NCBI GenBank assembly: GCA_013076295.1
Contig: RQOL01000859.1
Span: 58,170-122,169 of the forward strand
Direction: 5' to 3'
Length of the DNA stretch: 64,000 nt
Source of the DNA: Sanderia malayensis
Lineage: Eukaryota > Cnidaria > Scyphozoa > Semaeostomeae > Pelagiidae
The notes beneath the pieces are model-generated. The model was not told the origin of the DNA. It was given only the letters and a program-made list of their open reading frames with translations, and made no database searches. Shown here piece by piece: positions 1 through 64,000 of the stretch (positions are counted from its first letter, which is position 1; each line of letters starts with the position of its first letter). A program made the translations under genes and the position numbers.

Positions 1-230
1 TACTCACAAATCTCTTCCTTCGTTCACAAAGCATCTCTGTGTGGGGTTCGAGTACAGGCGTTTCTGCCAGGCTGAATAAAGTGCTGGAATTCTCGCATCT
101 GAGAAAACATGGACCTGGGACCACTTGGAATGGCAATCGGGGATCGGAATTACATGCACCGCGTGTTCTGGGAATGGATGGAACTTTTAAAACTTGCACA
201 ATTTCAACTGAAAGTATATTACTTTGCGTG

Positions 231-838
231 TCCACCCCATTTCTGTTTAAGATCGCTGTCCACTCAGGCCGAAGGCCAAAATAACATAACCCCACCCCAC
301 TTTTGTTGAACATTGCTGTTCCACCCAGATCGAAGGCCAAAACAACAGAACCCCACCCCACTTTTGTTGAAGATCACTGTCCCACTCAGATCGAAGGCCA
401 AAGTGACTGAAACCCACCCCAAATTTGTTGAAGATCGCTGTCCCACTCAGATCGAAGGCCAAAACAACAGAAACCCACCCCACTTTTGTTGAAGATCGCT
501 ATTCCACTCAAATCGAAGGCCAAAACATCAGAAACCCACCCCACTTCTGTTTAAGATCGCTGTCCCACTCAGGCCGAAGGCCAAAACATCATAACCCACC
601 CCACTTTTGTTGAAGATCACTGTCCCACTCAGATCGAAGGCCAAAACAGCTGAAACCCACCCCACTTTTGTTGAACATCGCTGTCCCACTCAGATCGAAG
701 GCCAAAACAACAGAAACCCACCACACTTTTGTTGAAGATCGCTGTCCCACTCAGATCGAAGGCCAAAACAACTGAAACACACCCCACTTTTGTTGAAGAT
801 CGCTGTTCCACTCACATCGAAGGCCAACACACTAGGGA
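231..838. repeat. 61-bp minisatellite, about 10 units
   Basis: Ten head-to-tail units of about 61 bp, each with a CCCACTTTTGTTGAAGATCG-like start followed by CACTCAGATCGAAGGCCAAA. Units differ by a few substitutions (AGATCG/ACATCG; CAGATCG/CAGGCCG). Long open frames across it on both strands are by-products of the repeat. It stops abruptly at an imperfect GC-rich hairpin (833-872). Confidence 0.95.
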
Positions 839-1852
839 GGTGGCGCGCAAAGCGCCAGCCTTCCTAGTTTTTCGAATGATGTTGTATTCCCCTAAAAAAC
901 CACATTACATAAGAATTCCACATCATTCACTTTATCGCATTCTTTTTAGAACACGTTGCGATCCTTCCCCTTCGACTGGACAACCCTTTTCCTTTCCCCA
1001 AATTCATTTTTGTTTTTCAGATATTTCACTTTTTCTGCCCCGAAAATTCATCCCCTTGTCTCATCTCTGCTTTGTGTGCTCTATCAGATACTGCATTGCC
1101 TCAGCTTTTGTTTTGTGTGCGAGGGGGGCATGTCCCGAGCTTCCTCGGATACTGAACACTTTCAACTGAGCAAGAGGTGGTATGCTCAGCCACCCCCTGC
1201 AATTATTGTGTCTGGATGATGTAATTCTTCTGGAGAGATCGATTCATGTGTGTTTTGCTTGGCTAACTCTTTTGGAAACAATGGCATCCTGTTGCGTTTT
1301 GCATTAATCACATCGCCTCCTGTGTTACTGGGTCCTTTGATTGACGAGGAACCATCGTTCCTTTTGCACAGTGCTTTGCCTTGCCATTCTTTGATGAATA
1401 TTTACACAAATGGTGATCTAGGTTTTTCACTTCGTGATTCCATTCGTTCACAAATTTTATCATTGCCGTAAGAATTGCTCTTTTTATTTGACGTTATTGC
1501 AGATATCAATTGAAAAGAATGTTTATTCCACCATTATATTAACTTGAGACAGGTAAGTGCTTTTCAGGTGATTTCCTTCATTCTTGCGAACTTCACACTC
1601 TCATTTGCATGTTTTCATGTTCTTTCAGGTAATGTTTCTACGTGATATTTCTTATGTGTTTTCTATCTTTTACAGATTGTCACTACCATATGTACTTAGA
1701 CAAAATTACTTTGTTATTTACGGTATATTTAATGTTTATATTTTTTCTGTTTTTGATACATCGTTTCTTTTTTTGAACACCCTCACCAATGCCTTGATCA
1801 TCTCAACAGAAACGCCTTTTGTAGGCTTTCTGTTGTTCCCTTACTGGTCGAG
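839..1852. other. Region without a recognisable gene (upstream of Helitron copy 1)
   Basis: Begins with an imperfect inverted repeat (CTAGG-GAGG-TGGCGC against GCGCCAG-CC-TTCCTAG, 833-872). The rest is pyrimidine-rich and T-rich. Short open frames (for example 956-1219) show no motif I recognise. It may hold the 5' end or promoter of the Helitron that follows, but no TC terminus could be fixed. Confidence 0.4.
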
Positions 1853-4340
1853 ATGACTACCAACAACAACAGCCCGAAACCGTTGCAACATCCAGCAGAA
1901 CAACCAGTCACTCTTCCCCTCAACCAGATGCTCCAATTGCAGTTACAGAAGCACCAACAGGCTCAGCAACAAGCAATTTCAACATTGCAAGTGCAACAAA
2001 GCACTCAGTTTTGGCCGTATCCCATCCAGCAGGGGGCAAGGATTGCAAATAGCGATGGTACCTCTGCTACAACAACCTGTCCAACAGATGCATCTATTAC
2101 AGTTCCCAGCTGAATGGCAGTAACAGTTACAGCAGATCCATCCCTTGCAATTCCGGCCACAGCTACAACAAATGCAGCCTGTGCAATTCATCCCCCAATT
2201 CCAGCACTAGCCATCACAGAAACAGCCCATTCAGTTCAGGCCACAGTTGCCACAACTGCAACCCAGGGCACAACCAGCAGCAGAGGAAGAGCCACCAGCA
2301 CCATCCGTTCCACAACTGCCACCCCAACCAAAACAACCTGCAAACCCTCCAGCAGAGAACATTGATGTACAACACATGGCACCAATGAACAACACCTCTC
2401 CACATTGTAGTGCAAAGTATTTCAAGGAAGAACTCAATACCAGAAAAAAATACACAAAATGCTGTCAAGGTGGAGTTGTCACACTACCCCAAATACAGTC
2501 TCCATGTGCACCATTTATGTCTCTCTTTCGTGGTGATACAGAAGACACACAAAGACAGTCGAAAGATTTTCTTTCCAATTTCTTTCAATACAATGCTGCC
2601 AATACAATGCAACCACCCTGGAAAGCCAACATACAGCAAAGGGCACCACCCGTGATAACAATACATGGCAGTGTATATCACAGAACAGGTACTTTCACAT
2701 TCTCTTCCCACTTCTTTTACCTATTCTTCTGTTACACAATACTATATTTGTTTTGAGCCAACATCCCCACCAACAGGGATCTGAACAAAGACACCATCAA
2801 ATAGCTCCAAAATGAACCTCCTGGAGTCAATCCGTATGCTAGAAGGCAGCCACCTCACTTCCATCAGATCCCATCAGAAAGATCTCAGAATTGAGTCGTA
2901 CAAAGGACTGATGAATCACGTGTACAGACGAGCTGAATACCAACATCTTCTCACTCAAGCCCACCATCCAGGCACTACACAGCACATCGATGTTAGATGA
3001 GTCATCATCTTAATGTCCTCATTTACCGGCAGTCAAGGAAGCATGCAAAAGAATTACCAAGATGCCACAACCATTGTCAGAAAACATGGCAAGCCAGACA
3101 TATTCCTGACATTCACAGCAAATCCCAACTGACAAGGCATGTTGGACAACTTGCTACTGAACCAGAATCCACCAGACCGACCAGACATTGTCACATATGT
3201 CTTCAACTTGAAATTCAAGGAACTGCTGTGTGACATACTGGATATCAACTTCTTTGCCACAGTAGTCGCACAAGTCTACACGGTAGAATTTCAAAAATGT
3301 GGTCTGCCACACACTCACATGATCCTATCTCTTGCCGACGAAGACAAACGATGCACAACAGACATGTCTATGCTTCATATCAGCAGAGATACCAGATGAG
3401 AACATCCGGGAACCACAGCCGCGAAAACCACATCATCAAGAAACACATGATGCACGGACCGTGTTGAATACTCAATCTCTCATGTGTCTGCATGCAAGAT
3501 GGGAAATCCACAAAAGGGTTCCCAAAAGACCTCCCATGGCAGACAGAACTCAATGTCAACGGCTACCAACTGTAAAGAAGATGAGGTATGTCAACATTCA
3601 TTGCATTTCACTCTTATGATTTACATTCTGAATTAAATGCAAACAATGATCATGTTCCTTCCTTGCAGGCAAAACAAGGGCTCAATTCCAACAGCACAAA
3701 GTTAACGACTCTTGGGTTGATTGTCACATCAACGTCGAGCGTCAACTGTCAAAAGCGTCAAATACATCTTCAAGTACATCCACAAAGAGAACGACATGGC
3801 ACACGTTGAAATCAGAGAAGGTCACGAAGAAGCAGATGCATGACAAGATACATCAGTACCTCAATTCCAGATACGTCGGCCCACACAAAGCCGTCTACGA
3901 ACTGCAATACAACATGTACGACAAGAGTCACAAAATTGTCCGACTTGCAAATCACCTGCCGGACCAACACGCCATTTGCTTCACAGACCCAGAGCAGGCT
4001 GCACACAGAAACAATGACAGCATGCTCATGACTTATTTCACTCTCAACCAGAGGGAACATAATGATCACAGTACCTATACCAAGACATAAAAAAGCACAG
4101 CACTTACAACAAATCCCCCTAGCCATGGCAGCAAAGCAAGCGCAAAGCACCCAAAGGTGTCATAGGCACAATATACAACGTTCTACCTTCAGATCCGTTC
4201 TACCTTCAAACCTCCTTCGAAGACATTCGAACAGTTGACGGAGTCACCCATGACACGTTCAAGAATGCAACAAGAGCAAAGTCACTCTTGGAAGATGATG
4301 CAGAACACAAACGTTGCTTACAACATGCAGCCATCATACA
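1853..4340 (+). pseudogene. Helitron copy 1: Q/P-rich leader, zinc motif and HUH replication-initiator part, decayed
   Basis: Remnant of a rolling-circle (Helitron) RepHel protein, which nicks and joins DNA with a HUH endonuclease. Visible in order: a Q/P-rich leader (1853-2340), a Cys motif with AKYFKEELNTRKKYTKCC (about 2405-2470), an intron with intact GT-AG (2689-2776), Rep-domain pieces including the HUH motif as LPHTHMIL (about 3307-3330, HTH replacing the usual HxH spacing partner HAH), a second GT-AG intron (3586-3668), and the two-tyrosine region YLNSRYVGPHKAVYELQY (about 3855-3910). Every segment aligns with the better copy at 53.3-58.3 kb. At least five frame changes and several stops show it is dead. 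The second intron is absent from the other copy. Confidence 0.85.
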
Positions 4341-5622
4341 CATGCCCGCACAGATGAGACAACTGTTTGCCACAATCATCCTCTGTCAAACTCCAAACAA
4401 CATCAACGCTCTCTTCACAAAATTCTAAGAAGACATGGCAGACGATTATGCCAGACACGATGAGCTGCAGGATCGCAACACAGCATTCCAGCACCAACAC
4501 ATCCACATGTGCCTGGCAGACATCCAGAACAACCTCTACATTCACGGAAAATCCCTCCAGGATTTCCCAAAAATGCTGCAGCTACCTGCCAACTATGCTT
4601 GTTCACAACAAGCAGATGACGAAATCAACATCAAATAAGAACGAGAGCAAGGACAACAAATGCTCGAGTAACTCAACACAGAACAACTGCACATACATAA
4701 TGCCGTTGTCCACGCCGTTGAGACACAGTCACCAGACAACTTTTTTTTCTCAAAGGTCCAGCAGGAACTGGGAAAACCTTCCTGTACAACACACTGGTAC
4801 ACAATCTGCCTGCTTCCAGACACAAAGTCAAATGCATAGCTCACTCCAGAATAGCAGCAACACTACTCATTCACGGCAGAACAGCACACTCCACATTTCA
4901 AATACCGATTCCTCTTCTCGACAACTCTACTTGCAACATCAAAGCACGACAGTCTCCGAGCACAACAACTGGGAAACGCAATCCCATTCATATGGGACGA
5001 AGCTTCCATGCTTCGAGCAACAGCACTCAAAGCAGTTGACCCTCTCCTCAGAAACATCACAAACGTCAACAGAGTTTTCGCCAGCAAATACTTCATGCAT
5101 GGAGGTGACTTCAGACAAATACTGCCAGTCAACAGAAAAGCAGGCAGAGAGCGAGCAGTGCAAGAATGTCTCAAGTCACGAAACGTCAAGGATCTGTTGT
5201 ATCATTTTCAACAACTCAGACTCATTACAAAAATGAGAGCTGTTCAAGACAAGACCTACCAAGCATTCTCAGACTGGCTTCTTCGCGTAGGCAACGGAGT
5301 AGAACCTGATGACCACCAAGATCAGATCAACCTTCCATAGCAAATCTCTCGAGGATCTCGTGAACTCAATGTATCCTCAAGCTGAATCAGCAGATGCATA
5401 TCTCCTACTGGGTCACAGGACCATGTCTGAGCATTGTTGTTTAACACCAAAGAACAAGTTCTCACATCACATCAATGAACTCATTTGCAAAGACCTCCAG
5501 CACCCCGCAAACAGTACCTCAACATTGACACTGTCCAGCCAGATGATCCAGAAGATTTTCAATTTCCAATCTCAATTTGAATTTCCATGGAGTTTCGCAA
5601 TACACAGACTCCTGGTTGAATG
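4341..5622 (+). pseudogene. Helitron copy 1: Pif1-like helicase part, truncated at the 3' end
   Basis: Continuation of the RepHel reading frame into the SF1/Pif1-type helicase that unwinds the displaced strand. Readable pieces: a pre-helicase segment (MADDYARHDELQDRN, 4435-4638), Walker A as GPAGTGKTFLYNTL (about 4755-4800, now in a shifted frame), the FMHGGDFRQILPVNRKAGRE motif (about 5090-5140), and the CCLTPKN segment (5430-5460). The frame runs to the equivalent of 'TPNGMPL' at about 5,622, where the LINE begins, so the last helicase motifs are missing. The open frame at 4367-5236 is a shadow in another frame. Unlike the copy at 54.9 kb there is no intron between the pre-helicase segment and Walker A. 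Confidence 0.85.
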
Positions 5623-5743
5623 CCTCTTTTGTTTTGTTTTGCGTTTTGTTTTGTCTCGAATTTTATTTTGCATTTCTTTTTCTAATTTGTTTCGTGTTAA
5701 ATAGAAAGGTAAACCTAATAAATAGGTTTAAACCTAATACCTA

Positions 5744-6522
5744 ATGAACTTTAGGCCATCAAACAAGATTGCGTCAAAGACCAAAACAGATGTAGACAAA
5801 GGTACAGATATCTGCCCGATTTGCTCAGTTGAGGTGGTAAAAGAAGGTGTGCGATGTGATCTTTGTGAATTTTGGCACCACGGTAAATACGTTAAAATGC
5901 CAGTTGACACATGTAAGGTCTTAGGACGAAATACCAATCCAATAAAGTGCGGTATGCTCAAGTGGCTTTGTCCTGGATGCCAACGCGGTGTCAGTAAAAT
6001 TATGCTTCTGCTGCAAAATATTGTCACAACACAAGGGAAAAATGAAAATAAACTGAGAAACATAGAAGAAAACATCACAGACCTATACAAAAATGTTGAC
6101 AAATGTAATGAAGCCATCGTTTCAACAGACAATTTAAATGACATGACTGACAATGATATGCTGGACAATGATATGCTCAAATCAGAGGTTGTCAAAGAGC
6201 TGTAAGAAAGGGAAAAGCGAGAGTTAACTTGATTGTATATGACCTGCCTGAAAACAACGAGGGTAATGCCCAGTCAAGACGGGACACAGACATGACCCTA
6301 CGGAAAGGTACTATTGAAACTGAAACTGGAAAGGAAATTAAAATCATTGAAACTGTACGACTGGGAAAGATTTCTGAGAGTGATAAATCTAGGCCCACAT
6401 GGATCCTACTACAAAGCGAAGCAGACAAGGAATTGCTTCCTAAAAAAATTAAATCAGTAAAAAAGTTCAGTAATCTTATTGCAAAAAACTCAGGGATCAA
6501 GACAGATCAAACGCCATGTTAA
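5744..6522 (+). pseudogene. LINE ORF1 remnant (PHD-like finger, RRM-like region), first copy
   Basis: Open from 5744 to 6205 (153 residues) and continued in another frame at 6229-6522. Residues about 25-80 form a zinc finger: C-x2-C, C-x2-C-x3-W-H, then C and C-x2-C (CPICSVE, CDLCEFWHH, WLCPGC). A predicted coiled coil rich in N, E and K follows. The second part (DLPENN, then ETVRLGK and RPTWILL) has the look of the RNA-recognition-like region in LINE ORF1 proteins. The frame break lies at about 6,205. In CR1-like elements ORF1 binds the element RNA; that is family knowledge, not seen here. Confidence 0.75.
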
Positions 6523-7202
6523 GGACAAACTTGGAGAAAAGTTGCCACAGAAAGAAAGGAAAAGAGAGGACAGTGACAAACTAAGGAGGAAAAAGAAAGA
6601 TGGCAGATAAGGAACCTGAAGGTGGTCCAGTTGCCACTTCGCGTAGGCCACGGAGTAGAACCTGATGACCACCAAGATCAGATCAACCTTCCATAGCAAA
6701 TCTCTCGAGGATCTCGTGAACTCAATGTATCCTCAAGCTGAATCAGCAGATGCATATCTCCTACTGGGTCACAGGACCATGTCTGAGCATTGTTGTTTAA
6801 CACCAAAGAACAAGTTCTCACTTCACATCAATGAACTCATTTGCAAAGACCTCCAGCACCCCGCAAACAGTACCTCAACATTGACACTGTCCAGTCAGAT
6901 GATCCAGAAGATTTTCAATTTCCAATCTCAATTTGAATTTCCATGGAGTTTCGCAATACACAGACTCCTGGTTGAATGCCTCTTTTGTTTTGTTTTGCGT
7001 TTTGTTTTGTCTCGAATTTTATTTTGCATTTCTTTTTCTAATTTGTTTCGTGTTAAATAGAAAGGTAAACCTAATAAATAGGTTTAAACCTAATACCTAA
7101 TGAACTTTAGGCCATCAAACAAGATTGCGTCAAAGACCAAAACAGATGTAGACAAAGGTACAGATATCTGCCCGATTTGCTCAGTTGAGGTGGTAAAAGA
7201 AG

Positions 7203-7818
7203 GTGTGCGATGTGATCTTTGTGAACTGGCACCACGGTAAATACGTTAAAATGCCAGTTGACACATGTAAGGTCTTAGGACGAAATACCAATCCAATAAA
7301 GTGCGGTATGCTCAAGTGGCTTTGTCCTGGATGCCAACGCGGTGTCAGTAAAATTATGCTTCTGCTGCAAAATATTGTCACAACACAAGGGAAAAATGAA
7401 AATAAACTGAGAAACATAGAAGAAAACATCACAGACCTATACAAAAATGTTGACAAATGTAATGAAGCCATCGTTTCAACAGACAATTTAAATGACATGA
7501 CTGACAATGATATGCTGGACAATGATATGCTCAAATCAGAGGTTGTCAAAGAGCTGTAAGAAAGGGAAAAGCGAGAGTTAACTTGATTGTATATGACCTG
7601 CCTGAAAACAACGAGGGTAATGCCCAGTCAAGATGGGACACAGACATGACCCTACGGAAAGGTACTATTGAAACTGAAACTGGAAAGGAAATTAAAATCA
7701 TTGAAACTGTACGACTGGAAAGTTTCTGAGGTGATCTTGGACAAAGGGAGTTGCTTCCTAAAAAAATTAAATCAGTAAAAAAGTTCAGTAATCTTATTGC
7801 AAAAAACTCGGGGATCAA
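7203..7818 (+). pseudogene. LINE ORF1 remnant, second copy
   Basis: Second copy of the ORF1 region within the tandem duplication. A 2-bp loss near 7,228 puts the first half of the zinc finger out of frame and a 38-bp net loss near 7,730 removes part of the RRM-like segment. The remaining frame (7203-7559) matches the first copy almost base for base, so the duplication is much younger than the LINE insertion. Confidence 0.75.
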
Positions 7819-7917
7819 GACAGATCAAACGCCATGTTAAGGACAAACTTGGAGAGAAGTTGCCACAGAAAGAAAGGAAAAGAGAGGACAGTGACAAACT
7901 AAGGAGGAAAAAGAAAG

Positions 7918-9470
7918 ATGGCAGATAAGGAACCTGAAGGTGGTCCAGTTGCCAGCCCGCAGCCAAAGGCAAGAAGCTCAAACGAACAGGAGCTATTGAG
8001 TGTAAATACTGAATCTTTTAGTAAAAACAGCATTCCTACACAAAAACAACATTTTACAAAAATTGGGTCTGTATCCACAAATGCAAAAAAAATTCCACTT
8101 AATTGCCTGTATTATAATGCTGACTCATTGACAAATAAAATACCTGAGCTAGTAACTGTAATTACTAATCATTGTCCGGATATTGTTTTCATAACCGAAA
8201 CCTTACCAAAGAATGCTAATTATGAAATTAATGAAGCAGAATGGCAAATAAATGGATATTAAGTCTTTATCAATGAGAGCACAATGTAAGGTGTTTGCAT
8301 ATATGTGAAGGAAGGTTTGGCTTGTACCAGATAGCTTTATGAAAGAGAAACAGCTTTGAATTTAATTTGGCTTGAGATGAAGATTGCAAATAGTGATAAA
8401 TTATTATTAAGCTGTCTCTATTGTTCGCCAAATAATGCGAATACTGACAATGAACAAATTAACATGGAAATAAAAGCTTCTGTCCAGTCCGTCTACTCAC
8501 ATGTTTTAATTGTAGGAGACTTCAACTATCCAGAGATCAACTGGAGTGTATGCACCACACCATGCAGTGAAGACCATAGAGCAACTACATTTTTTCAGTG
8601 CATTAAAGATTGTTTTCTGCTGCAAAATGTGTCTTTCCCAACCCACCACAGAGCTGACCAGTCAGCAAACATTCTTGATCTTGTATTTACAAATGATGAA
8701 ACCGTGATTGAAAGTGTAGGTCAAACTTGGAAAAAGTCACCACAGCGGTCTAAGCTTTATATTCAAATGCTACAATGTCCCAGAGTCGACAACTACACCC
8801 AAACCATTATACAACGAAGGAGATTACGATAAGATCAGGGAAGAATTTAAAAGAATTCAATGGAAAAAGAACTAGAAGGAATAGATTCTGAAGAAATTTT
8901 CTCACACATAAAACTAAAGATAGAGGAAAGCGTTTGAAACATGTGCCAATCAGCAAAGGCAAAAGTGGTGGTAAACGTAAGCCGCCACTATGGATGAGCA
9001 GTAAATGTTTGACAAAGATAAAACAAAAGCATCAAGCTTATAAACAATATCTTAATACCAAAGAGGGGAGAGATTACATGGAGTAAGCAAAAGTAAGAAA
9101 CCAAGCCAAAAGTGAAATTCGTAAAGTGAAAAAAGAATTCGAGCAGGAAATTGCCAGAAACTCTAAAGTAAACGCAAAGTTTTTCTACAAGTATGTTAAC
9201 TCAAAATCTAAAACTCGTTCAGGCATTCCAAATTTAATGAAAGAAGATGGAACAACAACGCAAAATGACAAAGAAAAGGCAGAGGAATTAAATACATTTT
9301 TTGCAAATGGGTTCGCTAAAGGAAATCTTGCAGACTTACCATTCTTCGAAGCAAGGCATAATGATGTTATATTAGAAAAAATTGACATATATCAACAAGA
9401 TGAAATTTTGGCAAATCTGAATCCAAGTAAATCTCCTGGTCCAGACGGTATCCATCCAAGAATATTACGC
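7918..9470 (+). pseudogene. LINE ORF2 remnant: endonuclease and N-terminal reverse transcriptase
   Basis: ATG at 7918. Endonuclease pieces: NADSLTNKIPELVTVI and CPDIVFITETLPKN (8115-8215), then VGDFNYPEINW (about 8510-8545), the APE-type endonuclease signature that in these elements nicks the target for reverse transcription. A third piece (9126-9470) ends in NPSKSPGPDGIHPRIL, the first conserved block of CR1/Jockey-type reverse transcriptase. Stops and frame changes separate the three. The catalytic Asp-Asp motif is absent because the element ends at about 9,470. Confidence 0.8.
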
Positions 9471-10741
9471 ATCCGACTCAGTGTGGGAATCGGAAAAAAA
9501 TTGTTTGGTATCAATGGTTGCATTCATGACAACCAACCAGTGCTGCAAATTGTGATAACTATGGTGGACAATCCCCAAATATTTCCATTCATGGAACAAA
9601 AATTTTGCCGTTCAGACATATGAACAGTATGGGTGTATTAGTGTTGATTTTGAAAACGATAGGCTTGATAGACTAAAATTTTCGCTTAGCTCAAACGCAA
9701 AGTCCGAAATAAGTATAGCACCACGAGGGGCATTTTTTGCACTTGCTACCGAGCACACCTCATGGTTGTCGCATGAAATTGTCCAGTGGATCCAGCTACT
9801 AATGTTGCGGATATCATTCTACCTTATTACCTTAGTGACAGAGTTTTGTCTGATGAAATGTTGCAAAATGTGCGACACAATCAATCATGACTAAAGAAAC
9901 AAAGATTTGGTCCCAAGAATATGTTGCTGAGGTGGCGACACAATGAAGCATGATCGAAAATGGCACAAAAATGCTCCGACAAGAATTTTGTCCCAGGAAT
10001 AGAGATCAGAACTATTTTCGGCAATTCCATTTTAAAATGCACATTTTGTTGATTTTTAAAGTTATTGATTTATCCTCAACACATACAAATACTCATAGCT
10101 GTTTACCTGGAGTTAATGAAACGGTAATTTTTTTCAAATTTCTATTGCTGAATTTTTATTTTTTAAGCAGTTATTTAACTGCTATGCAGAATCTCACTAT
10201 CATATTTGAAATTTTTGATATTTGCAAACTAATAACTAGCCATTCATGGGATCTCTTGTGCATGTTTGTGCATAAAGTACATTACTCAAGATTACATTAT
10301 AATGCTTTCTGTTTTTTATAGTATATTAAAACATGTTTTTTGATAAATGCAAACAATGGCTTTCAGATGTAATGTCCGTGACAAAAATCATGTTTTTTTA
10401 TCATGAAATCATAATTAAGTGTACAAGTTGTTTCAGCTTGAAAATTCTTCTATTTCATTGCTTCTAAAGTAAAAAAAGAGCCAGGCTTTCTAATTTTATT
10501 TGGTTTTCATATATTTTTTGTGTAACGGAGATTACGTAATGGACATTACATAACGAACATTACATACCAATTTTCTTTCTCTCCCAGTAGTTAACTACAG
10601 CAGTGGCCTCTCTTTAAATAGAAATGTTGCCATGGTTACTAATTTAATTTAAAAACTGTCTTTGAAACCATTTTATCTTTGTTTGTGCTATCACAACTGT
10701 GCTATCACAACTGTGCTACTGTAATCTTCTCAATTATCATT
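9471..10741. other. A+T-rich stretch, no gene supported
   Basis: The 100 bp after the LINE end and the region to 9,900 may contain decayed coding sequence, but no frame is long or recognisable. 9,950-10,700 is strongly A+T-rich. The last 60 bp hold a repeated TGTGCTATCACAACTG and lead to the ATG at 10,742. Confidence 0.4.
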
Positions 10742-12475
10742 ATGGGGAAGCCAAAGTCACCAAAAACAAGAATGAAAGAATACAGAGAAAGATTAAAGTC
10801 CAACAAAGAGAAGTATGATCAGCTTAAAGAAAACGACAGAGATAGAAAGCAAAATTCCAGGAAAGAGGAAACTCAAATTAATTCTGCTGTTAAAGCTCAT
10901 AGAAATAGTCTAAATCGGCAAAGAGTTGCAAAATTTCGTGCAAAAAGCAGAAACGTGGTCACAGAAAATAATTTGTCTGTGTACAAGTCATCTAGAACAC
11001 TAGGGAAAGCTGTTTCTAGGGCTGTGAGATCTCTGCCGCTTAGCCCAAGGAAAAAAGAGTGGTAGTAACCAAGCTTGCTGAAAAAATTGGAATAGTCAAA
11101 TCAAGTATTGCTCCAAAGAATGCGATAAGTGACGAGCCAAACAGAAAGTCGTGGAGTTTTATTGTCGAGATGACATATCGAGACAAGCTCCTGGAAAAAG
11201 GAACTATGTGACTATCTGGAATGAGGAAGGCAAAATTCAGCTGCAAAAAAGGCATTTACACTACACCATCAAAGAAACTCATTCACTTTTTCAACAAGAA
11301 CACCCAAACATTAAGATTGGAAAATTCACCTTTGCGAAATTGAAGCAAACAAATGTCCTTCACCGTCACGAAACTCCAAAGGATGCCTGCCTTTGCATGT
11401 ATTTCTGCTATGTGATGGAATCCATAAAGCTGTTCCAGAATGTCCTCTCTACTCCAGCAACTTTGTATCAAATGTTGTTTGCTCACCAGAATCCGAGAGG
11501 TGTATGATGGGAAACTGTGGAACATACCAAGTAAAGATGGGCCAATGGTTTGCCAGTTTTGAAGGGCCCTCATTTAACAAAGAAACATTTTGGTATCAGT
11601 GGTCTAGAGATGGAGAGTACAATGAAATGGCCCATGCAAGAAGAAAGGGAAATCAAGGGTCAGTAAACGAGTCTGGAAAGGGAAGACAGAAGAGAATTGA
11701 GAAGAAGTGCCAAATTGGCACAGTAGCTGAAGCAATGAACAGTCTCAAAGAGAAATTACCAGAATTCCTGATACACGTATACATAAAGGAAGAGCAGAGC
11801 AGTTTTTTCCAGTACAAGCTAATGAGCATCCCACCACAAAGTGCTGTAATTCAAATAGATTTCAGCGAAAACTATGCTCTCCAACATAGAAATACCAGGC
11901 GGAAAACGAATTGCATGCAGAAATTTCAAAATGTATACGACGACGAGAACAGACATGAGAAAAACCAGAGACAAATTCAGAACACTGGTTTTGTCATTTT
12001 AACGGATTTGTCTATTATTTCATGGATTTGTCAATTATTAACTCAATTATTAACTGAATTTGTCTCTGGTTTTTCTCATGTCTGTTCTCGTCGTCGTATA
12101 CATTTTGAAAGCTCTCCAACATCAAGATGAGATACAATCTCCTCATTGAAACCAACGCCAGCTAACATTATTCACAATTTGTGTTTGGATGAGGAAAGAA
12201 ACAAGAAGCATTGTTTTTGTTAGTGACGATGTTGATCATGATAAGACATCAGTGCTGGTTTTTATGGATCACCTGCTTGGAAACCTAAAGCAACACTGTA
12301 TTAATCAAATTGATATATTTTCAGATGGTCCCTCATCTCAATTTAAAAATCAATATGTGTTAAATTGCCTTCCAATGTTTCTTGAAAAGCATCACCTTGC
12401 TCGTCTTCATTGGAATTTCTTCGCTACATCTCACGGCAAGGGAGCTGTTGATGGCATTGGTGGACAAAGTATTTA
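10742..12475 (+). pseudogene. Multicopy invertebrate gene (cc8L18.2-like), transposase-like, broken
   Basis: ATG at 10,742 (MGKPKSPKTRMKEYRERLK). Order: a basic KR-rich N-terminus with an RMKEYRERLK motif (10,742-11,060), a conserved block DDISRQAPGKRNYVTI ... QKRHLHYTIKE (11,151-11,400), a Cys pair (CMMGNC, about 11,500), IQIDFSENYALQH (11,845-11,887), then after an insertion QDEIQS (12,123), SDGPSSQFKNQYVLNCL (about 12,325) and HWNFFATSHGKGAVDGIGG (about 12,408-12,465). These blocks recur in many lineage-expanded invertebrate proteins. The spaced D residues (DFSEN, SDGPS, VDGIG) suggest a DDE-type fold, which is my inference. Frame changes at about 11,063 and 11,500, and the inserted hairpin, disable it. 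Its 3' end is cut by integrase element H. Confidence 0.6.
11888..12110. repeat. Snapback insertion: 57-bp perfect inverted repeat with 12-bp flanking duplication
   Basis: Arms 11,924-11,980 and 12,054-12,110 are exact reverse complements (57 bp) around a 73-bp A+T-rich spacer. The 12-mer GCTCTCCAACAT occurs just before (11,876-11,887) and just after (12,111-12,122) the 223-bp insert, splitting the coding motif between ENYALQH and QDEIQS. Deleting the insert and one 12-mer restores the family's continuous reading. No terminal motif of a known transposon is seen. Confidence 0.9.
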
Positions 12476-12905
12476 CAAGATCACTCAGGCCTGTGACTCA
12501 GGCCGATGAAGTCATTTTAGTAAATTTTGCGTTGTAACACATTTGATGACTACAAAAAATTGAATTAAACCATTTAGCACTGCAATATCTCACCATACCT
12601 TTTCCAGGGAGAGCTTCACTTGTTAGCCATACAAAATTGATAGGAAGCTAAAAGCAATTGTTTTTCAACATATGTTTTTAAATTATGTATTGCCTAATGC
12701 CTTTACAACTTCCCTTTGAAATTTTGCTGAAGTGTCATTTGGCCAGAGAGTAGATTCCCAAGAAATTTACCATTCATGAAAATCTGTCCATATTTTAACT
12801 ACTTAATAACTTACAATTCTAATTAAGTTATTACCTGATAATTGCTTTATTTAGAGATTATGAGGCCAGGACAACCACAATGCTAAAAACATGTTATTGC
12901 TTTAG

Positions 12906-13397
12906 GTGAGGAAGGTGGGTCTGTTGTTAGGGAAGTGCAGCAATCTGTTCCCAAGCCGTCTGCTTAGGAAGAAAGTCATATTCCTGTCCCTGATCTGCCA
13001 AAAAATGCCAAAGCAATTGATGCAGCTTTGAAATTGCAATTTGATGCCACTGGCCATTCTTTTCAAGGTCCCATATCCTTTTCTTTGTATAAGATCGTGT
13101 TAAAATTTCTAGTTCTCCAGTACAATATGGAATATAGTTGCAGCATAGCAGAATATGCCTTTACCAAATCCCAAAAAGCAGCTCTCTTAAATTTCATCAA
13201 AGAAAATATCTGTAATCTCTTTTACAACAAAAACAACTTGAAGCCAATTTACCAGCTACAGACAGACATTCTTGGTAACTTTGTGGTCAATGAATATGAT
13301 GGTTTGCCAGTAATAGTTCACAACACCTATAACAAAAGACAAAGTTGTTCAGTGAATACAAAATTGTTGTATACAAAGAAATTTTAACTCATGTATT
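12906..13397 (+). pseudogene. Integrase polyprotein, N-terminal fragment (host copy H)
   Basis: Exon 2 starts after TTGCTTTAG at 12,905, the same acceptor as in G's gene. The product is the helical N-terminal region ahead of the integrase core (FDATGHSFQGPISFSLYK, FTKSQKAALLNFIKENI). There is a TAG where G has a CAG-type Gln codon (12,964-12,968 region) and a frameshift near 13,335. The reading is cut at the CACCAG target site. Codons resume at 44,816. Confidence 0.85.
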
Positions 13398-13403
13398 CAC
13401 CAG
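13398..13403. repeat. Target-site duplication CACCAG (left)
   Basis: CACCAG directly precedes element G and recurs directly after it (44,810-44,815). The uninterrupted paralogue inside G reads TATTCACCAGCCTC with a single CACCAG at the same codons, so this is a 6-bp target duplication. Confidence 0.93.
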
Positions 13404-13472
13404 TGTGCCATGGCAAGTCTGTCGTCTCGTGACAAGTCTGTCCTCTGACAAGGAAGATATAATCAACCAATG
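13404..13472 (+). repeat. Left terminal inverted repeat of element G
   Basis: Matches the reverse complement of 44,741-44,809 with a few substitutions and one 1-base shift. Within it AAGTCTGTC-(C/G)-TCT occurs twice in direct orientation (13,415 and 13,434), the kind of subterminal repeat an integrase could bind. Confidence 0.92.
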
Positions 13473-13803
13473 GCTGGTGCATGTTGGTGTTACGTAGAAC
13501 TACGTGGAATTGGTATTGTTTAACTGACCAGGGGGACAACAAATGTTTCTTCATCTACCATTTTGAAGTAATATTTCGCGACCAAGATTGGGGAAAGCAA
13601 GGAAGCTTGCAAGTTTTAGTTAGGCCTAGTGAGTTGTATTAACGTATGTACCAATCCACCTTTTCTAAAAAAATTTCTTTGTTTGCGCACTTTGGAAATG
13701 GCGCGTTCTGATTGGCTGAGACGAAACCTAGGACAACTTTTCACAACCAACAGCATTCTCTAAGAGAAATCAGTCCCAAACATTGAATAAGCATGAACGG
13801 AAA

Positions 13804-15416
13804 ATGGTGAAATATTGCCAGTACGGAACTTGCATGAGTGATTCAAGAAAACCAAATGCACCTAAGATGACTAACCGATACGGAGAAAAGGTCAGATTCG
13901 TGCATTTTCCTGGGAAAGTAAGGAAACGGGAACAAGCAAGAAGATGGATCCATGCCTGCAGAAGGCCTAAGTCACAACTTTCATTCGAAAAACTGACACA
14001 TCAACATTACATTTGTTCACTTCATTTCGTCGGAGAAAATGGGCCCACAGATGAATTTCCAGATCCTGTGCCAGCAACTATTTCTCAAGAGCAGCGAGGA
14101 AAGCTTGAGAAGTCATTTGAGCGGCTACACGAAAAAAATGTGAAACGTTTCAAGACAAAGGCCAAGTCGAGCAGGCAATGTCTCGATAATGGATGTTGAT
14201 GAGAACGTAGGCCTAATAGATAAATCAGAGGAAACCTCCATTGGGAAGATAGACCAGAAAAATGAATGTGAAATTCGTCCTTCTCAGAACACTGATTTTA
14301 TTGAAGATGTCAATGAGAAGAAGATGTTTCGCATCATTTTATCAGCATTAAACTTGAAGACCCTATGCATTACAGTGTTGAAGAAACAAAAAAGGATAAA
14401 TATCATGAAGAAAGTGATATTGCGATGACCATGGACATGGATATCCGAAAGAAAGAAGATGCTGCAGTTGAAGCTCTCATTGCCATTGGGAAGATAGACC
14501 AGAAAAATGAATGTGAAATTTGTCCTTCTCAGAACACTGATTTTATTGAAGATGTCCATGAGAAGAAGATGTTTCGCAATCATTTTATCAGCATTATACT
14601 TGATGACCCTATGCATTACACAGGAATCAAGTCAAACGATTTGCTGAGGTATACTTTCTCTTTGGTTGAAAGGAAGGCAAGTAGAATGAATATTTGGCGT
14701 GGACAGAATGTGAGAAGCAAAAGACACAAGATAAAAGTGCTCTCATGCTGGAGGAATTTTTGCTGACCTTGGTACGAAACAGAAGGGGACTGATATCAAG
14801 ATGATAGCAGCATTATTTGGTATTGCCCATCTAATGCCAGTAATATATATATAACATGGAATCTCTTTTTGTCAAAAGAGCTGAAATTCTTGAGAAGATT
14901 TTCCTCAAAAGAAACAAATGAGAAAAATTTGCCAAAGTCTCTCAGAAAAAGAATGGTGATCCCAAGGATTTAGTTGCAGGTGTAAGATCCATTATAGATG
15001 CTGTGGAGTTTAGGTCAGAATCTCCGAGTGCCCCTGCAGCACAGAAACAGCTCTACAGCCCATACTACAACACTAACACGTACAAATTGCTCATAGGCTG
15101 TGCCCCTAATGGCTATATAAATTATACTTCAAAATTGTGGTCTGGAAATACTACAGATAAAGAACTTGTTGAAAAGTCAGGTTTTCTTGACTGCTTGAAG
15201 CCTGGTGACAGTGTTATGGCAGACAAAGGTTTTTGCATTCAAGACCTATTAGCTATAAAGCAATGCTATTTAGTCTGCCCACCAAAATTAAAAAACAAAA
15301 CTTTGAAACCTAGAGGATCAACCAAAGCACGGAAAGTTTCACATGTAAGAATTCACATAGAAAGAGCCATCAGACGATTAAAAACTTTTCATATTCTTAG
15401 TGGAGTACAAGAATGA
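13804..15416 (+). pseudogene. THAP-domain DDE transposase (ISL2EU/Harbinger-type)
   Basis: ATG at 13,804 (MVKYCQYGTC). THAP zinc finger at residues 1-95: C-x4-C, the W in RRWIHAC, C-x2-H in ICSLHF, and an AVPTIF-like box DPVPATI. After a linker the DDE_4 core is split: FSLLER-like segment (14,655-14,760), IIDAVEFRSESPSAPAAQ (about 14,990-15,045; first Asp), GYINYTSKLWSGNTTDKEL, PGDSVMADKGF (about 15,200; second Asp) and RIHIERAIRRLK (about 15,348; Glu). The catalytic triad is thus readable. Stops around 14,430 and 14,767, a 245-bp internal duplication and shortening between the second Asp and the Glu disable it. The THAP finger presumably binds the element ends. Confidence 0.85.
14238..14625 (+). 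repeat. About 245-bp tandem duplication inside the THAP transposase
   Basis: The segment encoding IGKIDQKNECEI and DFIEDV-EKKMF occurs at about 14,238-14,375 and again at about 14,483-14,625. The second reads on into the transposase; the first ends in a frameshift. Differences are few, so this is a recent local duplication that broke the gene. Confidence 0.9.
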
Positions 15417-15575
15417 CACAGAAAAGTTATGCAGATGATGTGATCAATGTTTGTGTTTCAATTGCAAACCTTGGAAACACTTTAGTTAAATAAAATATTA
15501 TTTTGTTAGATAATTATCTTAAGTCTTGAGAAATATTCAGTCAATTGTGTTGACTTTTCATGGCTATTTGATAAT

Positions 15576-18206
15576 CTATCCCATGCTTTTGTAAATAAAT
15601 TGCTTGAGCAAGTCTCTTTCCTGCCTCACTGTTGATTCACTGTACCAGTGTCTGTAGTCACCAGTACATAACTGGTTGATGTCTGAACGAAATAGCTCAA
15701 ATATTGCAGGACTCAGAAATGGTACATATTCAAAATTGTGTGCATTCCACAATCTGATCCATTTCTTTGTTGTGGGACAAGCAGGACCTGTTGTTTTACA
15801 TCTTTCCATTGCAACATGAATTTCCATTCAATAAAGTTGAAAATATTAGTAATTTGAGTGTCACGTGAAATTACACCTCCTGAACAATGACTAAGTGAAT
15901 CCATTACTATCGCACAGGTTTTGAAAATACAATGAGATACCAATGGTTGTGTTCACAGATTGGTACAATAGAATGCCATCAGCAGATAACTCCTTGATGA
16001 ATGAGGCTGCTTTCTCATATTTTTGTACTGTTGTCAGATTCCCCAAGTCCGAGTAAGTGACATGTAAAATATTGTGTCTACTATCTGGACATTGGAAGAT
16101 AGGTGTGCAAACTTTTCACAAATGATTCTTGTTGACATTGTTACTATATTGTCTGTAATCCAGCCTCCGGAATCTAGAGAATCAATGTCTTCTTGAAATA
16201 TTGGGACATCCCTAATGTTGCATAGCACAGGAGTGACTTGAGATGAGTTACACTCAATCAAATTTTCATGTTCCAAAATTTTGATTGTAGCATCTGGAGA
16301 TTTATGTTCTTGATATTCATACCTTATGTTAAGTTTTTTACTTTGCTCAGAGAAAATTTGTGGCAGCATCCAATTCAGATAAAATGACCTAACTTTTTGT
16401 TTCACATCAAGCCAAAATGTTCATCAAATGGAATTTCAACCAAAAAGATTGCACCATCATATCCCAGATCTCTATTTGTGGTGTAAACTACAAAATCACA
16501 CATTTGAATATTTGAAGCAGCCATGGCTCCTTGTATTTGATAGTAGTATTTATGCCTGACATCCATTGTGTAGGTACCATCAGCTTTCAAAATACCCCCA
16601 ATACTTTTGTCTAAAAAAGCATCTCTTGGATGTCTGTCTTTATTCTTAAAAGGACATTTGTATCTATTGTAGCTTCACCACAACATTTGCAAGATCTAAT
16701 GCCATCTGGACTTGCAGCAATAAAAGGATTTTCTTTGCATATTACCAACCCAGACAATCTTGCTTCAAAATTTTGATGAGTTCTGGACATGAAATTCATG
16801 TATTCATTTCTTGCTTCATGTTTCATTTTCTCTTCCGTACAAAATTTGGGAAGGCAAACTTTTATATTTTTCAAGTGAGTCACCCTTTAGAAGTCTTGTG
16901 GCAAGCTTTTCACCTGTTTCATTGTTGTTTTTTTCAATTTTATTCTGTCGTGCATAAACATCCTTTAAATGAGTTGAAGTTACAAAACCTCTTCTTTTGT
17001 ATTTTCCAATTTTCACCTTGACCCTTGTCTCTAACTCTACCTTTTTGATCTGATCGTCATCAAAGCCAACTGCCTCTCGAAATTATCTTGTTCCTTTCCT
17101 CCCTCTTTCAAGAATTTTTCAACATTTTCAATAAGTATTGGTTTTAGTGGCTTTGACTGTTTTTCCATATCATCTAAATCGATTTCAATTTCTGAATCAG
17201 TGTCATCTTCACTGTCAATAAACATTGCTGCGACAGACCCAAATTCTTTCAACTTTCTCTTCACAGTTTTCAGTTCATCATGTGATAATTTCACTTGATC
17301 TTCAGTGACACGAGGGTCAAAATCAATTTTATCCTTGAAGGGGCCTGTCGTTTTTTTGACCAGTGGGGATTGCAATTTAGTTTTTTTTTTCACGTTTTTT
17401 AAATGCATGCCTCTTCATTCCACTGCTACTTTTTACAACAAGGACATCATGAACAGGAGCTGCCCCAGTGCTTTTTAACTCCTTTTTTTTCCAGTAGCAT
17501 AACTTGTCAGTTGGTCCTGAAGAAGGATGGAGGCAATCATGCAACGAATACATGGCAGCAGCAATGTGTTTACATGCCCCATCCTGACCCCCAGGACACT
17601 GACAATATGCCGAAAAACACACCCAGCAGTTGGTTCCCATGAAAAAGCACTTCCATTTTCAACTTGCGTTCTCTCTCCGTCAACAATAAACCAAAGTTTA
17701 TAAAAAAGGTCACCTTGCCTGGTTTCCTTTGACATCGTCGGTTTCACCTTCCCAAGAAATATGAAGTGGCCACACGTTTCTTTTAAAATTAATTCTTCGA
17801 CATAACCGTCCATGAACAAGCCATATTCCTCAAAAGCTTTGTAGGACGCCACTTTCTGTCTGTTATACTTGCTTGACTTGAAGATCAAAAAGTTAAAAAT
17901 ATCCTCTATCCCGAACGGTGGCATGTTGTCTATTCTTGTGGAAAACTCGTTTATTGGGATAGAGAAAGGGTCGGGTAGTTTCGTACCTTTTATTGTAAGT
18001 CTTTCCGACAAATCTAAGCTGTCTTCGTGAAACTCCACATTGCTTTCAAGGCCTAATCGTATCGCTGCCTTGGCAAGCACAACAAGTTCGGCTTTTCTTT
18101 TATTGGAGACAGTGATTCCTTTCGACATAAGCACATTCCGTAAATCATAAACACTCATTCTTTCGATTTCTTCATCTCCTGTGCGATCAAGACCAAAATC
18201 ATTCAT
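15576..18206 (-). pseudogene. SWIM - YqaJ nuclease - Ulp1 (C48) protease fusion of the ISL2EU-like element
   Basis: ATG at 18,206. In order: an N-terminal region with a SAP-like segment (SVYDLRNVLMSKGITVSNKRKAELV, shown here only as position 18,160-18,085), a SWIM zinc finger YCQCPGG-x5-CKHIAAAM (about 17,610-17,550), an acidic linker (17,260-17,130), a YqaJ/lambda-exonuclease-like domain (KRRGFVTSTHL, NPFIAASPDGI, YYYQIQGAMAASN, CDFVVYT; 17,000-16,480), then a Ulp1/C48 protease: GGWITDNIV (about 16,165) and the catalytic PQQRNGSDCGMHT (about 15,755). Frameshifts near 17,630, 17,400, 17,020, 16,600 and 16,020 disable it. The gene is convergent with the transposase. YqaJ nucleases process DNA ends; the role in transposition is not established. 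Confidence 0.8.
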
Positions 18207-18358
18207 TTCGGACAGTATTTCTCAAGTCACTCAAAAGGCCAGTTCTCTTCATCAACAAGGACAGGAAAAGTTGTCCTAGGTTTCGTCTCAGCCAATCAGA
18301 ACGCGCCATTCTCAAAAGAGCGTAAACAAAGAATTTTTTTTAGAAAAGGTGGATTCTG

Positions 18359-19755
18359 TAAGATAAAATTGTTTATTCAACTGCAGTTTTGATCTGCTGT
18401 TTACTACCATCATTGAAAGTTTACAGCATTTCATCTAGGGGATTCAAGGATTAGTAGTAATGCAAGCTGGTATGGGAAAATCTGTTCTGATGTGAAATGA
18501 AAAAATACCGGGATCTATCACTGAGAACTGAAGAACTGTTCTATAGAAACAAAGACATTCTTGAACTTACAAATAACATAGCACAACCATTAATGGAATT
18601 GTCAGTATTTGTTGGGAACTCCACTTTAAAAAAGTGGAAAATTAAAGATTTTATTCAAAGATTGCACAGAAGAAGTCATTGGTTAGTGAGATATCATAGC
18701 TACTTTTAAAGAACTGGATACATATATGGGTGCAGTTTTACAGATTCTTTACATTTTCAAAATAACAGCATTAAAACGAGATGGCATAATTTCAAAGTAT
18801 ATTGTGAGAGAAACGTCACAAAGATATTTAGAGTCACCAGAAGTTTTTCATTCACAAAGGATTATGAAAGAATGGAGCAGCTTGCTACATAAACTGATAA
18901 ATGCAAAAGATATAATTTCATTCAAGAAACTATATGACAAACAAATATATTCAACTTAAATTGTGCAATTTAAGATTAAAATGCATCATGTTCACTTTTA
19001 GAATTTTAAACAGTATCTTGTTGATATTTTGTAGTTTATATAGTTTATAACATTGTATTCGCATAATCTAGTATTATTTTTTACATGTATGCATGCATTA
19101 TCTATCATTAAAGCAAGGGGCTTTAAACAGACACTGATGACTGAATGTCATTTTTGATCATTTATGTAACCTATCTTGATAAGCAAATAATAATTTTATA
19201 CAAATTATAATTTCATAGAGTAAAGCTGTCATCAAGATGGAGTTACTTTGGCATATGTTGTAACCAAAGTGTCAATTTATTTTTCTGAAAAAGGATGGAA
19301 ATTGTCTGCTGGTCTCATCTTATACCTATTTGAAAGTGCATATTGCCCATTGCGATCAATTTCCATATTGAAACTATACAACAAATAAAACAATGCCAGG
19401 TACCATCCTCAAGAAATCTAAGACTGTATTTCCCTGAATAAACGAGCACTTTAGTCAGTACTTTTTAGAGCAGTGTTGATTCTGGGTTGTTTCTGGGTAT
19501 GTTATTGCAACCACGAATAGAGAACGAGACACGTTTTTGAACTAGCGGAGTTTTTGTTCATGAAGTTAAAAAAAATGATATGAAAAGAAAACGCCGGACC
19601 CGTTTTCTCGAGACAGGGTGCTTATTTCTTATCGTTTGTTCATAGAGCAGTTGTTCAAAAAGGAGTGCTATACTAGACAAGAGATACGATATATAATATA
19701 AAGAGAGATACGGTATATACACAATTGCCGCGAGGAAATAGTTTTTCGTATTAGA
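18359..19755. other. A+T-rich region; two short unrecognised open frames
   Basis: Open frames at 18,497-18,709 and 18,726-18,959 (+), both K/L/E-rich, could be one decayed helical protein split by a stop. I recognise no family. The rest to 19,755 is A+T-rich with short low-complexity runs and no supported gene. Confidence 0.3.
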
Positions 19756-20474
19756 CAGGGCATATAACCTAACAAACTGACAAACATATTAACATTTTTT
19801 CTTATAGCTGGAATGGAATCAATAGATTAGACCATGAACTTTCAGAAAAACGTTTTGTTCTCGCGTGTTTGATGACATCATATTAAGGCAAATCTTATTA
19901 ATTAAAGTGTGATTAATATTAACGGAATGAGATAACAAAACGAAAATTGCATTTTTGGAAATAGGTCAAATAGACCTATCGCATGAGATATCATTTTTTA
20001 AATTTGATAAGATCAGCATTTTGGTAGATGACGTCATCCAATAGCTGTTGAAAAACTGATCTTAATTTTTTCCTTACAACATTTTTCGGTCGACAAGATG
20101 AACTCGGCGAAAAATGTTGCCCGCTCATATTTATCAGCTTGAGCCAACGGACAAGATTTTGCGGTGTGTCTTATGGGGCATTGAAACTTACTATTCAGGC
20201 CCCTACAAAATGCGGGGCAAGGAGGGACACCAGGCCCCAAATAATTACACAGTTTTTCTCAGTAACTGTTCTCCAAACATATAAGTACCTCACAATTATT
20301 TTAACTTTTCTGCAGTCTTTATATTTGAAAATGAAGGAAAATATGATCCAAGCAGTCTAGCACTAATTCGCAATTTTGGGGCCAGAGGAAGTTTTCACTG
20401 ACAACACAATAGCAGATGCCATATAACTTTTTCAAAGAGTGCAATGGAGGTAACAGAGAGAGTTACGTTGAGAC

Positions 20475-20930
20475 ATGGGTGAAACATTATTTGAAAATGA
20501 AGTAAACTCATCAACTCCGTTTTTGCCAGATCCAGACTCTCTGTATGCAGAAATAAAGCGTGTGCACTTACAATGCTACATTTGGCGAAATTGTTTGAAA
20601 TACTCGTTAACAACTGTAGTCATTGCGAGCTTCGGCTGGACAATTAATTATCAAATCTACAACCACACCCAAATGGATCATTGCAAAGCAACTCTCTAAT
20701 TGACTCATTCGTAGGAAGAAACCGCGATCAGATCCGAAGGCTCTGAAGCAGACGAAGTAATTGAAAAAGATGAGGGAGAGCCACCATGCAAGAGGAAACA
20801 ACAAAGAAATATCCTCAAGAGCTGCCAAAAGAGATTGAGAACGAGATGCAGTACAAAGAATTTACTGATGAAGTGCGTCCAAAAAAAGATTAAGGCGTTT
20901 TTGAATGGGAAAGTGATTTCTCGTCCTCTG
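20475..20930 (+). pseudogene. Decayed coding patch of unknown family
   Basis: Frame 20,475-20,699 contains LPDPDSLYAEIKRVHLQCY then IWRN; a shifted frame (about 20,725-20,930) reads SEGSEADEVIEKDEGEPPC followed by a KR-rich run. An acidic then basic C-terminus after an AEIKRVHLQCYIW motif looks protein-coding rather than random, but I cannot name the family. The position inside the inverted-repeat element suggests it is the element's own remnant gene. Confidence 0.35.
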
Positions 20931-21032
20931 AGATAGAGAAGACAGACTTTTCTTAAAGTTTCAATTTTTAGCGTGACCTATTGTATACTGGGTGTCAAGA
21001 CAGTCTTTGATCGGTACAGAACTTCAAAATTG

Positions 21033-21104
21033 CTTTTAAAATCGGAAACATGGCGAAACACAGTAAGTATTTACTATGTTTCGCCATGTTTCCGATTTTA
21101 AAAG
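21033..21104. repeat. 72-bp near-perfect hairpin flanked by direct repeats
   Basis: The arm from CTTTTAAAATCGGAAACATG onward is exactly complementary over 28 bp to the right arm; with one mismatch the stem reaches about 33 bp with a 6-base loop. GGTGTCAAGACAG occurs on both sides (about 20,990 and 21,104). Could be a snapback synthesis product or a tiny foldback element. Confidence 0.88.
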
Positions 21105-21746
21105 GTGTCAAGACAGCTCCGCTCTTTGGTAGCTTGCAATTCTAGACATGTAAGGCCGAAAATGATAAATTATTCCTAAACAATTTCCAAAGATCGAACT
21201 TTGAAAGCGATAAATCAACAAAATGTGTGAAACCAAGTTTTGGTATGGAAAAGTGAAAATAAAATCCGCATTATTGATATGCATCCAAGGAAAGCCTTGC
21301 ATTTTTGTGCCACGAAACGGGGAAATTTTGAAAAACTCAGTATCGTGCTCGTTTTTCATACTGGAGTGTACGGATGTCGTCTTAATGAGATAATTTACAT
21401 TTATAAGTCATTGAAACAAACTGACTATACAAATATAAGAGAGAAAAATTGATGACGTCATCTGTCAAAATGCTGATCTTATCAAAAGTTACAAAATTAT
21501 ATATCATGCTTTAGGCCTATATGAACTATTCCCAAAATTGCAATTTAGCGTTTGTTATCTCATTCCTGTAAACAGTAATCGCACTTTAATTGACACAATT
21601 TGTCTTAATATGACGTCATCAATCAGGTGAGAATAAAAAGTTTTTCGGAAAGGTATGGTGGGTATGGTAAAGGTAAAGGCATCCATCAATTCCAGCTATA
21701 AAAACAAGCATTAGCAAGTTTGTTAATTTGTCAGACTGTATGCCCT

Positions 21747-23065
21747 CTCTATTATATAAATATTTTACACCTTGTGTAAAAAAATATAGATAATTTATGG
21801 TTAGATATTTGCCCTTTATGGCGGAGGATAGCGCTTACTCGAAAAACCCTGGGAATCGATGAAAACCGTAATTTAAAGCAATCACAAGTGTTATATCCAT
21901 CTTCATACGTAGCAAAATTGTTGAGCTCAAAGCGAGTGTGCTTGAAAGCCCTTCTACTTAGGGTTCATTATCAAAAGCTCTTGTTTTGGTTCACAGATGA
22001 CAAACTATTGTTGAAGAGCTCCGCCCTCGATTGACCCCGCCCTTGAATGACCACAGTATTTGGAAAAGTGAAACTGTGGTCAATGAAGTAAATACGGTAA
22101 GTAGCCAATCATAACTTATATCCTTGTTATTGATAAGAGTCAGTTTTTTCTCATCTTTGGAACTATTCGCTTGCATCTTGAACATTGAGTAAACATGGTC
22201 AGGTGGGGAGTAGTAGAATAAAAGGAGAATAGAAGTATTATTGATGTGATTGCATAGCGTAACGTTTGAATCTGGTTGAAATCCAAAGAAGGTCCCAATA
22301 CAAGCAAAAATCGCAAAATCATGAAAACTCAATTTCTATAAAACTGGCTGAAAATCAGTATAAAGTACAATTTTGGGCCGCTAAATTCGAATATTTAATT
22401 GATTTTTTGAAATTTCTATGTTTTGGTGGGATAAAATGGGTTAAAAGTGGCCAGAGGCAAATTTTGAAACTCGTTCAATTTGCATCAAACTTGGTGAGAA
22501 GTACAATTATGGGACACTGAATTTGAAAATGGAATTTATTTTTTGAAGTTTTCATGTTTTGGGGGCATAAATTGTTGGTTAAGTCCCTTAGTCGCACATA
22601 AGCCCCTGTGGGGGTATTATAATTTCTCGCAATTGTCATTTCGGCATGGTAGTGCTCGCATTGGCTAAAAGTTGAAAATTTCCTATTTCTGGATAGAACG
22701 CCTTTTTGTTATCCAAGATGCACTAGGCACTTATCAGTAAACTTGTAGCTATTTTCAACACTAGCTATATGGCCACTTTAATCTTTTTTTTCATGTATGG
22801 CCGATTATTGTGTCTCCTGGCATCTTCATGACCCCTAATATTATTTGTGGTTAGTTTTATTTCAAAAGGAACAAAAGAGACGACCTTTTTGACCTTTTTT
22901 TTAATTTCCCCATAAAAAAACGCGCTCTATCGAAGTTCTTGGAAATGCGCAACTGATTCTAATGGGCGTGGTCTGAGGAGTAAAGGGAGCGGCCTGAGGA
23001 GCCGCAGGCGTGTCTGAGGGAGGATGAGGCCAGCAGCATTCTTGATTTTTTTGGCAGAAAACAAA
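21747..23065. other. A+T-rich region, no gene supported
   Basis: Contains scattered short repeats, for example ACAGTATTT near 22,050 with GTAAATAC near 22,090, typical of MITE debris. A long minus-strand frame (21,991-22,332) has no recognisable motif and unremarkable composition. The last 100 bp are the likely promoter/5' leader of the kinase gene. Confidence 0.3.
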
Positions 23066-24835
23066 ATGGCAGAGTTGGTCAGTGCTAATGCTCACAACGA
23101 GGAAGCTAAAAGTCAGAACAGTTGCAACCTCAGTGAAAGAGACAAGTGGATAATAAATTGGTGGGTTGATAAATATTTTTTTACAGTTTTCTGGTTGGAT
23201 ATAGTGATATTTAGACAAATAATTCTTCACATTGACATCAGTTTCCGCGAAGTAGTCGTTTCCAACAGATGAAGGCCATAGGCCCACTGTAGTACATACA
23301 ACCAAGACAAGTAATTTTAATAGCACGATTGAGAGACTGTTGCCGCTTCCTTTTTTATGGAAATGATGTTTTTCAATCTTCTATCAATTATCCGATACTT
23401 ACGTTGTTCTATCAGTGAGTGTTTTTTATTTTTTGTATTTTTGCCAGACAGCTAAATACAATAACATCTAGCTTCTCTTTGCTTGAAAGAATTTGTTGGG
23501 ACAACCGTTTGATTATATAAGCGACAATGTTGTGTGTAGTATTAGGCTGCAGTATATTGCTTAATATCACTATGACAATAAAATAAAAATCATTTTAGAC
23601 TGTCTCACATTTTTGCCACCACTAAACTTTTATCTGTGATTCCTCAGGTTATCAAAAAATTTGGTCAGCCAAGAAGGGAGCAAGGTTGAGGTGGCCGTGC
23701 TTGTACACAAAGTACAACAAGAATTGGGAGAACCTGTCTCCTCAAATGTAGTGGGTAAGTGTTTGCGTGCCGTTTTTGGTAAAAAAATCAAGAATTGCCA
23801 AAATAGCAAACGAGTAAGATGCTATTATGGCATAACATTTTTACTTGGAGAAGATGCTGTTGCACGTGTGAATATTGGATGTTTGGATGAAGAGTCGGGT
23901 GCTAGGTTTGATGATTCTGTTGAGGTGCAGAATAGTGGACAAAGTGGGGATTCAACAAAAACACAATCCCAGGCTTTGAATTATAGAAAAGCAATTAACC
24001 TGTATAGAAATAAACGACTGGAAAAAGAGAAACTGCAAAAGAATTTAGATAGGGAGCGAGAGTTGTCAAAGTACAGTAAGAGTCTTCAGTTACCATCATC
24101 AATGTTTTTGAAAGTAGAAGAACTGCTTGAGGTACCTAGTAGCAAGAAGAATTCAGGGACATTTGGGTGCTGCAGCCTATTTTCATACAGAGGCATGGAT
24201 GTTGCTGTCAAGGCATATAAAGAGTCAGAAGCTTTTACAGATGCTGCTTTGAAACAATCATTGTTAAAAGAGGCAAATGTGCTGCTAAGCTTACATTGTC
24301 ATAGAGGAATCCCCAAATTACTTGGTGTTGTCATGGAGATCAAGCCATATTGTCTTGTAACAAGTTTTCATGTGCTAGTTGTTTGATACCAGGTATGCCT
24401 AAGGGAAAAGAGGACTGGTTTAAAGTTTTGTGTAGTTTAGGTGATGCTCTTCTACATATTCATACAACTGGTTATGTCCATGGAGATATCAAAACTGACA
24501 ATGTTCTGGTTGAAGAGGGATTGGTTGCTGTTATCACTGACTTTGGTAAAAGTGTCCTTGCCACGAGATCAAAAATCAATAATATTCCTTTATCAGAAAG
24601 AGATGAGTATTGCAAGAAATACCCATGGGTTGCTCCTGAAGTTATTCACGCTAAGACAGCTCTAACTAGGGCAAGTGATATATTCGCATTCGGATACCTT
24701 ACTAAGAAAGTTGCAAAAACATGTGGCTTGAAGAGTAAGGGAATGGATGACATAATTTCTAACACACTCACTCCTGATCCTGACAAAAGAATTTGCCTTA
24801 AAGGAATACAGAGCATATTATCTGGGTATTTTTAA
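23066..24835 (+). pseudogene. RFX-like winged-helix + protein kinase fusion, frameshifted
   Basis: Exon 1 is 23,066-23,160 (MAELVSANAHNEEAK; donor TTG|GTGGGT), exon 2 starts at 23,648 after CCTCAG, in phase. The joined product reads WIINWLSKNL, PVSSNVVGKCLRAVF and then CYYGI, matching the spacing of RFX-type winged-helix DNA-binding domains (residues about 28-100). A charged coiled-coil-like stretch follows (about 24,000-24,070). The kinase domain has the glycine-loop/Lys block (GTFGCCSLFSYRGMDVAVKAY), HGDIKTDNVL (catalytic loop, about 24,480), ITDFGKS (about 24,535) and WVAPEVI (about 24,628). A frameshift and probable small deletion at 24,365-24,400 remove the hinge region. Substrate unknown. 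It lies within element G and may be cargo. Confidence 0.72.
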
Positions 24836-26087
24836 TTAATGTTTCCTGTCTTGTAATTTGACTTCACTATCTATCTAACGCAAGTAACTACCCTACTTAA
24901 GACATTTCTGCAACCATGGAATTCTTACACTCCCTTCACACAATTAGCCGGGAAATATTGTATGGTGTTGTCTATTCCTCAAAAATTCGTCTTTATGCAC
25001 AAGTAAACAACATCTATATTGTTTTACTGGTAGGGCTGTCGCAATTAAACCGATATAATTACCACATGAGCAAAGGATAGAATTAGCGCGTTATCAAAAC
25101 AATGGAACTTTTACAACACTGCTCTTAATTCATAACGGAGTCATTGGGAATCATTGGCCTGAGTCTTTTTTCTTACAAAATCGCAAACAAGCGACGAATT
25201 ATCTGTGACGGGAGTGTAATTTTCATAACAAAATTTAGAACCTTAAAAATAAGAAGTAAAATCAAATTTACTTACCAACTTCAGTAAATAAGTCATAAAA
25301 CACAAAGATCAGCCAATAGGATGTTGGTGCCAATAAATTATGAGAGACATCAACCGCAAGAAGAATTGAATTTATAAGAAGCCCTTGATGCAGGGTGCGG
25401 CTGAAGACAATGCACAAGAAAGACAACCCGGCAACAACTTCCAAAGACAATCCCGAACAATACAACATTACTTAACAATACGAATGACAATACGATTATT
25501 GTAGATATTGAAGTATATTACTTCTTTTCATTATGAGTATCATATCATGCGTGGCATTCCACTTTTGTCGCGTGATCAACGTTTTATTAACAACCCTTTT
25601 GCAGGCTATTCCATTGTTATATTGACATTATAAGTAAACAAAGATAGAAGTTTACACTTTTTCACGTCATAATACCAATAATTTTACTTTAGTATACCGT
25701 AATGCTTCGATTAAGCGCCAGGGGCGTTCATTCAATTGTTTGATATTTTAGGGCGGCTTCTATTCGAGGTGTTTATTAATAAACAGTAATCAAGGGGGGC
25801 GTTTAAAAGAAGGGGGCATTTCATCGAAGTATTACGGTATGACAACCTCTGTATTAGAAAGGCAACTGACATACTTTCTAAATAAATTTTCATCTTCGTA
25901 TCAGGCTTCCTGTCCCCCGAATAGTATGCATAAACTATCCGTATTATCTGTTTAAAACAGGGGTATCATAGATTGCCAGCCTACTCATTGTTGCAGGAGT
26001 TTGATGCAAATCCATATTCTAATTAGGTAAATTATTATTATTATTAAACAAAAGGATATCTCATGGACAGTGTCCAACTTTTTCCGG
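24836..26087. other. A+T-rich region without a supported gene
   Basis: No coding frame with recognisable motifs. Contains a 147-bp MITE (listed separately) and leads into the first minisatellite array. Confidence 0.4.
25694..25840. mobile_element. 147-bp MITE
   Basis: Ends ATACCGTAAT-(G)-CTTCGAT at 25,694 and the reverse complement of ATACCGTAAT-(A)-CTTCGAT at 25,840, 17 bp with one mismatch. No coding capacity. The autonomous partner is not in this window. Confidence 0.75.
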
Positions 26088-28340
26088 TAATAAAGACCCA
26101 ATGATGATAAAAGACAATGTTCAGCAGCAACTCTTCTCCAGTTAATAAAGACGCAATGATGATAAAAGACAATGTTCAGCAGCAACTCTTCCCCAGTTAA
26201 TAAAGACTCAATGATGATAAAAGACAATGTTCAGCAGCAACTCTTCTCCAGTTAATAAAGACTCAATGATGATAAAAGACAATGTTCAGCGGCAACTCTT
26301 CTCCAGTTAATAAAGACCCAATGATGATAAAAGACAATGTTCAGCAGTAACTCTTCTCCAGTTAATAAATACACAATGATGATAAAAGACAATGTTCAGC
26401 AGCAACTCTTCTCCAGTTAATAAAGAACCAATGATGATAAAAGACAATGTTCAGCAGCAACTCTTCTCCAGTAAATAAAGACTCAATGATGATAAAAGAC
26501 AATGTTCAGCAGCAACTCTTCTCCAGTTAATAAAGACTCAATGATGATAAAAGACAATGTTCAGCAGCAACTCTTCTCCAGTTAATAAAGACCCAATGAT
26601 GATAAAAGACAATGTTCAGCAGCAACTCTTCTCCAGTTAATAAAGACCCAATGATGATAAAAGACAATGTTCAGCAGTAACTCTTCTCCAGTTAATAAAG
26701 ACGCAATGATGATAAAAGACAATGTTCAGCAGCAACTCTTCTCCAGTTAATAAAGACCCAATGATGATAAAAGACAATGTTCAGCAGCAACTCTTCTCCA
26801 GTTAATAAAGACCCAATGATGAAAAAAGACAATGTTCAGCAGCAACTCTTCTCCAGTTAATAAAGACACAATGATGATAAAAGACAATGTTCAGCAGCAA
26901 CTCTTCTGCAGTTAATAAAGACTCAATGATGATAAAAGAAAATGTTCAGCAGCAACTCTTCTCCAGTTAATAAAGACCCAATGATGATAAAACACAATGT
27001 TCAGCAGCAACTCTTCTCCAGTAAATAAAGACTCAATGATGATAAAAGAAAATGTTCAGCAGCAACTCTTCTCCAGTTAATAAAGACCCAATGATGATAA
27101 AAGACAATGTTCAGCGGCAACTCTTCTCCAGTTAATAAAGACCCAATGATGATAAAAGACAATGTTCAGCAGTAACTCTTCTCCACTTAATAAAGTCCCA
27201 ATGATGATAAAAGACAATGTTCAGCAGCAACTCTTCCCCAGTTAATAAAGACTCAATGATGATAAAAGACAATGTTCAGCAGCAACTCTTCTCCAGTTAA
27301 TAAAGACCCAATGATGATAAAAGACAATGTTCAGCAGCAACTCTTCTCCAGTTAATAAAGACCCAATGATGATAAAAGACAATGTTCAGCAGCAACTCTT
27401 CTCCAGTTAATAAAGACACAATGATGATAAAAGACAATGTTTAGCAGCAACTCTTCTCCAGTTAATAAAGACTCAATGATGATAAAAGAAAATGTTCAGC
27501 AGCAACTCTTCTCCAGTTAATAAAGACCCAATGATGATAAAAGACAATGTTCAGCAGTAACTCTTCTCCAGTTAATAAAGATGCAATGATGATAAAAGAC
27601 AATGTTCAGCAGCAACTCTTCTCCAGTTAATAAAGACCCAATGATGATAAAAGACAATGTTCAGCAGCAACTCTTCTCCAGTTATTAAAGACGCAATGAT
27701 GATAAAAGACAATGTTCAGCAGCAACTCTTCTCCAGTTAATAAAGACGCAATGATGATAAAAGACAATGTTCAGCAGCAACTCTTCTCCAGTTAATAAAG
27801 ACTCAATGATGATAAAAGACAATGTTCAGCAGCAACTCTTCTCCAGTTAATAAAGACCCAATGATGATAAAACACAATGTTCAGCAGCAACTCTTCTCCA
27901 GTTAATAAAGACTCAATGATGATAAAAGACAATGTTCAGCAGCAACTCTTCTCCAGTTAATAAAGACTCAATGATGATAAAAGACAATGTTCAGCAGCAA
28001 CTCTTCTCCAGTTAATAAAGACCCAATGATGATAAAAGACAATGTTCAGCAGCAACTCTTCTCCAGTTAATAAAGACCCAATGATGATAAAAGAACAATG
28101 TTCAGCAGCAACTCTTCTCCAGTTATTAAAAGACGCAATGATGATAAAAGACAATGTTCAGCAGCAACTCTTCTCCAGTTAATAAAGACCAATGATGATA
28201 AAAGACAATGTTCAGCAGCAACTCTTCTCCAGTTAATAAAGACGCAATGATGATAAAAGACAATGTTCAGCAGCAACTCTTCTCCAGTTAATAAAGACTC
28301 AATGTGATAAAAGACAATGTTCAGCAGCAACTCTTCTCCA
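26088..28340. repeat. 55-bp minisatellite, array 1 (about 41 units)
   Basis: Unit of 55 bp containing ATAAAGAC-CC-AATGATGA, TAAAAGACAATGTTCAGCAG and CAACTCTTCTCCAGTT. Variation is concentrated at the dinucleotide after GAC (CC, TC, GC, AC), with secondary variants (CAGCGGCAA, CAGCAGTAA, GAAAATG, AACACAATG). All minus-strand frames are largely open because of composition; none is a gene. Confidence 0.97.
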
Positions 28341-30457
28341 TAGTAAACGCACGATGACGTAATAATACTTAAATAACATAAGACTTGATATAAATTTGGG
28401 ACCTTTTTATCTTTATGCTGCTTGGACGCTTACATTATCTATAGTAATCGTTTGTTGGAAGACATTCATTGTTGCTTTGTTTCATGATTTGCCAACACAA
28501 GCTTTCTTCTATCCTCTGATTCGCGGCTAAGTGTCATTTTGTTAATCGTCTCATCCTCCCAATCATCCAGTCTTCTTTCTTCATGGTTGGAAATCAATAC
28601 CCATTTTCTCCAAATACTTAACGTTATTGTTTGGTGTTTCTTGTTGCTGTTTAAAATATCGTCTGACCAAAGGTGTTAAAAAGACGTAGCTTTTGTCGCC
28701 CAGAATCATATTTTCCTTCCAGTTAAGAAAATCATCGAGCTGGTCATTGGTTAAGGCGGCAAAATGATGGCCTGTAGGAATGTTTTTGCGTGGCTGTCTT
28801 TCAGTTCGTAAAGGTATCTTCTTACCAGTGAATTTAGTTTGAGAAGAATTGCATCCTTCCATACATCATCGTCATATTCATTTCCTGATAAATGTGCAAG
28901 GACAATGAAAAAGTGTGCACTAATACGGCACTAAGGTCTGCTCATGTTTTAGTAGGCAAATGACATCAATGTTAACAATGAAATATTACTTACATCTATC
29001 TCTTCTTGTTCTGGTCCTTGTGTCAGATATATTTCAGTATGCCATCATCACTGATACTTTCTGAAAGTTAGAGTGTTAAGCGAAAATTTTTGTTGCACGC
29101 AGGATTTGTAAAGGTTGACCTTCATAAATGACGAATACAATATCATTTCTATTCACAAGCAAGATTGAAAACATTAAAGTATGTAACTCTAAAGAAATAA
29201 AATTACCTCTCCATAGGTCTGCGCTTGCCAACTCCTTGCTATTCCCATTGACAATGTGTTGGGCCAGCAAATCTCTAACATCATCCATATCGAAGATGGA
29301 GAAATCTGGAGATGTCTCCAGCAGGAACGACACCATGTAGCATATGACGAATAGTGCACACTGAGCATTGTCGTTTTGTAGAGGTAAAAGTGTTGACTTT
29401 GCTACTAATTTGCCTGTTTTTCTAAAGTTGTTATTTGATAAGGCTTGTAGCAGAGTTTTCACTTCAAACTCATGCTCTTGCCCCAAAGAGTCGCATATGA
29501 AATAGTTGGATTTGTCCAGTCAATACAAAGACCCACCAATGTTGCTGTGTATTCAATGGAAAGATAATTTTTTTCTTCCCAAAAGGCGGAAATTGTCTTG
29601 ATTTTTTCCTCGATATTTTATAAAATTGGTTCTTAATTAACTGTGTGCCTATAAGAGGGTCAACAACAAAACATCTTGATGCTGCATATTTAGAGCCAAA
29701 CCCACTGCATGCATGATGCTGTCATTGACATGAGAATCACCCTGAAGTGATCTTATATCATGTGCTGTAACATGGGGGAATGCGTTGGACACTTCCTGGC
29801 AATCATCTACTGAAGAAGAACTGCTCATGATATCAAAAGCAGTAAAGTCCTTGTCGAAGTGATGTTTTCGTCAGGATTGTCGACTACGGTAATACGTTGG
29901 CAAACATATTTGTAAATGCCGAAGCCCTTGCTATATACAAGCTGCCAGAAATATACAAGGCAATCTGCTGGAGTGTATTCCAATGCACCATTTATACTAT
30001 CTAGGATGATGCATTTTGTTTGCAAAAACAAACACACTACATAATGAGATGCAGCATTATTAATCAAGATCCTATCACCAGTCTTTACATCTAACTTTGT
30101 CAAGAAGTCTTGGTACATGTTCTCTGCATCACTTTGAAGACAATCTGGATCAGCGGAAGCAAAGAAAGATTCCACTTCGTTGTTTAATTGCTTGTGGACA
30201 TAGCCAACAGATTGAGCACTGATCGAAAGAACATCTATATTATAATCGCCAGATGGTGCTCTGTGATTTTCCAGGTCATCATGAATGCTTTTAAAATTTA
30301 CTTCCTGCAACCAACAAGAGTCGGCAATCTGGTTCATGGTGCACTGTTCAAAGGATGTGTGAATGGTGTTATTTAACGCACACATGCCACACAGAGAATG
30401 TACATCCCTGCATCTGTATACAAAGTTGCAATCCTGCATGATTGCAACTTTGTAACA
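28341..30457 (-). repeat. Protease cassette A: 5'-truncated duplicate of the G gene's 3' half
   Basis: Collinear with 39,121-41,236 of the full gene: Josephin-like part 30,439-29,825, C48-like part 29,760-29,076, exon 3 near 29,055-28,990, last exon 28,885-28,500. At the position of G's stop at 40,747 it has a sense codon (TAT). It alone keeps a donor at the end of exon 2 (GAG|GTAATT, 29,206). It has several 1-2-base losses of its own, including in exon 3. It ends at a palindrome that abuts array 2. Confidence 0.93.
29076..30439 (-). pseudogene. Josephin-like and C48-like protease segments, cassette A
   Basis: Josephin-like catalytic block (SLCGMCALNN) at about 30,400; the His segment ASHYVVCLF near 30,050; then, past a frameshift at about 29,860, the C48 segments PLIGTQLIKNQFY (29,655) and NDNAQCALFVICYMV (29,360). 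The sense codon after DCLV allows reading into VYFWQLVYSKGF, showing that the two proteases were once one chain. No start, integrase or promoter is present, so a free product is unlikely. Confidence 0.8.
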
Positions 30458-32526
30458 TTAATAAAGACGCAATGATGATAAAAGACAATGTTCAGCAGCA
30501 ACTCTTCTCCAGTTAATAAAGACCAATGATGATAAAGACAATGTTCAGCGGCAACTCTTCTCCAGTTAATAAAGACTCAATGATGATAAAAGAAAATGTT
30601 CAGCAGCAACTCTTCTCCAGTTAATAAAGACCCAATGATGATAAAACACAATGTTCAGCAGCAACTCTTCTCCAGTAAATAAAGACTCAATGATGATAAA
30701 AGACAATGTTCAGCAGCAACTCTTCTCCAGTTAATAAAGACTCAATGATGATAAAAGACAATGTTCAGCAGCAACTCTTCTCCAGTTAATAAAGACCCAA
30801 TGATGATAAAAGACAATGTTCAGCAGCAACTCTTCTCCAGTTAATAAAGACCCAATGATGATAAAAGACAATGTTCAGCGGCAACTCTTCTCCAGTTAAT
30901 AAAGACCCAATGATGATAAAAGACAATGTTCAGCAGTAACTCTTCTCCAGTTAATAAAGATGCAATGATGATAAAAGACAATGTTCAGCAGCAACTCTTC
31001 TCCAGTTAATAAAGACTCAATGATGATAAAAGACAATGTTCAGCAGCAACTCTTCTCCAGTTAATAAAGACCCAATGATGATAAAAGACAATGTTCAGCA
31101 GCAACTCTTCTCCAGTTAATAAAGACCAATGATGATAAAAGACAATGTTCAGCGGCAACTCTTCTCCAGTTAATAAAGACCCAATGATGATAAAAGACAA
31201 TGTTCAGCAGTAACTCTTCTCCAGTTAATAAAGATGCAATGATGATAAAAGACAATGTTCAGCAGCAACTCTTCTCCAGTTAATAAAGACCCAATGATGA
31301 TAAAAGACAATGTTCAGCAGCAACTCTTCTCCAGTTATTAAAGACGCAATGATGATAAAAGACAATGTTCAGCAGCAACTCCTCTCCAGTTAATAAAGAC
31401 GCAATGATGATAAAAGACAATGTTCAGCAGCAACTCTTCTCCAGTTAATAAAGACTCAATGATGATAAAAGACAATGTTCAGCAGCAACTCTTCTCCAGT
31501 TAATAAAGACCCAATGATGATAAAAGACAATGTTCAGCAGCAACTCTTCTCCAGTTAATAAAGACCCAATGATGATAAAAGACAATGTTCAGCAGCAACT
31601 CTTCTCCAGTTAATAAAGACGCAATGATGATAAAAGACAATGTTTAGCAGCAACTCTTCTCCAGTTAATAAAGACTCAATGATGATAAAAGAAAATGTTC
31701 AGCAGCAACTCTTCTCCAGTTAATAAAGACCCAATGATGATAAAAGACAATGTTCAGCAGTAACTCTTCTCCAGTTAATAAAGACGCAACGATGATAAAA
31801 GACAATGTTCAGCAGCAACTCTTCTCCAGTTAATAAAGACCAATGATGATAAAGACAAGTTCAGCAGCAACTCTTCTCCAGTTATTTAAAGACGCAATGA
31901 TGATAAAGACAATGTTCAGCAGCAACTCTTCTCCAGTTATAAAGACGCAATGATGATAAAAGCAATGTTCAGCAGCAACTCTTCTCCAGTTAATAAGACT
32001 CAATGATGATAAAAGACAATGTTAGCAGCAACTTTTCCAGTTAATAAAGACCAATGATGATAAAACACAATGTTCAGCAGCAACTCTTCTCCAGTTAATA
32101 AAGACTCAATGATGATAAAAGACAATGTTCAGCAGCAACTCTTCTCCAGTTAATAAAGACTCGATGATGATAAAAGACAATGTTCAGCAGCAACTCTTCT
32201 CCAGTTAATAAAGACCCAATGATGATAAAAGACAATGTTAGCAGCAACTCTTCTCCATTAATAAAGACCCATGATGATAAAGACAATGTTCAGCGGCAAC
32301 TTTCTCCAGTTAATAAAGACGCAATGATGATAAAAGACAATGTTCAGCAGCAACTCTTCTCCAGTTAAAAAGACCCAATGATGATAAAAGACAATGTTCA
32401 GCAGCAACTCTTCTCCAGTTATTAAGACGCAATGATGATGAAAGACAATGTTCAGCAGCAACTCTTCTCAGTTAATAAAAGACCCAATGATGATAAAAGA
32501 CAATGTTCAGCAGCAACTCTTCTCCA
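30458..32526. repeat. 55-bp minisatellite, array 2 (about 38 units)
   Basis: Same unit as array 1. The first units follow a variant order (GC; CC with CGGC; TC with GAAAATG; CC with AACAC; AGTAAAT-TC) that recurs at the start of arrays 3 and 4. The last 0.7 kb (31,840-32,520) is rich in single-base losses. Confidence 0.97.
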
Positions 32527-34639
32527 ATGTAAACGCACGATGACGTAATATATTTAAATAACATAAGACTTGATATAAATTTGGGACTTTTTATCTTTAT
32601 GCTGCTTGAACGCTTACATTGATCTATAGTAATCGTTTGTTGGAAGACATTCATTTGTTGCTTTTGTTTCATGATTTTTGCCAACACAAGCCCTTTCTTC
32701 TATTCTCTGATTCGCGCTAAGTGTCATTTTGTTAATCGTCTCATGCTCCAATCATCCAGTCTTCTTTTTTCATGGTTGGAAATCAATACCCAGTTTTCTC
32801 CTAAATATTAACGTTGCTTCGTGTTTTTTTGTTGCTGTTTAAAATATCGTCTGACCAAAGGTGTTAAAAGACGTAGCTTTTGTCGCCCAGAATCATATTT
32901 TCCTTCCAGTTAAGAAAATCATCGAGCTGGTCATTGGTTAAGGCGGCAAAATGATGGCCTGTAGGAATGTTTTTCGCGTGGCTGTCTTTCAGTTCGTAAA
33001 GGTATCTTCTTACCAGTGAATTTAGTTTGAGAAGAATTGCATCCTTCCCATACATCATCGTCATATTCATTTCCTGATAAATGTGCAAGGACAATGAAAA
33101 AGTGTGCACTAATACGGCACTAAGGTCTGCTCAGGTTTTCAGTAGGCAAATGACATTCAATGTTAACAAATGAAATATTACTTACATCTATCTCTTCTTG
33201 TTCTGGTCCTTGTGTCAGGATATATTTCAGTATGCCATCATCACTGATACTTTCTGAAAGTTAGAGTTTAAGCAAAAATTTTGTTGCACGCAGGATGTGT
33301 AAAGGTTGACCTTCATAAATGACGAATACAATATCATTTCTATTCCACAAGCAGATTGAAAACATTAAAGTATGTAACTCTAAAGAATAAAATTCTCTCC
33401 ATAGGTCTGCGCTTGCCAACTCCTTGCTATTCCCATTGACAATGTGTTGGGCCAGCAAATCTCTAACATCATCCTATCGAAGATGGAGAAATCTGGAGAT
33501 GTCTCCAGCAGGAACAACACATGTAGCATATGACGAATAGTGTGCACTGAGCATTGTCGTTTTTTAGAGGTAAAGTGTTGACTTTGCTACTAATTTGCCT
33601 GTTTTTCTAAAGTTGTTACTTGATAAGGCTTGTAGCAGAGTTTTCACTTCAAACTCATGCTCTTGCCCAAAGAGTCACATATGAAATAGTTGGATTTGTC
33701 CAGGTCAATACAAAGAGCCCCCAATGTTGCTGTGTATTCAATGGAAAGATAATTTTTTTCTCCCAAAGGCGGAAATTGTCTTGATTTTTTCCTCGATATT
33801 TTATAAAATTGGTTCTTAATTAACTGTGTGCCTATAAGAGGGTCAACAACAAAAACATCTTGATGCTGCATATTTATAGCCAAACCCACGCATGCATGAT
33901 GCTGTCATTGACATGAGAATCACCCTGAAGTGATCTTATATCATGTGCTGTAACATGGGGGAATGCGTTGGACACTTCCTGGCAATCATCTACTGAAGAA
34001 GAACTGCTCATGATATCAAAAGCAGTAAAGTCCTTGCCGAAAGTGATGTTTTCGTCAGGATTGTCGACTACGGTAATACGTTGGCAAACATATTTGTAAA
34101 TGCCGAAGCCCTTGCTATAGACAAGCTGCCAGAAATATACAAGGCAATCTGCTGGAGTGTATTCCAATGCACCATTATATTATTTAGGATGATGCATTTT
34201 GTTTGCAAATCAAACACGCTACATAATGAGATGCAGCATTATTAATCAAGATCCTATCACCAGTCTTTACATCTAACTTTGTCAAGAACTCTTGGTACAT
34301 GTTCTCTGCATCACTTTGAAGACAATCTGGATCAGCGGAAGCAAAGAAAGATTCCACTTCGTTGTTTAATTGCTTGTGGACATAGCCAACAGATTGAGCA
34401 CTGATCGAAAGAACATCTATATTATAATCGCCAGATAGTGCTCTGTGATTTTCCAGGTAATCATGAATGCTTTTAAAATTTGCTTCCTGCAACCAACAAG
34501 AGTCGGCAATCTGGTTCATGGTGCACTGTTCAAAGGATGTGTGAATGGTGTTATTTAACGCACACATGCCACACAGAGATGTACATCCCTGCATCTGTAT
34601 ACAAAGTTGCAATCCTGCATGATTGCAACTTTGTATACA
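32527..34639 (-). repeat. Protease cassette B
   Basis: Second truncated duplicate of the G gene's 3' half. Josephin-like part 34,612-34,184, bridge and C48 start 34,167-33,874, C48 core 33,889-33,261, last exon 33,076-32,700. Like cassette A it has the sense codon at the position of G's stop at 40,747, and like C and D it has lost the exon-2 donor. Many single-base deletions (for example in runs near 33,380, 33,530 and 33,760) break all frames. Confidence 0.93.
34596..34639. repeat. Snapback palindrome at cassette B/array 3 junction
   Basis: 19-bp arms (34,596-34,614 and 34,621-34,639; TGTATACAAAGTTGCAATC and its complement) around CTGCAT. The array begins at the next base. In the full gene (41,210-41,240) only the left arm and a 5-bp CAATC-CTGCAT-GATTG stem exist. 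Confidence 0.95.
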
Positions 34640-35298
34640 TTAATAAAGACGCAATGATGATAAAAGACAATGTTCAGCAGCAACTCTTCTCCAGTTAATA
34701 AAGACCCAATGATGATAAAAGACAATGTTCAGCGGCAACTCTTCTCCAGTTAATAAAGACTCAATGATGATAAAAGAAAATGTTCAGCAGCAACTCTTCT
34801 CCAGTTAATAAAGACCCAATGATGATAAAACACAATGTTCAGCAGCAACTCTTCTCCAGTAAATAAAGACTCAATGATGATAAAAGACAATGTTCAGCAG
34901 CAACTCTTCTCCAGTTAATAAAGACTCAATGATGATAAAAGACAATGTTCAGCGGCAACTCTTCTCCAGTTAATAAAGACGCAATGATGATAAAAGACAA
35001 TGTTCAGCAGCAACTCTTCTCCAGTTAAAAAAGACCCAATGATGATAAAAGACAATGTTCAGCAGCAACTCTTCTCCAGTTATTAAAGACGCAATGATGA
35101 TAAAAGACAATGTTCAGCAGCAACTCTTCTCCAGTTAATAAAGACCCAATGATGATAAAAGACAATGTTCAGCAGCAACTCTTCTCCAGTTAATAAAGAC
35201 GCAATGATGATAAAAGACAATGTTCGGCAGCAACTCTTCTCCAGTTAATAAAGACTCAATGGTGATAAAAAACAATGTTCAGCAGCAACTCTTCTCCA
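34640..35298. repeat. 55-bp minisatellite, array 3 (about 12 units)
   Basis: Short array with the same unit. Its first five units share the variant order of arrays 2 and 4, and its last units (AAAAAGAC-CC, TATTAAAGAC-GC, TC with GGTGATAAAAA) match the end of array 4. It looks like array 4 with the middle removed. Confidence 0.97.
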
Positions 35299-37432
35299 AT
35301 AGTAAACGCACGATGACGTAATAATATTTAAATAACATAAGACTTGATATAAATTTGGGACCTTTTTATCTTTATGCTGCTTGAACGCTTACATTGATCT
35401 ATAGTAATCGTTTGTTGGAAGACATTCATTTGTTGCTTTGTTTCATGATTTTTGCCAACACAAGCCCTTTCTTCTATTCCTCTGATTCGCGGCTAAGTGT
35501 CATTTTGTTAATCGTCTCATCCTCCCAATCATCCAGTCTTCTTTTTTCATGGTTGGAAATCAATACCCAGTTTTCTCCTAAATACTTAACGTTGTTTCGT
35601 GTTTTTTGTTGCTGTTTAAAATATCGTCTGACCAAAGGTGTTAAAAAGACGTAGCTTTTGTCGCCCAGAATCATATTTTTCCTTCCAGTTAAGAAAATCA
35701 TCGAGCTGGTCATTGGTTAAGGCGGCAAAATGATGGCCTGTAGGAATGTTTTTCGCGTGGCTGTCTTTCAGTTCGTAAAGGTATCTTCTTACCAGTGAAT
35801 TTAGTTTGAGAAGAATTGCATCCTTCCCATACATCATCGTCATATTCATTTCCTGATAAATGTGCAAGGACAATGAAAAAGTGTGCACTAATACGGCACT
35901 AAGGTCTGCTCAGGTTTTGAGTAGGCAAATGACATTCAATGTTAACAAATGAAATATTACTTACATCTATCTCTTCTTGTTCTGGTCCTTGTGTCAGGAT
36001 ATATTTCAGTATGCCATCATCACTGATACTTTCTGAAAGTTAGAGTGTTAAGCAAAAATTTTTGTTGCACGCAGGATGTGTAAAGGTTGACCTTCATAAA
36101 TGACGAATACAATATCATTTCTATTCCACAAGCAAGATTGAAAACATTAAAGTATGTAACTCTAAAGAAATAAAATTCTCTCCATAGGTCTGCGCTTGCC
36201 AACTCCTTGCTATTCCCATTGACAATGTGTTGGGCCAGCAAATCTCTAACATCATCCATATCGAAGATGGAGAAATCTGGAGATGTCTCCAGCAGGAACA
36301 ACACCATGTAGCATATGACGAATAGTGTGCACTGAGCATTGTCGTTTTTTAGAGGTAAAAGTGTTGACTTTGCTACTAATTTGCCTGTTTTTCTAAAGTT
36401 GTTACTTGATAAGGCTTGTAGCAGAGTTTTCACTTCAAACTCATGCTCTTGCCCCAAAGAGTCACATATGAAATAGTTGGATTTGTCCAGGTCAATACAA
36501 AGAGCCCACCAATGTTGCTGTGTATTCAATGGAAAGATAATTTTTTTCTTCCCACAAGGTGGAAATTGTCTTGATTTTTTCCTCAATATTTTATAAAATT
36601 GGTTCTTAATTAACTGTGTACCTATAAGAGGGTCAACAACAAAAACATCTTGATGCTGCATATTTATAGCCAAACCCACTGCATGCATGATGCTGTCATT
36701 GACATGAGAATCACCCTGAAGTGATCTTATATCATGTGCTGTAACATGGGGGAATGCGTTGGACACTTCCTGGCAATCATCTACTGAAGAAGAACTGCTC
36801 ATGATATCAAAAGCAGTAAAGTCCTTGTCGAAAGTGATGTTTTCGTCAGGATTGTCGACTACGGTAATACGTTGGCAAACATATTTGTAAATGCCGAAGC
36901 CTTTGCTATAGACAAGCTGCCAGAATTATACAAGGCAATCTGCTGGAGTGTATTCCAATGCACCATTTATATTATCTAGGATGATGCATTTTGTTTGCAA
37001 AATCAAACACGCTACATAATGAGATGCAGCATTATTAATCAAGATCCTATCACCAGTCTTTACATCTAACTTTGTCAAGAAGTCTTGGTACATGTTCTCT
37101 GCATCACTTTGAAGACAATCTGGATCAGCGGAAGCAAAGAAAGATTCCACTTCGTTGTTTAATTGCTTGTGGACATAGCCAACAGATTGAGCACTGATCG
37201 AAAGAACATCTATATTATAATCGCCAGATAGTGCTCTGTGATTTTCCAGGTAATCATGAATGCTTTTAAAATTTGCTTCCTGCAACCAACAAGAGTCGGC
37301 AATCTGGTTCATGGTGCACTGTTCAAAGGATGTGTGAATGGTGTTATTTAACGCACACATGCCACACAGAGATGTACATCCCTGCATCTGTATACAAAGT
37401 TGCAATCCTGCATGATTGCAACTTTGTATACA
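35299..37432 (-). repeat. Protease cassette C
   Basis: Third truncated duplicate, nearly identical to the 3' half of the full gene (39,121-41,236) including the same TAA (36,928-36,926) after DCLV and the same loss of the exon-2 donor. It is therefore the most recent copy, made after those mutations. Ends in the 19-bp palindrome (37,389-37,432). Confidence 0.95.
36020..37405 (-). pseudogene. Josephin-like and C48-like protease segments, cassette C
   Basis: Two in-phase open frames: 37,405-36,926 (Josephin-like; SLCGMCALNN and ASHYVACLI) and 36,802-36,020 (C48-like, 260 codons from an ATG). Separated only by the TAA and 41 sense codons. Differences from G's own copy are a handful, e.g. ILRKKSRQFPPCG for ISRKKSRQFPPFG. 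The C48 frame could in principle be translated alone, but no promoter is visible. Confidence 0.8.
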
Positions 37433-39120
37433 TTAATAAAGACGCAATGATGATAAAAGACAATGTTCAGCAGCAACTCTTCTCCAGTTAATAAAGACCC
37501 AATGATGATAAAAGACAATGTTCAGCGGCAACTCTTCTCCAGTTAATAAAGACTCAATGATATAAAAGAAAATGTTCAGCAGCAACTCTTCTCCAGTTAA
37601 TAAAGACCCAATGATGATAAAACACAATGTTCAGCAGCAACTCTTCTCCAGTAAATAAAGACTCAATGATGATAAAAGACAATGTTCAGCAGCAACTCTT
37701 CTCCAGTTAATAAAGACTCAATGATGATAAAAGACAATGTTCAGCAGCAACTCTTCTCCAGTTAATAAAGACCCAATGATGATAAAAGACAATGTTCAGC
37801 AGCAACTCTTCTCCAGTTAATAAAGACCCAATGATGATAAAAACAATGTTCAGCGGCAACTCTTCTCCAGTTAATAAAGACCCAATGATGATAAAAGACA
37901 ATGTTCAGCAGTAACTCTTCTCCACTTAATAAAGTCTCAATGATGATAAAAGACAATGTTCAGCAGCAACTCTTCCCAGTTAATAAAGACTCAATGATGA
38001 TAAAAGACAATGTTCAGCAGCAACTCTTCTCCAGTTAAAAAGACCAATGATGATAAAAGACAATGTTCAGCAGCAACTCTTCTCCAGTTAATAAAGACCA
38101 ATGATGATAAAAGACAATGTTCAGCAGCAACTCTTCTCCAGTTAATAAAGACGCAATGATGATAAAAGACAATGTTTAGCAGCAACTCTTCTCCAGTTAA
38201 TAAAGACTCAATGATGATAAAAGAAAATGTTCAGCAGCAACTCTTTCCAGTTAATAAAGACCAATGATGATAAAAGACAAGTTCAGCAGAACTCTTCTCC
38301 AGTTAATAAAGACCAATGATGATAAAAGACAATGTTCAGCAGCAACTCTTCTCCAGTTAATAAAGACCCAATGATGATAAAAGACAATGTTCAGCAGCAA
38401 CTCTTCTCCAGTTATAAAGACCCAATGATGATAAAAGACAATGTTCAGCAGCAACTCTTCTCCAGTTAATAAAGACGCAATGATGATAAAAGACAATGTT
38501 CAGCAGCAACTCTTCTCCAGTTAATAAAGACCAATGATGATAAAAGACAATGTTCAGCAGCAACTCTTCTCCAGTTAATAAAGACCCAATGATGATAAAA
38601 GACAATGTTCAGCAGCAACTCTTCTCCAGTTAATAAGACGCAATGATGATAAAAGACAATGTTCAGCAGCAACTCTTCTCCAGTTAATAAAGACCCAATA
38701 ATGATAAAAGACAATGTTCAGCAGCAACTCTTCTCCAGTTAATAAAGACCCAATGATGATAAAAGACAATGTTCAGCGGCAACTCTTCTCCAGTTAATAA
38801 AGACGCAATGATGATAAAAGACAATGTTCAGCAGCAACTCTTCTCCAGTTAAAAAAGACCAATGATGATAAAAGACAATGTTCAGCAGCAACTCTTCTCC
38901 AGTTATTAAAGACGCAATGATGATAAAAGACAATGTTCAGCAGCAACTCTTCTCCAGTTAATAAAGACCCAATGATGATAAAAGACAATGTTCAGCAGCA
39001 ACTCTTCTCCAGTTAATAAAGACGCAATGATGATAAAAGACAATGTTCAGCAGCAACTCTTCTCCAGTTAATAAAGACTCAATGGTGATAAAAACAATGT
39101 TCAGCAGCAACTCTTCTCCA
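37433..39120. repeat. 55-bp minisatellite, array 4 (about 31 units)
   Basis: Same unit; directly follows the last intact cassette junction and abuts the 3' end of the full-length gene at 39,121 (CCAATAGTAAACGCACGATG, shared by all four cassettes). A patch at 38,030-38,300 has several single-base losses. Confidence 0.97.
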
Positions 39121-39998
39121 ATAGTAAACGCACGATGACGTAATAATATTTAAATAACATAAGACTTGATATAAATTTGGGACCTTTTTATCTTTATGCT
39201 GCTTGAACGCTTACATTGATCTATAGTAATCGTTTGTTGGAAGACATTCATTTGTTGCTTTGTTTCATGATTTTTGCCAACACAAGCCCTTTCTTCTATT
39301 CCTCTGATTCGCGGCTAAGTGTCATTTTGTTAATCGTCTCATCCTCCCAATCATCCAGTCTTCTTTTTTCATGGTTGGAAATCAATACCCAGTTTTCTCC
39401 TAAATACTTAACGTTGTTTCGTGTTTTTTGTTGCTGTTTAAAATATCGTCTGACCAAAGGTGTTAAAAAGACGTAGCTTTTGTCGCCCAGAATCATATTT
39501 TCCTTCCAGTTAAGAAAATCATCGAGCTGGTCATTGGTTAAGGCGGCAAAATGATGGCCTGTAGGAATGTTTTTCGCGTGGCTGTCTTTCAGTTCGTAAA
39601 GGTATCTTCTTACCAGTGAATTTAGTTTGAGAAGAATTGCATCCTTCCCATACATCATCGTCATATTCATTTCCTGATAAATGTGCAAGGACAATGAAAA
39701 AGTGTGCACTAATACGGCACTAAGGTCTGCTCAGGTTTTGAGTAGGCAAATGACATTCAATGTTAACAAATGAAATATTACTTACATCTATCTCTTCTTG
39801 TTCTGGTCCTTGTGTCAGGATATATTTCAGTATGCCATCATCACTGATACTTTCTGAAAGTTAGAGTGTTAAGCAAAAATTTTTGTTGCACGCAGGATGT
39901 GTAAAGGTTGACCTTCATAAATGACGAATACAATATCATTTCTATTCCACAAGCAAGATTGAAAACATTAAAGTATGTAACTCTAAAGAAATAAAATT

Positions 39999-40623
39999 CT
40001 CTCCATAGGTCTGCGCTTGCCAACTCCTTGCTATTCCCATTGACAATGTGTTGGGCCAGCAAATCTCTAACATCATCCATATCGAAGATGGAGAAATCTG
40101 GAGATGTCTCCAGCAGGAACAACACCATGTAGCATATGACGAATAGTGTGCACTGAGCATTGTCGTTTTTTAGAGGTAAAAGTGTTGACTTTGCTACTAA
40201 TTTGCCTGTTTTTCTAAAGTTGTTACTTGATAAGGCTTGTAGCAGAGTTTTCACTTCAAACTCATGCTCTTGCCCCAAAGAGTCACATATGAAATAGTTG
40301 GATTTGTCCAGGTCAATACAAAGAGCCCACCAATGTTGCTGTGTATTCAATGGAAAGATAATTTTTTTCTTCCCAAAAGGCGGAAATTGTCTTGATTTTT
40401 TCCTCGATATTTTATAAAATTGGTTCTTAATTAACTGTGTGCCTATAAGAGGGTCAACAACAAAAACATCTTGATGCTGCATATTTATAGCCAAACCCAC
40501 TGCATGCATGATGCTGTCATTGACATGAGAATCACCCTGAAGTGATCTTATATCATGTGCTGTAACATGGGGGAATGCGTTGGACACTTCCTGGCAATCA
40601 TCTACTGAAGAAGAACTGCTCAT
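39999..40623 (-). pseudogene. Ulp1/C48-like cysteine protease domain of the polyprotein
   Basis: Residues match the Ulp1 order: HVNDSIMHAVGLAIN (substrate-gate segment), QQHWWALCIDLD with His codon 40,335-40,333, YFICDSLG with Asp codon 40,284-40,282, and NDNAQCTLFVICYMV with Cys codon 40,152-40,150. The usual DCG at the nucleophile is QCT, so the residue before Cys differs from the family. C48 proteases cleave SUMO-like tags or viral/transposon precursors. The open frame of 260 codons starts at an ATG at 40,623 but upstream in-frame codons continue the same chain. Confidence 0.78.
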
Positions 40624-40749
40624 GATATCAAAAGCAGTAAAGTCCTTGTCGAAAGTGATGTTTTCGTCAGGATTGTCGACTACGGTAATACGTTGGCAAA
40701 CATATTTGTAAATGCCGAAGCCCTTGCTATAGACAAGCTGCCAGAATTA

Positions 40750-41400
40750 TACAAGGCAATCTGCTGGAGTGTATTCCAATGCACCATTTATATTATCTAG
40801 GATGATGCATTTTGTTTGCAAAATCAAACACGCTACATAATGAGATGCAGCATTATTAATCAAGATCCTATCACCAGTTTTTACATCTAACTTTGTCAAG
40901 AAGTCTTGGTACATGTTCTCTGCATCACTTTGAAGACAATCTGGATCAGCGGAAGCAAAGAAAGATTCCACTTCGTTGTTTAATTGCTTGTGGACATAGC
41001 CAACAGATTGAGCACTGATCGAAAGAACATCTATATTATAATCGCCAGATAGTGCTCTGTGATTTTCCAGGTAATCATGAATGCTTTTAAAATTTGCTTC
41101 CTGCAACCAACAAGAGTCGGCAATCTGGTTCATGGTGCACTGTTCAAAGGATGTGTGAATGGTGTTATTTAACGCACACATGCCACACAGAGATGTACAT
41201 CCCTGCATCTGTATACAAAGTTGCAATCCTGCATGATTGAATTTCTTCCAGAAAGGCTTATTTTTTGGAGAAGATTCTTCGAAAACAACTTGCAAGAAGT
41301 GTTGCAGATTCTTCACTGTGTTAGGTGACCAGTTGTGTGCTTCTTTGATGCTAGTTAACAATCGTGACCTGAATGTTTGCAGCATATTTTTGATATCAGG
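40750..41400 (-). pseudogene. Josephin-like cysteine protease domain of the polyprotein
   Basis: Deubiquitinase-like fold inferred from the block SLCGMCALNN, which aligns with the ataxin-3 Josephin signature (Cys, then L-N-N seven residues on). Putative catalytic Cys codon 41,187-41,185; His codon 40,842-40,840 in AASHYVACL; Asp/Asn in IILDNIN about 15 residues later. Length about 150 residues fits the family. In host copy H this part is missing. Role is likely cleavage of the polyprotein or removal of ubiquitin from a partner; neither is shown by sequence. An OTU or other papain-like fold is the alternative. Confidence 0.68.
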
Positions 41401-44400
41401 GCTTATGTTGTCATTTTGTTGCATACAATCACAGTTAGTCATGCACGAGGCAAACAGCTCATTCAAATCAGTCATTTCATCATGTATTGACGAGTCAATA
41501 ATTTGGAAACTTGATTCGTTTTGACTGTTGATGCTAGTTTGCTTTTTTTTGGGCGGTGCTGAAGTCGTTTCCACAGATTTGGCAACTCTTTTGCGTTTTT
41601 TCCCACCAGACGATGTTTGCTTCTTAGCTATTTGTGCCTTAACGCCACATCACTCAGCAAAGTTTAGAGCCATTTGCTGACAACATGCATGGCTGCAGTA
41701 GCAATTCATGTCACTGAAGCAGTCTATACATTTGTGCTGATTATCAGCATTGAGAAATTTTAGCAAAGCATCGCTAAGCCACACCCTTCGTCTTCTCTCC
41801 CATGCAACTGAACCATACAAAAAACTGGAGAAGCCTGTTGATTTTAATTCATCGATGCATTTTGTATATTTATCATGAAACTGTCGTTGCAAATCAGAGT
41901 CAATATCTTGATACAAATGCGACAAGATACCACAATCAAGACCCTCGAAATAGCGTTGGAAAAGCTTGTTGATGTTGCCTGGTACATTCTTGCCTCTCGT
42001 CACACCTGCCCGATACATGGTACGCCGTACCTGCAGACCAAAGTCGCATATTGCATCAAGTATGTGCTTCTTATTTGAGAACGTCGAGGAAACATTATTG
42101 GAGATGTCTAAGCTGTTTTTGCCAGCCTTAAAAAGAACCATCTCTCCCTCAAAAACATCCTTTTTAAAAACTTCTTGACCCTCGGATAGCTCCAACTTGT
42201 ACATACCCTCGGGTAAGATTTCAGTCACTTGAGCAACAACATTTGTGGGAGCAAAGGGGTCTCGAGTCTTTATGGAAGACATTTTCGCAGTTGGATTTTT
42301 TATGAGTACACAATCTCCAACATTAAATTTGTCCCCGGGACAATTTTTTATGTTACGCTCAATATTTCTATGAATAGTGCATTCAGTCGACTCGAGAACA
42401 TGTAGCTGCAAATTGCTCTTTGTTAAAGAATGCTGAAATAAACAAGAGGTGAACTTGATCTGTTCAAAATCTTCTTCAGCATCAACCTCTGTGTCTGTCC
42501 CTGAATTGTTGCTGTGTGATTCAAGTGAGTCAGAAACCAACTGAGAAGACAGAGTGTTAGAAAAACAAGACTTAGAAAGAGAAGAACCAACACAGGACTG
42601 CAGCAGATCTTCAACAGAACATGTACTGGTCGCCTTGCAGTCAGACCTCTTATCATCACCATCATCATCATCATCACCATCATCATCAGAATCACATGTA
42701 TCCTCATCCTCATCTTCAGAATCAGGTGTTGACAATTCCTCATTTTCACCAAAGAAAACAGTGTCGTCAGGGACAATTGTAAAATTTAAGGAGCTTGTTT
42801 CTCTGTTCCTGTACACTCTAAAAGGAATGTCATCAATTGTGGAATGATAAGATTTGTTGATCTTATCTGCTATTCCAGGAAGTAGCACTGGCCATGTTTT
42901 AGCTTGTTCAGCTGGAGAGGAGTTCTGAAGAAGTCGTCGAAGGTACATTTTCCCTGTCTGATTAAGGCGTTCCACTTGACCTTGGTGTTGTGGCGTGTAT
43001 GGTTTCCCTTGAATCATGCTGAAGCCATAATCAGCACTTAGTTGCTTTATAAGTTTGTTGACAAACTCCTTACCATTGTCAGGCTGCAAAATTTTTGGTG
43101 GCCCTTCAATGTCAAATAAGAACTTGACAACATTGTAAACATGTGAAGCCTTTTTTCTTTTCAAAGGGAAGAGCCAACAGAATTTACTAAAACAGCATTT
43201 AATGGAAAGAATATAGCGAAAGTGACACTGATTATTTTTCATGAAGCCTCTTTTTTTGGAAGGAGCCATGTCAATTAGGTCATACTGGAGTCGTTCATGA
43301 GGATGGAAAGCACAAATAGGTTTTGGTGGTGGAGCTTGTGTCATTTTGAGAGGAACATTGATCCGACATGTTTCACATGCATGAAGATATTTTCGAATCT
43401 TTTGAAAGACACCCTTATAATAAAACTTAGCATTAAAAGATTTGCTGAGAGAGTTAACTCCCCAAGGAAGACAGGACTGGAGACCGCTGGCTATTTTAGT
43501 GCAATAGAGGCTGGTGAATACATCAGTTAAAATTTCTTTGTATACAACAATTTTGTATTCACTGAACAACTTTGTCTTTTTGTTATAGGTGTTATGAATT
43601 ATTACTGGCAAACCATCATATTCATTGACAACAAAGTTACCAAGAATGTCTGTCTGTAGCTGGTAAAGTGACTTCGAGTTGTTTTTGTTGTAAAAGAGAT
43701 TACGGATATTTTCTTTGATGAAATTTAAGAGAGCTGCTTTTTGGGATTTGGTAAAAGCATATTCTGCAATGCTGCAACTATATTCCATATTGTATTGGAG
43801 AACTAGAAATTTTAACAAGATCTTATACAAAGAAAAGGATATGGGACCTTGAAAAGAATGGCCAGTGGCATCAAATGGCAATTTCAAAGCTGCATCAATT
43901 GCTTTGGCATTTTTTGGCAGATCAGGGACAGGAATATGACTTTCTTCCTGAGCAGACGGCTTGGGAACAGATTGCTCCACTTCACTAACAACAGACCCAC
44001 CTTCCTCACCTAAAGCAATAACATGTTTTTAGCATTGTGGTTGCCCTGGCCTCATAATCTCTAATGAAAACAATCATCAGGTGATAACTTAATTAGAATT
44101 GTAAATTATTAGGTAGCTAAAATATGAACAGATTTTTATGAATGGTAAATTTCTTGGGAATCTAATCACTGGCCAAACAACACTTCAGCAAAATTTCAAA
44201 GATAAGTTGTAAAGGCATTAGATTAGGCAATACATAATTTAAAAACATATGTTGAAAAACAATTGCTTTTAGCTTCCTATCAAATCAATTTTGTATGGCT
44301 AACAAGTTAAGCTCTCCCTGGAAAAGGTATGGTGAGATATTGCAGTGCTAAATGGTTTAATTCAATTTTTTTAGTCACCAAATGTGTCACAATGCAAAAT

Positions 44401-44545
44401 TTACTAAAATGTGACTTGCTCGGCCTAAGTCACCGCAAGTTGCAAACAAAAAATTATTACAAACAGAATTAATACAGTTTCAACAGAATCACTTACGTTC
44501 GTCACTGTCACTGAGAGCTTCAAATGCTTTCATGAGTTCGTCCAT

Positions 44546-44740
44546 GACTTTGGTAACTTGAAAACGTTATGAAATTTGATTCAAATGCAAATTGCAACTG
44601 TTTCAATGAGAGTTTCAATGAAAATGTTTCACAAACTCAATAAATTTTCGCGATCGTTCCACTTTATACTTCCATCAGGGAAATCCTACCCCCGGGTTTG
44701 CTGACATATAATTCTTATATCACAGGACTCAATCAAATTT
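44546..44740 (-). promoter_or_regulatory. 5' leader/promoter region of the polyprotein gene
   Basis: Between the terminal repeat and the ATG; contains TATAAAGTGGAAC on the minus strand (about 44,671-44,659), a TATA-like element about 115 bp upstream of the ATG. Transcription start is not determined. Confidence 0.4.
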
Positions 44741-44809
44741 CATTGGTTGATTATATCTTCTACGTCAGAGGACAGACTTGTCACGAGAGGACAGACTTGC
44801 CACGCTACA
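44741..44809 (-). repeat. Right terminal inverted repeat of element G
   Basis: Reverse complement of the left repeat. The gene's ATG (44,545) lies about 265 bp inside, so this end carries the promoter side. Contains two direct copies of GAGAGGACAGACTTG-like sequence. Confidence 0.92.
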
Positions 44810-44815
44810 CACCAG
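44810..44815. repeat. Target-site duplication CACCAG (right)
   Basis: Second copy of CACCAG. Host coding resumes with CCTCCATTGCACTAAAA, matching the uninterrupted gene at 43,521-43,500. Confidence 0.93.
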
Positions 44816-45359
44816 CCTCCATTGCACTAAAACAGCCAGCGGTCTCCAGTCCTGTCTTCCTGCCGGAGTTAACTCTCTCAGCAAATCTTTTAATGCTAAG
44901 TTTTATTATAAGGGTGTCTTTCAAGAGATTCGAAAATATCTTCAAGCATGTGAGACATGTCGAATCAATGTTCCTCTCAAAATGACACAAGCTCCACCAC
45001 CAAAACCTATTTGTGCTTTCCATCCTCATGAACGACTCCAGTATGACCTAATTGACATGGCTCCTTCCAAAAAAGAGGCTTTATGAAAAATAATCAGTGG
45101 CACTTTCGCTATATTCTTTCTATTAAATGCTGTTTTAGTAAACTCTGTTGGCTCTTCCCTTTGAAACGAAAAAAGGCTTCACGTGTTTACAATGTTGTCA
45201 AGTTCTTATTTGACATTGAAGCACCACCAAAAATTTTGCAGTCTGACAATGGTAAGGAGTTTGTCAACAAACTTATAAAGCAAAATAGTGCTAATTATGG
45301 CTTCCACATAATTCAAGGGAAACCATACACGCCATAACACTAAGGTCAAGTGGAATGCC
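44816..45359 (+). pseudogene. Integrase core fragment, host copy H
   Basis: Continues H after element G. Reads CETCRINVPLKM, YDLIDMAPSKK (first Asp), then past a frameshift at about 45,080 LQSDNGKEFVNKLIKQ (second Asp). A stop replaces QHQG just before the catalytic Glu segment, and the 1.27-kb TTAA element follows. Dead copy, but useful as the sister sequence for G's gene. Confidence 0.88.
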
Positions 45360-45363
45360 TTAA

Positions 45364-46628
45364 AGTGCTAATGCAACAAATTCTTACCTGGTGTGTTTAT
45401 TTCAAAGGTCTATAGATTTCAATGCACTGATCAACGTGGCGCAAATAAAACTTGCAAATTATGTACTTTTTTCTCTATTAACCTTCAAAGTAGGCAATTT
45501 TGACCTTTTTCGTGCGAAAACTGAACATCACTGTGATGTCATCGAACGTTGTCTCTGCAACGTCAAGCAGACCTTCGTCTATTGAAATTCAACATGGCCA
45601 GCTGGGAGTGAGCACACACATCACGGGTGGTATCTCGCGAGGAAATAAATCATAGAACTACTTACATGTCGTAGAGATACATAACGGAAACAATTATACG
45701 ATTATTCAGTGTTATGAAAATGCATGGTTTCATAATGTTGCTGATAGTATTTCAAAACAAATCGAACAGAACAAGGTCTTTTTAAGAAGTTCAGCAGGAG
45801 ACAGACATCACTCGCACCCACCGACCAGGATAGCAGAATTTTGTTCATTATAGCGCTCATTTTTGCTTTGAAGTAAAGAAAGATATTGTGAAAAAATTAA
45901 AGATAAGATTAAAGCTAAAATTAAACGTTATTCCTGCAATAAATGCAGTAAACAAGGTCATAACCCAAAGTGTGAATCTCAGCTTTACTCTGGCCTAAGC
46001 ACTCTTTGCCCGGAGTTGTTAGGCTCGAGCTGACCAAAACAAATGTCAGAAGAATTGAGCTTTTTGGGGTGATATCGAGGGAATTTTAATTTCTAAAGTT
46101 TCTGAAAATAATTCAATGTCTGTAATTTTAAGTGAAATTAAGTTAATACAAAAAATAAGACCTGAGATAAGCTAAATCAGGGCTACGTGTCGTTCCACAT
46201 CAACTCAAAGCAACAATGGTGAGGCGGGATGACGTCACATTTTTCTGGAGGTACCCATCTTCAAACTTACATTGTGTCTCCAACTTTAAACAAAATGACA
46301 CAAATTATTGTCAGAACGATGGCTAAAAGATTCACCCTTACATTGGTTCAGCCGGAGCTCAAATATTCCCACCCTGAGTGGAGCTATTAATAAAAACCAG
46401 ACAATGCTCAAAAAAATCCATTGACTTCCATTGGGAAAAGTATTTGGGGTCTTCTGTGACATCACAGCGTTGCGATATGTTTCGCAAAGGGTAGCCTGAT
46501 TCAAGGTAAAATGAAAGTAACTTATACTTGTCAGATGCACATCAAAATTGCATCAAACTGATCAGTACATCTTTGGCTTTCACTTAAATTAAAAAAAATG
46601 ATATGTAAAATTTTGTCGCATTAGCACT
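45364..46628. mobile_element. Non-autonomous element with TTAA duplication (piggyBac-like)
   Basis: Starts AGTGCTAATGC-A-ACAAA and ends with the complement of AGTGCTAATGC-G-ACAAA, about 19-bp terminal inverted repeats. Flanked by TTAA at 45,360-45,363 and 46,629-46,632. The uninterrupted integrase gene has one TTAA at this codon (42,960-42,966), so the duplication is verified in the window. 1,265 bp with no coding frame of note (a C/H-poor frame at 45,391-45,585 is not recognised). TTAA targeting is the mark of piggyBac transposases. Confidence 0.85.
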
Positions 46629-46632
46629 TTAA

Positions 46633-47732
46633 TCAGATAGTGAAAATGTAGCTCCCACAACTTCTTCAGAACTCCTCTCCAGCTGAACAAGCTAAAACAT
46701 GGCCAGTGCTACTTCCTGGAATAGCAGATAAGATCAACAAATCTTATCATTCCACAATTGATGACATTCATTTTAGAGTGTACAGGAACAGAGAAATGAG
46801 ATCCTTAAATTTTACAATTGTCCCTGACGACACTATTTTCTTTGTTGAAAATGAGGAATTGTTAACACCTGATTCTGAAGATGAGGATGAGGACACATTT
46901 GATTCTGATGATGATGGTGATGATGAAGATGATGATGATGATAAGAGGTCTGACTGTAAGGGGACCAGTACTTGTTCTGTTGAAGACCTGTTGCAGTCCT
47001 GTGTTGGTTCTTCTCTTTCTAAGTTTGTTTTTCTAACACGCTGTCTTCTCAGTTGGTTTCTGACTCACTTGAATCACACACTAACAATTCAGGGACAGAC
47101 ACAGAGGTTGATGCTGAAGAAGATTTTGAACAGATCAAGTTCACCTCTTGTTTTTTTCAGCATTCTTTAACAAAGAGCAATTTGCAGCTACATGTTCTCG
47201 AGTCGACTGAATGCACCACTCATAGGAATATTCAGCATAACATAAAAAATTGTTCCGGGACAAATTTAATGTTCGAGATAGTGTACTGACAAAAAATCCA
47301 GCTGTGAAAATGTCTTCCATAAAGACTCAAGGCCCCTTTCCTTCTGCAAATGTTGTTGCTCAAGTCACTTAAATTTTACCCGAGGGTATACACAAGTTGG
47401 AGCTATCCCTGGGTCAAGAAGTTTTTGGAAAAGGATGTTTTCGATGGAGAGATTGTTCTTTTTAAGGCTGGCAAAAACAGCTTAGACATCTCAAATAATG
47501 TATCCCCAACGTTCTCAAATAAGAAGCACATCCTTGATGCAATATGCGACTTTGGTCTGCAGGTACGGCATACCATGTATCGGGCAGGTGTCACAAGAAG
47601 CAAGCATTTACCAGGCAACATCAACAAGCTTTTCCAACGCTATTTCAAGGGTCTTGATTGTGGTGTCTTGTCGCATTTGTATCAAGATATTGACTCTGAT
47701 TTGCAACAACAGTTTCATGTTAAGTATACAAA
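46633..47732 (+). pseudogene. Integrase C-terminal fragment, host copy H
   Basis: From SSPAEQAKTWPVLLPGIADK through the acidic D/E-rich insert (46,890-46,950), the GPY/F-like region (47,330-47,400, frameshifted) to the MYRAGVTRSK and LSHLYQDIDSDLQ segments. Close to G's gene throughout. Frame changes at about 47,035, 47,270 and 47,365. Interrupted at about 47,732 by repeat R. Confidence 0.88.
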
Positions 47733-49206
47733 CTAGCCGGGGGCGCTCGCGTTTGCTCGCTTCCCGGAAGGGGCAAGTGAAAAACTTAATGTTGTTGGCG
47801 CACGGTCATTCGCTCACGCTCATGCCCCTTTCAATCCCACGTACCATGGGTTAGCTCGCTACGCTCGCCTGTGGTTGGTGAACTTCTTGTGCTGCATTTG
47901 CTAACGCGCATGCCCCTTGCTACCCCTCTTACAATGGGTTAGCTCGCTGCGCACGCCTATGGTTGGTGCACTTCGTGCGCTACATTCACTAACGCTCATG
48001 CCAGTTTCTACCCCATTACAATTGGTTAGCTTGCTGTGCTCGCCTGTATACATACATACCTACATACATACATACCTACATACATACATACATACATACA
48101 TACCTACATACATACATACATACCTACATACATACATACATACAAAGATACATACTATACCTACTATAAAAACATAATATACCTACTATACCTACTATAC
48201 AAACATACTATACCTAATATACCTACTATAAGACATACTATACCTGCTATAAAAACATACCATACCTACTATACAAACATACTATACCTACTATATCTAC
48301 TATAAAACATACTATACCTACTATACCCACTATAAAAACATACTATACCTACTATACCTACTATCAAACATACTATACCTACTATAAAAACATACTATAC
48401 CTACTATACCTACTATACAAACATACAATACCTACTATACAAACATACAAACACTTGTGGAAAGTTCAAATGAGAAAAATCGTGCAAATAGAGCCTGAAA
48501 AATTCATAAGGTTTCATTGGGTCTAAGCGTTGCCAGCATGCCGAAGCAACGCCTACTACGAAAACTACAACTATTTAAACTCAAAATACAAAACAAAGCT
48601 GTCACCTGTGTTTTCTATTGTCTCCTGTAACTATCCAAAAGTGTTAGAAACAAATAGCAGCTCTTTATAAAAATAATTCAGTTTGTAAAACACTTTGAAA
48701 GGAGCTCTTTGTTGTGTTTGTTTTGTTAACACGCGTCTTCTCCAAAAATAGCTGCTGCAACCGAGGGCAAATAACGAAGAGGGACCGACAGCGCACGTGG
48801 GTTGCCGAAAAGAGCCAATCAAATTGCAGCAAGAGGCAAAACACGTCACATGAACAGCGAATACTTTCCTCGAAAATGGATTTCGCGACGCGAATTTGGA
48901 AGTTTCGTGAGAGTAAAACGTCGTTTTTTCATGATAGCCAATTAGGTGTACTTTAACAAAGAATTTCCTAACCTTTTAGTCGAAACTGTAAGCTCTCATA
49001 TAGATAACTTTCTGGTTCAGCCGGCAAGGAACAGCTCACTTAAAAATAGGGAAGATTAAGGGCCTCAGAAAAAAGCCTTTATGGATACCTCGTTTGCCGT
49101 TTTGGCCCACTGTTTTGGGGCGTTCCACCTATTGTTTCGGGTCGAATCTATTGTTTTTGGCAAGGAAAGTGCGTCATCACATGACTCTGCAGAATATATA
49201 TATTAG
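47733..49206 (+). mobile_element. Compound repeat R inserted in host copy H
   Basis: Insert boundaries follow from the uninterrupted gene (AAATATACAAAATGCATCGA near 41,860). Order: GC-rich head (CTAGCCGGGGGCGCTCGCG), three short GC-rich units (47,790-48,045), an ATAC microsatellite (48,046-48,145), an ACTATACCTACT-type tract (48,150-48,440), then a 0.5-kb unique tail (48,440-48,960) that recurs at 63,430-63,950, and a further 250 bp ending ATATATATATTAG. No coding region. No clear terminal repeat, so mode of movement is unknown. Confidence 0.75.
48046..48440. repeat. ATAC microsatellite and derived tract
   Basis: (ATAC)n with CTAC interruptions, grading into ACTATACCTACTATAAAAACAT-like units. 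Open frames reading HTYIHTYI in it are artefacts. Confidence 0.95.
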
Positions 49207-49590
49207 AATGCATCAATGAATTAAAATCAACAGGCTTCTCCAGTTTTTTGTATGGTTTAGTTGCATGGGAGAGAAGACAAAAGGTGTGGCTTAGCAATTC
49301 TTTGCTAAAATTTCTCAATGCTGATAATCAGCGCAAATGTATAGAGTGCTTCAGTGGCATAAATTGCAACTGCAGCCATGCATGTTGTCAGCAAATGGCT
49401 CTAAACTTTGCTGAGCGATATGGCGTTAAGGCACAAATAGCTAAGAAGCAAACATCTTCTGGTGGAAAAAAGCGCAAAAGAGTTGCCAAATCTATGGAAA
49501 CGACTTCAGCACCACCTAAAAAACACCAAACTAGCATCAACGGTCAAAACGAATCAAGTTTCCAAATTATTGACTCGTCAATACAAGATG
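49207..49590 (+). pseudogene. Integrase tail/linker fragment, host copy H
   Basis: Reads FFVWFSCMGEK region in shifted frame, then the open frame 49,248-49,601: Cys-rich tail (CIECF, CNCSHACCQQM), NFAERYGVKAQIAKK and a KKRKRVAK basic stretch. At 49,416-49,418 it has CGA where G's gene has the TGA stop, showing the linker was originally translated. Similarity to G ends at about 49,590; the protease part is lost. Confidence 0.88.
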
Positions 49591-51040
49591 ATATATATTA
49601 GACTAGGGGTCATCACTCGCTTCGCTCGTTCGCCGCAGCCGGTCAAGTAAACGAAGCTTAATCTGGTTGGCGCACTTCGTGCGCTGCATTCGCTCCCACT
49701 CATGCCCCTTTCAACCCCACCTACAATGGTTTAGCTCACTGCGCTCGCCTGTCTATCTATTATCAAGAAACATTGACTGATAGGGCGCACTTTGTGCGCT
49801 GCATTCGCTTCGCTCATGCCTCTTTCAACCCCACGTACAATGGGTTAGCTCGCTGCACTCGCCTGTCTATCTATTATCAAGAAACATTGACTGATAGGGC
49901 GCACTTCGTGCGCTGCATTCGCTTGCGCTCATGCCCCTTTCAACCCTACGTTCAATGAGTTAGCTCGCTGCGCTCGCCTGTGGTTGGCGCACTTCGTGCA
50001 CTGCATTCGCTCCCGCTCATGCCCCTTTCAACCCCACCTACAATGGTTTAGCTCGCTGCCCTCGCCTGTCTATCTATCATCAGGAAACATTGACTGATAG
50101 GGCGCACTTCGTGCGCTGCATTCGCTTACGCTCATGCCTCTTTCAACCCCACGTACAATGGGTTAGCTCGCTGCGCTCGCCTGTGGTTGGCGCACTTCGT
50201 GCGCTGCATTCGCTTCCCTCATGCCTCTTTCAACCCCACGTACAATGGGTTAGCTCGCTGCGCTCGCCTGTCTATCTATTATCAAGAAACATTGACTGAT
50301 AGGGCGCACTTCGTGCGCTGCATTCGCTTGCGCTCATGCCCCTTTCAACCCTACGTTCAATGGGTTAGCTCGCTGCGCTCGCCTATGGTTGGCGCACTTC
50401 GTGCGCTGCATTCGCTAACGCTCATGCCCCTTTCCACCCCACTTACAATGGGTTAGCTCGCTGCGCTCGCCTGTCTATCTATTATCAAGAAACATTGACT
50501 GATAGGGCGCACTTCGTGCGCTGCATTCGCTTACGCTCATGCCTCTTTCAACCCCACGTACAATGGGTTAGCTCGCTGCGCTCGCCTGTGGTTGGCGCAC
50601 TTCGTGCGCTGCATTCGCTTACGCTCATGCCTCTTTCAACCCCATGTACAATGGGTTAGCTCGCTGCGCTCGCCTGTCTATATATTATCAAGAAACATTG
50701 ACTGATAGGGCGCACTTCGTGCGCTGCATTCGCTTACGCTCATGCCCCTTTCAACCCCACGTACAATGGGTTAGGTCGCTACGTTCGCCTGTCTATCTAT
50801 TATCAAGAAACATTGACTGATAGGGCGCACTTCGTGCGCTGCATTCGCTCACGCTCATGCCCCTTTCAACCCCACGTACAATGGGTTAGCTCGCTGCGCT
50901 CGCCTGTCTATCTATTATCAAGAAACATTGACTGATAGGGCGCACTTCGTGCCCTGGATTCGCTTATGCTCATGCCTCTTTCAACCCCACATACAATAGC
51001 TTAGCTCACTGCGCTCGCCTGTCTATCTGTCTGTCTATTT
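49591..51040 (+). repeat. GC-rich satellite of repeat R, long array
   Basis: Head (GCCGCAGCCGGTCAAGTAAA) followed by alternating units of about 115 bp (with TATCAAGAAACATTGACTGA) and about 80 bp (with GTGGTTGGCGCAC). Each unit has the palindrome GCGCAC-TTC-GTGCGC and CAATGGGTTAGCTCGCTGCG. About 14 units. G+C content contrasts sharply with surrounding A+T-rich DNA. Open frames in it (for example 49,773-49,958) are repeat artefacts. Confidence 0.93.
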
Positions 51041-53269
51041 TTGCATTGACATGCAACATTGGATCATAAGATGGCAATTGACCTTTGAAAGCACAAAACC
51101 TTAGGTGAAGGGATAGTAACAATTCGAATGAATGTAAATTGTAACTTTGGGTAGGTTAGCAGAACAATGAACTTAAATTTTACTCTACCATTTGAGCAAG
51201 GATAGTTGTCTCCCAAGGATAAAAGTAATACATTGTTATTGTGTCCCAGATCAGTCTATGAGGCAATAACATGACACAAAAGCTAATTAAATTACAATGT
51301 GATAGAAACTTACATAAACAGAATTCTCCTTTCATGAGTTTTTCAAGGATTCCATTGACTTTTCATGCATAGTGTAGTAAATGTTTGTTTCAGTCATTTG
51401 ACATTTGCACATGGTGTGAATAGCAAGTATTAGTGACATTGACAGCTTCGGTTAATCACTTCAGTATTTGTTTCACTAAGAATCATATAGGAAAAAGGAA
51501 GAATTATTAGTCAATGAAATGACAATATGATAGTTATAGGGTAATAGGACAACATGATAGTTTTGCAGCCATATTCATCAATAGCCCTTGCGGAATAGAT
51601 GAAAAAAATGTTTTAAATGCAAACTGAGTGAAAATCATCTTCCCACTGGTGTATGAATGCTTCATTCATCATCAGTATTGAAAATAACAATAGTTTGATG
51701 AGGATGTCAATATAATTTTCTTCTGACACATACATGGAGGCAATGAACAAAAGGAATCAATGAATTGGTAAATACTTCAAGAATTATTTTAAATCCAAGC
51801 TAACACTGGGAGGCACATGTAGTCAGGGCATCAACAATCTATTTTGGAAGCAAATAAACTATAAAGGTATTAAATAAGTAATCAAAATTTTCGATTTCGT
51901 TGCAATCAGTAAATTTTTCATGACCTAACAAAAATTAAGATGGTTTAACAATTTGATGAAATTGAATTGGGAATAAGTTAAAAATCAAGTATAAGTGTAT
52001 TACCTGTAGCATACATTGAAAATGTCCCCTGTAAATTTGGAAATAGTTTCCCAATTATAAGTTGTCCTGTTTGATGATCTTTTTGTGATGCAAAGCCAAG
52101 CTGTTTCAAATTCATATTTCAAAAGTTATCGTTGAGCATTGATGGAAAAGAGGCCAAAGTTTTTCAACGACCTCGTTTCAATGGCAGATAAAGGGTTATT
52201 TTTGGTGAAGAAGAGCAGAAATGCATCTCATTAAGAACGTACATTGATGAAGCTCAGTAAATTAGAAGAGAGTAGATTAATCCTGCATTGTTTTTGCATA
52301 TAATGTATTAGTACATAAACGGTAAAAAGTAAGTATCATTCATGCTAGCTTAAACTATGTGCTACACACAACTATAAAAAAACTTTTGGCATACAATTTC
52401 ATAAAGGTAAACATGAGCTTTAACATGCATGAATTAATATGTACACATACTTCTGATGTCCATTTAATGTTCATGTTTTATAAATGGAATAGTGAACATG
52501 AATGAGAGATAATTTGTCCCGTCTGTAAATAGTATTGATTTCTTCATCATGTGGAGTGTTCAGCAATGTCGACAGCATTCTTCAATAGGAATTCATACTC
52601 GCGTGACACATATTAATGCGTTTTCACCATTAAGTTTGGTAGTAGTAAAAAAGAAGATTGCCGGTTACATTAGTTTAAAGCTCGAACACCAACTTCAAGG
52701 GGTAACCTTTGTTCGAGGTTTCCTTGTTCATGAAAACTGCAATTTAAATGTGGAATACTAAATAATATCAGGTCATCTATATTGTTATAATGAATAAGTA
52801 AATGAGTTAATTGGTTGAGAGGAAGGTAATGCAATGCTAATTATTGTTAAAACAGTTATGGTTAATGGACAGATTGCAGTTTTCACAGAGAAAAGGAAAG
52901 CCATACTCCCATAGGCAATATCGGAGAGCATGGCAAAGCATATCTCTTCTGATACGGGTGCTACCGAGGACCCAGATTGTGTTGTTGCTGTTGGCGAACA
53001 CCCCCGGACACTGGAGTGTTGTGAAAGTGCCCGGATCGTTCTTGACGGATCTTATTGACTGGAGTGGCGTGGCAAACCAGCAATGTTCAAAGCTTTTTAC
53101 GGCTTTGCTTTCTGAGTGTTGTGCTGATATCACAACAGGAAACATCACACTGTAGTGCAATGCCGATCCGCTAGAACCACAATCTGAGCCCCGTATTTTG
53201 TGTGTGTGCATTTTGGTAGACTGACACCCTCTGTGAGCAACGCAATTTATGCTCAAAAGTTTGTGAAGA
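51041..53269. other. A+T-rich region and probable 3' flank of Helitron copy 2
   Basis: 51,041-52,850 has no recognisable gene; 52,549-52,761 is a short open frame without motif. 52,837-53,270 lies just downstream of the Helitron stop; its minus-strand open frame merely continues past the stop and is not supported. It probably contains the Helitron 3' terminus, but I could not identify a hairpin plus CTRR end with confidence. Confidence 0.4.
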
Positions 53270-53272
53270 CCT

Positions 53273-56200
53273 TTACAGGACTTCTTGGAAGACAATGTTT
53301 TTTGTGTTCCTGTGTGCTTCCTCTGGGAGGAATACTTTGAGCCCGTCAAATGATGTTGCTCTTGACATGGCCACATATAACTGACCATGTGTGAACACGG
53401 GCTCAGGTAAATACAAACCAACATACCTGAGAGATTGTCCCTGTGCCTTGTTGATAGTAAGGCAGTATGCTAGTCTGACTGGAAATTGCCGTCGCTTGAT
53501 GTTGAACGGCATCTCCGTGTCTTGTGTTGACAATGTTATTCTGGGAATCATGACCTGCTGGCCTCTGTGTTCCTTCGTGATGATCTCTGCTGTGATCACG
53601 TTACGTCGGAGATGGCGTACAATGAGTCTTGTGCCATTGCAAAGACCTTTCTTTGGATTTAGATTCCTCAGAAGAATGATTGTTGCACCAACCTTAAATA
53701 AGGAATGTTCGAGATTACGATGTGTATCATCGGATGACCATTATTATTATTTAAAATAAGTGTAAAATTAATGTATAATTAGTACATATAAGAAAATTAT
53801 ACCTTGAGTCTAAGTCGATGTAATGGCATTCCGTTAGGAGTTAGATTGTTGATAAACTCAATTGGATATGCCGCCTCCTCATCTGGATCCTCTGTTATCA
53901 CACTGTCTGTGCTGTAGTATGTTCTGTCAGGAGTCTGTAGTCTTTCCAGAATGATGTCATTGATTTGATGTGAGAAGTCATTCTTTGGGGTAAGACAACA
54001 ACGTTCTGACATGGTTACCGGATCCAGCATGAGGTGGGACTGTGGTGTATTAGGCTGGGGATAAATGAAGTTGAGCATTTCCTCTTGCGAAGATGTGCAT
54101 ATTTGATGTGGCAAAGTGATGTTGTCAAGTGCATCATGTGGTTCTTGTTTGTTGCCGAGTCTTAGAAGCCATTCTGAGAATTCTCTGTAGGATTCATCTT
54201 GGACAGCTCTCATGTTTGTGTGCAGGCGATGTTGTTGAAACTGTGCCCACAAATCACTGATTTGATATGATTTAAGACTCTCTGATACGATTTTTTCTCT
54301 TCCTGCTTTGGGGACAACAGGTAGAACTTGTCTGAAATCGCCACCAAGCAACATGAATTTGCCACCAAATGGCTTTTCAACTCTTGTGATATCCCGAAGC
54401 AGTCTGTCAACTGCTTGTAATGCCAATGCTGGTATCATTGAAGCTTCATCCCATATGAACAGGGTTGTTTCACGCAAAACTTGTGCTCTTGGCTCTGTCT
54501 CTTGACATTGCATGTTGATTCCAGCTTCAATGGTATTGGAATTTGGAATTGCGAATGCGATGTTCTGCCATTGATAAGCAGTGTTGCTGCAATTCCTGAC
54601 CAAGCCATACACTGAACTTTGTGTCCAGATGCATGAAGATTACGAACCAACGTGTTGTAGAGATATGTTTTCCCTGTGCCAGCTGGTCCGTCGAGAAAGT
54701 GACAGTTCTGCTCTGATTGCGCTTCAATTGCTTGAATAATGGCTGTGTAAACAACTCGTTGTTCTGGATTCAAGGCAGCGTGCATTTGTTCTCCTTGCTC
54801 TCTTTCATGTTCAACATCCATGTGATCTTCCTCTGAAAACATAAACAATAGTTTATTTGGTAGAAATAGAATTATATATTATTGGCTAAATTATTACAGT
54901 GAATATCATCATGGTAAGTTGTAAATCACCTTGTTCTGGGATGACAAAGTCGGCCGGTAGCTGAGGAAGGTGATCGTAATTCGTGATGGACAAACCATGA
55001 ACCTTCAAATTGTTGTCAATATCATGTAGACATTGATACATGTGTCTGTCTTGGAAGGTTATGTCTGGATTGTTGAGTTGATCACGTCTGACAAAGTCTT
55101 CACTCATTGCTTCTTTGAAGGCGTTGAAGAGTGTTCTGATGTCTGATGGTGTTTGAAAGAGTAGCAATGATGCAAACAACTGTCTGAGTTGTGAAGGCAT
55201 ATGGAAGATGGCAGCTTCATCAAGGCAACGTGTGATTTCGGCATCATCTTCTAATAACCTAGAGCTAATGCTGCATCTTTGAAAGAGTCACATAGATTAC
55301 CTTCTACCGTGCGAAGGTCTTCAAATGAAGTAGCACCTCGTTGATGCAATAGCAAAAGTCTGAGTGCAAATTTTTGCTCGCAAGGTCTAGGCTGCACTTG
55401 ATTTACTCTACCAATGATTGGCATTGTTCTTCGTTGTCTGGCTGTCCATGTTTTTGAACGTCCTGGAAGACATAATGCTCTGGTATCTCATGATAGAGGT
55501 ACTGATGTGCAGCTGGATCTCGCTGGTTAAGTTCAAACCATGCTGTAAGTGTTGTTCTATCACCAATGTTGTTCAGTCTTTGTTCGTTATCATTGTCATG
55601 AAAGATGACTTGTTGCTCAAATGGTAGATGAACAGAAAGCCATTTGACTATGTGGCTCTTGTCGTGCATGGGGAACTGCATAAGCCGATAGACAGCTTCA
55701 TGTGGTCCAATATATCTTGCATTGATGTATTGGCGCACCTCGTCGTGTTCAATGTCTTGAGGTACTTGCTGTTGATTTTCCACAAGAATTTCAACATGTG
55801 CCATATCATGTCCTTTGTGGATATATTTGAAAATGTACTTGACACTTTTTACAGTACTGCATATTTCCACGTTGATATGACACTGATATTTGATGATTAG
55901 GTGTCTGTTGTGGGGCACTACCCAAGTATCATCCAAAATGCGATCATGTACATTGACTGGATGGAGACAGCGTCGTCTGTAGAGAGGATAGCCGTTAACA
56001 TTAATTTGAGTTTCAGCAACTTGTTCTTTTGGAAAGTGCTTTTTGCATTTGTTGTTTTCCATGCACACGCACTGAGGATTTAAATTTCCACAGGGTCCGT
56101 GTGTCATGTGCTTTAGGACCAACTTGTGGTATTTTGCATCCTCAGGGTCTGGAATCTCTGCTGATATGAGTTGATCCACCTGATAACGAATGCAATAATT

Positions 56201-58349
56201 AACGATTTTATAATAGAAATGACGTACAGAACAGTTGTATTGTGCATTGGATAGAAATTTAAAATGAGAGAAAGAATTATTAGTATTTGCAAATATTACC
56301 TGTTGTGGTGTTCGTGGTTTATCAGCTTGTGAAAGAAACAGGATCATGTGTGCGTGTGGCAATCCTCTCTTCTGAAATTCTATGACATACATATGTGCAG
56401 TGACATGTCCAAGAATGTTGTTGTGTAGTATGTCTTCGAGTAGTTCTTTGAGTTTCAGTTGAAATACTCGTGTGACAATGTCCGGTCGATCATTGGCCGT
56501 CTGATACGGATGAATATTTTCTTCAATCTCCTTCCATTTAGGATTGGCAGTCATTGTGAGGAAGATGTCTGGCTTGCCATACTTTCTCACGATTGTCATT
56601 GCGTCTTGAAAATGTTGATACATGTTTCTTTGGCTGCCTGGAAAGGATGACGGTAGAATGATAACACGGCCAACATCGATGTGTATGGGCTGATTCGGAT
56701 TGTTAGCCCTGGCTATCTGGTTTTCGATTTCAGCTCTTCTGTGGAGATGATCCATCAGGCCACGATATGTGTCAACACGAAGCTGACGTTGATTATTCAT
56801 AATCCAGTGCAGTTTATTGCCTTCTATCTTCGTATATGCATCTACCAGATACTGTTGAAATAGAAGTGATGCAATGTGGATGGCTGAGAATGCATCCCTG
56901 ACCTGGATTCTGTATAAATAGTATTCAGCGAGGGTTAGTCTGGTACGACGGTTACGATTGTTGTGGTGTTCACCCGCTATGTGTGCTGTCGGCAATCGTT
57001 GAAGGTCCAAACTGTAACCTCTGTCACCATGAAAGAAAATCAATGGATACGTGAGAGGATCGGCAATAGAATTTGTTGCGTATATCTTCATAAGATCTCC
57101 ACGTCTTGTTTGAATCTGCAATTCTCTATCATCAGGATTCGGTGCACCTCCATTCTGTACTGTGTATATAGCTGCAATTTCTCTGGCAGTTGGATTATCG
57201 TATCTGCGGTCTTGTTGTGGGCGACCTGTTATGATCATTTTGAATGTCGGAACAGGCTGATTGTTTGCAATAGCTTGCTGCCGCTGTTCCCCAATATTTC
57301 ACCCATGCTTCGATAATGTTGTGCAAATCGATTGACTGCCATTAATTCATTTTGGAGAAGTGCAACAATGTCCAAATCAAGACGTTGTTCTCTTGCAGTG
57401 TTTTGCCGTTCCTGCAATGCCTGTTGCGTGTCCATGATGTATAGTTCTGCGTATTTTCTGGATCTGTCTGTCTCTGTTACACCTGTTAATGATGCAAAGC
57501 ATAAGTTAGGTAAATAGAAATTCAACTGTAGCCAGCATAAATGAATAATAAGTTATATTGATAATGACTGGAATCATATTGTATCAATTACCTGTCATGT
57601 GATATGCCTTTCCATGAATTGTGATAACTGGTGGTCCAGCTCTAGGATGACGTACAATATTAGCCTTCCATGATGCCATGGCCATTAATGAGTTGTATTG
57701 GCGGAAGTGCTTTAAGAAATATTTAGATTCGGCAGTATCACCAGTGTATAAATGCATGACACTTACTGGAGGTGGTTCAATTTGATCCAGAGCAATTAAA
57801 CCTCCCATGCAACATTTGTTGTATTGTTTTTTTGTGTTTTGTTCTTCTTTGAAGTACTTTGCACCACAATGAATACATGTTCTGTTCATTTTATTCAAGT
57901 GGTGTGGTAATGGGGAGAAGGGGATGAGGTTTTCAGCTTCATTGTTCTCGGGGACAGGGTTTTCAACTTGCATTTGCTGATCTTCAACTGGTTCTGGTAT
58001 CTGATTTTCATCGGTACTGGAACTACATCTTGCATCTCGATGTCTACAGGTTGTCCTGCTGCTGGAAGCCCTTGGTTCTGAATGGGAAGCTCTGGTTCCA
58101 TGTCCATCTCCATTGGCTGTATCTCTGGAAGAGGATACTGTGCCGGAAATGGTTGATATTCAGGGCTTCTAGCTGACGGTTTTCGAGCTGCAATTGTTGA
58201 AGATCGTTGTGTGCTGCAAGTGGGTTATCCGCATTTCCTGCCTGTTGAGGTTGAAGCTGTTGATTGATCTCTCTGCAATGCTGCATATTATCCCGCACTT
58301 GATTTCTGCGTCTGTCACCGGTTATACTTCTCCTGGTCTTGCGCGGCAT
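53273..58349 (-). pseudogene. Helitron copy 2: RepHel replication initiator-helicase, nearly complete
   Basis: ATG at 58,349 (MPRKTRRSITGDRRRN). Order: Q/P-rich leader, zinc motif CIHCGAKYF...CC (57,880-57,790), intron 57,591-57,483, KM-x-ITGRP segment, HUH motif GLPHAHMILFL (about 56,365), intron 56,299-56,180 (120 bp, in phase and open), two-Tyr motif QYINARYIGPHEAVYRL (about 55,735), intron 54,929-54,833, Walker A GPAGTGKT (about 54,690), WDEAS (about 54,445), GGDFRQVLPVVPKAGRE, intron 53,802-53,693, VGATIILLRNLN and the final TINKAQGQ and YVAMSRA blocks, stop at 53,273. Frameshifts at about 58,130-58,000, 57,291, 55,440 and 55,262 mean it cannot encode the whole protein. Rolling-circle transposition function is family knowledge. 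Confidence 0.88.
56180..56299 (-). other. In-phase intron inside Helitron copy 2
   Basis: GT at 56,299-56,298 (CAACAG|GTAATA) and AG at 56,181-56,180 (TTATCAG|GTGG). 120 bp, a multiple of three and stop-free, so conceptual translation reads through it. Helitron copy 1 lacks it: the flanking codons are contiguous at about 3,355-3,385. Confidence 0.8.
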
Positions 58350-58400
58350 AGTGCAAGTTGTGATATGAAAAAGAAGTATAAAGTACAATTATGCAATACT

Positions 58401-60119
58401 ATTGTAAATGTTATTCTTGTAGACAATGGCCTCGATAGCAACAACAATGAAAATAATTATAGCCTTGTGTAAAGCTGCAACACAAAGACGTAAATATATA
58501 TATTTCAAGGGTATGGTAGTGTTAAGTATAATGTTGTGATATAATGTAAATTTTATGAAAACCCTTACGTTAAACTGTGCTCCTTTCTGTTATGTAAACA
58601 GTCACTAAAATGGAAAAGAGTAAATTGTAATTACTCTTGACATAAATGTCGACATAAATAAAGGAATCACAAAAAGAGACTCCAGTGCAGTTGTTATGAA
58701 ATCAACAAATTTGGTTACAGAGTAAATTTGTTAAAAACGGCGCCATAAATGTTTGTTCATATATTCCAGATGCATAAAACAAAAGTGATGTTTTTATCCG
58801 TGGTAAAGAGTAGGTCGTTTACATAGGTTACATTTACAAATCATTTAAAAACACAAATATCATTTCGTAATTATTGAGAGAAGTTTGTAAAAGAGAGGTG
58901 TCCGTTATTTTAAAATTGATCAAAGTGGGCCTGTTTTTATAAAGTAAACAAATAATTAAAGAGGTATAGTCAAAAGAAACAACTGCAATTAATAAATTCA
59001 TTTCTTACCGAGCCTTGTGTTTTTCAAAACTATGGTAAGAAAAAAAAGATATTAGTTATTATAAACTTGAAATATTTAATAAAAATATGATGCCTGAACA
59101 ACACGTAACCTGTTCTTGCCATGAAAAGCATGGAAAGAAGAGCAAAAATTATTGACATTATTAAGCGAAATAGCGATAAAGAAGCTTGTTAGCTTATAAT
59201 GATAGCTTGTTAGAAAAAACAACATTCATAATACTTACTCAGCGATAAATAATTCCATATATTATTAATTATAACCTATCGATAATTTGACACTAAATTA
59301 AATTAAGCAAAATCTAATTGTGCAAATAATTAGAGGCGGGATTTCTATTGTACTATGCAGCTGTCACGATTGGTTTATACACGTCACGTGTTAGAAAAGG
59401 CGGGAAACTTGTTAGTGAAAAGCAATGGTGAAAGGGAATTCCCCTTCGTCCTTCAGATTGGTTATAAAGTAGGAGGGAGAAAATGCACGTGAAATTGAAT
59501 TACATCATGGCGGCGATAGCATGCCATGCCAGTCAAGTATAGCCAGTGAGTATAGCAGAAGCAGATTGAGGAAAGGCATGGTGAGAGTCCAACTGCATCT
59601 TCTTAAATCATTTCCATCTGAAGAGTATGTATAAAGTATTTCGACTCACTGTTAAAAATGTGTTAACTCCAGTCTCATTTTCTGAGTTTAGATTGCAAAA
59701 ATCGCTTAAAAAAGAATCATACTGGGAATAAATGACCACCGTTATCTGGTGCAACTGCAACATCGCATTCATGAAAGTGAATACCATGCATTGGGTAAGT
59801 TATTAAGTTAAAAGGTTTTGCAACGAAATCATGTCAACATTTATAACTGATAAAGCTTTCTGAATTATTAGAAATATGATTTAAATATTAAAAATACTGG
59901 AACATATAATTTGGAACATTTGGAACATATAAATAAGAACATTTGGAACATATAATGAGAACAAATAGTATAGTAATAAAACTTTGACCATGCATGAACA
60001 AAAAAATGTGAAATGTTTTTCAAATTTTGGGTTTGAAAAGTAGATAATGTTAGTCAATATTTTGTGTTAATGTCAGCAGTTATAATTTTATGATGGTTTA
60101 AAAGTTTTTATTTTTTCAT
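58401..60119. other. A+T-rich region, no gene supported
   Basis: No coding frame with recognisable motif. A CpG-containing stretch at 59,380-59,600 (GTCACGTGTTAGAAAAGGCG, GGCGGCGATAGC) followed by a GTAAGT-type donor near 59,795 could be a promoter and first exon of an unknown + strand transcript. Not supported further. Confidence 0.3.
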
Positions 60120-60131
60120 GCATGGTCAAAA

Positions 60132-60530
60132 CAGGACATGTGTAAATTCGTTAGGAAACTATTCATTTACACATGTCCTGCATAATTTTTGCGGCCCTTT
60201 GGGTGGGCATGGCCACCATCAATGTTCTAGAGAATTCTTTGGTGGCCTTCCCACCCTTTTTCTCATGTTTTGGCTTTCGTTGGCCTTTGCCAACTTTGAC
60301 AAAGGCCTCCTTCTGTGATCTGTGAATACACAATTATGTTATAGGTTTTTTGGTGAAAGGATATTATGCAATATTTGGAAGACATCAATTGAACAACTGA
60401 GCTTCAAATACAGAAGGTATACTTAACTATTTCTTTGGTGGGGAGTCTTCTCCCTTCCTTGTCATGGAGGGAGAATTTTTTTGTGCTGCCCAACTCTTTG
60501 AATTGGGCAGCACACTCCCTCTTCAAACTG
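60132..60530. repeat. Cluster of hairpins overlapping the small gene's exons
   Basis: Perfect or near-perfect inverted repeats: 60,133-60,181 (CAGGACATGTGTAAAT arms, 16 bp), 60,200-60,262 (GGGTGGG-CAT/AA-GGCCACCA), 60,280-60,307 (GGCCTTTG arms), 60,447-60,477 (TTCTCCCT arms) and 60,483-60,513 (GTGCTGCCCAA arms, 11 bp). Also CATGCATGGTCAAA at 60,119 pairs with 59,987. Confidence 0.8.
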
Positions 60531-60762
60531 AAAATGTCTTTGTACGTTATTTCCTAGGATACAAAAGCAAACAATGAAAGAATTTTCCACGAAAACAATA
60601 ACCATGAAATATGAATTAATTATTGTGAATTGTGCAAAAAAACTGATCAAATATGAATGAATATATATTTGCTATAATTACCTTTGCTTCATCACCAAGC
60701 CAGATTATAATTTTTTTTTCTGGCTCAGGCTTTTTGGTTGCACTCGCAAACCTTGAAGCCAT
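60160..60762 (-). CDS. Small multi-exon gene of unknown function
   Basis: Exon a: 60,762-60,682, ATG preceded by acceptor TTTAAG|GTT, 27 codons (MASRFASATKKPEPEKKIII, WLGDEAK), donor AAG|GTAATT. Exon b: 60,553-60,423, acceptor TCCTAG|GAA, in phase, 43 codons (EITYKDIFSLKRECAAQFKE ... KFSLHDKEGRRLPTKEIV), donor GTTAA|GTATAC. A third exon starts after ATCACAG at 60,312. From the exon-b phase it would read a short basic tail with an AT-hook-like RVGRPPK; the other frame (EAFVKVGKGQRKP ... KIMQDMCK, stop at about 60,158) looks more protein-like but needs a different junction. The K-I-I-I-W-L and FSLHDKEGRRLP pattern recalls ubiquitin-like (CIDE-N/PB1-type) folds, a weak inference. Possibly a genuine host gene. 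Confidence 0.5.
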
Positions 60763-60909
60763 AATAACCTTAAAGCAAACAAATTATAGTTGTTTTTCTT
60801 TAATAAGGATAATTGGTGTGTGAAAAACAGAACATGTTTGCATGAAGTTGTACTGATACAAAATCAAAGGACAACTGCTAAACTGCAAATAGTGAAAAAG
60901 CAATAAGAT

Positions 60910-61450
60910 AATAGTGATTTAATTGGCAAGTAGTAAGTTATACATATGGTTAGTAAGTTATACATATGGTTATACATAAGTTATACATATGGTGAACATA
61001 AAAGTAATGGAGACTTTCATTATCTGAGCAACATTGAAAGAAAAGTACATACCAAAATCTGAACAATGTAAAAAATGAACGGATAAAATGCCAACTACCA
61101 AACTGCAAATACTGGAAAAAGAATAAGATAATTGTGATTGAAATGGTAAGTAGTAAGTTATACATATGTTTAGTGAAGACAATAGTAATGGAGAATCTCA
61201 TTATCCAAGTAATATTGAACTGAAAGTACATACCGAAAATGTGTGAAACGAAATAAAGAACCGAAATAAAAACAACCAGCAAGGCAACTGCCAAACTGCA
61301 AATACTGGAAAAAGAATAAGATTCTAATTGTGATTGAAATGGTAAGTAATAAGTTATACATATGGTTGGTGATCATAATAGTAAAGGAAAATCTCATTAT
61401 CCAAGTGGCATTGAACAGAAAGTACATACCGAAAATGTTTTTTCTTCAGT
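60910..61450 (-). repeat. Tandem repeat of an exon-like 190-bp segment
   Basis: Three units (about 60,910-61,080, 61,090-61,250, 61,290-61,440) each contain, on the minus strand, TTCTTTTTCCAG|TATTTGCAGTTTGG..., 60-75 bp, then (TTTTG or TTTCG)|GTATGTACTTT: an acceptor, short exon and donor. They lie upstream of the small gene and could be alternative non-coding 5' exons. Short hydrophobic frames in them are probably not real proteins. Confidence 0.6.
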
Positions 61451-62385
61451 ATAGGAAGGTTCAACAATGAAAACAATTGAAAAACTGAACTAAGACTGGA
61501 AAAGGAATATCATCAGTCATTAAATACATGGAAATAGTTGTGCATGTAATAAAAAATTGGGTATTATTTATAAATGTCTTTATTCATATGTAAAAGTATA
61601 AATAATTAGTAATGAGTTAAAAACAATTTACCTGTTGACTTGTGGCTCTACTTTTGACAATGAGGAACACGAACGGAAAATATTTTTGGCGCGTTGCGTT
61701 GTGAAGATAATTTTGAATATGAACACCATGGCAACAGATTGAAGATGGCCTCATTCGAAAATATAGATAACTGAAATCGAGGCCTCCTGGAAATGTCACA
61801 GAATGCGTAAATATTGTTAGTATGTGGGTGGAAACACCCTGGTAGTGGCCTGGTAGTCTGAAATTTAGTTATGAGAAATGACTACAGAAAATGAAGACTT
61901 TTCAAGAAAAGCATAGGTAATGTTGCACGCTTCACTGGTAAATTATATTCAGGTAAATAGCACATTTATGTTGTAAGATATACAGTTTTTGTTGCAAGTA
62001 TAAAATTTATAAGTTGAAGTCATCTCCTTTCAACCTTTGTTCTGTGTTCTTAATATTCTATCATCAATCATGCATCTTCTTCATTCTCTGTGTATTTATC
62101 AATGAAGGGTATACAAAGTATAAAGTATAAAAATATATTAACAATATTTCTATACTACAAAGTATAGAAATATATTAACAAATTGGAGAACATATGATTG
62201 CCTAGAAAGACTTAAAAAACTGCTTGAACATACTATTCAATGCAACATGAAAAATAAAATTATAAATACAATGCTACATCATACTCAAAAATACTATACA
62301 TGACCATGCAATACTATACTGTATGATACTATATATATACAATCATGCAATACTATCTTGTATCACACTATATAATATATATGTT
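61451..62385. other. A+T-rich region, no gene supported
   Basis: Low-complexity A+T-rich DNA with repeated ATACTATA and TATACAAAGTATA motifs toward 62,300. No gene seen. Confidence 0.4.
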
Positions 62386-63020
62386 GTATATTATCAAGAA
62401 ACATTGACTGACAGGGCGCACTTCGTGCGCTCATTCGCTTCCGCTCATGCCCCTTTCAACCCCACGTACAATGGGTTAGCTCGCTACGCTCGCCTGTCCA
62501 TCTATTATGAAGAAACATTGACTGATAGGGCGCACTTCGTGCGCTGCATTCGCTTACGCTCATGCCCTTTAAACCCCACGTACAATGGGTTGGCTCGCTA
62601 CGCTCGCCTGTGTATCTATTATCAAGAAACATTGACTGATAGGGCGCACTTCGTGCGCTGCATTCGCTTACGCTCATGCCCCTTTAAAGCCCACGTACAA
62701 TGGGTTGGCTCGCTACGCTCGCCTGTGTATCTATTATCAAGAAACATTGACTGATTGGGCGCACTTCGTGCGCTGCATTCGCTTCGCTCATGCCTCTTTC
62801 AACCCCACGTACAATGGGTTGGCTCGCTACGCTCGCCTGTGTATCTATTATCAAGAAACATTGACTGATTGGGCGCACTTCGTGCGCTGCATTCGCTTCG
62901 CTCATGCCTCTTTCAACCCCACGTATCATGGGTTAGCTCGCTGCGCTCGCCTGTCTTTCTATTATCAAGAAACATAGACTGATAGGGCGCACTTCGTGCG
63001 CTGCATTCGCTGACGCTCAT
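62386..63020 (+). repeat. GC-rich satellite of repeat R, second array
   Basis: Five to six 115-bp units of the same kind as at 49.6-51.0 kb, starting at TATTATCAAGAAACATTGAC. Units here share GGGTTGGCTCGCTACGC and GTGTATC variants not common in the other array, so this array has homogenised separately. Confidence 0.93.
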
Positions 63021-63263
63021 GCCCATACATACATACATACATACCTACATACATACCTACATACATACATACATACATACATACATACATACATACCTAC
63101 ATACATACATACATACATACATACATACATACCTACATACATACATACATACATACATGAGCCGGGCGCGGTCGCTTCGCTCCCTCCCCGGAGTCCCTCA
63201 AGTAAGAAAAGCTTAATCTGGTTGGCGCGCTTTGCGCGCTGCATTCGCTACCGCTCATGCCCA

Positions 63264-63295
<32 letters not shown>

Positions 63296-63430
63296 AACCT
63301 ACTATATACCTATACTATACAAAGATACTATACCTACTATATACCTATTATACAAACATACTATACTTACTATACCTACTATACAAACATACTATACCTA
63401 CTATAAAAACATACTATACCTACTATACAA
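63021..63430. repeat. ATAC microsatellites with a second R head
   Basis: (ATAC)n at 63,024-63,157, a GC-rich R head (GAGCCGGGCGCGGTCGCTTC) at 63,158-63,262, a short ATAC run, then the CTACTATACCTAC-type tract to about 63,430. Same order as at 47.7-48.4 kb. Confidence 0.93.
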
Positions 63431-63955
63431 ACATACAAACACTTTGTGAAAGTTTAAATGAGGAAAATCGTGCAATTAGCGCCTGAAAAATTCATAACTT
63501 TGACTTTGTTTTCATTGGGCCTAAGCGTTGCAAGCATGCCGAAGCAACGCTTACTACAAAAACAACAACTATTTCAACTTAAAATACAAAACAAAGCTAT
63601 CACCTGTGTTTTCTATTGTCTTCTGCAACTCTCCAGGGTCTTTGAAATAAATAGTAGTTTTTTGCAAAGATAATTCAGGTGGTAAAACACTTTGAAAGGC
63701 CCCTTTGTGTGGAAAACAAAAACACGCGTCCTCTTCTCCAAAAGTACCTGCTGCAACCGAGGGCGAAAAACGAAAAACGATCGACAACGCACGTGGGTCG
63801 CGCGAAAAGAGCCAATCAAATTACAGCAAAAGGCGAAACGGGTCTTGTGAAGAGCGAATACTTTGTTCGAAAATGGAGTTCGCAATGCGAAGTTGGAAGT
63901 TTCGCCAGCGTAAACCGTAGTTTTTTCGTGATAGCACAATTAGCAGAATAATTAG
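63430..63955 (+). repeat. Tail module of repeat R
   Basis: Matches 48,440-48,960 over about 520 bp, including AAGCGTTG-C-AGCATGCCGA, CACCTGTGTTTTCTATTGTC and GAGCCAATCAAATT. Differences and small indels are scattered evenly, with no frame conserved, so it is not coding. May continue to the window edge. Confidence 0.9.
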
Positions 63956-64000
63956 GGAATAATTCAAAATTTCAGGAGAAAATCGAAAAACAAAATCCAT

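Follow-up and report, generated by a model that had tools for sequence, protein, structure and literature searches.

The 31,406-bp element designated G, which occupies positions 13,404–44,809 of the window analysed here (a 64,000-nt stretch of contig RQOL01000859.1 of Sanderia malayensis), is very probably one copy of a large transposon family of the cut-and-paste type. The family likely moves as a unit of about 14–19 kb, with a kinase gene beside a gene for an integrase joined to two predicted proteases. The initial annotation had described G as an unusually large integrase-type transposon with clear boundaries, and our analysis supports this description.

G is flanked by a perfect 6-bp target site duplication, CACCAG (13,398–13,403 and 44,810–44,815), and its termini at 13,404 and 44,809 read TGT…ACA. 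The left terminal inverted repeat (13,404–13,472, plus strand, beginning TGTGCC) contains two direct repeats of about 19 bp, and the right one (44,741–44,809, minus strand, ending GCTACA) contains two of 19 bp. Of the first 66 ungapped positions, 59 are the same in both ends, which confirms the 69-bp inverted ends and the CACCAG on either side reported before. When the flanks are joined with only one CACCAG retained, they align with G's own integrase gene over 1,473 columns at 94% identity with 15 gap positions, and the junction itself is gapless. This agrees with the earlier statement that taking out G and one CACCAG gives the codons of its uninterrupted paralogue. The target of G is the dead integrase gene of an older relative, present as a 5′ part (12,493–13,403) and a 3′ part (44,816–47,732, with a 1.27-kb insert at about 45,364–46,628), both on the plus strand, and it carries stops. 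A terminal-repeat search for an inverted end adjoining this relic found none. The claim that G is nested in a copy of its own family therefore holds as far as the integrase target is concerned, but the outer copy is an integrase relic and not a whole element.

A search of the assembly with the 69-bp ends, as suggested by the initial annotation, located other insertions. The left end gave at least 27 matches: besides its own position and the right end of G, these are at least 25 further places. The family has about 16 sites in the 184-Mb genome, or 11 by the strictest count. EFTUD2 served to place the host of this genome; COX1, sought in the assembly, gave no match. Copies with both ends on one contig, here called closed, number five (G, C571, C25, C655 and C303), and their lengths, in ascending order, are 12.0, 19.1, 22.7, 25.3 and 31.4 kb. 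All five have perfect 6-bp duplications, each different from the others (CACCAG, GATATT, CACGTT, CACGAT and GTGATG). A left end on C445 and a right end on C579 give a sixth duplication, CAGCTA; this pair is not independent, since the ends were paired by their duplication. It had been considered that the two ends of G might belong to separate insertions. Because the same left and right ends are paired in five family copies, each with its own 6-bp duplication, the ends of G belong to one insertion. A search of the assembly for an allele without G found none; its 15 matches all lie at known family places, and outside the site itself identity reaches 97% at most. A mis-join in repeats during assembly is extremely improbable as the origin of G. 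The family does occur at assembly gaps, as well as on small contigs whose flanks are duplicated (C25/C750/C568, C291/C879 and the two C445 ends), but G contains no N, and a mis-join would not yield the matching duplications found at both ends of all five closed copies.

The other four closed copies align to G across the kinase region and the transposase end. The kinase gene, intact or broken, is found in all five, as is the integrase-protease gene, whole or partial; with the kinase in every closed copy, transposition of the family likely carries this gene along as part of a large unit. The kinase and the protease cassettes had been regarded as unusual contents of G. In fact the family as a rule includes both the kinase and the integrase-protease gene, and it is the extra protease cassettes that are peculiar to G among the closed copies. 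A transposon of about 4.7 kb (13,656–18,352), which encodes THAP and DDE_Tnp_4 proteins and has its own TIR of about 91 bp (94.5%), is likewise missing from the four others. G is therefore both giant and grown, where the initial annotation had offered the two as alternatives: the plan common to its relatives measures about 14–19 kb, and G adds the 4.7-kb transposon and three protease cassettes. That G grew only after insertion, by accretion onto a Ginger1-like element of 5–7 kb, is very unlikely. These additions, seen in G alone among the five, would agree with such growth, but the kinase half lies between the same ends in four independent insertions with duplications of their own, and near-identical kinases or left halves occur at different sites. 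For instance, the left ends of C571, C616 and C155, which have different flanks, are 99.7% identical over 3,833 bp, and, when single-base gaps are disregarded, the kinases of C445 and C478 do not differ at any of the 371 codons compared. Such identity of three left ends at different sites indicates that some copies are recent, and hence that the element has likely been active recently.

No family copy was observed in which the two genes are both complete and open. In C571 and C655 the kinase is open but the transposase is shifted or stopped; C571 also contains a 100-N gap. C478 has an open transposase and a kinase with a gap and a stop; it lacks the left end, and its right end is without the outermost 3 bp. 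C616 and C155 may be short, because nothing beyond their gap matches G or C571. No short intact copy consisting of TIR, transposase and TIR was found as a pair among the at least 27 end matches.

The extra cassettes in G, tandem units of protease and minisatellite sequence, are partial in their protease parts, which lie on the minus strand. The first (29,154–30,443) holds Josephin-like and Ulp1 parts and is a broken tandem duplicate, the second (34,176–34,624) is a truncated tandem duplicate, and the third (36,179–37,417) has one stop. The tandem unit of the third is 99.2% identical to the unit with the main transposase gene's 3′ end. Four arrays of a 55-bp minisatellite are also present, with 41 copies at 26,088–28,340, 38 at 30,458–32,526, 12 at 34,640–35,298 and 31 at 37,433–39,120.

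The transposase is an integrase–Josephin-like–Ulp1 protein, of which both proteases are predicted from sequence. Its main exon (40,000–44,028, minus strand, as are all parts of the gene) reads as a single frame with 1344 aligned residues, which two in-frame stops interrupt in G; the frame in C478 is open over 1363 aa. A first exon (44,497–44,545, from ATG to a GTAAGT donor) was predicted by eye. The integrase part (41,650–44,028) contains an rve domain (PF00665, E 4.8e-11 in the window), and Pfam also matches Peptidase_C48 in the window, where an Ulp1-type open frame lies at 39,841–40,746. The predicted Josephin-like domain (40,750–41,229) was placed by alignment to the homologue P0003, in which Josephin scores above the Pfam cut-off, while G's own segment scores below it. 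The best PDB match of the transposase profile is Josephin-2 (E 0.072), and the Pfam scans gave no OTU domain. Of 22 homologues, 18 list rve without domains of the reverse-transcriptase type, one lists no domain and three list such domains. By eye the DDE residues of the integrase are in place, at what we presume to be the catalytic positions. An H2C2 zinc finger is matched by Pfam below threshold (E 0.0056) and reads H-C-C-C by eye in the aligned family; the presumed second His position is Cys in all nine aligned proteins. A relative of the transposase at 36% identity exists in Clytia.

The kinase gene lies on the plus strand, with a first exon (23,066–23,161, starting MAELVSAN) that matches a EukProt gene model (P0023) and a main exon (23,640–24,835) that encodes a predicted RFX-like winged helix followed by a protein kinase domain. 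In G a 46-bp deletion near 24,372 disrupts the main exon, and in C571 and C655 the gene is open throughout 413 codons. The N-terminus is likely an RFX-like winged helix, predicted to bind DNA. The match has E 0.42 by sequence and, by fold, a probability of 0.97 but E 0.14, with a model whose mean pLDDT is 69; Pfam did not see it. With a longer kinase model, Foldseek returned kinases in all of the best 50 of 1,939 matches. The first 14 bp of the left terminus agree with the RFX X-box at 9–11 of 14 positions in the five closed copies. In the left 7.7 kb of C571, six-frame Pfam scans with stops as X gave kinase-type families only and no second gene, and two small conserved open frames in the left half had no Pfam match. 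When viral contigs were searched with profiles of the kinase and the transposase, no relatives appeared, and hence no connection with a virus is seen.

Alternatively, the kinase could be a passenger host gene that was captured once by an ordinary Ginger-like element and kept by chance amplification, with no role in transposition. This is a possibility of some substance, which we nonetheless consider rather improbable. Distant kinase relatives at about 32% identity are found elsewhere in this genome, and the homologues known from Lineus and Branchiostoma are named like ordinary genes. Some family ends also continue without the kinase: the right end on C291 is followed by 37 kb of further contig, and a second left end on C25 by 19.9 kb of gap-free sequence, only about 2.2 kb of which belongs to the family. 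Against capture of a passenger, a synonymous excess was obtained in all five kinase pairs tested (chosen from 45 counted; p 0.002–0.014), where the dN/dS values blend selection on the source copies with later decay. The homologues P0024, P0025, P0028 and P0029 in other genomes have the same N-terminal extension, which indicates that the gene type is old. Moreover, each of the ten loci where the kinase is at least 88% identical is no more than 20 kb from a family end (two of them, on C25 and C750, have a common flank and may represent one site), and away from such ends the matches are confined to short fragments at 76–84% and kinases at 40% identity or less.

For a mobile family with its own kinase, which we prefer, the following course can be proposed. 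The integrase would recognise the terminal repeats, with their two direct repeats of about 19 bp each, and excise the element. It would then cut the target with a 6-bp stagger, the repair of which would give the 6-bp duplication. At the site, the two protease domains, Josephin-like and Ulp1, may take ubiquitin and SUMO off proteins of repair or chromatin, a role that was suggested for Ginger1 proteases. The kinase, encoded by the element, may bind DNA and regulate transposition or the host response. G landed at CACCAG in what was by then a dead integrase relic, and both its transposase gene and its kinase gene have decayed. A bolder proposal, which we think unlikely, is that G represents an undescribed lineage of giant integrase transposons in animals with the kinase as a partner in transposition: the RFX-like domain would bind the left terminus, and kinase, deubiquitinase and deSUMOylase would meet at the site to control the host repair response. 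With recent activity likely, it becomes possible to test what the kinase and the removal of ubiquitin/SUMO do in transposition.

Polintons/Mavericks fall in a size class similar to that of the G family. That G is a degraded member of this group is most improbable. The 6-bp duplication, the 15–20 kb size class, the integrase and the cysteine protease are shared features, but DNA polymerase B, packaging ATPase and capsid were not among the families matched when the left-hand 7.7 kb of C571 was scanned in six frames with Pfam, the protease of the G family is of the Ulp1/Josephin type and fused to the integrase, and the TIRs are short (69 bp) and start with TGT. With the duplication length and size class of Polintons and no viral gene found so far, this family of integrase-protease elements bears on the spread of integrase and protease modules among large mobile elements.

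In the open-access literature searched, no Ginger-type element with a kinase, a large size or cargo, or a Josephin domain was found. Ginger1 elements, in the accessible part of their description, measure 2.6–7 kb, have a 4-bp CCGG/CCGT duplication, a TGTNR terminus, inverted repeats of 40–270 bp, an H2C2 zinc finger, an intron in the transposase gene and OTU or Ulp1 but not both, and are known from Hydra (Bao, Kapitonov and Jurka 2010, PMC2836005). The G family resembles them in its Gypsy-like integrase, which carries a cysteine protease (Ulp1) at the C-terminus, its TGT…ACA ends, a TIR length within that range, the transposase intron (predicted by eye in G) and the occurrence in a cnidarian. 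The right end, TGTAG, fits TGTNR; the left, TGTGC (TGTGT in C25), deviates at the fifth base. Unlike Ginger1 as described there, the family measures 12–31 kb, has variable 6-bp duplications without CCGG in place of CCGG/CCGT (ACGG), two predicted proteases and a kinase gene, and shows by eye no clear GPY/F or YPYY motif in a family alignment made without Ginger1 references. The earlier assignment to the Ginger type is borne out by the transposase and the ends, but not by the 6-bp duplication (5/5), which differs from the 4 bp of Ginger1 and the 4–5 bp of Ginger2. Since size and duplication depart from Ginger1, we call the family Ginger-like and not Ginger1. It would extend the range of Ginger-like cut-and-paste elements beyond any size listed in the accessible part of the 2010 survey, and would add another duplication length, a transposase with two proteases and a kinase gene that recurs. 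It also differs from Ginger2/Tdd, whose duplication measures 4 or 5 bp instead of 6 bp and whose AT-rich target RTATAY matches not one of the five duplications. GingerRoot/IS3EU elements share the 6-bp duplication, which is typical of Polintons as well, and an integrase-like transposase; their ends are mostly TA…TA and, in GingerRoot, occasionally TG…CA (PMC10045372, in the part available). Compared by these partial descriptions only, they are given without an HHCC motif upstream of the core and with no mention of a kinase or a protease fusion, whereas the G family has the H-C-C-C form. Like Starships and other giant cargo transposons, as far as their available descriptions go, the G family is large and carries genes beyond the transposition enzyme; unlike Starships, which are fungal and use a tyrosine recombinase, it is an animal family with a DDE integrase and one recurring accessory gene.

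The boundaries that the initial annotation had assigned to G, the 31.4-kb integrase-type transposon, are borne out: CACCAG precedes TGTGCC... on the left (13,398–13,404) and follows ...GCTACA on the right (44,804–44,815), and the element is 31,406 bp long. Joined with one CACCAG removed, the flanks match the integrase gene inside G at 94%, and the alignment crosses the junction with no gap. The proposed nesting of G within its own family stands; the outer copy does not stand as a whole element and is a relic. Its match begins 376 bp short of the expected right terminus position and ends at 47,732, and no inverted end was found where one was looked for beside it. Stops occur inside the relic, as does a 1.27-kb insert (45364–46628). 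The adjoining stretch 11300–12490 holds parts of a sequence that lie close together on contigs C303 and C280; here a short repeat, present in many copies in the genome, lies between them.

A fragment of EFTUD2 from this genome (the gene being named by its matches) is 100% identical to a EukProt protein. Among the best 120 of 2,734 matches, the high-ranking named ones are from hydrozoans (Hydractinia 80%, Hydra and Clytia 78%), except for a mammalian protein at 74% that scores above them; the host is probably the scyphozoan Sanderia malayensis. The genome (184,004,477 bases, 918 contigs) was searched for the family. The 69-bp left-end query matched at least 27 places and a 200 bp right-end query 28, one a fragment; these are interpreted together as 13 left ends and 14 right ends. 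Ends with identical 20-bp flanks were merged (two C25 left ends; C25, C750 and C568; C291 and C879; two C445 ends), which leaves 11 sites for each kind of end. Six left sites pair with right sites, so the total is 16. If every unpaired left end had its partner among the unpaired right ends, the number would fall to 11, the strictest lower bound. Of the 25 combinations possible among unpaired ends, none shares all 6 flank bases, and one, C155 with the copy at the start of contig C45, shares 5 of 6. The insertion flank common to loci L012, L027 and L030 (C25, C750, C568) may reflect haplotype copies or segmental duplicates. Two left ends, L004 and L005 (C445:119683 and 123624), lie 3.94 kb apart with identical flanks, the edge of the insertion having been duplicated in tandem. 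At L025 (C45:5640, near the contig start), a family right end lies directly within the left terminal repeat of another member, a second case of self-nesting.

This whole-assembly search, which the initial annotation had proposed, yielded further insertions, with closed lengths (both ends on one contig) of 12,012 bp in C303, 19,135 bp in C571, 22,743 bp in C25 and 25,295 bp in C655, up to the 31,406 bp of G. All five closed copies have a perfect 6-bp duplication, its sequence different in each; the right end of C303 lacks one direct repeat, and its duplication was counted from the shortened end. The sixth pair, C445 and C579, was recognised through a common CAGCTA duplication.

G and each of the four other closed copies align over G's left 252 bp, the kinase region and the transposase end, where C303 has a large internal deletion. 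The aligned parts amount to 18.1 kb in C571, 14.5 in C25, 13.6 in C655 and 9.6 in C303, from which the family plan is estimated at roughly 14–19 kb. The kinase is shared, as had been asked of other insertions, but the extra protease cassettes are not: among the copies compared, only G has arrays that alternate with three partial Josephin-like/Ulp1 cassettes, and its two most similar array/cassette units are 99.2% identical. Among the seven copies given to TRF, a 55-bp minisatellite was seen in C571, C25, C655 and C750 and was not found in C303, C45 or the C45 contig-start copy. Positions 253–4949 of G (element coordinates), missing in all four other closed copies, are a separate transposon encoding THAP and DDE_Tnp_4 proteins, with a 91-bp TIR at 94.5%. 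C25 and C655 each have inserts of their own, including in C655 a retroelement frame recognised by eye.

Outside G, a 1.36-kb unit is tandemly duplicated at 96.5% identity (5281–7954). Helitron-type helicase-like open frames, recognised by eye, lie on either side of the nested element (53273–57298, minus; 4358–5340, plus), and the window has two places (49669–51028 and 62389–63024) with satellite arrays whose units, 88, 115 and 203 bp long, have GGCGCACTTCGTGCGC as their core.

Exon 1 of the kinase (23,066–23,161) and its main exon (from 23,640) match the EukProt gene model P0023. Pfam assigns a protein kinase, and the catalytic motifs VAVK, HGD and DFG were seen by eye. Ten genomic loci match the kinase at 88% identity or more, and all ten have a family end no more than 20 kb away; two of them, C25 and C750, have a flank in common. 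Weaker matches comprise three fragments on C303 (two at 84%, one at 76%) and one on C445 (78%), and all others of the 38 in total have 40% identity or less. The kinase is open over 413 codons in C571 and C655, and in G a single 46-bp deletion breaks it. Between pairs of copies, dN/dS ranges from 0.2 to 0.7, with the exception of 0.93 for C25–C750; three of the 45 pairs, among C445, C478 and C578, have no synonymous changes and give no value. Synonymous changes exceed the neutral share in five chosen pairs of the 45 (p 0.002–0.014), pairs which have sequences in common and are not independent.

Not every end is accompanied by a visible kinase. C291 has no kinase match, although its contig runs 37 kb further. 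The second C25 left end has the same flank as the first and 19.9 kb beyond it without a gap; about 2.2 kb of this matches G, and the kinase was not found along it. At most a fragment of the kinase, 16 kb away, accompanies the copy on C303 whose right end is at 5,529,630. A gap was reached before a kinase could show in C616, C155 and C45, and the contig end in C416, C579, C568, C879 and the C45 contig-start copy.

The N-terminal ~70 residues of the kinase are conserved in the homologues P0024, P0025, P0028 and P0029, and Pfam did not recognise this region. Its profile matched RFX1 (1dp7) best among 7 PDB matches (E 0.42). In the predicted structure, whose confidence is modest (mean pLDDT 69), the region folds as a winged helix, for which Foldseek placed RFX5 at rank 2 with the highest probability (0.97, E 0.14) among the best 50 of 632. 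The N-terminus is thus likely RFX-like, as judged from these predictions. Scored against the 14-bp RFX X-box consensus, the outermost 14 bp on the left agree at 11 of 14 positions in G, 10 in C571, C655 and C303, and 9 in C25, and the right terminus agrees at 8; scores of at least 10 occur in 34 of 63,987 14-mers of the window. The possible X-box likeness of the left terminus is a lead, not a result.

The transposase is a single open frame of 1363 aa in C478, with integrase first, a Josephin-like part starting near residue 941, and Ulp1 last; this copy has a right end without the outermost 3 bp and a left part beyond a gap. G has the same frame over 1344 aligned residues with two stops, and it has undergone shifts, stops, interruptions or deletions in C571, C25, C655, C303, both C45 copies and C750. 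Pfam Josephin matched neither the window's segment alone nor the homologue P0001; P0003 scores 26.5 against the cut-off of 26.0, and the segment aligns at 37% to P0003 and 46% to P0001. The best of 3 PDB matches to the region's profile is Josephin-2 (E 0.072). Among 22 transposase homologues from 5.8 billion proteins, 18, a Clytia hemisphaerica protein included, list an integrase core without reverse-transcriptase-type domains, and 4 of these 18 list Ulp1. Nine aligned transposase proteins have, by eye, H-C-C-C spacing instead of H2C2, with Tyr at the His position in G.

G looks older than other copies: 7 of 66 positions differ between its two ends, against 2 in C571 and C25 and 5 in C655. Some copies are likely recent. 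C571, C616 and C155 have different flanks but agree at 99.7–99.8% over their left 3,833 bp, a stretch that ends in each at a 100-N gap. Past it, the element goes on in C571; the 7.6 and 6.3 kb fetched for C616 and C155 show no match to G or C571. Over the 371 codons compared, and not counting single-base gaps, the kinases of C445 and C478 do not differ.

In the sections of PMC2836005 drawn on here, Ginger1 elements measure 2.6–7 kb, make a 4-bp CCGG or CCGT duplication, and carry OTU or Ulp1, not both, proteases suggested to aid transposition. An excerpt of PMC10045372 gives duplications of 4 bp for Ginger1, 4–5 for Ginger2, and 6 for both Polinton and IS3EU/GingerRoot. In three mentions within the part of PMC6431247 used, Ginger is compared with Polintons and is named as a candidate origin of their integrase and protease. 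The G family is predicted to work like a Ginger element, yet departs from Ginger1 in two tested features, and we file it as a Ginger-like variant.
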